64,000 nucleotides of DNA from Halichondria panicea. Its lineage: Eukaryota > Porifera > Demospongiae > Suberitida > Halichondriidae. A program made the position numbers and the translations under genes. Shown here in pieces: positions 1 through 64,000 of the stretch (within the stretch, counting starts at the first letter, position 1; each line of letters opens with the position of its first letter). The DNA is taken from positions 12,820,632 through 12,884,631 of the forward strand of contig NC_087377.1 of the NCBI RefSeq assembly GCF_963675165.1, read 5' to 3'. The notes beneath the pieces were generated by a model. That model saw nothing but the letters and a program-made list of their open reading frames with translations, was not told the DNA's origin and did no database searches.

Positions 1-2382
1 AAGTATAAGTAGATCAACAAGTTGTGGGTGACCATTACATTCCTTACTTGTCTTATCTCTAGCTTGTACTGTACAAACATGAAAGTGCCTCAGGCCCACA
101 CAATGATAACAAGCAATTCACCTATACATGTATACTATAATACATGCAGTGGTTCTTTGAGTTTAATCGAACCCCCCTCTGAGACATGGAGGCTTAAGCA
201 GCTAGTTAGCTCTTTACTACAAGTTTTCACTTATGCACTTACTTTTAGCTCCTGTAAGTCCTGCGAAGCTTTGTTTGTTAGTTACAAACAATAAACCCTC
301 CAATGCATGCTGACTGTTTCGAAGAAGTGACGACCTCATTCAACTAATGTGAGACTGGAACCCCCATATTTCAAGAATCCTTCCACCACGTACTGCGTGT
401 ATAGTCTATGCTATTTTTACGTATACCTTTGTGTTTTCTCTGAAATTAGCCGGAAAACAAAAAAGGGGTGAAAGTGCAAATAATAATATCCTTGTGTACC
501 CTCAATACCAGGCCGCAGGGAAAAAGAAAGGCGGCCTGGTATACTTTGCAAGCGCAATAATTCAGATATATTTGTCAGTATTACACTGTACTCTGCATGA
601 CACCATACATTTCATCATAAAAATTTAATTGTAATTAAACGGACAAAGTACACAGAGGAAAAATACGAAATACCCCACGTAGTTAAAATTATAGTGGTAG
701 CCTAATTCAAATGCACTAGTGGAATAATTATGTGTTACTATAATTATGTTATATACTTCTTCTAAGAGGCAGTTCAATTAGGGAGCTATAAGCCTTCCAG
801 ACAGCTATAGAGCTTCCTGCATGCATGTATGTTAGGAAGAGTGGTTGACTCTTCTTATACATTAGTGGAGCTCGAGTAATAACTCCCGAGTGTCAGGTCT
901 AAAGCTTTCAGGAGGGATCATTAGCGTCTTTATCTTCAGCAATGACTTCGTCGAACATAAAAGGAAACATTAATTTTAGTAGCAGATAGACTTGCCTGAT
1001 CAATATTAATACAGGAAACCCACAGGTACATACATGTACCTTTCCTATAACATCTGTAGGTTATCGTCATGCTTATCTCTAATGACTTAACTTGACACAA
1101 GAAAGGGTGTAAGCCAAAGCAGGATCGACTGAGTCATCTTTGCACAATAAAAAATGTATTTTAACCCTTTCCCCGTTTTAATTAAAACAAGAAAATACAG
1201 AATAAATAACAATTTTCTTTAAAAATTTGTATGTCATGAACCATACATTGAAATGACTTGTAACTATTTCCTACAGGTAGCGCAGACCCCAGAGGTATCT
1301 TGACACCGTCTTCGTTACCTAGCAACTGACCACCCCCACTAATTAGCAATTGTTTACAAACATTCACAACTATGTACACAAATAATATTGTATGAAGGCA
1401 CAGAGTGGCTAAAGACACTAAATAAGTGTTCTCAATGTTCTCACGGTGACATGGTTCAATCAGAATCTGCAGAAAGTTCTCTGCGAGGTCGTATCAGCAG
1501 ACGTCCTTTTCCCGGGAAATGTTTTCTTCACCTACACACAGGTTTACAAGTTCAATGGTGGCTCATGATGTCCACTGCTGTACTAACTAGCCTAAATACA
1601 GTTATACTGAAGCTATCAATACTACAGATGCTACTCTAGACTTACCAGATCCAAGAAGTTGTTCCATCGCAAGAGCTTCTTCCTTAGGCCTTCAGGCTCT
1701 ATATTTTCTAGCTTGAGGTAGCTTTTTATCTAGCTATGATCCCAGTCACAGTCCTCTCACTCAACAAGGCCATAAGCATCGATATTCTCACTGTCTAGCT
1801 ACTTTAGAACCTCACTGAGATTGTACTACGAAGATCTTGAAACATTATCAAACGGTCACTTTTCTTTCGACATTACTGTACAAAGTGTACCTCAAGGCAG
1901 CATATTAAAGATACCATGTGAAAGAGCAGCTCAATGCGCATGTGCTGGTATCTACAGTGTGTGCATAGCTCCAACACAGTGGGCACAACAAATTTTTGAA
2001 AATGACCACTAGAGTGGCCGTCATATGACGGCTTCAACAGGGAAAGGGTTAACACGGAGTACTATAACTTTAGAATACAAAATTGTATGATTACGCGCGT
2101 TTATTTTATTGACAGTATCCACAAAATTAATAGAGATTACCCCTTTTAGGGTAATGTACGCGCATGCACATGCATACAATTTATACCAGGTCGCTTTTCC
2201 GAGTTTCAAGGGCGGCCTGGAATCGTCCTAAATTATAATAATGTTAGAAGTCAAGCTTAGTATGTCTAAGTCACGCAAACTATAAAAGTAAATCACTATA
2301 TATAGCTATAGGGTCAATAGGTTAAAATTAACTAAATTTCATTTGTCTTTCCACTTACTTGTTGGATATTATTTAACGAGTT
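1..2382. other. Intergenic, repeat-rich, no gene recognised
   Basis: I see no exon I can support here. Positions 40-130 resemble the flanks at about 6158-6220 and 14205-14260, which lie downstream of receptors B and C, so this is probably the same 3' flank belonging to receptor A. Positions 505-542 form a small perfect hairpin with arms ATACCAGGCCGC and GCGGCCTGGTAT. About 1870-2055 resembles dispersed sequence at 31.7 and 56.9 kb. Another GGCCTGG-type half hairpin lies at about 2185-2225. Confidence 0.5.
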
Positions 2383-4566
2383 TCACAGTGCTAATGGTCC
2401 ATACGCCTGGTTAGTACTCAGCTCAATCTCCTCTTTAGGTGACACCTCCTCATAAACAGGACCAGCGGGTGCAATGGGTCCATCGTTAGCTTTACCTTCA
2501 GCTGCCGGGGAGTACACTGCCTTCTTACGACAGCAAAAGTGGGTCACTAGAAGCCGAGCGAGGAGTTCAATGACGATAGTCACAATGAAAGTGATGACCA
2601 CACTGATAGATATTGCTGCACCAGTAGATAGGGGGGCGGCAGGAGAAACTATGAGATGGAAGAGTATGTATTAGATCCCACTCAAGCAAGGAACTATCAG
2701 CTATACTATGGTTACCAGTATAACTGTAAAACTGATTGCTTGATTATACTGATGTATATAATGTTGCTAGCTTTAGAAACGTGGGATCGATCATAGTGCA
2801 TTTGGTATGTTATACTATGGTAAAGCCCTTCACCTTCATTTATTCTAAGTACACACATGATGGTGTCAGGCTCAGTGCTCCAGACTCCAGCATTAGTGCA
2901 AGTGATGTTGTTGGGTCCAGTCAGTGAGAGTCTATTGTCACACTGGTAAGTCAGCACTGTTCCCTCCAACACTGTCTCGTTCAACAACTCATAGTCCACT
3001 ATAGCACCATTGCAGGGCTCAGCAGGTAGAGCGCAGTTAACTAATAGAAACGGTCAGACAGTGATTCAGTGTACACGACTTATTATAATTATGTTTGCAC
3101 CCAGTGAAAAGTAAATCCTTGATAATCCATGCAATAGAATTGTGTATACAAGAAGTCCTTCATTTTGCGTACATTCACAGAAAATAATAAACAGCTACAT
3201 TTTACCTGGTCTCTCCCTGCACACCAAGCTCCCAGGATTCTCCACCCACTCTCCCCTACCCCCCACATCAGTGCATGTACTGGTCCTCACATCAGGGGGT
3301 AACAGTGCCTCATCACAGCGGTAGGTGACCTCTGAACCCAGTAAGAAGGGTGGTGTCCCAACACGGATGTCCACACTGCCTCTAGACGGTGCAGCAGGAG
3401 AACCACAAGCAACTTGGGGAGGTCAGCCATAATAATTATAGTAATAATACAATTAATTAACGCACTTGTAATCAGACTGGTACAGTCAAAGGTCCCAGGG
3501 TCAGGAGACCACCCACTACTGCCACAGGTTGAGGTTATCACTTCATTGTCTCCACTGCAAGTGAAGGTGAGCATGGATCCACCAATAGTGACTGGAGGTG
3601 TGTTGGTGATGGTCACACCAGCAGCAGTAGACGGTGTGGGGCACACCACTGTGTATTACAGAGAAGGAGTACATGACTATCTGTGTGTTGTATGTACAAC
3701 CACGAAATAGCTTACTCAAATCCACAATTAAACTCTCTTGACTCATTCCAGCACAGTTGACAGCTCTGATGGTTACATTGTAGGGAGTGTTGTAGGAGAT
3801 GGTGATCTGTGCTGAGGTGGTCTCCACGGTTACTGGTGACCCGGAGAGTGATGTTGGAGAGATGGTGAGGACATAGCTGACAGACACACCACCAGTAGAG
3901 GAGGGGGAGTCCCAGTCCAAAGTGATATTAGAGGAGCTGAGTTGATTTAAAGTGGATGATACTCTTGGGTTGAGGAGAGGTGATGGTGGATCTGTTTTTT
4001 GAGAAATACTACCCCTGTTAGCATTAGTTTTTGACAATTCTGAGATTTTGCTGTATTACTAATTATACTCACCAGCCACGCTGATGGGTATTGGACCTTC
4101 TCCTGCTCCTCCTATCACTAGACAGTTCACTATAGTTCCACCCAGCGCTGTTACCATGGTGAGGGTGGTGAGTGTCGATATGATCATGCCTCCATTGTGT
4201 CCGGAGTAATCAGCCCGGAACATGAACCCATCAGAGCCAATCTCCCTTGTTACAATACTGTTACTCACTAACCCAGATGCACTAGGCACATTATTCAGTC
4301 CAGGTGGTGGGGCTACTACCCATTGAAGGTCCACACCCATAGTACCAGGCAGAGTGCAGGTAAAGGTAACAGTGTCATCAGGACAGGCCACAGTGGGAAT
4401 GGATGTCAGAGTAGCTGAAACAAATAAAATATTAGATCTAGGAGTACATAATAATTACAGCTATAGATATTTTAGGCTATAGTGATGGTTCCAGTGAACA
4501 CAGATAGACCTTACCTGCAGCAAGAGTAAACAACAGAATGATGATAATAACCGCTTTTATTTGCAT
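2383..4566 (-). CDS. Receptor A: Ig-FN3-Sushi x3 membrane receptor with ITAM-like tail
   Basis: Seven exons join into one frame of 510 aa: 4515-4566, 4073-4414, 3716-3991, 3466-3648, 3206-3412, 2834-3040, 2383-2648. Exon 1 is a signal peptide (MQIKAVIIIILLFTLAA). Exon 2 is Ig-like (cysteines in ACPDD, FTCTLP and VNCLV). Exon 3 is FN3 (LDWDSPSSTGG, PYNVTIRAVNCAG). Exons 4, 5 and 6 each hold a four-cysteine Sushi domain. Exon 7 holds a short stalk, a membrane helix beginning near ISISVVITFIV, a basic stop (CCRKK) and a tail with GPVYEEVSP and QAYGPLAL. All internal junctions are phase 1 with GT-AG sites; the exon 4 donor (3465) is the least certain. By analogy with other receptors, it probably binds an extracellular ligand and signals through phosphotyrosine. 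It is the longest family 1 member here. Ligand and true function are unknown. Confidence 0.82.
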
Positions 4567-5625
4567 TGTTGGAGAGTTTTGCTCAAACAAAGATCAATCT
4601 ATACAGGAAGTCAGAAAAAACCACAGTTATGTGTAATAATAATCGATGTGTTTTTAACAGCTGCTATCAATTATGGATCTTACTATAATGGATCTTACTA
4701 TAATGGTGAAAGTAAAGTGTTGACAATAATTATAAAGATGAATACATTATGGATCTAATGTTTACACATTTGTGATTATATTCTAAGGATATAAGACAGA
4801 GCTGTTTGGACTGTCTTATCAAAGTGTTGCCGAGAATCTTCAAATTGACCCTAAAGTGTTTGTAGAATAGTGCAATCAATTTTTGACATGATGCTGTCTA
4901 TAGATTTTAACTTTATGGTTGACCACAGATAACCATATGATTTTGTGGGATATTTGCTGAAAAACCCAATATCATAGTAAGGTGTAGCCTCGATTCCAGG
5001 CTGCTCTTCAGGGGAGGCTAGTGAAGGAGGCTAAGTAAGGTCCTATACATCTAGTTTTTTTGGCCTCTATATAGGGTATGATCATGCACCTTCATTTTCT
5101 CGGTTATCCATTAAGTGACTAAATGCAAGATATGAAGTGCTCATTGACTTTTTTTACATGTTTGTGAGAAGCTAGCTAGCTAGCTATAGACATACTAAAA
5201 GGCAGGTGTTAATTAATTGTGTATTGCTAGTCTAGCTGAGCACAATTAAATGTCATTTACCTGAGAGGTTTCATGTGGCTGAGATTGTTCTAAACTTATA
5301 CTTCCTGAATAAAGTTGTGCTTAGAGCTGAGTCTGAGCCCGAATACTGGGATTGATACTAGAACTTAAGTCTTGGTCTTCTTTATTTGAGGTAGCTAGCT
5401 AGCTGAGACTAGCTGAGACAAAGCCAAAGTGAAACGCTTCATGGTGCCATCTCTAGCTCTGATGATTGATTTGCAGCCACGTGCATGAAAAGATGGGCAT
5501 GGCTGCTTGATTTCAATTATAGGAGAGCCCTGCCCAATTTTCTCAGCAGCTCCTGGGGGGGTTTCTGGGCAACCAGGAAACAATGGTAGCTACGCCCCTG
5601 CAGATACGTATACAGGATATGTATA
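4567..5625. other. Upstream region of receptor A, no gene seen
   Basis: This stretch holds AT-rich sequence, GCTAGCTAGC runs near 5172 and 5392, and half of a GGCCTGG-type foldback at about 4987-5040 (TAGCCTCGATTCCAGG). The promoter of receptor A must lie here, but no TATA box or other element stands out. Confidence 0.4.
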
Positions 5626-5930
5626 TTGCATGGTGATGGTAACACCGGCAGCAGTATATAGATGGTGTGAGGCACACAGCAGCATTAGAGGAGAAATACA
5701 TGTATGTTGTATAAAATGGCTTAATCAGATTCAAAATTTGCTTCCATCATTCCAGCACAGTTAATAGCTCTGATATTGATAGTCGTTATTGTAGGGAATG
5801 TTGTAGGAGATGCATGGTTATCTGTGCCGAGGTGTCTCCATACTGACAGGGACTGGTGACCCGGAGAGAGGTGTTGGGGACAGACGGTAAGGACAAAGCT
5901 AGGTGACACACACCACCAGACTGAGTATAT
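5626..5930 (-). pseudogene. Relic of a family 1 FN3 exon and the start of a Sushi exon
   Basis: On the minus strand, 5745-5930 aligns by eye to the FN3 exon of receptor A (shared stretches include CTGGTGACCCGGAGAG on the plus strand and the NCAG codons). About 5628-5680 aligns to the beginning of A's exon 4 (plus strand GATGGTAACACCGGCAGC). Indels and stops break both. No other exons of this copy remain nearby, so it is a dead fragment. Confidence 0.7.
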
Positions 5931-6721
5931 ATAGAGTGTGGAGTTAAATAATTATACATGTAGAGATTATGCAAAGTATGGCTATAGGTCAAAAAACAAA
6001 AGACAGGCCTGATGGAACTGTTCCCACTGTTCCTTGCCATTAGACAAGGGGAAGCTACTCCTCTCACTATAGGGTCATCAAGTGGTGAGAGAACGTATAA
6101 TTATACAGACTGATTTAATAATTATTGATGTGCATGAATCACCACTATAATATCATGCATGCATTCCTTGTCTTATCTATACCCACACAATGACAGTAAG
6201 CAGATTTTACTTGTGTATACACTCTACTCCCCCATCTCAATGTGCCCCATCAAGCTCGGAGAGAGTATTTTGTGATGATCAAGCGAGAGAGACTGTTTCT
6301 AGCAGCTCAAGCATGCAGCCTCTCAGAGGTGAGGCTCACAAACTAACCTGTGTATGTATAGTATAGTAGACCACTATAAGTCCTTTTACTTAAATAATAT
6401 ATACCACATCAAATAAAACTATAATACATAATTATACCTCCTCTCAAATCAGTGACATTTTGTTAAAGGAAAGCCTGCATGTGGAAAGGCCATATTTCCG
6501 TAGAATACACAAGTCATATATACATGCAGGCGTTTCTGATTTATGTGTCACTTTCCATATTAGACAGTTGCTTACTTAGAACATCATCCCACACACACTA
6601 TTATCATTATACAAATGACTTGTATATACCTAACGTATTTTATACTACAGGTATATATCTCCATGCATTGAAACTTCGCCAGAACATTCATCATAATCTT
6701 CGCTGTTTACACCAATTTTGG

Positions 6722-8513
6722 CTAAAATATAAATGATATACAAGGTAAAACATGCATGCTATAACTGATAATATAATACTGGCTGGAACGTATACATAAT
6801 TGTAGTGCAACAGGTCCGTACGCCTGATTAGTATTCAGTTTAATCTCCTCTTTGGGTGACACCTCCTCATAAACAGGACCAACTGGTGCAGTGGGTCCGA
6901 CATTAGCTTTTTCTTTAGTTGCTGAAGAGTACACTGCCTTCTTACGAGAGCAAAGGTGCATCACTAGGAGTCCAGTGAGGAATCCAAGAATTGCAGCAAC
7001 AATGAAAGTTATGATAAAACTTATAGCGATAGCTTCACCAGTAGATAGGATGGTGACTGTAGAACAACCTGTAAAACAGATAGTCATAATTATTCATTAT
7101 GGAATAAATAACTCCTAAACCTTCAGTCCTAAGCACACACTTGATTGCTTCAGGCTCAATGCTCCAGAGTCCAGCATTTGTACAAGTGATGTTGTTGGGT
7201 CCAGTCAATGAGAATTCATTGTCACACTGGTAAGTCAGCACTGTTCCCTTCAACACTGTCTCGTTCAACCTATCATAGTCCACTATACCATGCACCGTTG
7301 CACAGCTCAGGAGGAAGAGAGCAGTGCACTATAAAATATGGAAGGCCAAAAAGTACGATCTCAATCAGCGCTGCACATGCACGAGCATTCAACTAATTGG
7401 CTACTGAATACTATAGGAATCGTGGAAGGAGACTATATAGTCTCATGATATACATGCACCTTACCTGAGGGACAGTCATATGTGGTGGGGTCATGTGACC
7501 ATCGTCCATTACTCTCACAGGTTGCTAGTACCATCTGTCCATTGCAAGTGAAACTAAGAGTTGATCCTACTAGTGCAGGCAGTGGAGGAGCACCATTGAT
7601 GGTCACTTGAGTGGCAGGTGTTGGGTTAGAGGGGCAGGTAACTGCAGTAGACAAATTAAAGTTAGGGTTAAGATTAGTATACCAAATAATTATACCAATA
7701 GCAGGAATCATTGGCATCACATCACTGCTCGATCCATCACAGTTGACAGCTCTGATGGTCACATTGTATGGAGTGTTATAGGAGATGATTATCTGTGCCG
7801 AGGTGGTCTCCACAGTGACTGGTGACCCAGAGAGAGGTGTTGGGGAGATGATGAGGACATACCTGACAGACACACCACCAGTAGAGGAGGGAGAATCCCA
7901 TAATACAGTGACAATGTGGACGAACTGATTTGATTTTGAGCGGCAGACAGTCTTGGGTTGAATGGAGCGGTTGGAGCAACTGCAAGTTCAAGATTGTCTC
8001 AACAGAATATTGGGTAAGTACTTACCAGCAACTATGACTGTCTGTTGTAACTCTATTACACCACCATCAGTAACAGTACTAGTACAGGTGACATTGCTAC
8101 CATCCAGTACAGACACTTCACTGAGGTTGATGAGAGTGGAAGTCAGAGTTCCACCATCATTGCTCACAAGAACAGCCTCAAATATGATCATGCCTGATCC
8201 AAATGTGTCCCTTCGACCAACAATAGAACCAAGGAAGATTGTACTTTGTACTGACATCAACCCAGACTCTGCTGGAGGATCCACTTGCCATCTCACTGTA
8301 GTACCAGTCACAGAGCATGTGAACAGACTGCCTCTCCAGGACACGCCACACTCGTGTTGGACACTAAAGAGGCCTCTGTTTAAATGGAACATTCAATCAC
8401 ATGTAGCACAATCCTTACTCTTATTTTATACCTCCTGTCTGAGAGTTAATCATAAATGCTATTAACAGAAGACACTTGATCTGAATTGAATTGTGTAAGA
8501 AGAAAATTGACAT
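6722..8513 (-). pseudogene. Receptor B: family 1 receptor with several frame breaks
   Basis: Exons: 8432-8513 (signal peptide, MSIFFLHNSIQIKCLLLIAF), 8026-8375 (Ig-like), 7696-7979 (FN3), 7465-7641 (Sushi), 7121-7328 (Sushi), 6722-7068 (transmembrane and tail). Splice sites match those of paralogue C. Compared with C, the Ig exon has lost one base soon after its first cysteine (near 8328), the FN3 exon has two extra bases (284 against 282 nt), and the second Sushi exon has four extra bases at about 7290 (208 against 204 nt; unit CATG or TGCA). The normal stop after AYGPVAL is changed from TAA to CAA, adding about 24 codons. The tail keeps GPVYEEVSP and AYGPV. This is probably a recent pseudogene; several independent assembly errors are a less likely alternative. 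Confidence 0.8.
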
Positions 8514-8689
8514 CAGTGTGTCTCTCAGCATCGCTCTCTCTATAAATCCTTTGTTACCACCATGAAGTTCACCACTTTTTTTTTTAAATGTATTGTCTTG
8601 TGTAGATCTAGATATCTAGATGCAGATAGAGCTAGTCATGAGCTAATGGACTCGCAAGCCAGGACAGTAGGTTTATTCGCCTTATAGTC

Positions 8690-8885
8690 TCGTGATACCA
8701 CCATGCAGCCAGTTCACGTGGTAGTCACATTCATTGTAGAGAGTGTTGTATAGGAGATGGTTATATTTATATCACTGCCGAGGTAGTCAGCTTCCACAGG
8801 GACAGTAACTTGGAGAGAAGTGTTGGTAAATTTTAATAGTGACATAGCTTGCTGATAGAAACACTATACGTATATAGAGTGCTGC
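8690..8885 (-). pseudogene. Relic of a family 1 FN3 exon
   Basis: The plus-strand text (CATTGTAGAGAGTGTTG, then GCCGAGGTAGTC, then ACTTGGAGAG) follows the same order as the C-terminal half of the FN3 exons of A, B and C read on the minus strand. Insertions and substitutions break the frame. It lies just upstream of receptor B's first exon and is a solitary exon relic. Confidence 0.6.
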
Positions 8886-10980
8886 GAATTAAGCCATTAT
8901 CGGAGTTGATGGAGAAAGTAAAATTGGAGACTCTATTATACAGCATTATTAATTTTGTTTTGGCTCACTCACCCATCAGCAACTGCATGTGATTGATTGT
9001 GTGGCTGCTATTTTTCTTCTGCTGGAAAAGGTGACAACACTGCCATTAATTCAAAGGGCACCTCAGTGATGGTGGTAACGGTGGAGGTATATAATACGAG
9101 TACCATTATACTGGTGTCAGCCACATGCAGCTTGAAATGGAGATGACGGATAAAATATAGATAAAGAAGACCTATTCTGGATCGTTCTATTCTGTATGCT
9201 GTCCATGGTATCCACCCATGCAGGGCTTTGTCTAAAACAAAAAGAGAGTGCATCAGACCCTAAAAATAGAAAATGGATATGTTTTCGTCGAAAAAAGCCT
9301 ATTAGAAGCTGAGACGACCAGGAGAGCAGATATTATGATCAAACTGAACGATTCGTTTGGTATACGTGCATGGCTGTGCCATAGATGGTAGCTGAGGGCG
9401 CTTAAAAAATGCTTGGTAGACCTCCTACCGACAAACTGCCGACAAGTGAATCGTTAGCAAGCATTGAGTAGGATTTTGATCAAGTTCGTCTTTTCACGTT
9501 GAACTGTTATGTGATGTTAAAGTTGCTGACTCACAAGCATTTGCAATGACCTTCGTATCTCCAGGGCTTGCAATTGGGCACACTCCCTTCGATAATTATT
9601 GTCATACAAAAAAGTCATCCCAAGATGTGCAGCCTGATGAGGATCTAATAATTATCACAAAGAAATTCCAGCATAACTTACATGGCTTCCATTCCAAACC
9701 CTGTTTTGTTATTGTTACTTAGAACGCAACCTGAATCAGCCGACTTTAAAAATTTTCCCTGTAAATTTAGAATTGCGGAAGGCTGGTTTGATCATGATCC
9801 GGATAATAAGACAAAACATTAGATGGTATATAATGTCTCACCTGCAGCTTGCTCATTGGATCAGGTGATTTAAATGGAACCTGAGCAACTCCAAGCATAT
9901 GCGTGCATGGTGAAAGAACATATTGACTTCAGAGTCTGTCTCAAATGCAAGTCTTTCACTGCATGGTGGAGAATACAGGGAATTGGGAGGCCTTCGGCAG
10001 CATAATTATTTTGTCAGCTCTATTGATTTAGTCAGTGCCATCAACTTCTTCTCAATAAGTTTTTTCAGCCAATGTTTGCTTCAGTTTAGACAATAATATT
10101 ATTTACTAACATACTATAACTGCATGTTAAATCTAAATCACACTTACAGCCCCTTTCTAAGGAGGTAATGACTTCGCTTTGCACAGAATGCAACTCGAAA
10201 CTTGATGTTGCGGCCAATGGTTTTTGGGGTGGTCGATTTGAAAGAGCATTTTTTATGTAAGGGTTTTCAACACATGCGCTCGATCAAATAGACAGACTAC
10301 TCTGCAAGCAACCTACAGGCGCCATGAACAGGAGAACGCGAATAATACGACCAGGGAATGAAAGAAATTGAACACTCAACATTCACTCCGGCGGTCCCCC
10401 GGTATTATCAGTCTTGGGAGGAATGGGAAGCGTGTAGGAAGCTAGTGTATGTAAAGATCGTTAATGAAACAGTTGTTAAATTGCTACATTGTACATTATA
10501 ATTATACTCTCATAACAATGTCATAATTATGCATGACTGTGGCAAGGAGAATACTTAATGGAAGTGGAAGCATGTCTGAAAATTAATGTGCTTGGAAACG
10601 TACATTTGGTCATTGTCTTGTCTTTTAATGAGTGTTGGTGTTTGTTTAGCCAGCTGCTCTGATCATAAAGGAACTGAAAGTGATTACAATCATAATCCAT
10701 TTTGATAAGTAAACAAACACTTCAGTGCAATTAAGTATAATTATAGCTACTCATGTAGTTTTGACTCAGTATGCATGCAACTCGATGTTTGTTTTGGCCT
10801 CTAAGATATTACAAAATCTTCATTTTCTCGGTTGTTACAACCTTAATGAAGTTTCTTTTTGGTGAAACACTATGAACTATGACTCCATTCGACAAATCAG
10901 TGTCACCACAGACAGACTGCCAACAAAACTTTCAGCTATAGGTACAAACGCAGCAGCACCTTCCACCTATACAGTATCTA
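8886..10980. other. Intergenic, no gene recognised
   Basis: About 9100-9480 belongs to the duplicated block shared with 17100-17366. About 10640-10745 resembles 16700-16810 (both contain TTTAGCCAGCTGCT and AACAAACACTTCAGT). A minus-strand open stretch at 9008-9253 has no domain or splice context that I can recognise. I see nothing else convincing. Confidence 0.4.
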
Positions 10981-10984
10981 TGAG

Positions 10985-11400
10985 TAGATGTAGCAAAGGT
11001 CCCAGGATCAGGCGACCACTTGCTACTGCTACTTAATTCCTGTCTCCACTGCAAGTGAACCCATTAGACCCATTAGCTAGTAGATTCTGGAGTTGTATTG
11101 CATGGTGATGGTAACACCGGCAGCAGTAGATGGTGCATGTATAGGAGGAGAATACATGTATGTTGTACAAAATTAATGGTTTTACTCAGATAAAAATTTG
11201 CTTCATCATTCGAACACATCAGTTGTCAGCTCTGTAGTCACATTGTAGAGAGTGTTGTTTATAGGAGATAGTTATCTGTACCGAGGTAAGTCTCCACAGG
11301 AATAGTGACTTGGAGAGAGGTGTTGGGGACGGACGGTAACTAGCATAGCTATCTGATAGACACACCACTATAGACTTAGTATAGAGTGTTGAGGAATTAT
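10985..11400 (-). pseudogene. Relic of adjacent family 1 Sushi and FN3 exons
   Basis: On the minus strand, about 11219-11390 aligns to FN3 exons (GTTGTCAGCTCTG, GGAGATAGTTATCTG and ACTTGGAGAGAGGTGTTGGG on the plus strand). About 10990-11150 aligns to receptor A exon 4 (GGTCCCAGGATCAGG, and GATGGTAACACCGGCAGCAG). The exon order and intron spacing are kept but the frames are broken. It resembles the relic at 5626-5930, so the two may descend from one fragment duplicated after decay. Confidence 0.7.
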
Positions 11401-11533
11401 ACAAGTGGAGGTTATACAAAGTCTAGCTATAAGTATAGTGCAAAAAACATAAAGGGAGGCCTGATAATGTAATGATTGTCACTTAATTGTGGGATGCTGT
11501 TAAATTATTGCTAATAAAAAGAGCAAATAAGTT

Positions 11534-12946
11534 TCACAATCCTACTGGTCCATACGCATGGTTAGTGTTTAGTTCAATCTCCTCTTTGGGTGACACCTCC
11601 TCATAAACAGGACCAACTGGTGCAGTGGATCTTGTGTTAGCTTGTCCATCAGCTGCCGGGGAGTACATTGCTTTCTTACGATGGCAAAAATGGGTCACTA
11701 GGAGCCGAGCGAGGAATCCAATGATTGTGAACAGAACTGCAGTGAAAACCACACTAATGGAAACAGCAATGCCAAGGTCAGTGCCAGTAAATAGAGCGAG
11801 AGATGGAGCTGTACAGTTCATTAGAAGAGCTAGATCTGGAGTTATATATTACGTGAATTAAATTATGTATAATTATAACCAACAGCTGATTCGTAAAACT
11901 CACCAGTTGTTGGAGGAGCCTGGGTTAGTTTCAATGGACCACACTCGATAGTTTCAGCGTTTGGGCTCCACATCAGTGTACTGTCATCACATGTCACCAT
12001 CATCACGGGAGACACATACCCTGCATCACACTGGATGGTTACTGTTGATCCTGGCAATCTGCTGGAAACTGGTCCAACCATTCCATTTGTGGGGTTTGTC
12101 AGCACAGGACAGCCACCTGAGAGAAAGAAGTGAAATGTGACAGTGAGTGTGTGTTGATTTTCATGAATGCTGCCAGTTATTTAACGATGTTATCAACTCA
12201 CCAATCCTGAAGTTGTACTCAACAGTTGTACTATTCCCAGCACAGTTGGTAGCCACAACACTGACAGTGTAGTCCACATTGTATTGAGCAGTCACAGTGA
12301 CAGAGGTGGATGTGAGGACAGTAGCAGAGAGCTGGGCCGGAGTTGAGATGGTCACTGTGTAGGTGAGGTCATCTCTACCACCAGTCTCAGAAGGAGGGTT
12401 CCAACCAACAGTCACATTGATTTCATTGGCAGAGCTGCTCAGAATTGAGTGTCTTATGGTGGAAGGTGGCCCTGGTAGATCTATATACAACTTATTGTGA
12501 GTGGATGCGGAACTTATTGCAACTCACCCACCAATTGGATGATTGAAGATCCTATGGTTGTTCGAGACGGAGTAGGCACAAACACAAACCCCTCACAGGA
12601 CACAGTGATCCCATTCTTCGCTATTCTTGACAGAGTAGATGTTAATGCGGTGTCATTGGCTGCAATCAGTGTTACAATGTAACCTGACTGCATTACTGGT
12701 ACATTGAGACCCAAGGTGGAGAGGATACTGATGCTAGTACTATCTGATGGCACCCATCTCAAAGAATCTCCAGGAGCAGTGCAGGTGAAAGTGACTGTTT
12801 CCATTGGACATGGTCTCTCCACACTCACTGAATATTGGGCTTTATGAAAAGTGTTTAATGTCCTATATAATTTTATAATGGAATTCTTTCTTACCAGTGC
12901 TGAAGCCAGTCAGAAAGCAAGTCAGGATAACTTGAAAGAGCTTCAT
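11534..12946 (-). CDS. Receptor D: Ig-FN3-Sushi membrane receptor with ITAM-like tail
   Basis: Five exons in one frame: 12895-12946, 12528-12827, 12202-12480, 11904-12116, 11534-11835, about 381 aa. The last exon could instead begin at 11808 (372 aa); both acceptors keep phase 1. The start at 12946 gives a good signal peptide (MKLFQVILTCFLTGFST). The Ig-like exon has cysteines in RPCPME, FTCTAP and VSCEG. The FN3 exon has GWNPPSETGG and VVATNCAG. The single Sushi exon is canonical (GCPVLTNP, IQCDAGY, VTCDD, IECGP). The last exon has a helix followed by THFCHRKKAMYSP, then GPVYEEVSP and HAYGPVGL. It is the most divergent and shortest family 1 member, and it lies outside the duplicated B/C blocks. 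The function is probably cell-surface recognition with phosphotyrosine signalling. Confidence 0.84.
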
Positions 12947-14846
12947 CTATCATGTCAGCTTGAACTGGATCAGTCAGTCTAGACTACTACAGTGTTTGTT
13001 CATTTGAGAGTTAAAATTAAGGTTGCTGACTAGACAACTCACTGTATACATGTGACCATAAAATATGATGTTAATTGGGTGGTCATTAACTCAATTGACT
13101 CTACAGTCCATAATAATTCGCTGCTGAAATTAAAAAGTAGTGACTTAATCCTATTTGTTAATTAGTGCTATATCCAATAGGTGTTTTATTTCGCTGCTAT
13201 GTATGTTGAATATAAGAGGTGTCATCAATTTGAATAACAGGCTAAGACCACATGATCGATCGCGAGGAACCTCGATTACATGACAAATCAGTTGTTACGC
13301 TAGTCTCGCGAGCAGACTTGTCCTAGAGGGAACGTCTGGTCACTATTGCAGCAATTCCATGGCACTGAGGAATGTAGTCACATGCAAGATATTTGTTAAT
13401 TAACAAAATTCACATGTAGACAAATATTTTCATTCGCAGCTAGCTAGCTCTTGCTTGGTCTGAGCTCCTTGTAACCAAGTTCCTTCGCAGCCAGGTATGG
13501 TTCAACACTAAAATTAGCCTTTGCTTCTTTTCACGTTCATTTTATGCTATAATAGGAAAATATACGGGGTGTTACAGCCCCACTATGACGTAGGCAAATC
13601 TGATTGGCACTGCCAACATTCTGGCAAGGGTCCACGGAATTGCTGCAATAGTGACCAGACGTTCCCTCCCTCCCACGTCTGCTCGCGATACTATTGTTAC
13701 GCTTGGTGAGCAGAACGACTATCCATGCAACGAGACGAATTAAAGGTTAACTCAAACAATCTCCAATCATCATAAATTAGGCTGATCAAGTGCAAATAAT
13801 AATAAGTGAACAAATTTGAGTATTTGGCACAGGCCTAAGTCCAGAGGAGTGCAGCTGTTCGAGCAAGCACATTGACAAAGTGGTGAGTACCGTGTGTCAC
13901 TCTCTGGGTGGGTGATTTTATTTTTGTATATGGCAGGTCCTGTGCATGCTCGCACTCCTCCTATTATTGATTTTGAACTGAGCTCATGAGTTTCATAGTG
14001 AGTAGCGAATGATCGACTGTATGGGTGTTTCAATCTCAAGATCGTGGCTGGGTGAACTGTTCCCACTGTTCCCTACCATTATTTTCGTTAGACAAGGGGC
14101 AGCTACTAGGTGCTCTCACTAGCTCACCAAGGCCTGGTAAGAGAATATACAGACTGATTTTGTTTTTTGTATAGACGTGCATGAATCACCACTATATGCA
14201 TACATTCCTTGTCCTGCTCTAACCCACACAATGACAATAAGCAGATTTTACCTGTGTATAACTCTACTCCCCCATCCCCATCAAGCTCCGAGGTTGAGGA
14301 GAGAGCATTTTGTGGTGATCAAGGAGAAACTGTTTCTAGCAGCTCAACAACCAGCCTCTCAGAGGTGAGACTCACAAACTAACCTGTGTATAGTATAGTA
14401 GACCACTAAGTCCTTTTACTTCAATTAATAATGTATACCTCATCAAACTAACAATTATACATAATACCCCCTAGCTCTCAAATCAATCACTAAAGGAAAG
14501 CCTGTGGAAAGGCCATATAATTATTTCCATAGAATACACATGCATGCAGGCGTTTCTATATATGTGTCACTTTAGCTTGTATTATGTAGTGTTTCATATT
14601 AGCAGTTGCTTACTTAGAACATCATTCTACACACACTGTTATCATTATAAATGACTTGTATACCTAATGTATTTTACTACAGGTATATATATCTCCATGC
14701 ATGGAAAAGTTTGCCAAACATGCATATAATCTTCGCTGTTTACAAAATTAATTTCAATTTTGGCACATAACTAAATTATTGCCTTACAAAATGGTATACA
14801 AGATAAAACATTTACTCCAACTGGTTGGAACGTATAATATACATAA
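12947..14846. other. Intergenic between receptors C and D
   Basis: This region contains the 393-bp inverted-repeat element listed separately, and the 3' flank of receptor C (14050-14846), which is collinear with the 3' flank of receptor B (5990-6721). No coding exon is supported. Confidence 0.5.
13301..13693. mobile_element. 393-bp non-autonomous DNA transposon with 9-bp target duplication
   Basis: Terminal inverted repeats of roughly 60 bp begin TAGTCTCGCGAGCAGAC on the left and TAGTATCGCGAGCAGAC on the right (reverse complement). They continue through a shared GAACGTCTGGTCACTATTGC stretch. The direct repeat TTGTTACGC flanks both ends (13292-13300 and 13694-13702) and is the expected target-site duplication. 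A 9-bp duplication fits Mutator-like transposons; 8 bp would fit hAT. There is no transposase, so the element is a MITE moved in trans. Confidence 0.85.
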
Positions 14847-16502
14847 TTATAGTGCAAATGGTCCGTATGCCTGGTTAGTATTCAGTTCAATCTCCTCTTT
14901 GGGTGACACCTCCTCATAAACAGGGCCAGCTAGTAAAGTGGGTCCTATATTAGCTTGTTCTTTAGTTGCTGGAGAGTATACTGCCTTCTTATGAGAGCAC
15001 AAGTGCATCACTAGGAGTCCAGTGAGGAATCCAAGAATGGTAGCAACAAGGAAAGTTATGACAAAACTTATAGCGATAGCTTCACCAGTAGATGGATGGC
15101 GACTGTAGAACCTGTAAAACAGATAGTGATAATTATTCATTATGGAATAAATACCTTCAGTCCTAAGTACACACTTGATTGCCTCAGGCTCAATGCTCCA
15201 GAGTCCAGCATTAGTACACATGATGTTGTTGGGTCCAGTCAATGAGAATTCATTGTCACACTGGTAAGTCAGCACTGTTCCCTTCAACACTGTCTCGTTC
15301 AACCTATCATAGTCCACTATACCACCATTGCACAGCTCAGGAGGAAGAGAGCAGTGCACTATAAAATATGGAAGGCCAAAAGTACCATCTCAATCAGCGC
15401 TGCACATGCACGAGTATATTCAACTAATTTGGCTGACATGCACCTTACCTGAGGGACAGTCATATGTGGTGGGGTCATGTGACCATCGTCCATTACTCTC
15501 ACAGGTTGCTAGTAGCGTCTGTCCATTGCAAGTGAAACTAAGAGTTGATCCTACTAGTGCAGGCAGTGGAGGAGCACCATTGATGGTCACTCGGTTGGCA
15601 GGTGTTGGGTTAGAGGGGCATGTAACTGCAGTAGACAAAAGTTAGGGTTAAGATTAGTACCAAATAATTATACCAATAGCAGGAATCATTGGCATCACAT
15701 CACTGCTCGATCCAACACAGTTGACAGCTCTGATGGTCACATTGTAGGGAGTGTTGTAGGAGACAGTTATCTGTGCCGAGGTGGTCTCCATGGTGACTGG
15801 TGACCCAGAGAGGGGTGTTGGGGAGATGATGAGGACATAGCTGATAGACACACCACCAGTAGAGGAGGGAGGGTCCCAGTCCAGAGTGATATTCGAAAAG
15901 TGAATTTGGTTTTGAGTGACAGAGAGTATTGGGTTGAGTGGAGATGTTGGAGCAACTGCAAGTTCAATTAGTCTCAACAGAATAATTGGAAATAATCTTA
16001 CTAGCAACTGTGACTGTCTGTTGTGACTCTATTGGCATAGCACCACCACTAACAGTAACAGTACAGGTGACATTGATATCATCCAGTACAGACACTTCAC
16101 TGAGGTTGATGAGAGTGGACGTTAGAGTTCCACCATCACTGCTCACAAGAACAGCCTCAAACATGAGCACATCGGAACCAACTGTGGTCCTTCGACCAAC
16201 TTGTGAGGGAAAGAATGCATCAGTTTGTACTACTGACAGCAAGCTAGATGCTGTTGGAGGATTCACCGCCCATCTCAATGAGGTACCAGGCATGGAGCAT
16301 GTGAAGAGAACTGCCTCTCCAGGACACGCCACACTTGTGTTGTACACTAGAGAGGCCTCTGTTGAAATGAAAAACATGCTCATTGACAATCACTCATGAA
16401 ACACAATCCTTGCTGGCATTCATAATTAATTTATATACCTCCTATCTGAGAGTTAATCATCACTGCTAACAGAAAATACTTGATCACCAACAAGTTCACC
16501 AT
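14847..16502 (-). CDS. Receptor C: Ig-FN3-Sushi x2 membrane receptor, last intron possibly retained
   Basis: Exons: 16439-16502 (signal peptide MVNLLVIKYFLLAVMINSQ), 16002-16358 (Ig-like; VACPGE, FTCSMP, VTCTV), 15674-15955 (FN3), 15449-15625 (Sushi), 15155-15358 (Sushi), then transmembrane and tail to 14847. The expected last intron is 15112-15154 (43 nt, GT to AG). Removing it shifts the frame, because one base is missing just after the acceptor compared with receptor B. Keeping the 43 nt leaves an open frame from 15358 to the stop at 14847, giving about 463 aa. The tail has GPVYEEVSP and QAYGPFAL. It is the closest paralogue of B and the better preserved of the pair. Whether the intron is spliced decides if the protein reaches the membrane. 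Confidence 0.75.
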
Positions 16503-17366
16503 TTTTGAGGCAATAATTATTATAGTGCCCAAAAGCAAAATGTGATAACTTTACCTATAGCTATATAGCTATAGTGTAGATCTAGTTGCAGATTATAATA
16601 TAGCAGTAGTGGCCAATTTTTTTCTAAAATAGGTATCTTTTTGCTGGGACATGAGGCTATATCAGTGTGGTTATGAAAAGCTAGCTATAGGGCACGTAAA
16701 GTTTGTTGATGTGTCTGTTTAGCCAGCTGCTGTGATCATAAGCGGAATTGAAAGCAATCGTATATATACCATTATGATAAGCAAACAAACACTTCAGTAC
16801 AATAATGCAAGTACTCTGGTTCCTCATTAGAGCGTATTAGATATTGACTTCACTTCTAATACATTATAGTATTTTTCGAGGGTCAAACAGAATAATAGGC
16901 AAAATAAAAAGCATAATTTGCCAAGGCCTACAGTTATGCGTAAGGAATATACAATAAGGAAATTCGCCATACCTGCATGGTCTCTTTCTACACACAAAGC
17001 TCCCAGGATTCTCCACCCACTCCCCCCTACCCCCACATCAGTGCATGTGTGCTGGTCTTCACATCAAGGGGTCGGAACATTCCCTCAGTATAGGCCCCAT
17101 TCTATGTATGCTGTCCGTGGTACCTACACCCGGGGCTTTGTCTATAAAGAAGGCAGACCGTAAATATAGAAAATAGAGACGTGTTTGTTGAAAAGAATAC
17201 AAAGAATCTGACTGTGACAATCAGGCAGTATGATCAAACTGAAGTCAGAACGATTCGTCGAGTACGTTGCTGTGCAATCGTTGGTAGTTGAGGGCGCTTA
17301 AAAAAAATGCTTGGTAGACCTCGTATATACCCGACAATTTAAGTGAATAGTTAGCAAGCATGAAGT
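16503..17366. other. Upstream region of receptor C with an exon relic
   Basis: Contains the Sushi-exon relic listed separately, a segment similar to about 10640-10745, and the edge of the segmental duplication before the gap. No intact gene is seen. Confidence 0.45.
16972..17095 (-). pseudogene. Relic of the middle Sushi exon of family 1
   Basis: On the plus strand the text CTCCCAGGATTCTCCACCCA followed by CCCACATCAGTGCATG matches exon 5 of receptor A (3206-3412) closely, including the splice-donor side. The other half of the exon is missing. Receptors B and C lack this second of A's three Sushi exons, so this fragment suggests their ancestor had it, or that the exon was copied here. Confidence 0.65.
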
Positions 17367-17566
17367 NNNNNNNNNNNNNNNNNNNNNNNNNNNNNNNNNN
17401 NNNNNNNNNNNNNNNNNNNNNNNNNNNNNNNNNNNNNNNNNNNNNNNNNNNNNNNNNNNNNNNNNNNNNNNNNNNNNNNNNNNNNNNNNNNNNNNNNNNN
17501 NNNNNNNNNNNNNNNNNNNNNNNNNNNNNNNNNNNNNNNNNNNNNNNNNNNNNNNNNNNNNNNNNN
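17367..17566. other. Assembly gap (200 Ns)
   Basis: A run of exactly 200 Ns, probably a placeholder size. The base directly after it begins a transposon terminal repeat identical to the element on its right, which suggests the gap comes from failure to assemble repeated copies. Confidence 0.99.
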
Positions 17567-18395
17567 CCCCTTTCTTTTGTATCTCTGGTAAAGCTGACTG
17601 TGTGTGTGTCTGTCTGTCTGTCTGTGTGTGCAGAGATACAAAAGAAAGGGGATTGGAAACGAAATTTTTACGAAATTTTTGCGTGAAGCATTCCGCGTTA
17701 TAGGGCGTGGCTAAAACTACAAAGGATTATATTTATAGTCAGCATGCTCATTACCAGTCTTGACTGCTCTACAATGTGCTGTACATAGAAACAGTGAAAT
17801 TGATCATTTTTAATGTTGATTTTTCTAAAAAATAAAGAGAATTTAGCTCTAAAAAGTCGACTAAGCCATGCAGCCACTATTACTAGACAAATAAATGCTA
17901 TGCAAGAAGAAATAGCCTTTACTATGAAGTCGTAGGAGGGACAGGCCCGTGGTGTGTCTAAAAGTATACTAAAGCAGTTTGAAGGACTATACTGCAAACG
18001 TTTATGAACAGTACAGCTTATCTATAGCATGAAGCCATTCTATGTAGCACTTAGATACATAATAACCAAGTCAAGCAATGTCCTTTGCTGTTTTGACTTC
18101 ACAGGAGGGACAGAGAAAAGTTGACATAGAGTAATTCAAGCTAAACTCAAAAAAATTGGAAACAGAGTAAAGAAAACGGACTTAGAGCTTGTCAGTGGTA
18201 TAAGCTTACTTCTCTCAAGTATCTCCCAGGCCCTGAGTGATCTCTAGTGGATAGAGAGCTAGAAACCAGGGATATAAAACTTTTCCATGTAATTATTTGC
18301 GAGTGCAATAATTACACGGAGTGCTTCACCGGATGTCAGTCCTTTTACATAGGGCGTGGGCGGTCGTTTCCAATCCCCTTTCTTTTGTATCTCTG
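17567..18395. mobile_element. 765-bp inverted-repeat element plus an adjoining half copy
   Basis: A complete element spans 17631-18395. Its two ends are perfect 32-bp inverted repeats beginning CAGAGATACAAAAGAAAGGG. A second right-hand end, truncated by the gap, lies at 17567-17587, separated from the complete element by a TG/TCTG simple repeat. Both flanks of the complete element are GTGTGTG-type repeats, so a target duplication cannot be read. The interior has no transposase; the minus-strand open stretch at 17698-17997 shows no domain I recognise. Confidence 0.85.
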
Positions 18396-18399
18396 GTGT

Positions 18400-20018
18400 G
18401 TGTGTGTATTCCAGCTATAACTGCTCAACGGTTGCAATGCGACGAAAACTAACAGCTTCTATAGGCTTCTAGCCACGTTCTCTTGGATTTTGATTCGTGG
18501 ATTAGCAAACTAAAGCTTCTTTCTCGAGTTATGGTTAGTTTGACTCACATTGAAGGCTGTTGCAGTCTTTTCAGAATCTTTCATAGCATCATCTGTCCGC
18601 ACAAACTTTCTATTCAACATATGAGTTAGCCTTGCACTAAAGCGCTAGCTTTTTGTTAGCTACAATACTCAGAAAATATCTGTTAAAACAGCTAGCTAGC
18701 AGTAGCCATTTGTGAAATTGATCTCTTTGGACACACCCTTTAATTAGTGGATGTAATGCGCATGCGCGCTCATTCCCCATGTGTGAGAAAATAAGGATCC
18801 AGATCCAGATCCTCCTGGCAGAATCATCTTTGTCTTGAGGGCCTGGTAAGCCACAAAACATATAACAATATAGATAACAATATGCATGTACACAGGTCTT
18901 TTCTTCTTAGATATTATATACACTGAACTACAGATCCTGGAAGAATCAATTTTCTTCTTTCTTGAGGTCCTGGTAAGCCACATAATACAATAAATAACAA
19001 CAATAGATGCATGTAAATAAGTCTTTTCTTCTCAGTGACTTTATATAGATAAGCTAACTTTAATATAAAATTCATTATAGATAACACTCTAATACTTTAA
19101 GCGAAAGCAAAAACATGGCGAGAGGCATTAGCACAGCGCCAGCTTGAACACTAGTTATGTCATGAAGACAATTAAATATATTAATTAATATGCATGAACG
19201 TCACACATATAATTATATGCATGGTAATTCCGCCCCAGGTCACAATCTTCACGAACATAAGACACTACTGCATCTCTGTATTGGAGCTTGTAAACCTATA
19301 TTATTATTAGAGAGATCATTAATTTATAGAAATACAAAGTATACCCCTGGGATGAGGTAATTTGTGCAGATTGTGACATGTATTTGCCTAGCCTGTTGAA
19401 TTTGGCAATAGGTTGCAATCTTCAAAACACAATAGTGAGCTCATAAGAGGTTTGCAAGACCCAACAGGATATAATGCACATGCACTGCTTCCTCAGCTGC
19501 TCCTCCGTCATTTCGATCATTCGTGCTGTAGCTATACCCAAGTACTTTGGTTTACATCACTGACGGAACGCAACATTATTATTATTATTCAAGCTTTACA
19601 GTCACAGTTTGAGGTGATGATATAAAAGAAATAGCTTGGAAAATTGTGACTGACAGACGTCATGCTGCCCCTGAGTATACTTAATGGGGACAAAATTAAG
19701 ATCGAGATGGATAAATTGATAACACTAGCTATAGTTCTGGTAAGTTCTTATGCAGTTCGCGATACATCTGTTACAGGGACTGAATTTGAGGACCGAAGTG
19801 GTTTTCTGTGAAGTGCATGACGAGTTAGGTGATACGAAGTAGGTAGATCTAGGTAGTGGGCAGATCAAGCATTCCAAAGCTTTACTATAATTATGGTTGA
19901 AATAGAAGTGACGGGTGGTATTGTAGTGCGATAACCAAATATAATTATCTACAATTACAATAAAATAATTATACCCTGTATATACAGTAGACATAATTAT
20001 CATCAAATTCATTCGTAC
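18400..20018. other. Intergenic, includes a diverged tandem pair, no gene recognised
   Basis: Two diverged copies of a unit of about 130 bp lie at roughly 18795-18925 and 18926-19050. Each contains CAGATCCT, then CTTGAGG(G/T)CCTGGTAAGCC, then GTCTTTTCTTCT, so each looks like an exon end followed by a splice donor. I could not place a protein on them. The rest to 20018 shows nothing; in particular there is no FN3 or transmembrane exon to complete receptor E. Confidence 0.4.
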
Positions 20019-21372
20019 CAGTCACAGTAGTGGAATTGATTGCAGACACAGAGCATTCCTTGTTTCTGAACATCACACAAACTGTGTAAGCATCTCCAGG
20101 AGATTGGTCTTAGAAATCGATTTCAACTGAACTTCCATTAAATAATGTGGTAGGAACACAATTTTCTCCACTCATTATGTATCCGAACATTTGAATGGGT
20201 GTAGTATCAATAGAAATTTCCTGGAATCAAAAATCATTAATTTACCCAGAAAACAACAAAAGCAATAACTGTACCTGGAATATTATTTGGAGCTTCAGTA
20301 CTTCATTTTGGATTATGAAGGAGCTGGATAATGCTGGAGTCCCCAAGTCTAAATGTGACACCACATTATTGAGCTCAAGTATATGCAGTCACAGTGCACA
20401 CATACCTGGATTGATCACAGTGATATTTGAGGTGTCTGGCGATAAGAGTACATTGAGTGTGAGTGGTGTCACAGTCACTGTTTGAATCTCACAGTAAGAA
20501 AGGCTCTCTCCAGCTAATGATAGAGATGTGTTGGTGGTATTGTATACTCTTCCATTCAAGTTAATGGTGTAGCCAGTGATACATCTCTGGTAAGGTTGGT
20601 CCAGTGGGTCCCACTCCAGAACAGGACATAAACTGTTGGTTCTCAGATTAGTCATCCAGTTAGTTAAAGAAGTCATATCTGTAGTTGCACAAAAGACAAT
20701 GATAGGTAATATAGCTATACTGTGAAATCTGATCAAATTACTTACTTATAACATTGAGTGTGTGGTGTTGCCAACTTGTGGAAAAGACGCACTGCCACCA
20801 GCGAGGCACGTCACCACAGTACTATTCAATGCTTCAGTGGCAAGTATCTGAAAAGTTGAGCTCAGTGTATATACCCTGAATTATCACTGATCATGGTGAC
20901 AGTGAATCGACCACAGACGTCTTCTTGCACTTGCAGCTTGGCATCATGGGAAACCACTGCAATGCAATACATCGGACCGCTGACTTGCCAGCGAGATAGC
21001 ACACGAGCAACATTAGCATGAGTACAAGTGAGAGAGACCAACTCTCCAGGACACACTGTCAGCAGATCTTCCTCTTTTGTGATGTCAGCAGCCAGAGCAA
21101 CTATATACATGCATGAAGATTATTCATCATAAATACAGTGAACAATGGTCGCACCATTACGACACTATATATAGAGCTATAACTGGTCTATGAATTCTAG
21201 CTACAAAACTTGCACTTGACTTCACTGAAATAATTAACTTACAATGATCTAAATCTAGCTGCAGCAAAAGTGCCCATGACAACAGTACAATCTAGTGATG
21301 TTAAAGAAAGTCATTAACATTCTATCCAAGTAACTTTTAACTCACAACTTTATTTTTCAGCTTGGTAGACAT
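20019..21372 (-). pseudogene. Receptor E: family 2 receptor, 3' truncated and broken
   Basis: Exons recognisable by alignment with F, H and K: 21346-21372 and 21243-21291 (split signal peptide), 20746-21100 (Ig-like), 20406-20678 (first FN3-like), 20275-20348 and 20019-20220 (second FN3-like). The Ig exon has two extra bases near 20872, and another two near 20763, relative to F. The last exon has an in-frame TAA (20110-20112) where F, G, H and K have a serine codon. The third FN3 and the transmembrane/tail exons are absent from the adjoining DNA. Most similar to F (shared CPGELVSLTCTH, similar signal exon). It is a truncated pseudogene. Confidence 0.82.
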
Positions 21373-23397
21373 GGCTATACCACCAGACGGAGTGCATTTT
21401 AGATGGCCTGATATGAATATCATTGAGTATCACACTGATTGATTTGAAATTTCAGAAACACAACCTTTACCAACCTGCCCCATGCACTGCATCAAGAAAT
21501 ATGACTTCAGAAGGTAGCTTGCTGTGCATAATATTTGGGACGATAAATTAGTACCTACCTTGCTCTGTCGCATATCGTGTAGATTAAAGTAATAACGTGA
21601 ATAATTATGAAATTGTGCCCATCCCCCCTCCAGTTCTTGCAGCAGTACCATGCATGTATATATACCAGTCGCTGCTGCAACTGTTCCACATCAATCATCA
21701 TTCATGATCAACAGAGCTCTCGACTCATCATGTTCATCATTCAAGTAATCATAAGTTTGTACAGTAAATAATAGCAAAACTGTAATAATTATTATCAACT
21801 CATACTCTACATGCAGCCCCTTATCAAATGCTCGTACATTTCTAGCCTTGTGTAAGGCCTATATCTATCCGATTTAATCAACATTGTACTTCTGCATGAT
21901 TATAGCTACACTTTAGACAAGACAATTTATTGTGGAACACTCCCCTCTGTGTACCTACCCACCTATGCATGTCAAAGACTGTGGTGCATTTATTTAAAGT
22001 AATGTTATTGTGCAGATGAGATGTGCCACCTCAATACACTAAGAGGGAGACCATTAGTTTTCCAATAATGTTAAATCCCTTTAAGGTCACAAAGGTATGT
22101 ACTTGTCATGTGAATGAAATCTGCAGATTCTAATACTCCTATATACTGGAGTTTGCAGAATCTTTGAAATAAAAGTGTTGAGCACTGCATGCATGTGGTT
22201 CCTTATAATTATGGGAATGCTCATATACATTATTTTAAGTAGTTAAACAGACCGCAGTGTGTACACAAAATCCATATATAAGGAACGCGTAACGCTCTAC
22301 GCTTTTACTGGTGTGTTGTAAAGATTCTGTAAACTCCAGTATAGGAAAACCAGAGGCAATATAATTATTTGCTCTTGCATTTATGAGAAATGTTGGTGGA
22401 CGATCTGATATGTTACAACTAATTAAAACAAGATGTGTCTAATTTCACTATTGGAACAAGCTTTTCTGGTCTAATAGAATTCAATGATACACCATCTGGA
22501 GTGTACTCTCGTACAGACACAGCTCAAAGGGGAGAGTTCACTATCATTTAATGCACGGACTAGCGGTCAGCCAGACAAAATTACAGAGTGATCCCAGTGA
22601 TGATCTCAGTGATAGACATAAGGGACTGACCATAATTGCAGATAAAGAGAATGATGAGCTCTCAATAATAATTATATGCTCTTAGCAGTGATATTGATAT
22701 GACTTCTGTTGATGCTTTCATGGCTATTAATTGTATCGACTTTTCAACAGCAAGAGATTACCAATAATTATTTCATATTCTCATCAGATGCAACTCTGCA
22801 GCTGGCGGAGGATTTTTTGAGAGTTAGTTTCTCATCACACCATGTCAGAATGACACTAGTATTCAAGTGAGGCCATCACAAACACAGCTTCATCCCTCCT
22901 GGGTGAGCCCAAGTGACTTCATCACAGGTAGAATTGACCTATAGACGACCTTTCAATCGCTTTGATGCTCTGATGCTTAGCAATTTTTTGATGATTTGAC
23001 AGGCACCATCATTACATCTAACAAGCAATTGTTTGTTTTCAGTGGCCATCAATGTGGAACTCCTACCAATAATGGAACTTGGGATTATCTTGTAGAGCAA
23101 ATTCCACCACACCCAACATACTGTGATATGTTTCTTCTTGTACCATTTGATGTTCGATAAAGTGGTGAAGTATATGTATATATACTGTCAGTGATGACGC
23201 CTTTTTACAAATTAACTGTCCATGCATGCATGAGCCAATCTCTGCGAATGGAAATAGAATCAGTGGCACTGTCTGATTCTGGGGGCTCTTTCACGGCCAT
23301 TAGAATGTGCATGGAACACCACAGTTAACAGTCACACATTTTGCAGCTTCCAGTCGTGTTGTCCAGTTTCAGTCATGAGTTACACTTGGGAATTTAA
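21373..23397. other. Spacer between receptor E and the kinase relic
   Basis: About 21617-21800 is one copy of a module also found at about 29460-29570, 30600-30830 and 44158-44400 (see repeats). About 22139-22345 is an inverted-repeat element, listed separately. Between 22440 and 23397 there are short coding-like stretches, probably decayed ectodomain exons of the kinase gene to the right, but no clear domain. Confidence 0.4.
22139..22345. mobile_element. Short inverted-repeat element of about 207 bp
   Basis: The left arm ACTGGAGTTTGCAGAATCTT and the right arm (reverse complement ACTGGAGTTTACAGAATCTT) pair over about 26 bp with one substitution and a 2-bp indel. The interior is AT-rich and non-coding. 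It is a candidate MITE; no target duplication is clear. Confidence 0.6.
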
Positions 23398-25078
23398 TTG
23401 ACAATGAGATTGGCAATCCCTCTAGTGTATACACCACCTGTTGATTCCTATCTGACTCGGCATAGTGTCACAAATCTGTCAGATCCTTTTTCTTTGTATC
23501 TCAGCTATATTATATATACTCTCCAGGAAAGAAACTATGAACTAAACACTCGAGGATTGCTTGTCAATGGAAATGTATTCACACCATCTGATAATTTCAC
23601 GACAATTGATTACAGTGGGATTTGTATCGAGGGAGCCATTTGCATGCATGTGGACAAGGGAGTTACTGGATCCTTAGGCAAAAGAAGTTTTGATTTACAA
23701 TTTTCTAGTGATGTGCCATGGCATTCTGAGGGTTTGCATTATTATGGTTTTGCTAGGGTCGTTTCATTTTCTTACCATCTATACCGTTTGAGATTGAGAC
23801 CGATAGGGTGTAAGTTACTTAAGTATAAGTATATATGTAAGTATTCTTATATTTTACTCCTCCATGCATGCAGTGCATGGGCTGATTGAAACTCGAAACA
23901 TGGAAACCATTGGTCAAGTGGAGTTTATGATGATAAGAGTCCAATTCAGTATAAAATATATACGGACAAGAGCTTTTGCTGTCACTTCTGCATGCAATAT
24001 AGAAGGTATTGTCAGGTTCTTTATTTATACACATTGTAAAATTCAGGGGAACGATTTTCACATGTGGGCTTTATGTTTCAAAATGATAAATGGCCCAAGA
24101 GCCTTTTAGCTACGTAATGCTTGTGTTCATAATAATGGCCATGCATTCTTCACTTCATGATCAATTGTAGGGAGATAAACACAAAACGTTCTGATGCTGT
24201 TCTTTTGTTTACTTGCAGGAGGACTACATTTCAATTGGTTTGCTCCGAGGTACTGGCAATAGTAACTTGAGATGGAGAGCTGGTAATTCAGTGCCCAATC
24301 GATTTATTGTGCCCATAATTGATGATGACATTCCGGAACCAGTTGAAGTATTAGAGATTGTAGTTGAATGTGAAGATAAAGGAAACTGTTATCTACCATG
24401 CACGACATCTACTTACACCATTATATATATTATATAGATGATCAAGGTACGTAAACGGTCATGCATGCTTATCCTCTTTGTATAGTGTAGGTGATTTGGA
24501 AGGGGTCAAACTGCCGTACAAATGGTTGGCAGTGGAGAGTCTACATGACGCTATGTTATTCAATGAGAAGACCGACGTGGTGTGTTCCTATATAGTATAG
24601 TTACGATATAGCAATCAGTGCCTTCTCAGAAGTGATGCTCGACTTTAGTTATTATGGGCCCTTAAAAAACTTAGTCGCTTGACAGTACTAGCTACTACGA
24701 CTATAGCCTTGTCTCCCCAATATAATAGAGTGGTCGTATGGTGTGACTGTACGTATGTGTGGGAGATTTTCAGTAGTGGCCGGACCGGACCCCCTACCCT
24801 GGAGTGGATCGAAGTCTCTAGTGGTTCTACTCAGAGAGGGCAAGAGATTGGAACCTCCCCAGAATACTGCCTGCTCTACAGATATGTACGCGCACGTTGA
24901 TACCTAGCAGGAAAATTTCAATGTTTTTATGTAAGTATGTCACGGCAACTTTTGAGCTATAGTTATTGCATGTAAGCCGATCGTACTACTACTATACAGG
25001 GTCTTGGCTAGCTGTTGTACCAGGAATCTGATGAGAGGCCATCCTTCGATGAGCTAGCAGCTGAGTTGGAGAAGTTTT
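23398..25078 (+). pseudogene. Decayed receptor tyrosine kinase (Calx-beta-like ectodomain, kinase C-lobe)
   Basis: Pieces, in order. An ectodomain open stretch at 23398-23820 (contains TIDYSGICIEGAICM), family unknown. A Calx-beta-like exon at 24219-24446 (RFIVPIIDDDIPEPVE) with an in-frame TAG before its donor. A kinase activation-loop exon at about 24488-24579 (KLPYKWLAVESLHD, NEKTDV) ending at a GT donor. A C-lobe exon from 24731 (WSYGV, then in another frame WEIFSSGR and TLEWIEV). A last exon at about 25000-25078 (ESDERPSFDELAAELEKF, stop). KLPxKW, SDVWSYG and DERPSF are hallmarks of animal tyrosine kinases. Frameshifts between WSYGV and WEIF, and before ESDERP, mean it cannot make an active kinase. 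The N-lobe and transmembrane segment were not found. Confidence 0.75.
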
Positions 25079-25439
25079 GAGCTCGATGGTGGGCTACGTG
25101 AAACTGAACATGAAGCTAGTTGACGTAGTTGATGAAAAACACAGTATAAGCAATTGAAAGTTTGGTCCCTCTGACGCATATTAGCTGGTATATCAGGTGA
25201 AAAACCTTTGCGAATGAGCCAAATCTTGACCTTTTTCAATCTGGCGTTTTGCCGGGCAAGGATTGTGTGTTTCTTTTGAAGTTGATGCTGCGAAATATTC
25301 TACATACAGTTTAGCATTTCTGCAATCTTTATAAAGAACTGTAACGCACAATTTAAATTTGCAATAAAGTGTCTTGAATTTATGAAGCGTTATGAGTTTA
25401 TTGTGTTTTGGTCAGGTTAAGGTCGTTATTAATAGCATA

Positions 25440-25721
25440 GAAACGAATGCTGCATATCTAAAAGCCAAAGGACCATGATCACATCCACTCGCCCAAAGAA
25501 CAGATGAAACTTCTTGAGGCCGCTACTGAGGAGGTTGCTATGGAAACAAATGCTGCATACCGGTTAAAAGCCAAAGACCATGATCACATCCACTCGCCCT
25601 AAGAACATATAATTGCTGAGGCCGTTACTGGGGAGGTTACCATGGAAACAAATGCTGCGTACTGGTTTAGTACCGAAAATCAGTTACAAATACTAGTTGA
25701 ACAAGTAACGGAGTCTATATA
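25440..25721 (+). repeat. Tandem repeat of about 102 bp encoding a tyrosine-bearing tail unit
   Basis: Two full copies (25440-25542 and 25543-25643) and a partial third. The unit is a whole number of codons (34). In one frame it reads METNAAY, then KAKDHDHIHSP, then EA(A/V)T(E/G)EV. The first copy has an extra G and the second has a stop, so the frame is not fully open now. The position just after the kinase relic on the same strand suggests it was the kinase's cytoplasmic tail. The TNAAY core resembles the TNQAY and LNEAY cores of the two receptor families. Confidence 0.65.
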
Positions 25722-26597
25722 ACAAAATGCAAAGTGAACACGAGCTACAAGAAATCCAGCCGAACAAGTTACTGATTCAGCTCACCATTTCAACAGTGAC
25801 CCACAATCTCCATGCATGCATTACTAGCGTATGAATCTGATCGCATGGATTTCATGGGATTAGCTAGGCCAGTAAACCTGCTCTATAATGTAGATATAGT
25901 ACTGCACGGACAATCGTAGCAAACGGTTACTATTAATTTTGTAGTCGACACCTATTTTCGATGTCAGTGATGTTATAATTATTATACTTTTTATATTATA
26001 TTCGTGGCGTTATAAATGGGGTAGCACGACATAGAGATCGAGGTAGAGTAAATATATAAGTATAATTTGAATGAATTGGCGTACACGTAATACGGTATGT
26101 ATATACCTGGGCATGCCATAAGAACCAGGGGAGGGACAGAACCTACCTGCTTTTCAGACTGTAGCTAATAATTATAGCTTTATACGCAGATTATTTCATT
26201 TCAATGCCGCCTCACCCGGACGCTTCACCCTCATTTTATTTGTACCTCCTACCTTAAAACGGCCCTGCTGGGACCACCACCTGTTATATCACATTGCATC
26301 ATCACTACAAAATGGCTGCCTGCACTTATATAGATACCAACATTTGTTAGGTGTAGGAGGTTAAGGGTAGTATAGGATCCATTTTTTGTGCATGAGGCTA
26401 CACCCGCGCCGCTACTGCATTTCGATGTTTAAATAGGTGGTTTGAGGAGCCTCTAATAGACTATTGGAACAGTCGAAATACTCGATTCTTCGCTTTCTCA
26501 TAGAATGGATCCTTATCTAGACTACTTGTCAGTTACATGTACATAGGATCTTATTAGATCTATAGTGGTTGATCCTTACCACTTCGGTGGCACAACA
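25722..26597. other. Upstream region of receptor F, no gene seen
   Basis: AT-rich sequence with scattered repeats. About 25980-26110 resembles dispersed sequence at 31.8 and 45.1 kb. No exon is supported before 26598. Confidence 0.4.
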
Positions 26598-28741
26598 ATG
26601 TCTATCTTAAAAAGCAAAACTGTGAGTTAGATCTATATACTTGTACAGAACATAATGATTATACCATATAGATTCTCCTCTTCTCATGGGCACTTTTTTT
26701 TGCAGCAGCTAGATCTACTAGATCACTGTAAGTTAGTTATTTCAGTGAAGTAAATTGCAAATTTTATGGCTAGAATTCATAACCAGCTAATATAATGCTA
26801 TACAAATTTGTGCAACTCTGTTTCGTCAATTTCTATAATTATACATGTATATAGTTGCTCTCGCTGCTGACATCACAAAAGAGAAACCACTGACAGTGTG
26901 TCCTGGAGAGTTGGTCTCTCTCACTTGCACTCATGACAATATTGCTAGTAGGCTAACTCGTTGGCAAGTCAGTGGTCCGGTGTCTTGTGTTAGGTTAGTT
27001 CTCCATGATGCCGGGCTGCAAGAAGAAGACGTATGTGGTCCATTCACTATCACCATGATCAGTGATAACTCTGGGTCTACACTGAGCTCGACTTTTCAGA
27101 TACCAGCCTCTGAAACACTAGACACTACTGTGGTGACGTGCTTCGCTGGTGGCAGTGCATCTTCTCCACAAGCTGGCAACACCACACTCAATGTGTTAAG
27201 TACGTAATGTGACCAGATTTTACCTTTTGTGTAACTATATACATGCAGATATGACTTCTTTAACTAACTGGATGGCTAATCTGAGAACCAACAGTTTGTA
27301 TCCTGTTCTGGAGTGGGATCCAGTGGACCAACCTTACCAGAGATGTGTCATCGGCTACACTATCAACCTGAATGGAACAGTGTACGTACAATACCACCAA
27401 CACATCTCTATCAATAGCTGGAGAGAGCCTATCTTACTGTGAGACTCAGACAGTGACTGTGGCACCACTCACACTCAATGGACCCTTATCGCCAGATACC
27501 TCAAATATCACTGTGATCAATCCAGGTATGTGTGTAATGTGACTGCATATACTTGAGCTCATTAATGTAGTGTCACTTCAGACTTGGGGACTCCAGCATT
27601 ATCCACCTCCTTCTTAATCCAAAATGAAGCACTGAAGCTCAAAATAGTATTCCAGGTAGTGTTATTGCTTTTGTTGTTTTTTGGGTAAATTAACGATTTT
27701 TGATTCCAGGAAATTTCAATTGATATTAATTGCACCCATTCGAATGTTCGGATACGTAACAAGTGGAGAGGATTGTGTTCCTACCGCATCATTTAATGGA
27801 AGTTCAGTTGCAATCGATTTCTCAGACCAATCTCCTGGATATGCTTACACAGTGTGTGTGATGTTTAGAAACAAGGACTGCTCTGCTATTAGCTCCACCA
27901 CCGTGACCAGTAAGACTGTGGCATTTTTAATAATTAATATTGATTACTGTGCTGTATGTTTCAGTTCCAGCTACAATGATTACCATACAAGAAGTCACAC
28001 CATCTGACACTAGTTACACAGTCCGCTTGTCCCTCCCCTTCACTGGCTACCCTCCCAGTGACCTGCTCATTGTCTCCACCCTCTCTCCCCCACACTCGAA
28101 CCCAATCATCCTCCCTTTCCCCTCCACAACCAACCAAATCACGGTGATTTTCACTGAACTCACTACTGGAGTCGTCTACACATACACCACTAGAGTTGTT
28201 TTGGCCAGCAACCAATCAAATAACGTCGTATCTCCAGTCTCTAGAGAATTCAGAATATTGGCTCTACATGTATTAAGAGGTATGCTACATAGACGAATAA
28301 CTGGTAGATAGTGAAACAATAACTATCAACAGCTAGTATACAAAATATAAGCTTATAGACGTGTTTACTAGTAGTTAGCCCGCTATGATAATCATACTCA
28401 CTACACTGTAACTCATGCATTAATTCTCAAATGGAAAACATGTATATACATGCACACATGCAGAATCTGTGCGGTCCCTCTCTATTGGTGAAGCAGTGGC
28501 AGTCAGTGTGGCAGCTACATTCATTATTTCCATAGCGATTGGACTCTTGTTGGGGATGTCTCTAACGTACTGCATTATGTATTACAGGAATAGGGGACAC
28601 TATACAGTAAGACAGCGACAGGAAGAAAGCATTCAACCCACTGTGCCAAGTGGTCCTGTTTATGAAGAGGTTACTCCTATCCAAGAAGGAATTGAGCTGA
28701 AACTGAATGAAGCGTATGGACCGTTATCATGCATAGCTTAA
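26598..28741 (+). pseudogene. Receptor F: family 2 receptor with three frame breaks
   Basis: Exons: 26598-26621 and 26672-26727 (split signal peptide, ILLFSWAL), 26855-27199 (Ig-like, CPGELVSLTCTHDN), 27249-27525 (FN3-like 1), 27582-27655 with 27710-27909 (FN3-like 2), 27965-28279 (FN3 3), 28464-28741 (transmembrane, tail). Splice sites match intact copies H and K. The second exon has eight Ts where seven would keep phase. Exon 4 has four extra bases (GTAC doubled near 27385). Exon 6 has four extra bases near 27725 (AATT or TTAA). In the last exon a TGCA insertion splits the stop codon, adding three residues after GPLS. The tail keeps GPVYEEVTP and NEAYGPL. Probably a young pseudogene; read-level errors could explain the homopolymer but hardly all of these. 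Confidence 0.82.
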
Positions 28742-29573
28742 ACAGTTTAAAATAAACTGTAAACTGTTTAGACGCAGTATGTTGTGTGTGCAATAAATTT
28801 ATAGTACAGGTGTACGTAGTTGTAAGTGAAAATATCCTTAACTCTGCGTATATTGAGTATCACTTGATTGCAAGACAGCCCGGTCTGTAGATGATGACAT
28901 ATAGTTGTATAGAATGAAGAGCATGCACGCATGTAACGTATATACCCGATTTACAATAACCTGTTTCTTTCCATGCAGTGATCAGTTATTAAAATAGCTC
29001 AATATACAAGGTCTTGCTATGTGCATGTAAAGTGAATAATTATTAATTAGTGACTATAAAATTAATAATTAGCATCATGCATGCATGGTTGCATAATTAG
29101 CTAAACAAACTCTCTCAACTGGACCCACGTGTGGGACCCTTGTCAAATAAGAGACCCACTTTGGACCTTCTCGCAAACCGTGGACCCATGTGGGACCTGT
29201 GGGACCCTTATCTAACAAGGGACCCACACTTTGGACCTTCTCGCAGACCATGGACCCACACTTTTGGACCTTCTCGCAGACCATGGACCCATGGTGGGAC
29301 CCTTGTCAAACAAGGGTCCCACACATTACTGCTTTTTGCTACGTCACTAAATATTGACAGCAAAAATGATGCTTCCTAATCTGATGCTCCAAAAATTGGG
29401 CAAAAATACATATTATTTTTTGGAGTAATGTTGATTTTTTCATTTTTATTACTGCCAAATGAGAGTAAGTCAAGAAAGTGTTAGTAGTTGAAAGTAATGA
29501 TGTTGAAGAATGAAACTCTCCACACACACACAGCAGTTTTTCTTGCAGCAGTACCACTCATCCATCTACATGT
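28742..29573. other. 3' flank of receptor F
   Basis: 28780-28900 resembles the 3' flank of receptor H (43800-43920), including TATTGAGTATCACTTGAT, so F and H share their downstream DNA. Includes the minisatellite at 29118-29322 and a copy of the module ending at about 29573. Confidence 0.5.
29118..29322. repeat. GGACCC-rich minisatellite able to form hairpins
   Basis: At least three imperfect copies of TTTGGACCTTCTCGCA followed by GACC(A/G)TGGACCCA, interspersed with GGGACCC and GGGTCCC blocks. The inverted pair GGGACCCTTGTC / ACAAGGGTCCC near 29297-29321 can fold back. It is far richer in G and C than its surroundings. Confidence 0.8.
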
Positions 29574-30308
29574 TGATGAGGAGTTACTGGATCCTTAGGC
29601 AAAGGAAGTTTGTTTGATTTACAATTAAATTTCTGGTGATGTGCCATTCGGGGGGTTTGCATATATGGTTTTGCTAGGGTCGTTTCATTAATTACTTACC
29701 CTATATCGTTGAGATGAGACGGATAGGATGTCAATGTATCCTATTATTATTTTACTCCACTTTTTTCCTCTAGTGGCCTAGAAAGCTCGAAACATGACTG
29801 TTTTAGAAACCGTTGGTCAAGTGGATATGGGTTCCAAATTCAGTACGGACAAGAGCTTTTGCTGTCACTAAAAATGTGTCTGCAATAGAAGGTATTGTCA
29901 GGTTCTTTATTAGGGGGCACTTTCAATTTTCGCACGTGTACTCCATGTTTCAAAATGATAAATGGTCCAAGATACTCCTTTAGACTACGTATATGTATAA
30001 TAATGGCCATGCATTCTTCACTTCAATTGTAGGGAGAAAAACACAAAACATTCTCAGGCTGTTGTTTTGTTTACTTGCAGGAGAGGACTACATTTCAACT
30101 GCATGGTTTGCTTCGAGGTACTAGCTGGCAATAATAACTTGAGATGGAGAGGAGCTGGTATTTCAGTGCCCAACAATCGATTTATCGTGCTCATAATTGA
30201 TGATGACATTCCGGAACCAGTTGAGATTGTAGTAGAATGTGATGATACTGAAAACTGTTATCTACCACGACAAACTTACACTATATATCACCGTTATAAA
30301 TGATCAAG
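29574..30308 (+). pseudogene. Second, truncated copy of the Calx-beta receptor ectodomain
   Basis: The sequence from 29574 follows the kinase-relic ectodomain from about 23655 onward (shared GAGTTACTGGATCCTTAGGC) and reaches a Calx-beta-like exon at 30081-30308 (RFIVLIIDDDIPEPVE). Just before the donor an extra TATA tetramer shifts the frame. Relative to the first copy there are further four-base insertions in this exon (CATG near 30103 and AGCT near 30121). No kinase exons follow; after 30340 the sequence diverges. The left junction abuts the repeated module at about 29573, marking a deletion breakpoint. Confidence 0.7.
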
Positions 30309-30599
30309 GTACGTAAACGGTCATGCATGTTTATCCTCCTCTTTGTATAGTGTAGGTATAGTGTGCCTACAATTGATAGCTTGTGCATGGACTGTGTGTG
30401 CAGTAACACATGTCTGAGGAATTATTATGGTGATAATAATTGTAAATGGTAAAAATCACAAGAGTAATATGCTAAACCTATAGCTTGCTGCATGTGTAAA
30501 GTTATTTTGTGACCATAAATTAGCATCATGCAATGGTCGCATAATTCTAGCTAGATCTAGCTGTATTAATAATACATGCAGCTAGTATTGTATTAGTAT

Positions 30600-30830
30600 A
30601 GTTGAAAGAAACGATGTTGAAGAATGAAACTCCCTCCCACACACAGCAGTTTTTGCAGCAGTATGTATCTACCACTCATCCATCTATATACCATGCAGTC
30701 GCTGCTGCAACTGTTCCACATCAACCGTCAACAGAGCTTTCGGCTGGAGGAGCCCAATCGCATGCATCATCATGTAAAGTAATTACGAGTTTGTAGACTG
30801 TATAATAATAACAAGGCATTTTCAACTCTC
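30600..30830 (+). repeat. Module shared with 21617-21800, 29460-29570 and 44158-44400
   Basis: All copies are on the same strand and contain GATGTTGAAGAATGAAACTC (absent from the 21.6 kb copy), then TTCTTGCAGCAGTA-like text, then CTGCTGCAACTGTTCCA and CAACAGAGCT. The frames are not conserved between copies (four-base and other indels), so I do not call it coding. In the kinase-related copies it lies upstream of the ectodomain, so it could be an old 5' exon or promoter region of that gene family. Confidence 0.55.
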
Positions 30831-32758
30831 TTAGTTTTTACAAGCCCTGCCCTTTTCAAAATAACCAGCACTTATTGCCTTTTTACCTCTGCATGAGATC
30901 AAAGGAATAGCAGTGCCAGTATAATATTATGGCATGTTGCACTGGGGCAAAGTGACCTTTTTGAGACTAGAGCCCACCCTCCACCCAAATTATTGCTTTT
31001 ATAGTGAAACATAAATGAGACATTTGTGGTTCCGGTAAATGCATGGTTTCAATTAATGCACTTATACTTATACAATAATTATTGTAAATCCAGCCACTAA
31101 AAACATCAACAAAAACTACCATTTTACCTATTTTTTCACATCTATGCAGCAAGTGGTTTCTATGCTGGTTTCTATATTCAGAAAATGGTTTTCAACAAAT
31201 TAGTTATTAGATTGTACAAGGGCCTTTTAGGCCCGATATCATTATCTACAGTACTACAAGCTAGGGCTAATAAACTGCTTGTGGCACGAATTGCCATGTA
31301 ATAACTATTACATTGTCACCGACTGTTTCCAATCCCTGTACTGTAGGACTAGACTACCTAGCAATAGACTAATAGCCTAACTTTAGCCAGCACAACACAA
31401 TCAATAACAATCAACCATCCAAACTATCACAACAATCACAAAACTCAACCAAAACACACCACAGGCTCTCTTCTATCACCTAACACACAGCCATTAAAAA
31501 TCACCTGACACACAGCTATAATAATTCACAAAATAAGCATATTACACACATCCTACACAATAATGTCCATGCAGTCCCATTACAAGCCTTTACAAGTACT
31601 TTGAAACTATATATACTTTTAAATTGCCTACATATTTTGTAGCCTTGTGAAAGAAGTTATCGGTAGTTTCCAGGGGGAAACTATTCGGCGTGCTTGTCGT
31701 GGTTAATATTAATAATAAATTATTTATCAATGTGCATGTGCTGATACCTGCGCATGCAGCGTTCACATAGGTGCAACCGGGCGTTACACCGACCACATTA
31801 GAAATGCTGCAATCAAATTGGGCTGCAAATAATTATAATTTGACAATATTATAATTATAACTGGGGAAGCACGACATACAGATTGAGGTAGATACAGTGC
31901 AACAACCAAATAAAGTATAGAGTATAAAGGTATTGAAAACTAAACTATTGGTGCATGCATATATATATATAATTATACATAATACGACATGCCAAGGGGG
32001 CAGAGCCTCCTGGTTTTCAGACTGTAATAGCTATGCAGATTATTTGATTTATATAAGCAATAGTTATTACATGGCTATGAGTGTCACAAGCTGTTTATTA
32101 TGCCTCGGTGCACATGTGCAAGTGAGGTGTGTTTGTCTGTGTGTCATGTCTGTATAGCAGGTATATTTCGAGGGTATACATTTTTGCAGAAGACCATAAG
32201 AAATTTTGCAGATTCAGGAATAGTCTTTTGATGCATGCATGCGATATTAGTATCTGCGAAAACTGCTAACGTTTATACCGCCGAAATAATATACTCGCTA
32301 CATAATACGATATATATATACGGTACTACTCAAATTCCGAACATTTTTATTTTGAGCTCAGCATATCATCTTACAGATACATATCAAATCGATTGCATTA
32401 ATTGTGAGCTTTCAGAAAGTATCATTGTGAGAATGTCGAGTAAAACAGAGTGGGCAACACAGTATAGGCCTATAGGGTCTGTCAGTACTTCTGAGAGTTT
32501 GGATGTCTGGAGCCAGCCTGAAAGGGGCATGCAGTCGTTCATAATGCTATTGCTGGTCAAACGTCGCAGATGTCTGATGCCCCTCTATCTGGTCTTATCG
32601 TCATTCATATACAACTTGACCCAATAAGTTATTTTATGCATAATAATCTACCAAACAATGCTAATAATTATTATTATGTATAATATGCTTCTACTTTTTA
32701 TGCACATAATTATTGTGGTGCACAAATACAGAGTTTAGGTTTCCAGACTAGTACAGTT
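30831..32758. repeat. 3' flank of receptor G, shared with the flanks of J and K
   Basis: About 31600-31700 matches 56790-56890 (GGGGAAACTATTCGGCGTGC). About 31780-32758 matches 45050-46184 and 57660-58790, including GCATGCAGTCGTTCATAATG and CTATCTGGTCTTATCGTCAT. A small inverted-repeat element (TTTCGAGGGTATA on one side, CGCCGAAA on the other) lies at about 32163-32330, with copies at 45586-45760 and 58190-58360 and, inverted, near 39950-40085 and 56245-56370. No gene is supported. Confidence 0.65.
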
Positions 32759-34872
32759 TTATAATGGTCCGTATGCTTCATTCGGTTTCAGCTCAATTCG
32801 TTCTTGGATAGGAGTAACTTCTTCGTAAACAGGACCACTTGGCACAGTGGGTTGAATGCTTTCTTCTTGTCGCTGTCTTACTGTATAGCGTCCCCTATTC
32901 CTGTAGTACATAATGCAGTACATTAGAGACATCCCCAGCAAGAGTCCAATCGCTATGGAAATAGTGAATGTAGCTGCCACACTGCCTGCCACTGCTTCAC
33001 CAGTAGAGAGGGACTGCACAGATTCTGCATGTGTGTATATACATTGTGCATGTTTTTCAATTGAGCATGAGTTACAGTAATGAGTATATATCATAGCAGG
33101 CTAACTACTAGTAAACACGTCTAGCTTATTCACTCTACTGTTGAAGTAAACAATACTATTTGCGATTGTTTCACTATCTACCAGTTATTTGCCTCCATGT
33201 ATAGCATACCTCCTAATACATGTAGAGCCAATATGAATTCTCCAATGACTGGAGATACGACGTCATTTGATTACGTGGTTGCTGGCCAAAACAACTCTAG
33301 TGGTGTAGGTGTAGTCGACTCCAGCAGTGAGTTCAGTGAAAGTCACCGTGACTTGGTTGGTTGTGGAGGGGAAATGGAGGGTGATTGGATCCGAGTGAGG
33401 GGGAGAGAGGGTGGAGACAATGAGCAGGTCACTGGGAGGGTAGCCAGTGAAGGGGAGGGACAAGCGGACTGTGTAACTAGTGTCAGATGGCCTAACTTCT
33501 TGTACGGTGATCATTGTAGCTGGAACTGAAAGATACGAATGAACTTGATGATATACCAGCATAGTTATGTATTTTACCAGTCACAGTAGTGGAATTGATT
33601 GCAGACACAGAGCATTCCTTGTTTCTGAACATCACACACACTGTGTAAGCATCTCCAGAAGATTGGTCTGAGAAATCGATTGCAACTGAACTTCCATTAA
33701 ATGATGTGGTAGGAACACAATTTTCTCCGCTCGTTATGTATCCGAATATTCGAATGGGTGCAGTATCAATAGAAATTTCCTAGAATTAAAAATCGTTAAT
33801 TTAGAATATTCAGAAAACATCAAAACCAATAACTGTACCTGGAATATTATTTGGAGTTTCAGTGCTTTATTTTGGATTATGAAGGAGGCGGATAATGCTG
33901 GAGTCCCCAAATCTAAACGTGACACCATATTAATGAGCCCAAGTATAATAATGCAGTCATACACACATACCTGGATTGATCAACGTGATATTTGAGGTGT
34001 CAGATGATAAGAGTCCATTGATTGTGAGTGGTGTCACAGTCACTGTCTGAGTCTCACAGTAAGAGAGGCTCTCACCAGCTAATGATAGAGATGTGTTGGT
34101 GGCATTGTACACTGTTCTATTCAGGTTGATAGTGTATCCAGTAACACATCTCTGGTATGGTGCGTCCAGTGGGTCCCACTCCAGAACAGGACATAAACTA
34201 TTAGTTCTCAGATTTGCCACCCAGGCAGTTACAGGCAGTGCATTTATATCTGTATAGCAGTTCACACAAATAGGTAGGCTGCAGCTAGAAATTTTTACTC
34301 ACCTATCACATTCAGTGTGGTGTTGCCAACTTGTGGCGATGAAAAAAGACCACCAGCAAAGCATTTAATCAGAGTACCGTTCAGTACCTCAGTGACAGGT
34401 ATTTGAATAGTTGAGCTCACTGTAGGGCCAGTGTTGTTGCTGACCATGGTGATGGTGAATTGACCACACGTGTATTCTGCAAAACCAGTATTGTGGCTCA
34501 CTAAACCATTGCAAGACATGGCTCCACTAATTTCCCATCGACTTAGTTCGCCATTAACGTTGTCATGGCTACAGGTTAGAGAGACCAACTCTCCAGGACA
34601 AACTGTTAGCATTTCTCTTTCATCAGTAATATTTGACAGAAATGCGGAGTTTCCATACACAGTATCTAGACAATAGTAAACAAGCAACTCATTGTTCAGT
34701 ATAATTATGCACCCTACTCTTTGTCTATATCAACTTACCCAGTTGATTTGTGGCTAGCAGTATCCATGAAGCTAGGACCAACGGGATAATCTACAGAATT
34801 AGAATTCTTTTTTGTTACAACATACAGGTATTCATAGATCTTGGATCTTACCTTGCAACTTGACACACTCAT
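32759..34872 (-). CDS. Receptor G: family 2 receptor with one frame break in FN3 3
   Basis: Exons: 34852-34872 and 34739-34790 (split signal peptide, MSVSSCK then IIPLVLASWILLATNQ), 34303-34665 (Ig-like, CPGELVSLTCSHDN), 33971-34249 (FN3-like 1, CPVLEWDPLDAPYQRC), 33839-33912 with 33578-33779 (FN3-like 2), 33210-33525 (FN3 3), 32759-33024 (transmembrane helix, tail with GPVYEEVTP and NEAYGPL). Every exon is in frame except 33210-33525, where an ACGT insertion (about 33273-33276) shifts the frame and gives a stop soon after VLASN. As written, the product would be a secreted ectodomain of about 420 aa. It may be a new pseudogene, a real soluble form, or an assembly error. Splice sites and phases match H and K. 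Confidence 0.75.
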
Positions 34873-36387
34873 GATCTATATAGATCTCACTACAATTATC
34901 TCTGTTGTCTTCAAACACTGCCTGCATAATTGGACTAGATCTATCTTTGACAATCCATACCCATTCAACATCTTCAGCACATTGAGAGCTTGACTGACCA
35001 TTGATCAAAGCATAGATAAAAGTGAGAATCTATAATTATGGTGAGACCAATCACGAATGTCATGTAAACTTGCAGTTACTGCTCTTATAATTTCACTCCT
35101 GCAACAGCTGAGTATATAAGTGTGCATCTAGACTACATGCTAATTATCTGCATGAAACTACCTAACAATGATGCAATCTGAGCACAATAGCATGATTTTG
35201 AATTCATGCCTCTATGCCCTAGATGCTCTCCTGATGGAATGGATGGAGAGGCTATAATTATGCTAACAGTGTGTCCTATAATAGAGAGTTGGTTTCGCTA
35301 TACAACCTGCAGCCATGACAATAGATTGATGGAACAACATTGATGGACAATAATTATTAGTGGAAGTGTATTTTACAATCGTTTAGTGAGCCACACTCAT
35401 TTCCATGGTTTCACAGAAGACACATGCATGCAAAATATTATTTGAATGGACGTCTGTCAAGTTGTATATACCCTGTCCATTATAGAACGCTCATTTGCGA
35501 TAAAAGGCGTGTGCATCCATCAATTCTTGACGATTGCATGTGAATGGATTACACGTGAACAATCTTCAACAATCTGATAATCAATTGATTTTATTATCAG
35601 AAATTGATTTGATCGATAATAAATTTTTTTATGATTTATGAATTATTGTGGACCAGCTTTGATGCGATTAATGTAATAGCTAAGCCTCAATTACAGGCCA
35701 TCCTCACAATTATAAGCGGCCTGGAATCGAGGGTCTTGATTAGCTATCTCATATGATAGGTTAATCAGTCATATGACTATAACACAGAAGCGAGACACAT
35801 CAAAAATTATAGAGAAAGGCCCATTGTCACACCAAATTGTGGTGTTTTTCAGTGAAAAAATAATTATAGATCTACATGTATATAATTATATATTATAGCC
35901 TCGATTCCAGGCCGACTTTTCGCTTTTATAACGGCCGGTTAAGTGAATGTTAACAACTAGTTATAAAAACGAAAACTCGGCCTGGGATCGAGGCTATACA
36001 TGTATAGCTATAATTGATTCTGCGGTAATAATTATGTCTACGATCTCATTAAAATTAATCTTCAATTATTTTTTTTTATATATAGTTATTAGCCTAGCTA
36101 AGTTGTCATCGTTTAATCGGCTCCTTAATCTCGTCTTAATGAATTGACTGAATGAGTATTTTAAGTTTAGGCAAGGGCATCACAGACTAAACATGTTTCA
36201 GGATTTCTAGAATAATATATAGTGAAACAAGCTTGTCACTTCACCGAACATTCTTTTAACAGGGCCAATCAATTCAGCTGCTTGTATAGAAGCAAGTTGG
36301 AGCCTGTGGCATGAGTAATGTATGTATATAGAGGGCATGGACTGCATGAACTTTCAATCGAATTTGTACACCTGTCTTGGCTCCAAA
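34873..36387. other. Upstream region of receptor G, with a foldback element
   Basis: No exon is supported. Contains the foldback at 35896-35996 and, at about 35695-35735, a half copy of the same family (GCGGCCTGGAATCGAGG). Confidence 0.4.
35896..35996. mobile_element. 101-bp foldback (hairpin) element
   Basis: The two ends are TAGCCTCGATTCCAGGCCGA and, inverted, TAGCCTCGATCCCAGGCCGA. The pairing continues inward (TTTTCGCTTTTATAAC-like arms), so the whole element is almost one hairpin. Related copies or halves lie at 38910-38983, 49115-49215, 37139-37156, 39376-39391 and about 49766-49803. Confidence 0.8.
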
Positions 36388-37017
36388 AACATGTGTGGTT
36401 CGTTCACTGTTACGAGGATAGGTAATACAGTTTCTCATACTTGCCACTGAGGCACTGGACAGTATACTCTGATTGAATGCTTTTCTGGTGCTCTTACACA
36501 GTCTCCACAAGTTGGCAACACCACACTCAATGTGATAAGTCAGTGAAACAACAAGTCTTAGATTTCATGCTAGCTACACCATAATTATTTTTTTCAACTG
36601 TATATACAGATCTAAATGTGTGTACTGTAACTGACTGGATGGCAAATCTGAGAACCAACAGTTTATGTCCTGTTCTGGAGTTGGACCCAGTGGCAACCTT
36701 ACCAGAGATGTGTCACTGACTACTCTGTCAACCAATTATGTACAATACAACAAACACATCTCTATCATTAGCTGAAGAGAGTCTCCCTTACTGTGAGAAT
36801 AAGACAGTGACTGTGACACCATTCACATGAAATGCACTCTTATTTCCTGACACCTCAAATGTCACGGTGATCAATATAATTATATAGAGGTGCATGTAAT
36901 GAGACAGCATTATTCAGTCAATTTGAGTGTCACATTATTCAGATATAGGGACTCCAGCATTATCCGCCTCCTTCACCATCTATAAATATACTGAAGCTGC
37001 AAATAATGGTCCTGCAG
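36388..37017 (+). pseudogene. Relic of a family 2 receptor (Ig end, FN3-like 1, first half of FN3-like 2)
   Basis: Aligns to receptor H: about 36388-36537 is the end of the Ig exon with an internal deletion, 36609-36880 is FN3-like 1 with several substitutions and indels (the conserved DWMANLRTNSL segment is still readable), and 36943-37017 is the first part of FN3-like 2 followed by its donor. The flanking intron sequence at 37040-37110 matches H's intron at 41940-42010, so relic and H are genomic duplicates. Not functional. Confidence 0.75.
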
Positions 37018-37265
37018 GTATGTATGTATTAGTTATTGCATGCATGGCTATGAGTGCCACAAACTGTTTATTGGCCCGTTAGTATGGTCAAGGGCCTTTA
37101 GCCCGAGATCATTATCTAGCGTTACTTTAGAGACAAATCGGCCTGGGAACGAGGCTACGTATGCTAAACCATGCATTGTCATTTTTCTAGGCAACATTGT
37201 AGGGTATATAATTAACAGAACTGCCAATTAAAAGTGAAAACTATCTTGTCAATTGTAGGGTATTT

Positions 37266-37472
37266 TGCTCCGACCTGCCTCAAATCGAAATTGAAAATGG
37301 TGTCTTGGAATATAATATGGAGGAAGATGCGTTTAATGCTACTAAGACCGAACGGAACTGTTTCAACATACACAGTCATGCATATATATCCCAGTAGATA
37401 CAGACTGGATGGAAATATATACCACAATGATTTGTGACACTGGAAATTGGACGGGCACAGAACCTGCATGTA
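37266..37472 (+). pseudogene. Relic of a Sushi domain exon
   Basis: In one frame the text reads CSDLPQIEIENGVLEYN, then after a frame change GTVSTYT, then RYRLDGN, then after another change CDTGNWTGTEPAC. This order (Cys, Tyr, Cys, Gly-x-Trp, Pro-x-Cys) is that of a Sushi/CCP domain. A CATGCATATATAT stretch sits at one of the breaks. Family 2 receptors here have no Sushi domains, so this exon next to a family 2 relic is unexpected. Confidence 0.65.
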
Positions 37473-38909
37473 TAAATTATGCATACATTTTATGCTATGT
37501 GACATTTATTGTATAATTGTATACGTATACATGTACATGTATAGTTATTATTTGGCCTGACCAACAGGAGCAGTTCCGCTGGCCCTGCAAGCGGTTCACA
37601 CAAAAGTTATTACAGTAACACTATCGCTCGTAGGGTCGGCTGTACATGTAGTATATCTGTAGAGGATATGAACATTTCAATACACCTCATAAGAACTGCT
37701 GTACATTATGGACTGGGACCAACATCAAAAAGAAATTTATAAGAGACCCTTCAACTAATAATTGCTGTTTACTGTTGTCAGTAATAAATACTGTAACAAT
37801 GAAACCACAATAAAATGCTCTGTTCAGTAATTATTATGAGCTATATAGCTAAGGACTCTCTGCATGTGAATAAGGACACCTTTTATATAATCAGGACACT
37901 CTTAATGCAATAGAAATTACTATATAGGGTTAATTTTACTCCAGGTCTCACAACTTAAATGCAGCAACACTAGACAACAACCAAGCTACACACAACCTCT
38001 CCATTGATACGCCCACTGTATTAAGTACGACTGTATATTTATAATTATTATAGCAGATATAATTTCGAGGGGCAAAGGCAAAACATTCATGGTTAAGCGT
38101 CACTTTGTGGAGAATTTTTTCGTGCTTGCTGCTTGCACTGTAGGTAAAGGTAGGCAAGGTCGCTTCATTCGTGGGTAAAATATTCGTGCATGGTCAGAGT
38201 TCCAACTACGAAAACCAAGAATATTTTGTTTCCCGGAAATTACCAGCTTATAATATACGGTACCTCTCTGAGGTGAACATTAGGTTTGTTGGTTTCAAGG
38301 GCCAATGCATTGATTAATAGCCTGATGAAAATGTACACTGTATACAAGTGGTGCATGCAAATTCCATTCAATATATATCACAAAAAAACGGTCATCTGAA
38401 TCTCTATAATTAGTCACACATTTTGTACTTGTGTGAAGGAAGACCACACAGTGTTTTTACCAAATTGTGACAGGCCTGCGTGCTAAGAACATATAGGCAT
38501 TTAAATATAATGTGATAGTAGAAATCGTTTATAATGTATGAATGTATAATTATAGTTTAATACCAAGCAGTTGTTGTAGGAAAAAGTGTGAGCGTAATTT
38601 AACAATCTGTTGAGAGATTTCAATAGCTATATACAACACTAACAAATAAAAAAATAAAAGCCTGCATGGCTGCCTATATCATGGTCACCATATAAACAGG
38701 CCATGCTCTATATAATGCAGCCAGGTTAACAAGCAGTAAAGTCTCCATAATTATAGTATGTGTTACAGGTATAACTTCTTCATTGCAGCCACTGTTATAG
38801 TGCATGTGCCCTACAGTACTATACGGTTGCATGGTGGCCGCTAAATTCATATTGACACAAATATGACCCCATACAGGCTCACCTGCGGATTGTGAAGCAG
38901 GTGCAACGC

Positions 38910-38983
38910 TAGCCTTGAATCCAAGCCGATTACCCATGCAATAGAGACCAGGCCGTATTTTAATCGGCCTGGTCTCGAGGCTA
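38910..38983. mobile_element. 74-bp foldback element with 9-bp target duplication
   Basis: Ends read TAGCCTTGAATCCAAGCCGAT and, inverted, TAGCCTCGAGACCAGGCCGAT. The direct repeat GTGCAACGC lies on both sides (38901-38909 and 38984-38992). The paralogous locus at about 53647 has the uninterrupted sequence GCAGGTGCAACGCTGCATGA, which is the empty site. The element therefore inserted after the 37.6-39.3 / 52.2-54.2 kb duplication. Confidence 0.88.
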
Positions 38984-39260
38984 GTGCAACGCTGCATGAT
39001 AAACACAACTACAGTGGAACCCCTGTATAACGGACACCTTTGGGGAACAATGTTTTGGCCTTTATACAGAGGTGGCCTTTGTTGAGGGGTTGTTTTGTAC
39101 ATGCACGAACTGTTCATTTGGGACCTGGGTGCCTAGCCGTTATACATAGCAGCTGGCCTTTATTCGGAGGTGATTGTTAACAGAGGTTCCACTGTATTCA
39201 TTATGCATTAATTCTCAAATGAAAAACATGTACAATTAATGTATGCATGTATACGCATGC

Positions 39261-39300
39261 AGAATCTGTGTGGTCCCTCTCTACTGGTGAAGCAGTACTA
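39261..39300 (+). pseudogene. Fragment of a family 2 transmembrane exon
   Basis: After an acceptor-like GCATGCAG the text AATCTGTGTGGTCCCTCTCT continues to GGTGAAGCAGTA, matching the first 40 bases of the family 2 transmembrane exon (54152-54190), and then diverges. It is a truncated relic. Confidence 0.7.
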
Positions 39301-40814
39301 CATGTCTGAAAGCCTAAATTCGTGTATTGTGTACCTGCATAAAAAGCAGAGAATGAATGAATCCAGGCTAATCGGCCTGGTCTCGAGGCTACATGTGATA
39401 TGGTTCTATAAAGTTGATCATATGATCATGGCACCCCAAATCAACAAGCAGACAACATGCAATTTTACTGAACACAGTCATAATGAATTATTATCACAAT
39501 TAATTTTGTTAAATTGGACAATGTTTATAACTGCCCGTATACATTGAATGACGATAAGACCAGATAGGAGCATTAGACATCTGTGACGTATTTGACCAGC
39601 AATATAGTTATGAACGAATACCCCTTTTAGGACATCCAAACCAAACTCTCAGAAGTACTGACAGATCCGCCAGGCCTTGGCACACCGATAATTATGTTAG
39701 ACATGCCGTTTCCTATATGCTTGTTTTGAGTTGAGCTAGATCGACAAGTCTATCAGGATCCTGTGTACACACCTATAGTAACACTGTGTTTCCCGTTCTG
39801 TTTTAGTCATTCTCAATGATATTTTCTGAAAGCTAATAATAATACAATCGATTTGATTCTCATTATAATTATTTGTAAGATGATAAATTATGCTGAGCTT
39901 AAAATAAGGAATTTTTGTATTCCGTATTTAGTGAGTAAGGGTAAACGTTCGGGGTTTTCGTTGATTAAGCACATACACCGCGAACATACTAATATCGCAT
40001 GCATGCATGCACGTCAAAAGGCTATAGTCCAAGGATCTGCAAATTAAAGGTCTTTCCGCAAAAATTTATACCCTCGAAATAATTATCTGTTTTTCATAAA
40101 ACAGTGAAGCCTGCATGGCTGCCTATCGTGCATGATCGCCATATAAACAGGCCATCCTCAATATGCAGCCAGGTTAATGAGCACTAAAGTCTCCATACAA
40201 GTATAGTGTGTGTGTTAGCAGGTCACCTCTTTATTACAGCAACTGTTGGTGTGCCCAAGGGTTACATGGTGGCTGCTATAACATCATGACACAAATATAA
40301 CCCCGTGCGGATTCACCTGCGGTTTGAAGCAGGTGCAACACAGTCACACTGCATGATGAGAAGCATAACTGCTTTGCATTGGACATTGTGGTGTTTCTGT
40401 AAGAGAAATTGAATACCTGTCATGAAAGTAGTCAAAAGAGCTAGAGGAATACAGTTTACAAAGCTCTTATTAGGCCCTGATGTATTAAGCTTTTGTTGCA
40501 CATATTATTCTCAAACAAAATCCAAAAATGTGATAATTATAGACGTAGACATAAACACAGCAAACACAACACATAATTATAATTCTCAGTGTTGTCTTGC
40601 TGACTTTATTAACTTAAATATTCACCTTCACCATTTTTTTGCCATGATAACGTCGTTATACAAAACTTAATGTATTCAAAATAGACATTGATACCTTATT
40701 ATTCCCAATTATGAAAGTATATGGACACACAATGTATTATATGGGTGTGGTTGTATTTAGTTCAAGCTTTGAACATGTGATTTTTTGTAATTTAGCTAAA
40801 ACAGTTCATAGGAG

Positions 40815-43751
40815 ATGAGTATGCCAAGTTGCAGCAAGGTAAAAGATATATACTTCTGCATGTATAAATATAAATACTCTCATGAATAATGATTGCTTCA
40901 CCCTGCATTGTAGATTATACAATTGGTCCTGACTTCATGGGTACTGCTAGCAAATCAACTGGGTAAGTGTTTATAGTATAGTACACCTGCTAGGATGCCC
41001 AATTCATAAATGCTGCTGGTAGATCTACTGAGAAAAATATTACTTATCCAGAAGCAGAGCAAATCCCTTCGGCTTTCATTGTAATTGTCTATAATAATTG
41101 TCCAGATGCCGTAAATGAACATTCTGTTGATGAAAGTGTGCAAACAGTTTGCCCTGGAGAGTTGGTTTCTCTAATTTGCACTCATGACAATGTTGCTGGT
41201 CAACAAACTCACTGGATTGTCAGTGGCTCACAGCCTTGTGATGAATATGTAAGCCACTTCACTGATTCGACTGAAGACATGTGTGGTTCGTTCATTATTA
41301 CGAGGATAGGTAATACAGTTTCTACATTATATTCAACTATTCAAATACCCGCCACTGAGGCACTGGACGGTACTTTGATTAAGTGTTTTTCTGGAGGTCT
41401 TACATCGTCCCCACAAGTTGGCAACACCACACTCAATGTGATAAGTCAGTGAAACAACAAGATTTCATGCTAGCCACACCATATCAACTTTATATATATA
41501 CTTTCAACTGTTACAGATCTAACTGTGTCTACTGTAACTGACTGGATGGCTAACCTGAGAACCAACAGTTTATGTCCTGTTCTGGAGTGGGACCCAGTGG
41601 ACGCACCATACCAGAGATGTGTCATCGGCTACACTATCAACCTGAATGGAACAGTGTACAATACCACAAACACATCTCTATCATTAGCTGGAGAGAGCCT
41701 CTCTTACTGTGAGACTCACACAGTGACTGTGACACCACTCACACTCAATGGACTCTTATCGCCAGATACCTCAAATATCACAGTGATCAATAGAGGTGCC
41801 TGTAATGCGACAGCATTATTGTTCAATTTGTGTGTCACATTATTCAGATTTGGGGACTCCAGCATTATCTACCTCCTTCACCATCCATAATGAAGTGCTA
41901 CTGAAGCTGCAAATAATGGTCCAGGTATGTAGCTATTACATGGCTATGAGTGCCACAAGCTGTTTATTGGCCCGGTAGAAGATTGTGGTCAAGGGCCTCT
42001 AGCTTGAGAGCATTATCTACTACAAGGACCAGTACTGCTTGTCAGTGGCGGATCCCGACATGCAGGTTCCATGGGTTCCATAGAATCAACACACTGGAGA
42101 TCAACTTACTAGCTATATAGCTAGCAACTAAGCTTGCATGAATGATCGTGATCTGTATAATAGAGTTACGCAATTTACATGGGGTCTCTAATGCGCATGC
42201 TCATTGCTTAGGAAAAGTGACGACCTTTTTTTTTTTGTAAATTTTAGCTGTTTTGTAACTCCCCTCTCAAATTATTAGATACGTCACAGCTGGTTGCATT
42301 TTGACCTCTGAGATCAAATAAAACAGGGTGCCAATATCTCCCATAATTATGGCATGCACAGTTCAGGTGGTGAACTGTGCCAGTAAGGCGCATATGTCAC
42401 AACTACTTGTGGCATGCACGAATTGCCATGTAATAACTACTTCATTGCCTTGAAAACCAGCATAAAAACCACTTGTTGCATATAGATATGACAGTTCTCT
42501 ACTGATTTTGGTGGCTGGAATTACGTAATAACCGCATAGAAACCAGCATATGCTGCATAGCAAACTTCACAGGGACCACAAAAACTTACAAGAACGTGTC
42601 CCTGTATAAAGTAGTAGTTGACAGTTTGGGTGTGAGGGGGTTTCTCTCTCTAGAGGGTGATTTTATGCGTCAATAGGCAACGTAAATATTTAATATTAAT
42701 TTTGTTGCCATATAATTATTATTGTCCTCTCACAACAGGAAATTTCAATTGATGTTGCACCCATTCGAATGTTCGGATACATAACGAGTGGAGAAAATTG
42801 TGTTCCTACCAAATCATTTAATGGAAGTTCAGTTGCAATCGATTTCTCAGACCAATCTCCTGGATATGCTTACACAGTGTGTGTGATGTTCAGAAACAAG
42901 GAATGCTCTGTGTCTGCATTCAATTCCATTACTGTGACTGGTAAAATACATAATGCTGGCATGTCATTAAATTTATGATTTCGTATCTTTCAGTTCCAGC
43001 TACAATGATTACCGTACAAGAAGTTACACCATCGGATACTAACTACACAGTTAGTTTGTCCCTCCCCTTCACCGGCTACCCTCCCAGTGACCTGTTCATT
43101 GTCTCCACCCTCTCTCCCCCTCACTCGGACCCAAACACCCTCACCTTCCCCTCCAATACCAACCAAGTCATGGTGACCTTCACTGAACTCACTGCTGGAG
43201 TCCTCTACACCTACACCATTAGAGTTGTTCTGGCCAGCAACAAATCAAATGACGTTGTATCTCCAGTCACTGGAGAATTCAGTTTGACAACATTAGGAGG
43301 TATTACATGGAGGCGAATAACTGGTAGATAGTGAAACAATTGCAAATAGTATTGTTTACTTCAACAGTATAATGAATAAGCTAGACGTGTTTACTAGTAG
43401 TTAGCCCGCTATGATATATACTCATTACTGTAACTCATGCATTAATTCTCAAATCAAAAACATGTATAATACACTCATGCAGAATCTGTGCGGTCCCTCT
43501 CTATTGGTGAAGCAGTGGCAGTCAGTGTGGCAGCTACATTTATTATTTCCATAGCAGTTGGAATCCTGTTGGGGATGTCTGTAATGTACTGCATTATGTA
43601 TTACAGGAATAGGGGACGCTACGCAGTAAGACAGTGTCAGGAGGAAAGCATTCAACCCACTGTGCCAAGTGGTCCTGTTTATGAAGAGGTTACTCCTATC
43701 CAAGATGGAATTAAGCTGAAACTGAATGAAGCATACGGACCGTTATCATAG
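40815..43751 (+). CDS. Receptor H: intact family 2 receptor (Ig, three FN3-like, TM, ITAM-like tail)
   Basis: Eight exons, one open frame of 514 aa: 40815-40838, 40914-40962, 41106-41444, 41517-41795, 41848-41924, 42739-42940, 42994-43299, 43483-43751. The signal peptide (MSMPSCSK / IIQLVLTSWVLLANQ) is split by a phase 0 intron. The Ig-like domain has CPGELVSLICTHDN and IKCFSGG. FN3-like 1 has CPVLEWDPVDAPYQRC. FN3-like 2 is split by a phase 0 intron (MFGYITSGENC, FSDQSPGYAYTVCVMF). FN3 3 has LPFTGYPPSDLFIVSTLSPP. The last exon has a helix from about AVAVSVAATFIISIAVG, a CIMYYRNRG stop and a tail with GPVYEEVTP and NEAYGPLS. Intron 5 (41925-42738) is enlarged by repeat DNA. This is the cleanest reference copy with K. 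Probably a cell-surface recognition receptor acting through phosphotyrosine; ligand unknown. Confidence 0.87.
41925..42738. repeat. Repeat insertion in intron 5 of receptor H
   Basis: The equivalent intron is about 50-60 nt in F, G, J and K; here it is 814 nt. Its start (GGCTATGAGTGCCACAAGCT) also appears at 37047 and, as GAGTGTCACAAGCTGTTTATT, at 32080, 45381 and 57981. About 42405-42560 resembles, partly inverted, 31050-31330 (ACGAATTGCCATGTAATAAC). Composite of dispersed repeats; no coding content. Confidence 0.6.
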
Positions 43752-46184
43752 CTTATTAAACTGAACTGTCTGAAGGCCTCAACTCTTTTATTGCAGTATG
43801 TTGTGGTGTGCAGTTGTAGTTGTAAGTAATAAAAAGATCCTTACCTGTGCATATTGAGTATCACTTGATATTGCAAGACAGTAGAGTATATAGAATCTAG
43901 TTGTATGTTGTATAGAATGAAGAGCAATAACCTGTATGTCTGTTTCTTTCAGGCAGTCAGTATAAGTATAATGTACTATATATTATGCTCTCACAACAGG
44001 GAGCTTGTGTGACCTCAAAAGACAAGGATATAAGTTGCTGCATGTGTAAAGTAAATAATTATTATTTTGTGACTATAAAGCACATGCAATGGTCGCATAA
44101 TTAGCTAAATAAATACACTATACTAGCTGTATTATTATTAATACAGCTAGTATAATAGTTGAAAGAAACGATGTTGAAGAATGAAACTCCCCACTCACAC
44201 ACAGCAGTTCTTGCAGCAGTATATCTATCACTTATCCATCTATATATACCAGTCACTGCTGCAACTGTTCCATATCAACCGTCAACAGAGCTTTCGGCTG
44301 GAGGAGCCCATGCATGCATCATGTTCATCAGTAAAGTAATTACGAGTTTGTAAACTGTATAATAATAACAAGGCATTATCAACTCTCTTAGTTTTACAAG
44401 CCCTGCCCTTGTTCAAAATAACCAGCCCTTAATTGTTGCCTTTGACCTCTGAGATCAGAGTGCAACATGCCAGTATATGGCATGTTAGCTACTTTACACT
44501 TTTGGCTACTTTTACCTGCCAGTGCAAGCAGCAACCAGATCACAAACTGACTAAATATTGCTCAACTACAAATACCCCCCCCCTCCCCGCTAAGCCTATT
44601 AGTATAGTGATTGCTTTTGGATCGAATGTTCCATTATCAAAGTATACCCTCATATTATAACCTTGGTCCCATGCATGCAGGCCGATTTTTCTTTAAATTG
44701 AAAATTCGCCTCGGTATTAATTTTATCTGGGCGTGTTTAAAAAAAAGCAGATCACATTAATTTTTGTTAAATTAGCAACAGATTTAATTAATATCTAGCT
44801 AGTTATAAGTTTAAGTTGTTTAGATTTAACGTGTACATTGTCTTGTTGCTGAAACAAGAAGGCCTCACTCTCATTGCAGAAAAGGCCCAAGCTCTCAGAC
44901 TCCTGCTGTAGTTGGGCGTGGTCCGACCGTCCCTGACGGAAGGTCGGGTTTCAAGCCTATATGTCATGCAGGATTGATCTTGCTGGATTATGTAACACGC
45001 TGATAGCAGCTAGTGGGTGTTAACCAATTCTACCTTGCTTGTGGTTGTACAACCGAGCGTGACACCGACCATAATTATTAGAAATGCTGCAATCTGATAG
45101 GACTGCAACTATAATAATTTGATAATATAATTATAACTAGGGAAGCACAATTAACATATAGGGATTGATCGAGGTAGATACAGTGCAACAACCAAATAAA
45201 GTAGAATATAAAGGTATTGAAAATTAAACTATTGGTGCATGCATAATATATAATTATACGTAATACGGTATGTATATATAATATGGGGAGGGGGGGGGGG
45301 CAGAGCCTCCTGGTTTTCAGACTGTAACAGATTATTTGATTTATACAAGCAGATTATGTAATGGTTATTACCGTGATGGCTATGAGTGTCACAAGCTGTT
45401 TATTATGCCTCGGTGCGCATGCGCAAGCGAGGTATATGGTAGTGTGTTTGTCTGTGTGTCTGTCTGTATCACCTACCATTTTTTCTAGATCCGCCACTGG
45501 TTACACGTATATATATACTGTGCAGAGTTGCAATTATTATCAAAGTGTCATTATAATTTTATTGCTTACCGTATATATATCAGGTATATATATTTCTAGG
45601 GTATAAATGTTTGCAGAAGACCATAAGGAATTTTGCAGATTCAATTTCCTTGGAATAGTCTTTTGACGCGCAAGCATGCATGCGATATTAATATCTGCGA
45701 AAACCGCTAACGTTTATCGCCGAAACATACTCGCTATATAATATGGTATATACGGTACTTAAATTCTTTAACATTTTTATTTTGAGCTCTCAGCATATCA
45801 TGCATCTTACAGATACATATTAAATCGATTGCATTAATTATGAGCTTTCAGAAAGTATCATTGTGAGAATGTCGAGTAAAACAGTGTGGGAAACACAGTA
45901 TAGGGTCTGTCAGTACTTTAATTTGAGAGTTTGGATGTCTGGAGCCAGCCTGAAAGGGGCATGCAGTCGTTCATAATGCTATTGCTGGTCAAACGTCGTA
46001 GATGTCTGATGCCCCTCTATCTGGTCTTATCGTCATTCATATACAACTTGACCCAATAAATTATTTTATGCATAATAATCTACCAAACAATGCAAATGTA
46101 TATAATATATGCTTCTACTTTTTACGCACATAATTATTGTGGTGCACAAATACAAAGAGTTTAGGTTTCCAGACTAGTACAGTT
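43752..46184. repeat. Facing 3' flanks of receptors H and J
   Basis: 43790-44420 matches the 3' region of F (28780-28900 and 30480-30850). 44520-46184 is collinear with 57120-58790, the 3' flank of K, with many small indels (see the palindromic-insertion finding). A palindromic segment at 45408-45432 (CCTCGGTGCGCATGCGC, AAGCGAGG) followed by TGTCTGTCTG-type repeat recurs at 58008 and, diverged, at 32101. A run of Gs lies near 45289. No gene is supported. Confidence 0.65.
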
Positions 46185-49050
46185 TTATAATGGTCCGTAT
46201 GCTTCATTCGGTTTCAGCTCAATTTGTTCTTGGATAGGAGTAACTTCTTCGTAAACAGGACCACTTGGTACAGTGGGTTGAATGCTTTCTTCTTGTCGCT
46301 GTCTTACTGCGTAGTGTCCCCTATTCCTGTAGTACATAATGCAGTACATTAGAGACATCCCCAGCAAGAGTCCAATCGCTATGGAAATAGTGAATGTAGC
46401 TGCCATAATGACTGCCACTGCTTCACCAGTAGAGAGGGACTGCACAGATTCTGCATGAGTGTTGATTGTACATGTTTTTCATTTGAGCATGAGTTACAGT
46501 GTAATGAATATATCATAGTAGGCTAACTACGAGTAAAAACACGTAGCTTATTCACTATACTGTTGAAGTAAACAATATTATTTGCGATTGTTTCACTATC
46601 TACCAGTTATTCGCCTCCATGTATAGCATATACCTCCTAATACATGTAGAGCCAATATGAAATTTCCAGTGACTGGAAAAACGACATCATTTGATTGGTT
46701 GCTGGCCAGAATAATTCTAATTGTGTAGGTGTAGAAGACTCCAGCAGTGATGTCGATGAAGGTCACTGTGATTTGGTTGGTTGTGTACGGGAAGGGGAGG
46801 GTAATTGGGTCCGAATGAGGGGGGGAGAGGGTGGAGACAATGAGCAGGTCACGGGAGGGTAGTCGATGAAGGGGAGGGACAAACGTATCGTATAACTAGA
46901 ACCAGATGGCCTAACTTCTTGTACGGTAATCATCGTAGCTGGAACTGAAAGATACAAAATCATGAATTATGCCAGCATATGCAGTTTTACCAGTCACAGT
47001 AGTGGAATTGATTGCAGAGCATTCCTTGTTTCTGAACATCACACACACTGTGTAAGTATCTCCAGGAGATTGGTCTGAGAAATCGATTGCAACTGAACTT
47101 CCATTAAATGATGTGGTAGGAACACAATTTTCTCCGCTCGTTATGTATCCGAACATTCGAATGGGTGCAGTATCAATCGAAATTTCCTGGAATCAAAAAT
47201 CGTTAATTTACACAGAAAACAACAAAAGCAATAACACTACCTGGAATATTATTTGGAGCTTCAGAGCTTTATTTTGAATTATGAAGGAACTAGATAATGC
47301 TGGAGTCCCCAAGTCTAAATTTGACACCACATTATTGAGCTCAAGTATGCAGTCACAGTACACACATACCTGGATTGATCACAGTGATATTTGAGGTGTC
47401 TGGAGATAAGGGTACATTCAGTGTGAGTGGTGTCACAGTCACTGCTTGAGTCTCACAGTAAGAGAGGCTCTCTCCAGCTAATGATAGAGATGTGTTTGTG
47501 GTATTGTACACTGTTCCATTCAGGTTGATAGTGTAGCCAGTGATACATCTCTGGTAAGGTGCATCCAGAGGGTCCCACTCCAGAACAGGACACAAACTGT
47601 TGGATCTTAAATTAGCCATCCAGTCAGTCACGAAAGACACATTTAGATCTGTAGCAATTCAAAAGGTTATAGCTCACTTAAAAATCTTGTTGCATTACAT
47701 ATATACCTATCACATTAACTGTGGTGTTGCCAATTCGTGGAGACGATGATAGACTACCCGCAAAGCACTCAATTACAGTACCGTCCAATGCTTCAGTGGC
47801 AGCTGTCCGAATGGTGGAACTCACCACAGGGCCAGTATCGTCACTGATCATGATGATGGTGAATGGAGTTTGACCACAAGGTTGTTCAGAGCCTGAATTT
47901 CCAACGTGGCTCACTATAACACTGCAAGAAACAGTTCCTCTAGTCGTCCATCGAGTTACTTCACCAGCAATATCGTCATGAGTACAAGTTAGAGAGACTA
48001 TCTCTCCTAGGCAAACTGTCAGTACTACATCTCCTTCATCAGTACTGTTTGCCAGAAATGCTGAACTTCCATTCACAGCATCTATAGTATTATAGTATAT
48101 ATACACAATGCAATAATAGATACCTTGGCTGGTGATACTGAATTATCATAAATTATTCATTGAATACTCCAAACTATCCATTGTGGCAACAATTATGCAG
48201 TTTGTCTCTTATTATATTGTTCATTTATTCTCCTGTAAAATCATTCCCTATGAATTCTCTACTGCCCCAAAAATGTAGCAGTTTTGTCTCAGTATTAATA
48301 TTAAAGCAGCATTTGCATCTTACCCAGTTGATTTGCTAGCAGTGACCATGAAGCCAGGACCAGCAAGAGGATAATCTATGTTGTGAGAGTATAAAATAAT
48401 TCAGACAACTATAGGTCTCTCGTATTAGATAGAGTAGAAGAAGGTATTATGAGACGGAACCAATTATGAGACAGCTGTTTAAAACAGGAGTGCTTCAGCT
48501 ATTCTGTCTGCAGTTAATAGCAGCTAGCACTATCACTCTAGTATTTTTTCCAAAAGAAATTTGGAGTTGTATGCTTGTGTTGACAGAGATACCACAATAG
48601 TGTGTTTAAGTACAGAATTTAATTGGAAAAAACATTTTTAATTGACCAAATTTAAGTGGGTGCCAAATGTTTGTAGTAAAATTCACTTGGTATCAGTTAA
48701 AACAGGAGTAACTGTTTTTATAGGCAAAATAATCACTATATTTTAATATCAGAAAGTTCCAAATATGTTAGAACAGCCAATTAGGGTTAAAATTAATTAA
48801 TTGCAATGGTGTCTCGTAAATACCCCCCCTGTCTCATAATACCCGAATCACTTTGAACACTACAATGCTAGCATTAGCTGCAAACAAAGCACTGTCACTC
48901 TTTTTTTTTGCTTACATGCAAAGCATATTGACCATAAAAGTTAGTGAACAGGCTATTTAGCTCCCTCAAGATTACTGCAAGACAGGGGGGTCAGAAACAT
49001 TTAGATGTCTCGTAATACCCCCTTGTACTCTATACCTTGAAGCTTGGCAT
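46185..49050 (-). CDS. Receptor J: family 2 receptor with one frame break in FN3 3
   Basis: Exons: 48324-48375 (second signal-peptide exon, LVLASWSLLANQ), 47707-48081 (Ig-like, CLGEIVSLTCTHDD, IECFAGS), 47370-47648 (FN3-like 1), 47241-47314 with 46991-47186 (FN3-like 2), 46634-46944 (FN3 3), 46185-46450 (transmembrane, tail with GPVYEEVTP and NEAYGPL). The first exon is least certain; ATGCCAAGCTTCAAG followed by GT at 49036-49050 fits the paralogues but would leave a long intron. One base is missing near 46860 within PPSDL, so the frame stops before the membrane helix. The Ig domain differs clearly from G, H and K while the tail is nearly identical. Either a soluble form, a young pseudogene, or a sequencing error. 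Confidence 0.72.
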
Positions 49051-49114
49051 ACTCACTCACTGCTATTAAACTTCTATAGCTGAATGCCATCAGGCGCTAG
49101 GCATGCAGCTCAGC

Positions 49115-49215
49115 TAGCCTCGACCCTAGGCCGATCTGTCTCCAATTGAACGCTAGGTCACCTAGTATTTTTCAACTTTGTTCTATTAAAAGAAAATCGG
49201 CCTGGGACCGAGGGC
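49115..49215. mobile_element. 101-bp foldback element, same family as 35896-35996
   Basis: The left end TAGCCTCGACCCTAGGCCGAT pairs with the right end ATCGGCCTGGGACCGAGG. No target duplication is evident. Confidence 0.7.
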
Positions 49216-49718
49216 ATGCCCGCCCATATCTTCAACAATCCATACCCATCTAAATCAATCCAGACCTCAGCTTGTTAAAGATGGCGGAATTGTCTAGGTA
49301 AGAGAAATAGAGACTGAGAGGTCATCTGCCTCGTGGAAGCAATCGCAAATCTGAAAAAGCGCTTTGTAATCCAGGTTGTAGTCGTTTGGAAACCCTGTGC
49401 AGAATGTCCTGGAGATGGCTGTACTTGGAGTAAATGCTGGGCAAGAAACTTACTTACTCACTTACTTACTTACTTAGTCAGTCAGACAAAGAGCGGTGAA
49501 ACGTCGAAATAGTGCAATTTTTAAAATGAAAATATTCATTCATTAAAATGTTTATGGATTATGAAATGAGAGATACAAAGAGAGAAAAGGCTAAATAAAC
49601 TATCTGTTCAGCCAGTTTCTTGATGTGGCCTTTCCCTGCAGAGATAGAACAGTTTGAACATGAGTCAAAATAATTGAAATATTGCTAAACAAGGGCAAAC
49701 CATAGATTAAGGAGGGAG

Positions 49719-50858
49719 AGGGATTGGAAACGCAATAGAACCGGATGAAACCATCCGTGTTACGGCCTCGAAAAACCAGGCCTCCCGGCTTGAATCGAGG
49801 CTATACCAAAGGTGGCTGACTATGAGTAGCAAAAAGACAGAAGACAGGGTGATGAGCAGCAAATGTGATCGTTCCTGCATACATGCTGTAGGGGAGAGCT
49901 TGTAGCATCAGCCAGATTGAGCAAAACTCTCCTCTGGATCTCACCTAAGACACTATAGGCTCTATAAAGACAAAATTATATATTATTATGCCTGTTGGCC
50001 ATTTGGAAATATCAACTGTCTATTGGCCATTATTATTGTGATATTTATGACATTTTTGTGAAATATAAACTGAAATGAAGCTTGTATGGAAAAGTTACAA
50101 AAACAAAAAAAAATACGAAAAAACTTTCTTGTTCTTTTATGACTTTTTAACTTATATAGGGATCCCATAATCTTTTTCTGAAGTTATTTTTTCTTGTATT
50201 TGCCTGATGATGTTGGAATTTGGGTCTTCAAGGCATATCTGCATACACAAACGGTCGACATGTTCAACGTTTACCTACTAAATTGAGCAAGGTGTAACTT
50301 CTCACAAGAATGCATTCAGGTCATAGAAATAAGCCATTACGATGAACCTATTCCTATGCTTGGCCTATAACTAAAAATTGTGAAATTATAATCTCTTCAC
50401 CTCTGCATAGAGGTACAAATAAACACATAAATTAATTAGCGTAGTTGATACTTGAAATCAGCAACAGATGTTTTTCAATCAACACCATTGTGGCTCATTA
50501 CAATCACTAATGGAATACTTTGAAACACTATATACTTTTTCTAGGTTAAAGATTATTTAAACTCTGGTTCTAGGGAGAAAAAGCATATAAAAACTCACAA
50601 AAGTGTTGTAGGGTCGTCTTGAAACTCAAACTTGGACAAATTCACAACTAATGTGGTTCCAAATGATGAACACTAGAGATTTATAGGCTGGGTTGTACTC
50701 AGCCTAACTTTAGAAGCTGGAGAAGAGGAGTTTTAGCATGGTTTTAGTTGCTGCTGGAGGTTAACGACCACTGCCTATTGCACTCTGAACCGTAACACGG
50801 ATGGTTTCAAGAGGCAACGTTGGAGTCATTGTCGCACGTGATCCCGTTTCCAATCCCT
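49719..50858. mobile_element. Inverted-repeat element of about 1.1 kb
   Basis: Left end AGGGATTGGAAACG, right end CGTTTCCAATCCCT. A second inverted pair lies inside (GAAACCATCCGTGTTACGG at about 49747 and its complement near 50793). The terminal motif is shared with the element at 17631-18395 (GGGATTGGAAACG) and with a single end near 31322, which suggests related elements. It carries a nested GGCCTGG-type foldback at about 49766-49803. No transposase is recognised. Confidence 0.7.
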
Positions 50859-52189
50859 GTTAATTAACTACTCAATCTATGGGCAAACCCACTGCCAATC
50901 CTATGTAAAACCTACTGGTTTTACTAATAATGCCATAACAGAGCCTATTAGGGAACACTGATCGCTCAATTTGTTGCGGACATAATTATGTTAGCCAATA
51001 TGGTCTGCACGGACCAGAGTGCTGAAAGTTGCCAAATGGTATTGTCTACAGTTCTAGTCATGCAGGCACGCATCACACTAAAGTAAACAGTAATTACACT
51101 AAACAAGCCACGCACTCACCAAACACAGTGGTGTAGTGATGAAGAGGGAAACATTAGTGAGCATCTGCACTCTTTCATCACACAGGGCAAAATTGCACAA
51201 TGGTTCTTCCCTGTTCACATACAGTGCATCCAGTCTAAAGAGTAGAATACCAAAAATGTGTGAGTAGTTGTACTTAAATGTAAATGATTGGAACATTTCT
51301 AAGAAAATCTGCTGATACCATTGTGTAGGCAAATGAATAAGCTACAACATATCCAAAATTGTTTCCATAACAACATAAGGTGGTGGGTTTGTGGTGATTA
51401 ATATAACAGTACCCAATTGTTATAGTGGGTAATCGGTTAGGGAGAGAAAAGGCCAACGGTTTCCGGCTAAGGTTTGGAACTTTGTCACAACATCTATAGA
51501 TAGTTTGGCTATCTTATGAAAGATTCGATGTTACTTAAAATAATATCTACACATCCTCCACAGTGCTCAAAATTGCTAGTTTTTAGTGCCTTTTCGGTTA
51601 AGGAGAGATTTAAAGAAAATCTCACGGCTAAGGTCTAAAATTACAAAGAGTAAGCTTGAATAAATTGTCTAACTTAAAAATTTTTCCAGAAATACTTTAG
51701 TTCCAGAGATAATTGATGTTACATACATTACGTTACAAGAAGAAAGCATTCAACCCACTGTGCCAAGTGGTCCTGTTTACAAAGAAGTTACTCCTATCCA
51801 AGAACGAATTGAACTGAAACCGAATGAAGCATACAGACCATTATAAAACTGTACTAGTCAGGAAACCTAAACTCTTTGTATTAATTATTTAAACAATATT
51901 GCAACCCTGCACAGTATACGTGTAACCCCTCATAGCGGTGTACAAAACAACCATTCAACAAAAGATTCCATTGTATATATAAGGGGAGAGGGTTGGATAC
52001 ACCAGTGCAGGATTTTCAATACAAGGTTTTGTTGTATTGCTGATGCAAAGAATAACTAACACAAAATATGCATTGTAGAGAGTATTAGAGAGAAACATAC
52101 GCAGCTGTACAACACAGCTGTAAGACTCACCCGACCGCGATGATCTCCTCGAAGTTCCTCTCTGACACAAAAGTTATACACTATTGCTC
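50859..52189. other. Spacer with a tail-exon relic
   Basis: Apart from the receptor tail relic at 51735-51846 I see no gene. About 51960-52010 (GGGGAGAGGGTTGGATACAC) recurs at 56545, and about 52140-52250 recurs at 56690-56760 and 37600-37690. Confidence 0.4.
51735..51846 (+). pseudogene. Relic of a family 2 tail exon with altered tyrosine motifs
   Basis: The text matches the 3' half of the family 2 transmembrane/tail exon through to the stop. The helix part is missing. The first motif reads GPVYKEVTP (Glu to Lys) and the second NEAYRPL (Gly to Arg). No other exons are adjacent. It is a solitary relic. Confidence 0.75.
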
Positions 52190-54150
52190 TTAAGGTCGGC
52201 TGTACATGTAGTATATCTGTAGAGGATGTGAACATTTCAATACACCTCATAAGAACTGCTGTACATTATGGACTGGGACTAACACCAAAAATAAATTTAT
52301 AAGAGAGCCTTCAACTTATATAATTGCTGCTGTTTACTGCATGTTGTCAGTAATAAATACTATAACAGTGACACCACAATAAAATGCTCTGTTTATTATT
52401 TATGAGCTAGCTAAGGACTCTCTGCATGTGAATAAGGACACCTCTTATAGTATAATCAGGACACTTAACGCTTAGAAATAGAAGCACACACATAGAAATT
52501 ACTAGAATCAACTTGTTGCATTTTATGCAGCAACACTACTATTAGACAACAACCAAGCTACACACAACCTCTCCATTAATTGATACGCCCACTGCATTAG
52601 GTACGACCGAGTATACCGTATTATAATTATTATAGCTGGTATAATTAGCAAAGGCAAAACATTCGTGATTGAGCAATATTTACTCACTTTGTGGATAATA
52701 TTTTTGTGAGGTTGCTGCTTGCACTGCAGGTAAAGGTATAGACAAGGTCGCTTCATTTGTGGGTAAAAAGTAATAATTATATTTGTGCAGAGTTCCAACC
52801 ACGAAAACCATGAATATTTTGTTTCCCGGAAATGACCAGCAAAAATATACAGTACCTCTCTGAGGTGAACATTAGGTTTGTTGGTTTCAAGGGCCAATGC
52901 ATTGATTATAATAGCCTATAAGGATGAAAAATGTATACTGTATAGAAGTGGTGCATGCATAGTTTTCATGCAAATGTCACCAAAAAATTATCATCTGAAT
53001 CTATATAGTCACACATTTTGCAATATTATTGTAAAAACTATACAGTACTTTTTTGCCAAATTGTGACGTGCCTGCGTGCTAAGAACATAATAACAGGTAT
53101 TTAGTTTTGATGTGATAGCAGAAATCGTTTAATGTATGAATGTATAGTTTAATACCAAGCAGTTATTGTAGGAAAACATGAGCGTAATTTAACAATGTGT
53201 TGAGAGATTCAACACTAACTAATCTTTTGCTGAGTATAATAATAGTCATTAACATGCCTGGTGTGGACCAATCAAGGAGAGATCAATAATAACTAAGCAT
53301 CATTCGGCTGACAAACATTTTCACGAGTTTTAACGATAATATAAATAACATCTCAGATAATCCTGAGTGCGGTATAGGGGCAAGATTTTGAGCATAAACA
53401 ATGAACTTCCCAGATAAAATGACCGTAAGTTAATATCTGCATAGTAATGAAAAACAGAAGCCTGGCTGCCTATCGTGGTTGCCATATAAACTGGCCATGC
53501 TCTATATAATACAGCCAGGTTAACAAGCAGTAAAGTCTCCATAATTATAGTATGTGTTACAGGTCACCTCTTCATTGCAGCCACTGTTAGTGTGCCCTAG
53601 GGTTGCATGGTGGCCGCTAAATTCATATTGACACAAGGATTGTGAAGCAGGTGCAACGCTGCATGAGAAACACAACTACAGTGGAACCCATCAGGCTATA
53701 ACGGACACCTTTGGGGAACAATGTTTGGCCTTATACAGAGGTGGCCTTTGTTGAGGGGTTGTTTTGAACACGAACTGTTCATTTGGGACCTGGGTGCCTG
53801 GCCGTTATATAGCAGCTGGCCTTTATTCGGAGGTGGTTGTTAACAGAGGTTCCACTGTATTCATTATGCATTAATTCTCAAATGAAAAACATGTACAATT
53901 AATGTACCGTATAGCGCGAAATTTTCGAGGCACTTATATTTCGTGGATTGGCCTCTAAAAGCCATTTCGTTGCACAATGTTCGCGGAATGACTGCTTACC
54001 GGAAGCCACGCCTTTAGATCTTGCACGTTATAGCAGGTAAAGAACGATTTTTGTGGACTTAATTTTCGTGTAGGATTGCTAACCCACGAAATCCACGAAA
54101 ATTAAGCCCCTCGAAAATTTCGCGCTATACGGTATATGCATGTACGCATG
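52190..54150. repeat. Duplicate of 37640-39260
   Basis: Collinear, including GGCTGTACATGTAGTATATC near 52196 and TTCAAGGGCCAATGCATTGA near 52886. The last part precedes a transmembrane exon in both copies. Differences include the foldback present only at 38910 and the 230-bp element present only at 53905. Confidence 0.75.
53905..54134. mobile_element. 230-bp element with perfect 26-bp terminal inverted repeats
   Basis: Both ends read TACCGTATAGCGCGAAATTT and onward into TCGAGG. The paralogous locus at 39237-39250 lacks the insertion (AATTAATGTATGCATG), which dates it after the local duplication. The insertion site is a TA-rich position; a TA target duplication is possible but an extra TA makes it ambiguous. 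No coding content. Confidence 0.85.
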
Positions 54151-54382
54151 CAGAATCTGTGCGGTCCCTCTCTACTGGTGAAGCAGTGGCAGTCAGTGTG
54201 GCAGCTACATTCACTATTTTCATAGCGATTGGACTCTTGCTGGGGATGTCTCTAACATACTGCATTATGTGTTACAGGAATAGGGGACGCTATACAGTAA
54301 GACAGCGACAGGAAGAAAGCATTCAACCCACTGTTGTGCCCAAGTGGTCCTGAAACCGAATGAAGCATACGGACCATTATAA
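54151..54382 (+). pseudogene. Solitary family 2 transmembrane/tail exon with a deletion
   Basis: After an acceptor (GCATGCAG), the exon from 54152 encodes the helix (SVAATFTIFIAIGLLLGMS), CIMCYRNRG and QEESIQPT, then loses about 50 bases that held GPVYEEV, and resumes at the NEAYGPL end. Extra bases near 54340 shift the frame. No ectodomain exons lie upstream within the duplicated block. Confidence 0.78.
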
Positions 54383-57300
54383 GCAGTATACTAGTCAACC
54401 TAAACTCTTCATTTTCTGTAGTTGTGCACCACAATAATTATGTGCATAAAAAGTAGATAAAGTCTGTTTGGTAAAGATCATTAACAATATAATTGACTAT
54501 ATAATTGGGTGAGTTGTGTTATATATGGGCACGCAGTTCAAGGACATACTGTAGGTATGCAGCACCCAAACCAATAAGCAGTTCACCAAGACCAAAATTT
54601 AACCCTAACCATATCACTATAGTCTTTTTAATTGTTAAATTTGTACAATTTCTGTATAATTACCCGTATACATTGAACGATGATAAGACCAGATACAGGC
54701 CGGGACATCAGTGACGTGTTTGACCAGCTAATGAACGACTGCCCCTTCCAGGCTGGCTCCATGCATGCAGATATCTAACCTCTATTTTCCCCCTATGTTT
54801 CTTGTTTTGCTGGGAGATAATGATCTTCCTCATAGCAACGTTAACGGTTTGACTCGTCTTACACAGTGTTTCAAACTATACTGAATGTACATTTTATGCG
54901 GACAGTGGATCCCTTCTTAACGGCCACCCCTGAAGAAAAGCGATTTGCAAAAAAGACCATATCCCAAATAAACAGTTTGTGCACATTAACAAACTATAAC
55001 GGCCAAAACGTTGCTTCCCAAATGGTTATAAAGGGTATATGGTTTCCACTGTAACACTCGAAATGAATTATTGCGATAGTGTTCCCCTATATAGCTATTA
55101 GAGAGGGCCACATGCACAGCTAGTACGTGTATAAGTCAGCCCAGAAAGCTCTATATATATTAACCGCTACTGCGTAATTATGTGGGCAGTGAAATAATGC
55201 CAGTCACTCAGAAAGAGAGACATTCACAGTTACTGCCAATATTGTTCAAACATTACTAGGGTGTATAGATACCTTGAATATACGAGTATATAACTATATA
55301 CTATATTCAGTATACACAATTATTATACAACGTAATGTCATGTACTTTAAACCCCTCCTATACCCTTACACACCACCCTCCTCACTCACCTCACTGCCAC
55401 TGGACTATGCCCACTATAATTCTCCACCTGCTCGTCTCCGAAGAGGAAGAATTTGAGAGCATGCAGTAGAACAAGCAGCCCTGACCACGTACACTGCGTC
55501 GTTCCTGTGGATGGTGTGTGGGTGGTGAAATTAGTACCATGCACAGGAACAGAGAGCTGAAACCATCGATATCATGTAGGGGCCGGGGAAAGTCTTCCAT
55601 TGGGGGATATACGGATATACAGTACAGGAAGTGTGCAGTTGTCCATGCGGAGAGGATAAAACGTCCAGAATTTGTGCCGTCTTTGGGATATTTTATATCG
55701 AGCCTATAATTATAAGCATAATTATGCACAGTCACGGCAATTAAGGCTGCATGATTGTACACATCAGACATATCGTCTCTCACCATAATATTCTTTTATA
55801 TACATTTCCATCGTTGCATGTGTCGAGTGACATCCATGTTGCTATGCATGGGACTGCTGTGCTGTGCAAGCATGCATGGTGCATGCACATGTATGAACGA
55901 CTGCATGCATGCATGTGTGTGTTGAGAGAGAGAGGGACAAGCTCCTGCATGTTGGAAGCAGTGGAATGGAACCTGTCTGTGTAACAAAGCCGAGGGGTAT
56001 GCCTTGTATTTGGAACGTAATCGCAAAAGAATGACAATACTTAACCTTCAACATTTAATTGTAACAATGAATTCAGTTTAAAACTGGGCGTTTCCTTTAT
56101 GAATCATGAGTTATTCTCCCTAGCTCTCTCACAGACCAATGTTTATGTACTCGTATATAGTGCGTGCTATGTTTATAATGATGTACCCGTATATATAATG
56201 TGTGTGATACTGAAATAGTCACTTTTCCATCACATTAATTGCGCTTAATACTAATATCGCATGCATGCATGCACGTCAAAAGGCTATAGCCCAAGGAAAT
56301 TAAATCTGCAAATTTTAGGTCTTTCCGCAAAAGTTTATACCCTCGAAATAATTATACTCGCTATACGGTAAGCAGTAAAGACATAAACGACCCTGTGTGT
56401 ACCTGCATAAAAGCAGAGAATAATTATGAAGCTGTTTTGTATTGTTTGGTAAAGATCATTAACATCATAATTGACTATAGTTGGGTGAGTTGCATGTGAT
56501 ATGGTTCTGATCATGATTATAACAACAGGTTCCACTGTATATAAAGGGGGGAGGGTTGGATACACTATTAAAGTTTCTTTAAGGATTGAATTGCTGATGC
56601 AAAGAAAACAAATGGTATTCTAACAGAAAAACATACACAACTACATGTAAGACTCATCCGACCACGATAACCTCCTCGGAGTTCCTCTTTCTCTGACACA
56701 AAATGTATACACTATCGCTCTTAAGGTCGGCTGTACATGTAGTATAATATTATATCTGTATGATATACACAAATGCATTAGGTCTTGCAACTATATACTT
56801 TTCAAATGCCTACATATTTTGAAAGAAGTTATAGCGTTAGTTTTCAGGGGAAACTATTCGGCGTGCTTGTCGTGGTTAATTATCAACTGCAGCGTTCACA
56901 TAGCTCCAACACAGCGTGCACAATGATTTTTTGAACTATATCAGTAGCCATGCCGACTATGGTTGGCTAAAGCTGGGAAAGGGTTAAATCCTGCGCACGA
57001 TTATTTTAACCACAAATGAAGCGACCTTTACTTGCCAGTACAAGCAGCAACCACGGATCCTAAATATCCCCCCCCAAATTACCCGCTCAGTATAGTGATT
57101 ACTTTTGGCTACTTTATACTTTTGGCTACTTTTACCTGCCAGTGCAAGCAGCAACCAGATCACAAACTGACTAAATATTGCTCAACTACAAATATCCCCC
57201 CTCCCCGCTAAGCCTATTAGCTTTTGGATCGAATGTTCCATTATCGAAGAAAGCATAATTATATCCTCATAATTATTATAACCTTGGTCCCAGGCCGATT

Positions 57301-58790
57301 TTTCTTTAAAATTAAAAATTAGCCTCGGTATTAATTTTATCTGAGCGTGATTAAAAAAAAAGCAGATCACATTTTGTTAAATCTAGCAACAGATTTAATT
57401 AATATCTAGCTATAGTTAGTTGTTTAGATTTAATGTGTACATTGTCTTGTTGCTGAAACAAGAAGGCCTCACTCTAGATCTCACTGCATGCAGAAAAGGC
57501 CCAAGCTCTCAGACTCCTGCTGTAGTTGGGAGTGGTCCGACCGTCCCTGACGGAAGGTCGGGTTTCAAGCCTATGTCAGGATTGATCTTGCTGGATTATG
57601 TAATATGCTGATAGCAGCTAGTGGGTGTTAACCAATTCTACCTTGCTTGTGGTTGTATACAACCGAGCGTGACACCGACCATAATTATTAGAAATGCTGC
57701 AATCTGATTGGACTGCAACTATAATTTGATAATATAATTATAACTGGGAAAGCACAATTAACATATAGGGATTCATCGAGGTAGATACAGTGCAACAATC
57801 AAATAAAGTAGAGTATGAAGGTATTGAAAATTAAACTATTGGTGGATGCATATATAATTATACGTAATACGGTATGTATATATAATATGGGGGGGGGGGG
57901 GCAGAGCCTCCTGGTTTTCAGACTGTAACAGATTATTTGATTTATACAAGCAGATTATGTAATGGTTATTACCGTGATGGCTATGAGTGTCACAAGCTGT
58001 TTATTATGCCTCGGTGCACATGCGCAAGCGAGGTATACGGTAGTGTGTTTGTCTGTGTGTCTGTCTGTATCACCTACCACTTTTTCTAGATCTGCCACTG
58101 GTTACATGTATATATATACTGTGCAGAGTTGCAATTATTATCAAAGTGTCATTATAATTTTATTGCTTACCGTATATATATAGCAGGTATATATATTTCT
58201 AGGGTATAAATGTTTGCAGAAGACCATAAGGAATTTTGCAGATTCAATTTCCTTGGAATAGTCTTTTGACGCGCAAGCATGCATGCGATATTAATATCTG
58301 TGAAAACCGCTAACGTTTATCGCCGAAATATACTCGCTATATAATACGGTATATACGGTACTCAAATTCTTGAACATTTCTATTTTGAGCTCTCAGCATA
58401 TCATGCATCTTACAGATACATATTAAATCGATTGCATTAATTGTGAGCTTTCAGAAAGTATCATTGTGAGAATGTCGAGTAAAACAGAGTGGGCAACACA
58501 GTATAGGGTCTGTCAGTACTTCTGAGAGTTTGGATGTCTGGAGCCAGCCTGAAAGGGGCATGCAGTCGTTCATAATGCTATATTGCTGGTCAAACATCAC
58601 AGATGTCTGATGCCCCTCTATCTGGTCTTATCGTCATTCATATACAACTTGACCCAATAAGTTATTTTCTGCATAATAATCTACCAAACAATGCAGATGC
58701 ATAATTATGTATTTATGTTTCTACTTTTTACGCACATAATTATTATGGTGCACAAATACAAAGAGTTTAGGTTTCCTGACTAGTACAGTT
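54383..58790. other. Spacer and 3' flank of receptor K
   Basis: 54675-54800 is an inverted copy of the 3'-flank repeat. 55391-56050 has long open stretches on both strands, but they lack recognisable domains and I do not call a gene. 56245-56370 is an inverted copy of the TTTCGAGGGTATA element. 57010-58790 is collinear with 44480-46184. A G-run lies near 57891. Confidence 0.5.
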
Positions 58791-60941
58791 TTATAATGGT
58801 CCGTATGCTTCATTCGGTTTCAGCTCAATTTGTTCTTGGATAGGAGTAACTTCTTCGTAAACAGGACCACTTGGCACAGTGGGTTGAATGCTTTCTTCTT
58901 GTCGCTGTCTTACTGGGTAGTGTCCCCTATTCCTGTAGTACATAATGCAGTACATTAGAGACACCCCCAACAAGAGTCCAATCGCTATGGAAATAGTGAA
59001 TGTAGCTGCCACACTGACTGCCATTGCTTCACCAGTAGAGAGGAACTGCACAGATTCTGCATGAGTGTTGATTGTACATGTTTTTCATTTGAGCATGAGT
59101 TACAGTATAATGAGTACATCATAGCGGGCTAACTACTAGTAAACACGTAGCTTATTCACTATACTGTTGAAGTAAACAATACTATTTGCGATTGTTTCAC
59201 TATCTACCAGTTATTTGCCTCCATGTATAGCATATACCTCCTAATACATGTAGAGCCAATATGAAATTTCCAGTGACTGGAAAAACGACATCATTTGATT
59301 GGTTGCTGGCCAGAATAATTCTAATTGTGTAGGTGTAGAAGACTCCAGCAGTGATGTCGATGAAGCTCACTGTGATTTGGTTAGTTGTGTACGGGAAGGG
59401 GAGGGTGATTGGGTCAGAGTGAGGGGGAGAGAGGGTGGAGACAATGAGCAGGTCACTGGGAGGGTAGCCGGTGAAGGGGAGGGACAAACGGACCATGTAA
59501 CTAGAGCCAGATGGCCTAACTTCTTGTATGGTGATCATTGTAGCTGGAACTAAAAGATACGAATGAATTTGATGATAATTATGCCAGCATATGCATTTTA
59601 CCAGTCACAGTAATGGAATTGATTGCAGACACAGAGCATTCATTGTTTCTGAACATCATACACACTGTGTAAGCATCTCCAGGAGATTGGTCTGAGAAAT
59701 CGATTACAACTGAACTCCCATTAAATGATGTGGTAGGAACACAATCCTCTCCACTCGATATGTATCCAAACATTCGAATGAGTGCAATATCAATCGAAAT
59801 ATCCTGAAGACAAAGTTACAATTTTAGCGAGATAATAATGCAGAGGCATGCACAAATCATACCTGAACTATTACTTTGAGCTTCAAAACTTCCTTTTGGA
59901 ATCTGAAGGAGGTGGATATAGCTGGAGTCACCAAGTCTAAATATGACACCCACAATTAATGGCATTAAGATAAGTATGCTGTCATTACAAACATACTTGG
60001 ATTGATCACAGTGATATTTAAGGTGTCTAAAGATAACAGTCCATTGAGTGTGAGTGGTTTCACAGTCACTGTCTGAGTCTCACAGTAAGGGAGGCTCTCT
60101 CCAGCTAATGATAGAGATGTGTTTGTGGTATTGTACACTGTTTCATTCAGGGTGATGCTGTAGCCAGTGACACATCTCTGGTAAGGTTGGTCCAATGGGT
60201 CCCAGTCCAGAACAGACCCTAGAGCATCAGTTCTCAGATTTGCTATCCAGGAAGTTACAGACGACATATTTAGATCTGTAAAAAGTAAACATTTTGTGAT
60301 TGTGAGTATGATGATCTTGTTGATTATTTACCTATCACATTAAGTGTGGTGTTGCCAACTTGTGGAGACAAAGTACCACCACCAGCAAAGCATTCAACCA
60401 GAGTACCGTCCAGTGCCTCAGTCACAGGTATATGAACGATGGAACTCACTGTGGAGCCAGTATTGTCACTGATCATGATGATGGTGAACGGACTCAGATC
60501 ACAAGGCTGTTCTGAGCCTGAATCAAAATCGTGGCTCACTATAACATTGCAGGATATAGTTCCACTAATTGCCCATCGAGTTTGTGCACCCTTTATATGA
60601 CTACAAGTTAGACAGGCTAACTCTCCAGGACAAACTGTTAACATAGTTTCTTCTTCAGTAATGTTTGATAGAAATGCTGAATTTCCATATACAGCATCTA
60701 GACAATAGCACACATGGACTCATTATATGCATTGCATTGTCTTATTTCTCTGTAAATCTCTATAAATTAATATTAATTGTAGATCTATAGTCTAGCAGTT
60801 TGTCTATCTGCTCACCCAGTTGATTTGCTAGCAGTGTCCATGAAACCAGGACCAACAGGATAATCTATACGTATATAGGCAGTAAAAACTATACAGGTAC
60901 CACGTTTTCTCTTGTCTTACCTTGCAACTTGGTATACTCAT
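58791..60941 (-). CDS. Receptor K: intact family 2 receptor (Ig, three FN3-like, TM, ITAM-like tail)
   Basis: Eight exons in one open frame of 522 aa: 60921-60941, 60816-60864, 60332-60697, 59997-60275, 59863-59936, 59602-59803, 59238-59549, 58791-59056. Signal peptide MSIPSCK / IILLVLVSWTLLANQ, split by a phase 0 intron. Ig-like: CPGELACLTCSH, VECFAGG. FN3-like 1: SVLDWDPLDQPYQRC, where one cysteine kept in G, H and J is serine. FN3-like 2: MFGYISSGEDC, FSDQSPGDAYTVCMMF. FN3 3: LPFTGYPPSDLLIVSTLSPP. The last exon has a helix from about AMAVSVAATFTISIAIG, then CIMYYRNRG, GPVYEEVTP and NEAYGPL. Exon lengths and phases match H apart from whole-codon differences, which supports purifying selection on the frame. 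Role probably cell-surface recognition and phosphotyrosine signalling. Confidence 0.87.
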
Positions 60942-60989
60942 GATAGCTCTACTAGAGCCTCTAGAAAAGTTTTTGTTTCAAATCATTTT

Positions 60990-63430
60990 GCTCTGGTGTC
61001 AGAGGAATGAATAACTCCCCGGTGGGAGTGACTCCCCGGTCATTCCTGCCTAAGGTTAGTCTCATGGAACAGCCCCCTCCTGAGAAGGGGTCTGAGCCAG
61101 AGGAGGCAAGAAGCACTTAACCTTTGCTAATCAGGTCTCTAATTGCCGTTGTGTTAATTGCATACCAGTCTCATGAATTAGCCGCCCTTCCTACCTGAGG
61201 GGGGAGAGACCTTGAGAAGGGCGGCTAATTCAAGAGCCTAACCACGGGTACAGGAGTGAACTGCTATAAAGATCTCTCTCACTTGCACTGAGGAGATATC
61301 AAGCATTCAAGAATGTGGAATGCTTCTTCAGAGATATGGTGGGCACATTTTACACTTCACACCGTCAAGTAAAATTGGAGTAAAGTTCTCCCAAACGAAT
61401 GGATCCCTCGTTGCCATCAATTATTACTGTTTTATCAAATGCCTTCATTTGATGTACGTGCGAATATATACTACAATGTGCCAGTTGATCATCCTCCCTC
61501 ACAAGTTACTGCAATATAACTGACCACAACTATTGGACATTGATAATCATGAGCATTATATTCATGGCTAACAGCTAATAATACGTGTATAATTATATGA
61601 TGCATGTTATTGCTGCACTTGGTCGAATTTCAATAGAAATGTACAACAAAAAATGACATGAGCGGTGAACAATGCTATTAGAACATGATTGTTTATAGTC
61701 GTGCGAGTGTTAAATTAATGCAGTCATTGGAAATGATCAACGCAAAATTAGGTTAGGCAATAACAGTACTACTTTAACATTAATTTGATGGCCATACACC
61801 TTTCGTTGTTATGTTAGCAAAAAAACCCTGGGCCCATACGGTTATACAAGTCACTGACATATTTGACCCACTTGAATGTTACAACAGTAATGTCAATCCT
61901 TATGAGGGCATCGTACACAGCATCCTGTGCTTCCTTCACTAAGTATCCAAAGGAACCGTCTACAACGCAATTGCATTTGGAGTCACAGGATTGTCAGGTT
62001 CAACATGTACTTCTATATATAGGTACAGGGACACCTTCGTCAATAAGTACACTTGCTTTTCAGAGTACTTCTGGATATAGTTTTTCCTTAATACATCCGA
62101 TCACCTTGAAAGGTATGGTGTGTGACTGTTTCAGACTCTGCGTCTGAATAGTCCGGGGTTCCATTGGCCGAAAACAAACAGCAATTCCCCTCACTATTAT
62201 TACCATCTTGTCTTGTGGATGTAGCACTTGCCACTTCCAAATAACAAACACCTTGCCGTCTTTAATTCTCAATCCATCGACATTGACCACATTGGCAAAC
62301 TCAGGTGTGAATACTAATGAGGAAGAATGCTCGAGCTCATCAAAATCTTCATTTTTTGTCGTATCTTGAACTGGTTTGGCAACAACAAGATCATTTTGGA
62401 GTTGAATGAGCGTCACATGCACATTAACTGTGAACGAGAATGGATTATTAAAACGTAAAACAGAGAATAAAACTAACTTGTGCGTTTAGCCTAGCTGCTT
62501 TGCGACCACTTTCAGTCAAGTATTGAGCTGCTCCCTCCCACAGTCGAACACAGGGCGGATGAGATTTTGGCCAGGCTTCTCAATAGCTGGCCTTTGTTGC
62601 ATGTAGCATGCATGTACGGTCCACTTTATACGTATATACATTGTCAAAGGAGGCCTCAGGCTCTTCTGCTGTGGTACATGCATGGCCCTGGATATAACTT
62701 CTTTTAATCATAGATGATGGCTTCTTATAGCTGGTTGTTTTGGAGTGTTCCCTGACATGATTCTATTGATGGCAAGCTCTTTGCTCCAGGCTGTCTTGCT
62801 TTCAGCTTGTTGGTTAGTCTCACGAATCAGCCGCCCTTCCTAGGTCTCTCACTTAGGAAGGGCGGCTAATTCATGAGACTGGCATGCAATTAACACAACG
62901 GCAATTAGAGACCTAATGAGCAAAGGTTAAGTGCTTCGCGCCTCTCTTGATGTAGTTTTGTTGCACACGCTGGAATTCCAGCGGCTCAATCAGATTGACT
63001 TATTCTAGTCAGGTGATATTATAGGAGGCAATAAAGAACTGCACGTTGCTCAACGCATTTGGATAATCATTAACGCATGCATTACGCATGGTAAACGCTT
63101 CATACATAGACGCTGCTACGAAGCATAAGCAAGCCAAGCAGGGGTCCTTGGGCACAGAGAGTTAGCACCACAGGCAAAAGACATACATGTAATAGATTGA
63201 AGCACCTTCTTCAGAGATAGAGAGATGCCTGCGCTTGACGCTTTGTACAATTAACAAATACGCGGGGGCGTAAGGTCAGGAATTGATTACATTCCATTGG
63301 TCTGGCACATTCCACTGTGAAATGACCTCAAGACAAGAGTGCTCAGACCCCTTCTTAGGAGGGGGCTGATCCATGAGACTAGCCTAAGGTGTGGGTGACT
63401 CCCCCAGGAGTAAATGACTCCCATGCGCAT
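60990..63430. repeat. Large two-stage inverted repeat of about 2.4 kb
   Basis: Outer arms: 61047-61097 and 63341-63391 (TAGTCTCATGGA(A/T)CAGCC on the reading strand, about 49 bp with a few mismatches). Inner arms: about 61106-61190 and 62848-62941 (AGGTCTCTAATTGCCGTTGT is shared). Each side also has a small hairpin ending AATTAGCCGCCCTTC and its complement (61166-61240 and 62818-62881). The left spacing between outer and inner arms is about 8 bp, the right about 400 bp, so something was inserted on the right. Could be a compound transposon or an inverted duplication. Confidence 0.7.
62060..62432 (-). CDS. Uncharacterised exon inside the inverted repeat
   Basis: A minus-strand open frame is preceded by an acceptor-like CACAG at 62433; with a phase 1 start it continues to a stop at 62060, about 124 aa. 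Readable segments include VNVDGLRIKDGKVFVIWKWQ and VIIVRGIAVCFRP, which have the alternating pattern of a beta-sandwich domain. I do not recognise the family and found no signal peptide or partner exon. A plus-strand open stretch at about 61280-61510 (ISLTCTEEISS, YGGHILHFTPSS) may belong to another broken gene. Confidence 0.35.
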
Positions 63431-63749
63431 GTTTGTTCCCGCCAACAATGTAAGTATACAGTAGCAAGAGTACATTCATGCACTCCTCATAGACATAGTA
63501 GAGAATGAAGAGCCATGCAGGATGAAGAGCAAGGTTAGTAGTAGCATGCAAGGTAGCAATGAAGCAAGTGTTCATCCTGTAGTAGACAGCAAGTGACAGC
63601 TGGAATGTAGACATATAAATGTGTGAAGAGCAAAGTTGCAAGATTAATTGTTCTATCCTGTAGTTGACAGCAAGTGACAGCTAGGATCTATAGTATAAAA
63701 CCATGCAGTGATCGTTCACAGTCATGTCATTTGAAGAAGGCAGCAAGAA

Positions 63750-63981
63750 ATGGAGAATTTACAAGAGAATGAAAACTATTTACGAAAAGGAGAATACCCT
63801 CCTACTATTAACAGCAAAACAGAGAAGGCAAACTTTAGAAGAAAATACAGGCAGAACTTTAAGTTTGAAAATGGTAGCCTCTATTACAAGAAGCACACCA
63901 AAGCTGCTGATGCAGCTGACTGGAGGATATGTGTGCGCAGCAATGAGGAGAAATCAAGAATCCTCGAAGATTGCCATGCAG
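63750..63981 (+). CDS. First exon of a retroelement-integrase-like gene (partial)
   Basis: From ATG at 63750 the frame MENLQENENYLRKGEYPPT runs to a GT donor at 63982 (77 codons, phase 1). It contains NFKFENGSLYYKK, then WRICVRSNEEKSRILEDCHAG. The pattern (a YPP segment, Arg-rich linker, ENGxLYYKK, then ILExCH) is that upstream of the zinc-binding HHCC domain in Gypsy-type integrases and in host genes derived from them (GIN1 or KRBA2 type). The rest lies beyond the window. A TATAAAA at about 63693 could serve as a TATA box. The overlapping frame starting at 63724 is longer upstream but shows no such motif. Confidence 0.45.
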
Positions 63982-64000
63982 GTATAATAATTATTATGGC

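Follow-up and report, generated by a model that had tools for sequence, protein, structure and literature searches.

A large clustered array of sponge receptor genes with a common two-tyrosine tail

Results

Receptor genes and tails in the window

The stretch of Halichondria panicea DNA analysed here (64 kb in full, hereafter the window) carries genes of two receptor families, termed type A (family 1) and type B (family 2) in the naming of loci. Their features are listed below by position in the window and by strand.

2383..4566, minus: family 1 gene 1, complete GT-AG model of 506 aa with Pfam FN3 and Sushi; exon order signal peptide, Ig-like, FN3, three Sushi-type exons, TM-tail
2383..2463, minus: tail GPVYEEVSPKEEIELSTNQAYGPLAL plus stop of family 1 gene 1, 13-residue gap
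6803..8392, minus: family 1 gene 2, Ig-like, FN3, Sushi, TM-tail; tail 6803-6880
11537..12909, minus: family 1 gene 3, Ig-like, FN3, Sushi, TM-tail; tail 11537-11614
14850..16389, minus: family 1 gene 4, Ig-like, FN3, Sushi, TM-tail; tail 14850-14927
19972..21119, minus: truncated copy of family 2 with exons of Ig-like and FN3-like type; a TM-tail exon is not seen
26839..28726, plus: family 2 gene 1, V-type Ig-like, FN3-like exons, TM-tail; tail 28652-28726
32762..34729, minus: family 2 gene 2; tail 32762-32836
40994..43748, plus: family 2 gene 3; tail 43671-43745
46188..48142, minus: family 2 gene 4; tail 46188-46262
51673..51843, plus: degraded tail without helix (VYKEV, AYRPL)
54063..54380, plus: family 2 TM-tail exon with a frameshift within the tail
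58791..60941, minus: family 2 gene 5, complete GT-AG model of 522 aa; exon order split signal peptide, V-type Ig-like, FN3-like exons, TM-tail
58791..58868, minus: tail GPVYEEVTPIQEQIELKPNEAYGPL plus stop of family 2 gene 5, 14-residue gap

The ends of the two complete GT-AG models (2383-4566 and 58791-60941) match the outer coordinates given in the initial annotation. A frame problem is present in four of the seven other genes. Specifically, family 1 gene 2 has lost the usual stop (6.8 kb) and continues in a read-through frame of approximately 26 residues, family 1 gene 4 (14.9 kb) has an apparent frame shift between acceptor and helix, and family 2 genes 1 (27 kb) and 4 (46 kb) carry frameshifts in the first and the last FN3-like exon respectively. 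The first Sushi-type exon of family 1 gene 1 is recognised by its own profile only.

The window holds nine intact copies of the tail motif, GPVYEEV[ST]P followed by N-x-AYGP: family 2 contributes five, and family 1 four that all lie on the minus strand. These copies bear out the proposal that both families share a two-tyrosine tail, and direct counting confirms that YEEV and YG are separated by 13 residues in family 1 and by 14 in family 2. Beside them lie two degraded family 2 tails, one decayed to VYKEV...AYRPL near 51.7 kb and the other frameshifted inside the tail near 54.3 kb. The tail motif occurs beyond chance, because GPVYEEV as a DNA pattern gives 218 matches genome-wide and the reversed control gives 0.

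Helix and tail are one homologous exon

In both families, a single exon encodes the membrane helix and the tail, and this exon can be aligned along its whole length. When a family 2 TM-tail exon is used as the query, family 1 exons are retrieved at E values of 3e-16 to 3e-11. Furthermore, in five comparisons of the helix alone, its score exceeded every one of 2000 shuffles each time. The membrane helices had been described as differing between the families, a view that these results contradict.

The domain labels assigned to the ectodomains are upheld in part. Among 10 family 1 exons scanned with Pfam, one FN3 and three Sushi domains score above the cut-off, in agreement with these two labels, and no Ig domain does; among 10 family 2 exons, no domain of any kind reaches the cut-off. 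A profile of the family 2 Ig exon compared with the PDB finds antibody and TCR chains in the best 60 of 85 matches (best E 0.0015), and the first FN3-like exon of this family has no PDB match. Structure predictions for these two exons are of low confidence (pLDDT 42.6 and 61.3, respectively).

The window is part of a very large array on one chromosome

Tail places number 219 on chromosome C1, where they span 3.7 Mb (11.25-14.93 Mb), a count that includes partial and broken copies as well as three of a third kind described below; one further place is on C7. This distribution supports the conclusion that the window covers one section of an extensive clustered array of receptors with a common tyrosine tail, and it agrees with the clustered receptor system originally proposed. 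We surveyed ectodomains at 71 loci, comprising 67 sampled loci (two of which turned out to be of the third kind) and four from the window. Upstream of the tail, Ig, FN3 and Sushi are all present in 43 loci, part of these in 26, and none in 2.

The frame problems noted above (four of the nine window genes), the two degraded tails and two orphan TM-tail exons elsewhere (L060 and L063) might indicate that the array is mostly a graveyard of non-expressed copies. Stops are also present in 13 of the 37 rows of the third kind, although some are perhaps the tail's own stop. We nevertheless consider a graveyard highly improbable, given the two window genes with complete models and the presence of internal stops in just 6/150 and 3/150 best-scoring rows of two genome searches, lists of a type that under-counts broken copies. 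A prokaryote genome set and IMG/VR yielded no relative, a result with no bearing on animals. Among eight C1-peptidase loci of the genome, seven of which were read and one compared with the PDB, none is clearly a silicatein, the enzyme considered as a sponge marker.

The tail motif also follows other receptors

The third kind of locus (type C) comprises 37 matches carrying the tail motif, 28 of them at E < 0.001. The helices of all four type C loci examined look unrelated to the A/B helix, and one locus (L092) encodes an IgGFc_binding domain upstream of the tail (E 1.3e-51). The gap between the two tyrosine sites in this type is 18, and in L091 the block around the first tyrosine (Y1) is repeated. 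The idea that unrelated receptors share one tail is thus better upheld outside the window, by the type C helices and the L092 ectodomain, than inside it, where the A/B helices are homologous.

The family 1 tail is constrained

To estimate substitution rates in family 1, 66 of 69 loci (65 distinct sequences) were kept; L035, L039 and L060, with intact tails and an upstream part that is short or out of frame, were left out. Within the one exon, NG86 dN/dS is 0.54 for the helix, 0.91 for the juxtamembrane stretch and 0.148 for the tail, and a codon model on a tree (IQ-TREE) gives 0.785, 0.904 and 0.190 for the same regions. Values of dS are alike in the juxtamembrane stretch (0.289) and the tail (0.296), and at this dS the dN of the tail is approximately sixfold below that of the adjoining stretch. 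The family 1 tail is under strong constraint at the protein level.

Y1, the second tyrosine (Y2) and the asparagine at -3 of Y2 are invariant in all 65 distinct family 1 sequences, and a juxtamembrane tyrosine is present in 57/64. Y1 is followed by E at +1 (65/65), E at +2 (64/65) and V (63) or M (2) at +3, and position +3 of Y2 is occupied by V (39), L (24), F (1) or S (1). All 16 family 2 copies retain the two tyrosines, N(-3) and the complete GPVYEEV block, and 5/16 read AYRPI at Y2. The acidic pair after Y1 and an I-E/Q-L/V stretch before Y2 are kept across types.

The 16 family 2 copies show little divergence, and their dN/dS values (tail 0.54, juxtamembrane 0.24, helix 0.61) reveal no extra constraint on the tail relative to neighbouring regions. 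The 3′ ends are also younger than the Ig exons: median dS in family 2 is 0.74 in Ig and 0.12 in helix plus tail, and intron divergence drops from 0.43 to 0.13. Because synonymous divergence of the 3′ ends is low, part of the sameness of the tails is due to homogenisation. Taken to its extreme, this evidence would attribute the likeness of the tails to recent duplication and gene conversion only, free of functional constraint. Such an explanation is very unlikely, in view of the sixfold reduction of dN in the family 1 tail and the retention of the motif behind an unrelated helix in type C.

The receptors had been called diversifying. Positive selection on the ectodomains is not seen in pooled dN/dS values, which are 0.35-0.62 for ectodomain exons and weaken the term in this sense. 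The copies do differ, and these differences arise by duplication, recombination and homogenised 3′ ends.

The tyrosines resemble two separate docking sites

ITAMs are paired YxxL/I motifs with 6-12 residues between them, and vertebrate ITAM receptors and adaptors have a short tail in which Y-x-x-hydrophobic sites occur as a pair. The sponge tail likewise has two Y-x-x-hydrophobic sites, with the strict L/I absent at Y1. The gap between the two sites in 76 loci is 13 in 65, 14 in 6, 15 in 2, 18 in 2 and 9 in 1. The description 'ITAM-like' is weakened because the gap is variable (9-18) and outside the 6-12 range in 75/76 loci; an extra conserved block before Y2 is a further difference from the vertebrate proteins. 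By spacing, the tail is not an ITAM, and two separate docking sites would fit its sequence better.

ITIMs have S, I, V or L at -2 of the tyrosine and I, V or L at +3. The tail does not match this pattern, the residue at -2 in family 1 being P at Y1 (65/65) and Q (64) or H (1) at Y2; in family 2, E (15) or D (1) precedes Y2 at this position (n=16). YEEI is the classic Src-family SH2 ligand, and Y1, with acidic residues at +1 and +2 and an aliphatic residue at +3, is a candidate ligand of the pYEEI type. PTB ligands of the NPxY/NxxY form have N at -3, with P at -2 in the classic version. At Y2, N stands at -3 in 65/65 family 1 sequences, with Q or H rather than P at -2.

A true ITAM with stretched spacing might engage the two SH2 domains of a Syk-type kinase simultaneously. 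Position +3 is V or M at Y1 and V, L or F at Y2 in 64/65 sequences, and the genome has an SH2-SH2-kinase locus (L089) whose second SH2 has SYK as its top PDB match (E 1e-39). We regard a stretched ITAM as quite unlikely, however, because the gap is beyond 6-12 residues in nearly all loci and reaches 18 in type C, the Y1 block is repeated in L091, and a conserved N at -3 of the second tyrosine is not a known ITAM feature. Further tandem-SH2 loci encode an SHP-like SH2-SH2-phosphatase (L087) and another SH2-SH2-kinase (L088). The Syk label of L089 is tentative because a kinome paper (PMC8662651) traces Syk back to an origin within chordates and because just the first residues of the L089 kinase are seen, below the Pfam cut-off.

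Alternatively, Y1 and Y2 could be signals for sorting or uptake, in which case the proteins would be scavenger or adhesion receptors with endocytosis motifs of the YxxPhi/NxxY kind. YxxPhi fits both tyrosines and NxxY also fits Y2, hydrophobic residues are exchanged at +3 of Y2 (V/L/F and one S in family 1, L/I in family 2), and capture is a conceivable role for ectodomains of the IgGFc-binding and Sushi kinds. This function is unlikely on balance, since the E-E pair after Y1 (64/65) and the I-E/Q-L/V stretch before Y2 exceed what a bare YxxPhi signal needs.

Discussion

A proposed many-heads, one-output receptor system

Our main reading, to which we assign a probability of roughly 0.55, is that the array encodes single-pass receptors with varied Ig/FN3/Sushi heads and one tail of approximately 25 residues that carries two tyrosine docking sites. 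Binding of an outside ligand would lead to phosphorylation of the tail by a Src-type kinase. Y1 (PVYEEV), once phosphorylated, would be a Src-type SH2 ligand, and Y2, which in most sequences has the form [DE]I[EQ][LV]xxNxAYGx[VL], would be a site of the NxxY/YxxPhi type. SH2 and perhaps PTB proteins would dock on the common tail, and hundreds of different heads would thereby feed one output. Phosphorylation, docking partners, ligand recognition and any role in immunity or allorecognition are what we infer from these features.

A broader and more doubtful proposal is that this is an early-animal recognition system of many heads and one output, in which approximately 250 genome places share an undescribed two-site phosphotyrosine module behind unrelated helices and ectodomains. 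No description of this array or tail was found in a partial collection of open literature consisting of titles and the beginnings of abstracts. If this reading is true, the receptors would be candidates for the long-sought sponge receptors of self/non-self or microbes. According to one review, the mechanisms of invertebrate allorecognition are a "complete mystery" (PMC12065747). The short tail that hundreds of sponge receptors have in common would offer one handle on the whole set. The distance between its two sites, together with the conserved block ahead of Y2, may bear on whether ITAM-type signalling arose from looser two-site tails.

Comparison with known receptor systems

The sponge SRCR expansions (Aplysina, Dysidea and Stylissa) are likewise large gene sets with FN3, Ig or Sushi domains, but they are SRCR-based, and the accessible portions of these reports describe no such common tail or cluster (PMC6208332, PMC4772301). 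Hydractinia Alr proteins, compared here by description, resemble the sponge receptors in being of Ig type and in belonging to a recognition complex of an invertebrate, and candidate allorecognition genes are reported to carry ITAM and ITIM motifs (PMC12065747). The Alr family has 41 members (PMC11999971), approximately fivefold fewer loci, and a common tail of this kind is not described for it in the portions of these sources at hand.

The fester/FcoR receptors of the Botryllus fuhc locus are also clustered type I receptors with Ig, Sushi and Y-x-x-I/L/V tail motifs (excerpts of PMC12065747). Botryllus FcoR, as covered there, comprises 53 loci. Their ectodomains combine a variable Ig domain with Sushi and two C2 Ig domains, and the output of their tails is not uniform (ITIM, hemITAM and core motif). 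The sponge array differs in having approximately 200 places and one tail, and its order of Ig, FN3, Sushi and TM, with FN3 between Ig and Sushi, does not match the FcoR order of V Ig, Sushi, two C2 Ig and TM. In uncle fester, the same excerpts report that the 3′ exons of fester are repeated behind a non-homologous 5′ half (PMC12065747).

One exon encodes helix and tail in both window families

Nine intact copies of a two-tyrosine tail lie in the window, four in type A receptors (Ig-FN3-Sushi) and five in type B receptors (Ig and FN3-like), beside two degraded copies. The gap, meaning the residues that separate YEEV from YG, is 13 in type A and 14 in type B, as the initial annotation had stated. 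Start-to-stop models with GT-AG introns are available for two of the nine genes; four of the remaining seven (at 6.8, 14.9, 27 and 46 kb) have a reading-frame problem that lies away from the tail motif.

Window genes with start-to-stop models
2383-4566, type A, 506 aa: signal peptide, Ig-like, FN3, three Sushi-type exons, helix and tail
58791-60941, type B, 522 aa: split signal peptide, V-type Ig-like exon, FN3-like exons, helix and tail

The two families had also been described as differing in their membrane helices, a view that these exons refute. In each type a single exon encodes helix and tail, and the exons can be aligned over their length. The type B exon used as a query matches type A exons genome-wide (E values of 3e-16 to 3e-11), and in each of five comparisons the helix portion by itself outscores all 2000 shuffles. 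Within the window the two families therefore share a tail because they inherited the same membrane-and-tail exon, and not because one tail was placed on two unrelated helices. Related ORFs also recur on the minus strand of the window (38677-39132 and 53333-53839); a Pfam scan of two ORFs of this group gave no match, and they are perhaps a mobile element.

Constraint on the tail

Codons were aligned for 66 of 69 type A tail exons (65 distinct). Pooled NG86 dN/dS values are 0.54 on the helix side, 0.91 in the juxtamembrane segment and 0.148 in the tail, and the corresponding estimates from a tree-based codon model are 0.785, 0.904 and 0.190. In 60 random subsets of 25 exons, the tail value never exceeded 0.23 and the juxtamembrane value never fell below 0.67. 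Because median dS is similar in the two segments (0.289 juxtamembrane, 0.296 tail) while dN/dS is far lower in the tail, it is the protein sequence of the type A tail that is conserved. The tyrosine of GPVYEEV (Y1), that of N-x-AYGP (Y2) and the asparagine at -3 of Y2 are invariant in 65 of 65 exons. A juxtamembrane tyrosine, taken as an internal comparison, is kept in 57 of 64 (F in three, H in two, C in two), and position +3 of Y2 is V in 39, L in 24, F in one and S in one.

No such contrast is present among 16 type B copies, where low divergence leaves small power: dN/dS is 0.61 on the helix side, 0.24 in the juxtamembrane segment and 0.54 in the tail. Both tyrosines and the asparagine are nevertheless invariant in all 16, and GPVYEEV shows zero amino acid change (dN 0, dS 0.21), the remaining tail being freer. 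Five of the 16, stretches L069, L070, L073, L077 and L078, alike carry AYRPI for AYGPL at Y2, the one natural change adjoining this tyrosine that is common to several copies.

A third kind of receptor with the same tail

In two further stretches, L003 and L004, the tail has an 18-residue gap and follows a helix different from those of types A and B; these are termed type C. A genome search with this tail gave 37 matches at E values up to 0.1 (28 below 0.001), sited on C1, the contig carrying the window, near 9.9, 11.3, 12.9, 13.85, 14.6-14.75, 16.5 and 17.6 Mb, and on contig C6 near 1.1 Mb. A stop falls within 13 of the 37, which may in part be the tail's own. Five stretches were fetched from this search.

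Type C stretches from the tail search
L090: Pfam matches to FN3 and Sushi; also an Ig-like stretch that Pfam does not match
L091: looks like L092 by eye; at 2790-3044 (coding strand), a tail with the YEEV block twice ahead of the second site
L092: upstream on the tail's own strand, an IgGFc_binding domain (E 1.3e-51) and Sushi, putatively spliced to the tail
L093: tail alone, adjoining repeats
L094: weak match (E 0.007); YDEI replaces YEEV

In none of four type C helices (L003, L090, L091 and L094) does similarity to the A or B helix exceed that of shuffles, and the helix of L094 has no clear kinship to the other three. The proposal that unrelated receptors carry one tail is well supported in type C, by these helices and by the IgGFc_binding domain upstream in L092.

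Predicted docking sites

YEEV, with acidic residues at +1 and +2 and an aliphatic residue at +3, follows the pattern of ligands of Src-type SH2 domains. Representative tails share the second-site consensus [DE]I[EQ][LV]xxNxAYGx[VL], which is reminiscent of PTB-bound NxxY sites and is compatible with a YxxPhi sorting signal as well. The tail had been called ITAM-like, and two tyrosine sites do stand in one tail. However, the gap ranges from 9 to 18 among 76 loci (13 in 65, 14 in six, 15 in two, 18 in two and 9 in one). This variation, with the doubled Y1 block of L091, speaks for two separate predicted docking sites rather than an ITAM read as a unit.

The genome holds 67 SH2 matches. Three loci each combine a pair of SH2 stretches with a catalytic domain. 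In L089 this is a kinase start (weak, below the Pfam cut-off), and the second SH2 has SYK as its top PDB match (E 1e-39); in L087 it is a tyrosine phosphatase, and in L088 a kinase, with ankyrin-like repeats by eye. These domain orders match those of Syk, SHP and Shark, respectively. The tail may be linked to these proteins. One kinome paper dates the rise of Syk to chordates (PMC8662651), so that the Syk label of L089 is a candidate one.

Size and composition of the array

The window occupies C1:12820632-12884631 in a genome of 131 Mb. Tail places were taken from a pair of protein searches, using the best 150 among 296 and among 305 candidates, and from a DNA pattern (100 listed of 218 matches, against 0 for a control). 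The clustering noted in the initial annotation extends well beyond the window: 219 distinct places among the matches listed fall in C1 11.25-14.93 Mb (median spacing 6.3 kb), a count that includes partial and broken copies and three type C places, and that may be exceeded by the real total or, as assembly and real duplication look alike, surpass it. One more lies on contig C7. Internal stops occur in 6 of 150 and 3 of 150 of the best-scoring rows from these protein searches, a selection that under-counts broken copies. Far-apart stretches encode identical proteins (L017 and L048 over helix and tail; L003 and L004, and L009 and L056), which reflects either segmental duplication in the recent past or haplotypes duplicated by the assembly.

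Sampling took one place in three (64) of the 191 that lie neither in the window nor in the type B regions; two stretches picked manually and the copy on C7 bring the total to 67. With four window genes added, Ig, FN3 and Sushi all lie upstream of the tail in 43 of 71 loci (type C L003 and L004 included); others have Ig and Sushi (six), Ig and FN3 (one), FN3 and Sushi (seven), Sushi alone (12) or none (two), some sets being incomplete through exons past the 3-kb cut or unseen by our own profiles. Helix-and-tail exons of L060, L063, L073 and L078 lack a recognisable ectodomain upstream; the first two have a common upstream ORF, mobile-element-like by eye, and in the others the exon is a second one, about 2.5 kb after another. 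L061, L062 and L065 (C1 14.08-14.49 Mb) have in common an exon whose type is not recognised (about 180 residues long in two of these loci; no Pfam Ig match in the one scanned), then Sushi, before the tail exon. Dense Pfam Ig groups occur outside the array at C4:5.66-5.72, C4:4.37-4.43, C9:6.69-6.70, C6:2.57-2.62 and C1:17.7-18.0 Mb.

A scan of ten type A exons placed one FN3 and three Sushi, and no Ig stretch, above the Pfam cut-off; none of ten type B exons reaches any. The type B Ig profile meets 85 PDB chains at E values up to 1; the 60 listed, with a best E of 0.0015, all come from antibodies or T-cell receptors, which suggests that this Ig is V-type. For the first FN3-like exon of type B the PDB gave no match, and the label of this exon is therefore weak.

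How copies vary

In type B the Ig exon has a median dS of 0.74, against 0.12-0.29 for the FN3-like exons, which show no steady trend, and 0.12 for helix and tail. Intron divergence drops from 5′ to 3′ (0.43, 0.26, 0.16, 0.14, 0.13). Mosaic pairs are present: the 34-kb copy and L072 differ by dS 0.04 in Ig and 0.33 in the last FN3-like exon, and the 34-kb and 47-kb copies by 0.54 in Ig and 0.00 in the tail. Distances correlate weakly between exons (Spearman -0.08 to 0.47). The simplest reading is that type B copies were shaped by recombination and homogenisation of the 3′ end. The array had been called diversifying; pooled whole-exon ectodomain dN/dS values (0.35-0.53 in type B, 0.48-0.62 in type A) give no sign of positive selection.

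In the portions of the reports that describe them, the nearest systems are Botryllus fester/FcoR and Hydractinia Alr (PMC12065747, PMC11999971), which like this array have clustered Ig or Sushi receptors and Y-x-x-hydrophobic tails. FcoR, as described there, differs in architecture and in its varied outputs, in contrast to the one predicted output here, and the array is classed with neither system. Separately, L084 (C9:2570213-2570782) encodes a cathepsin-L-like protein with Ser at the expected catalytic Cys place; cathepsins are its closest PDB relatives, and silicatein comes last among the 60 matches listed.
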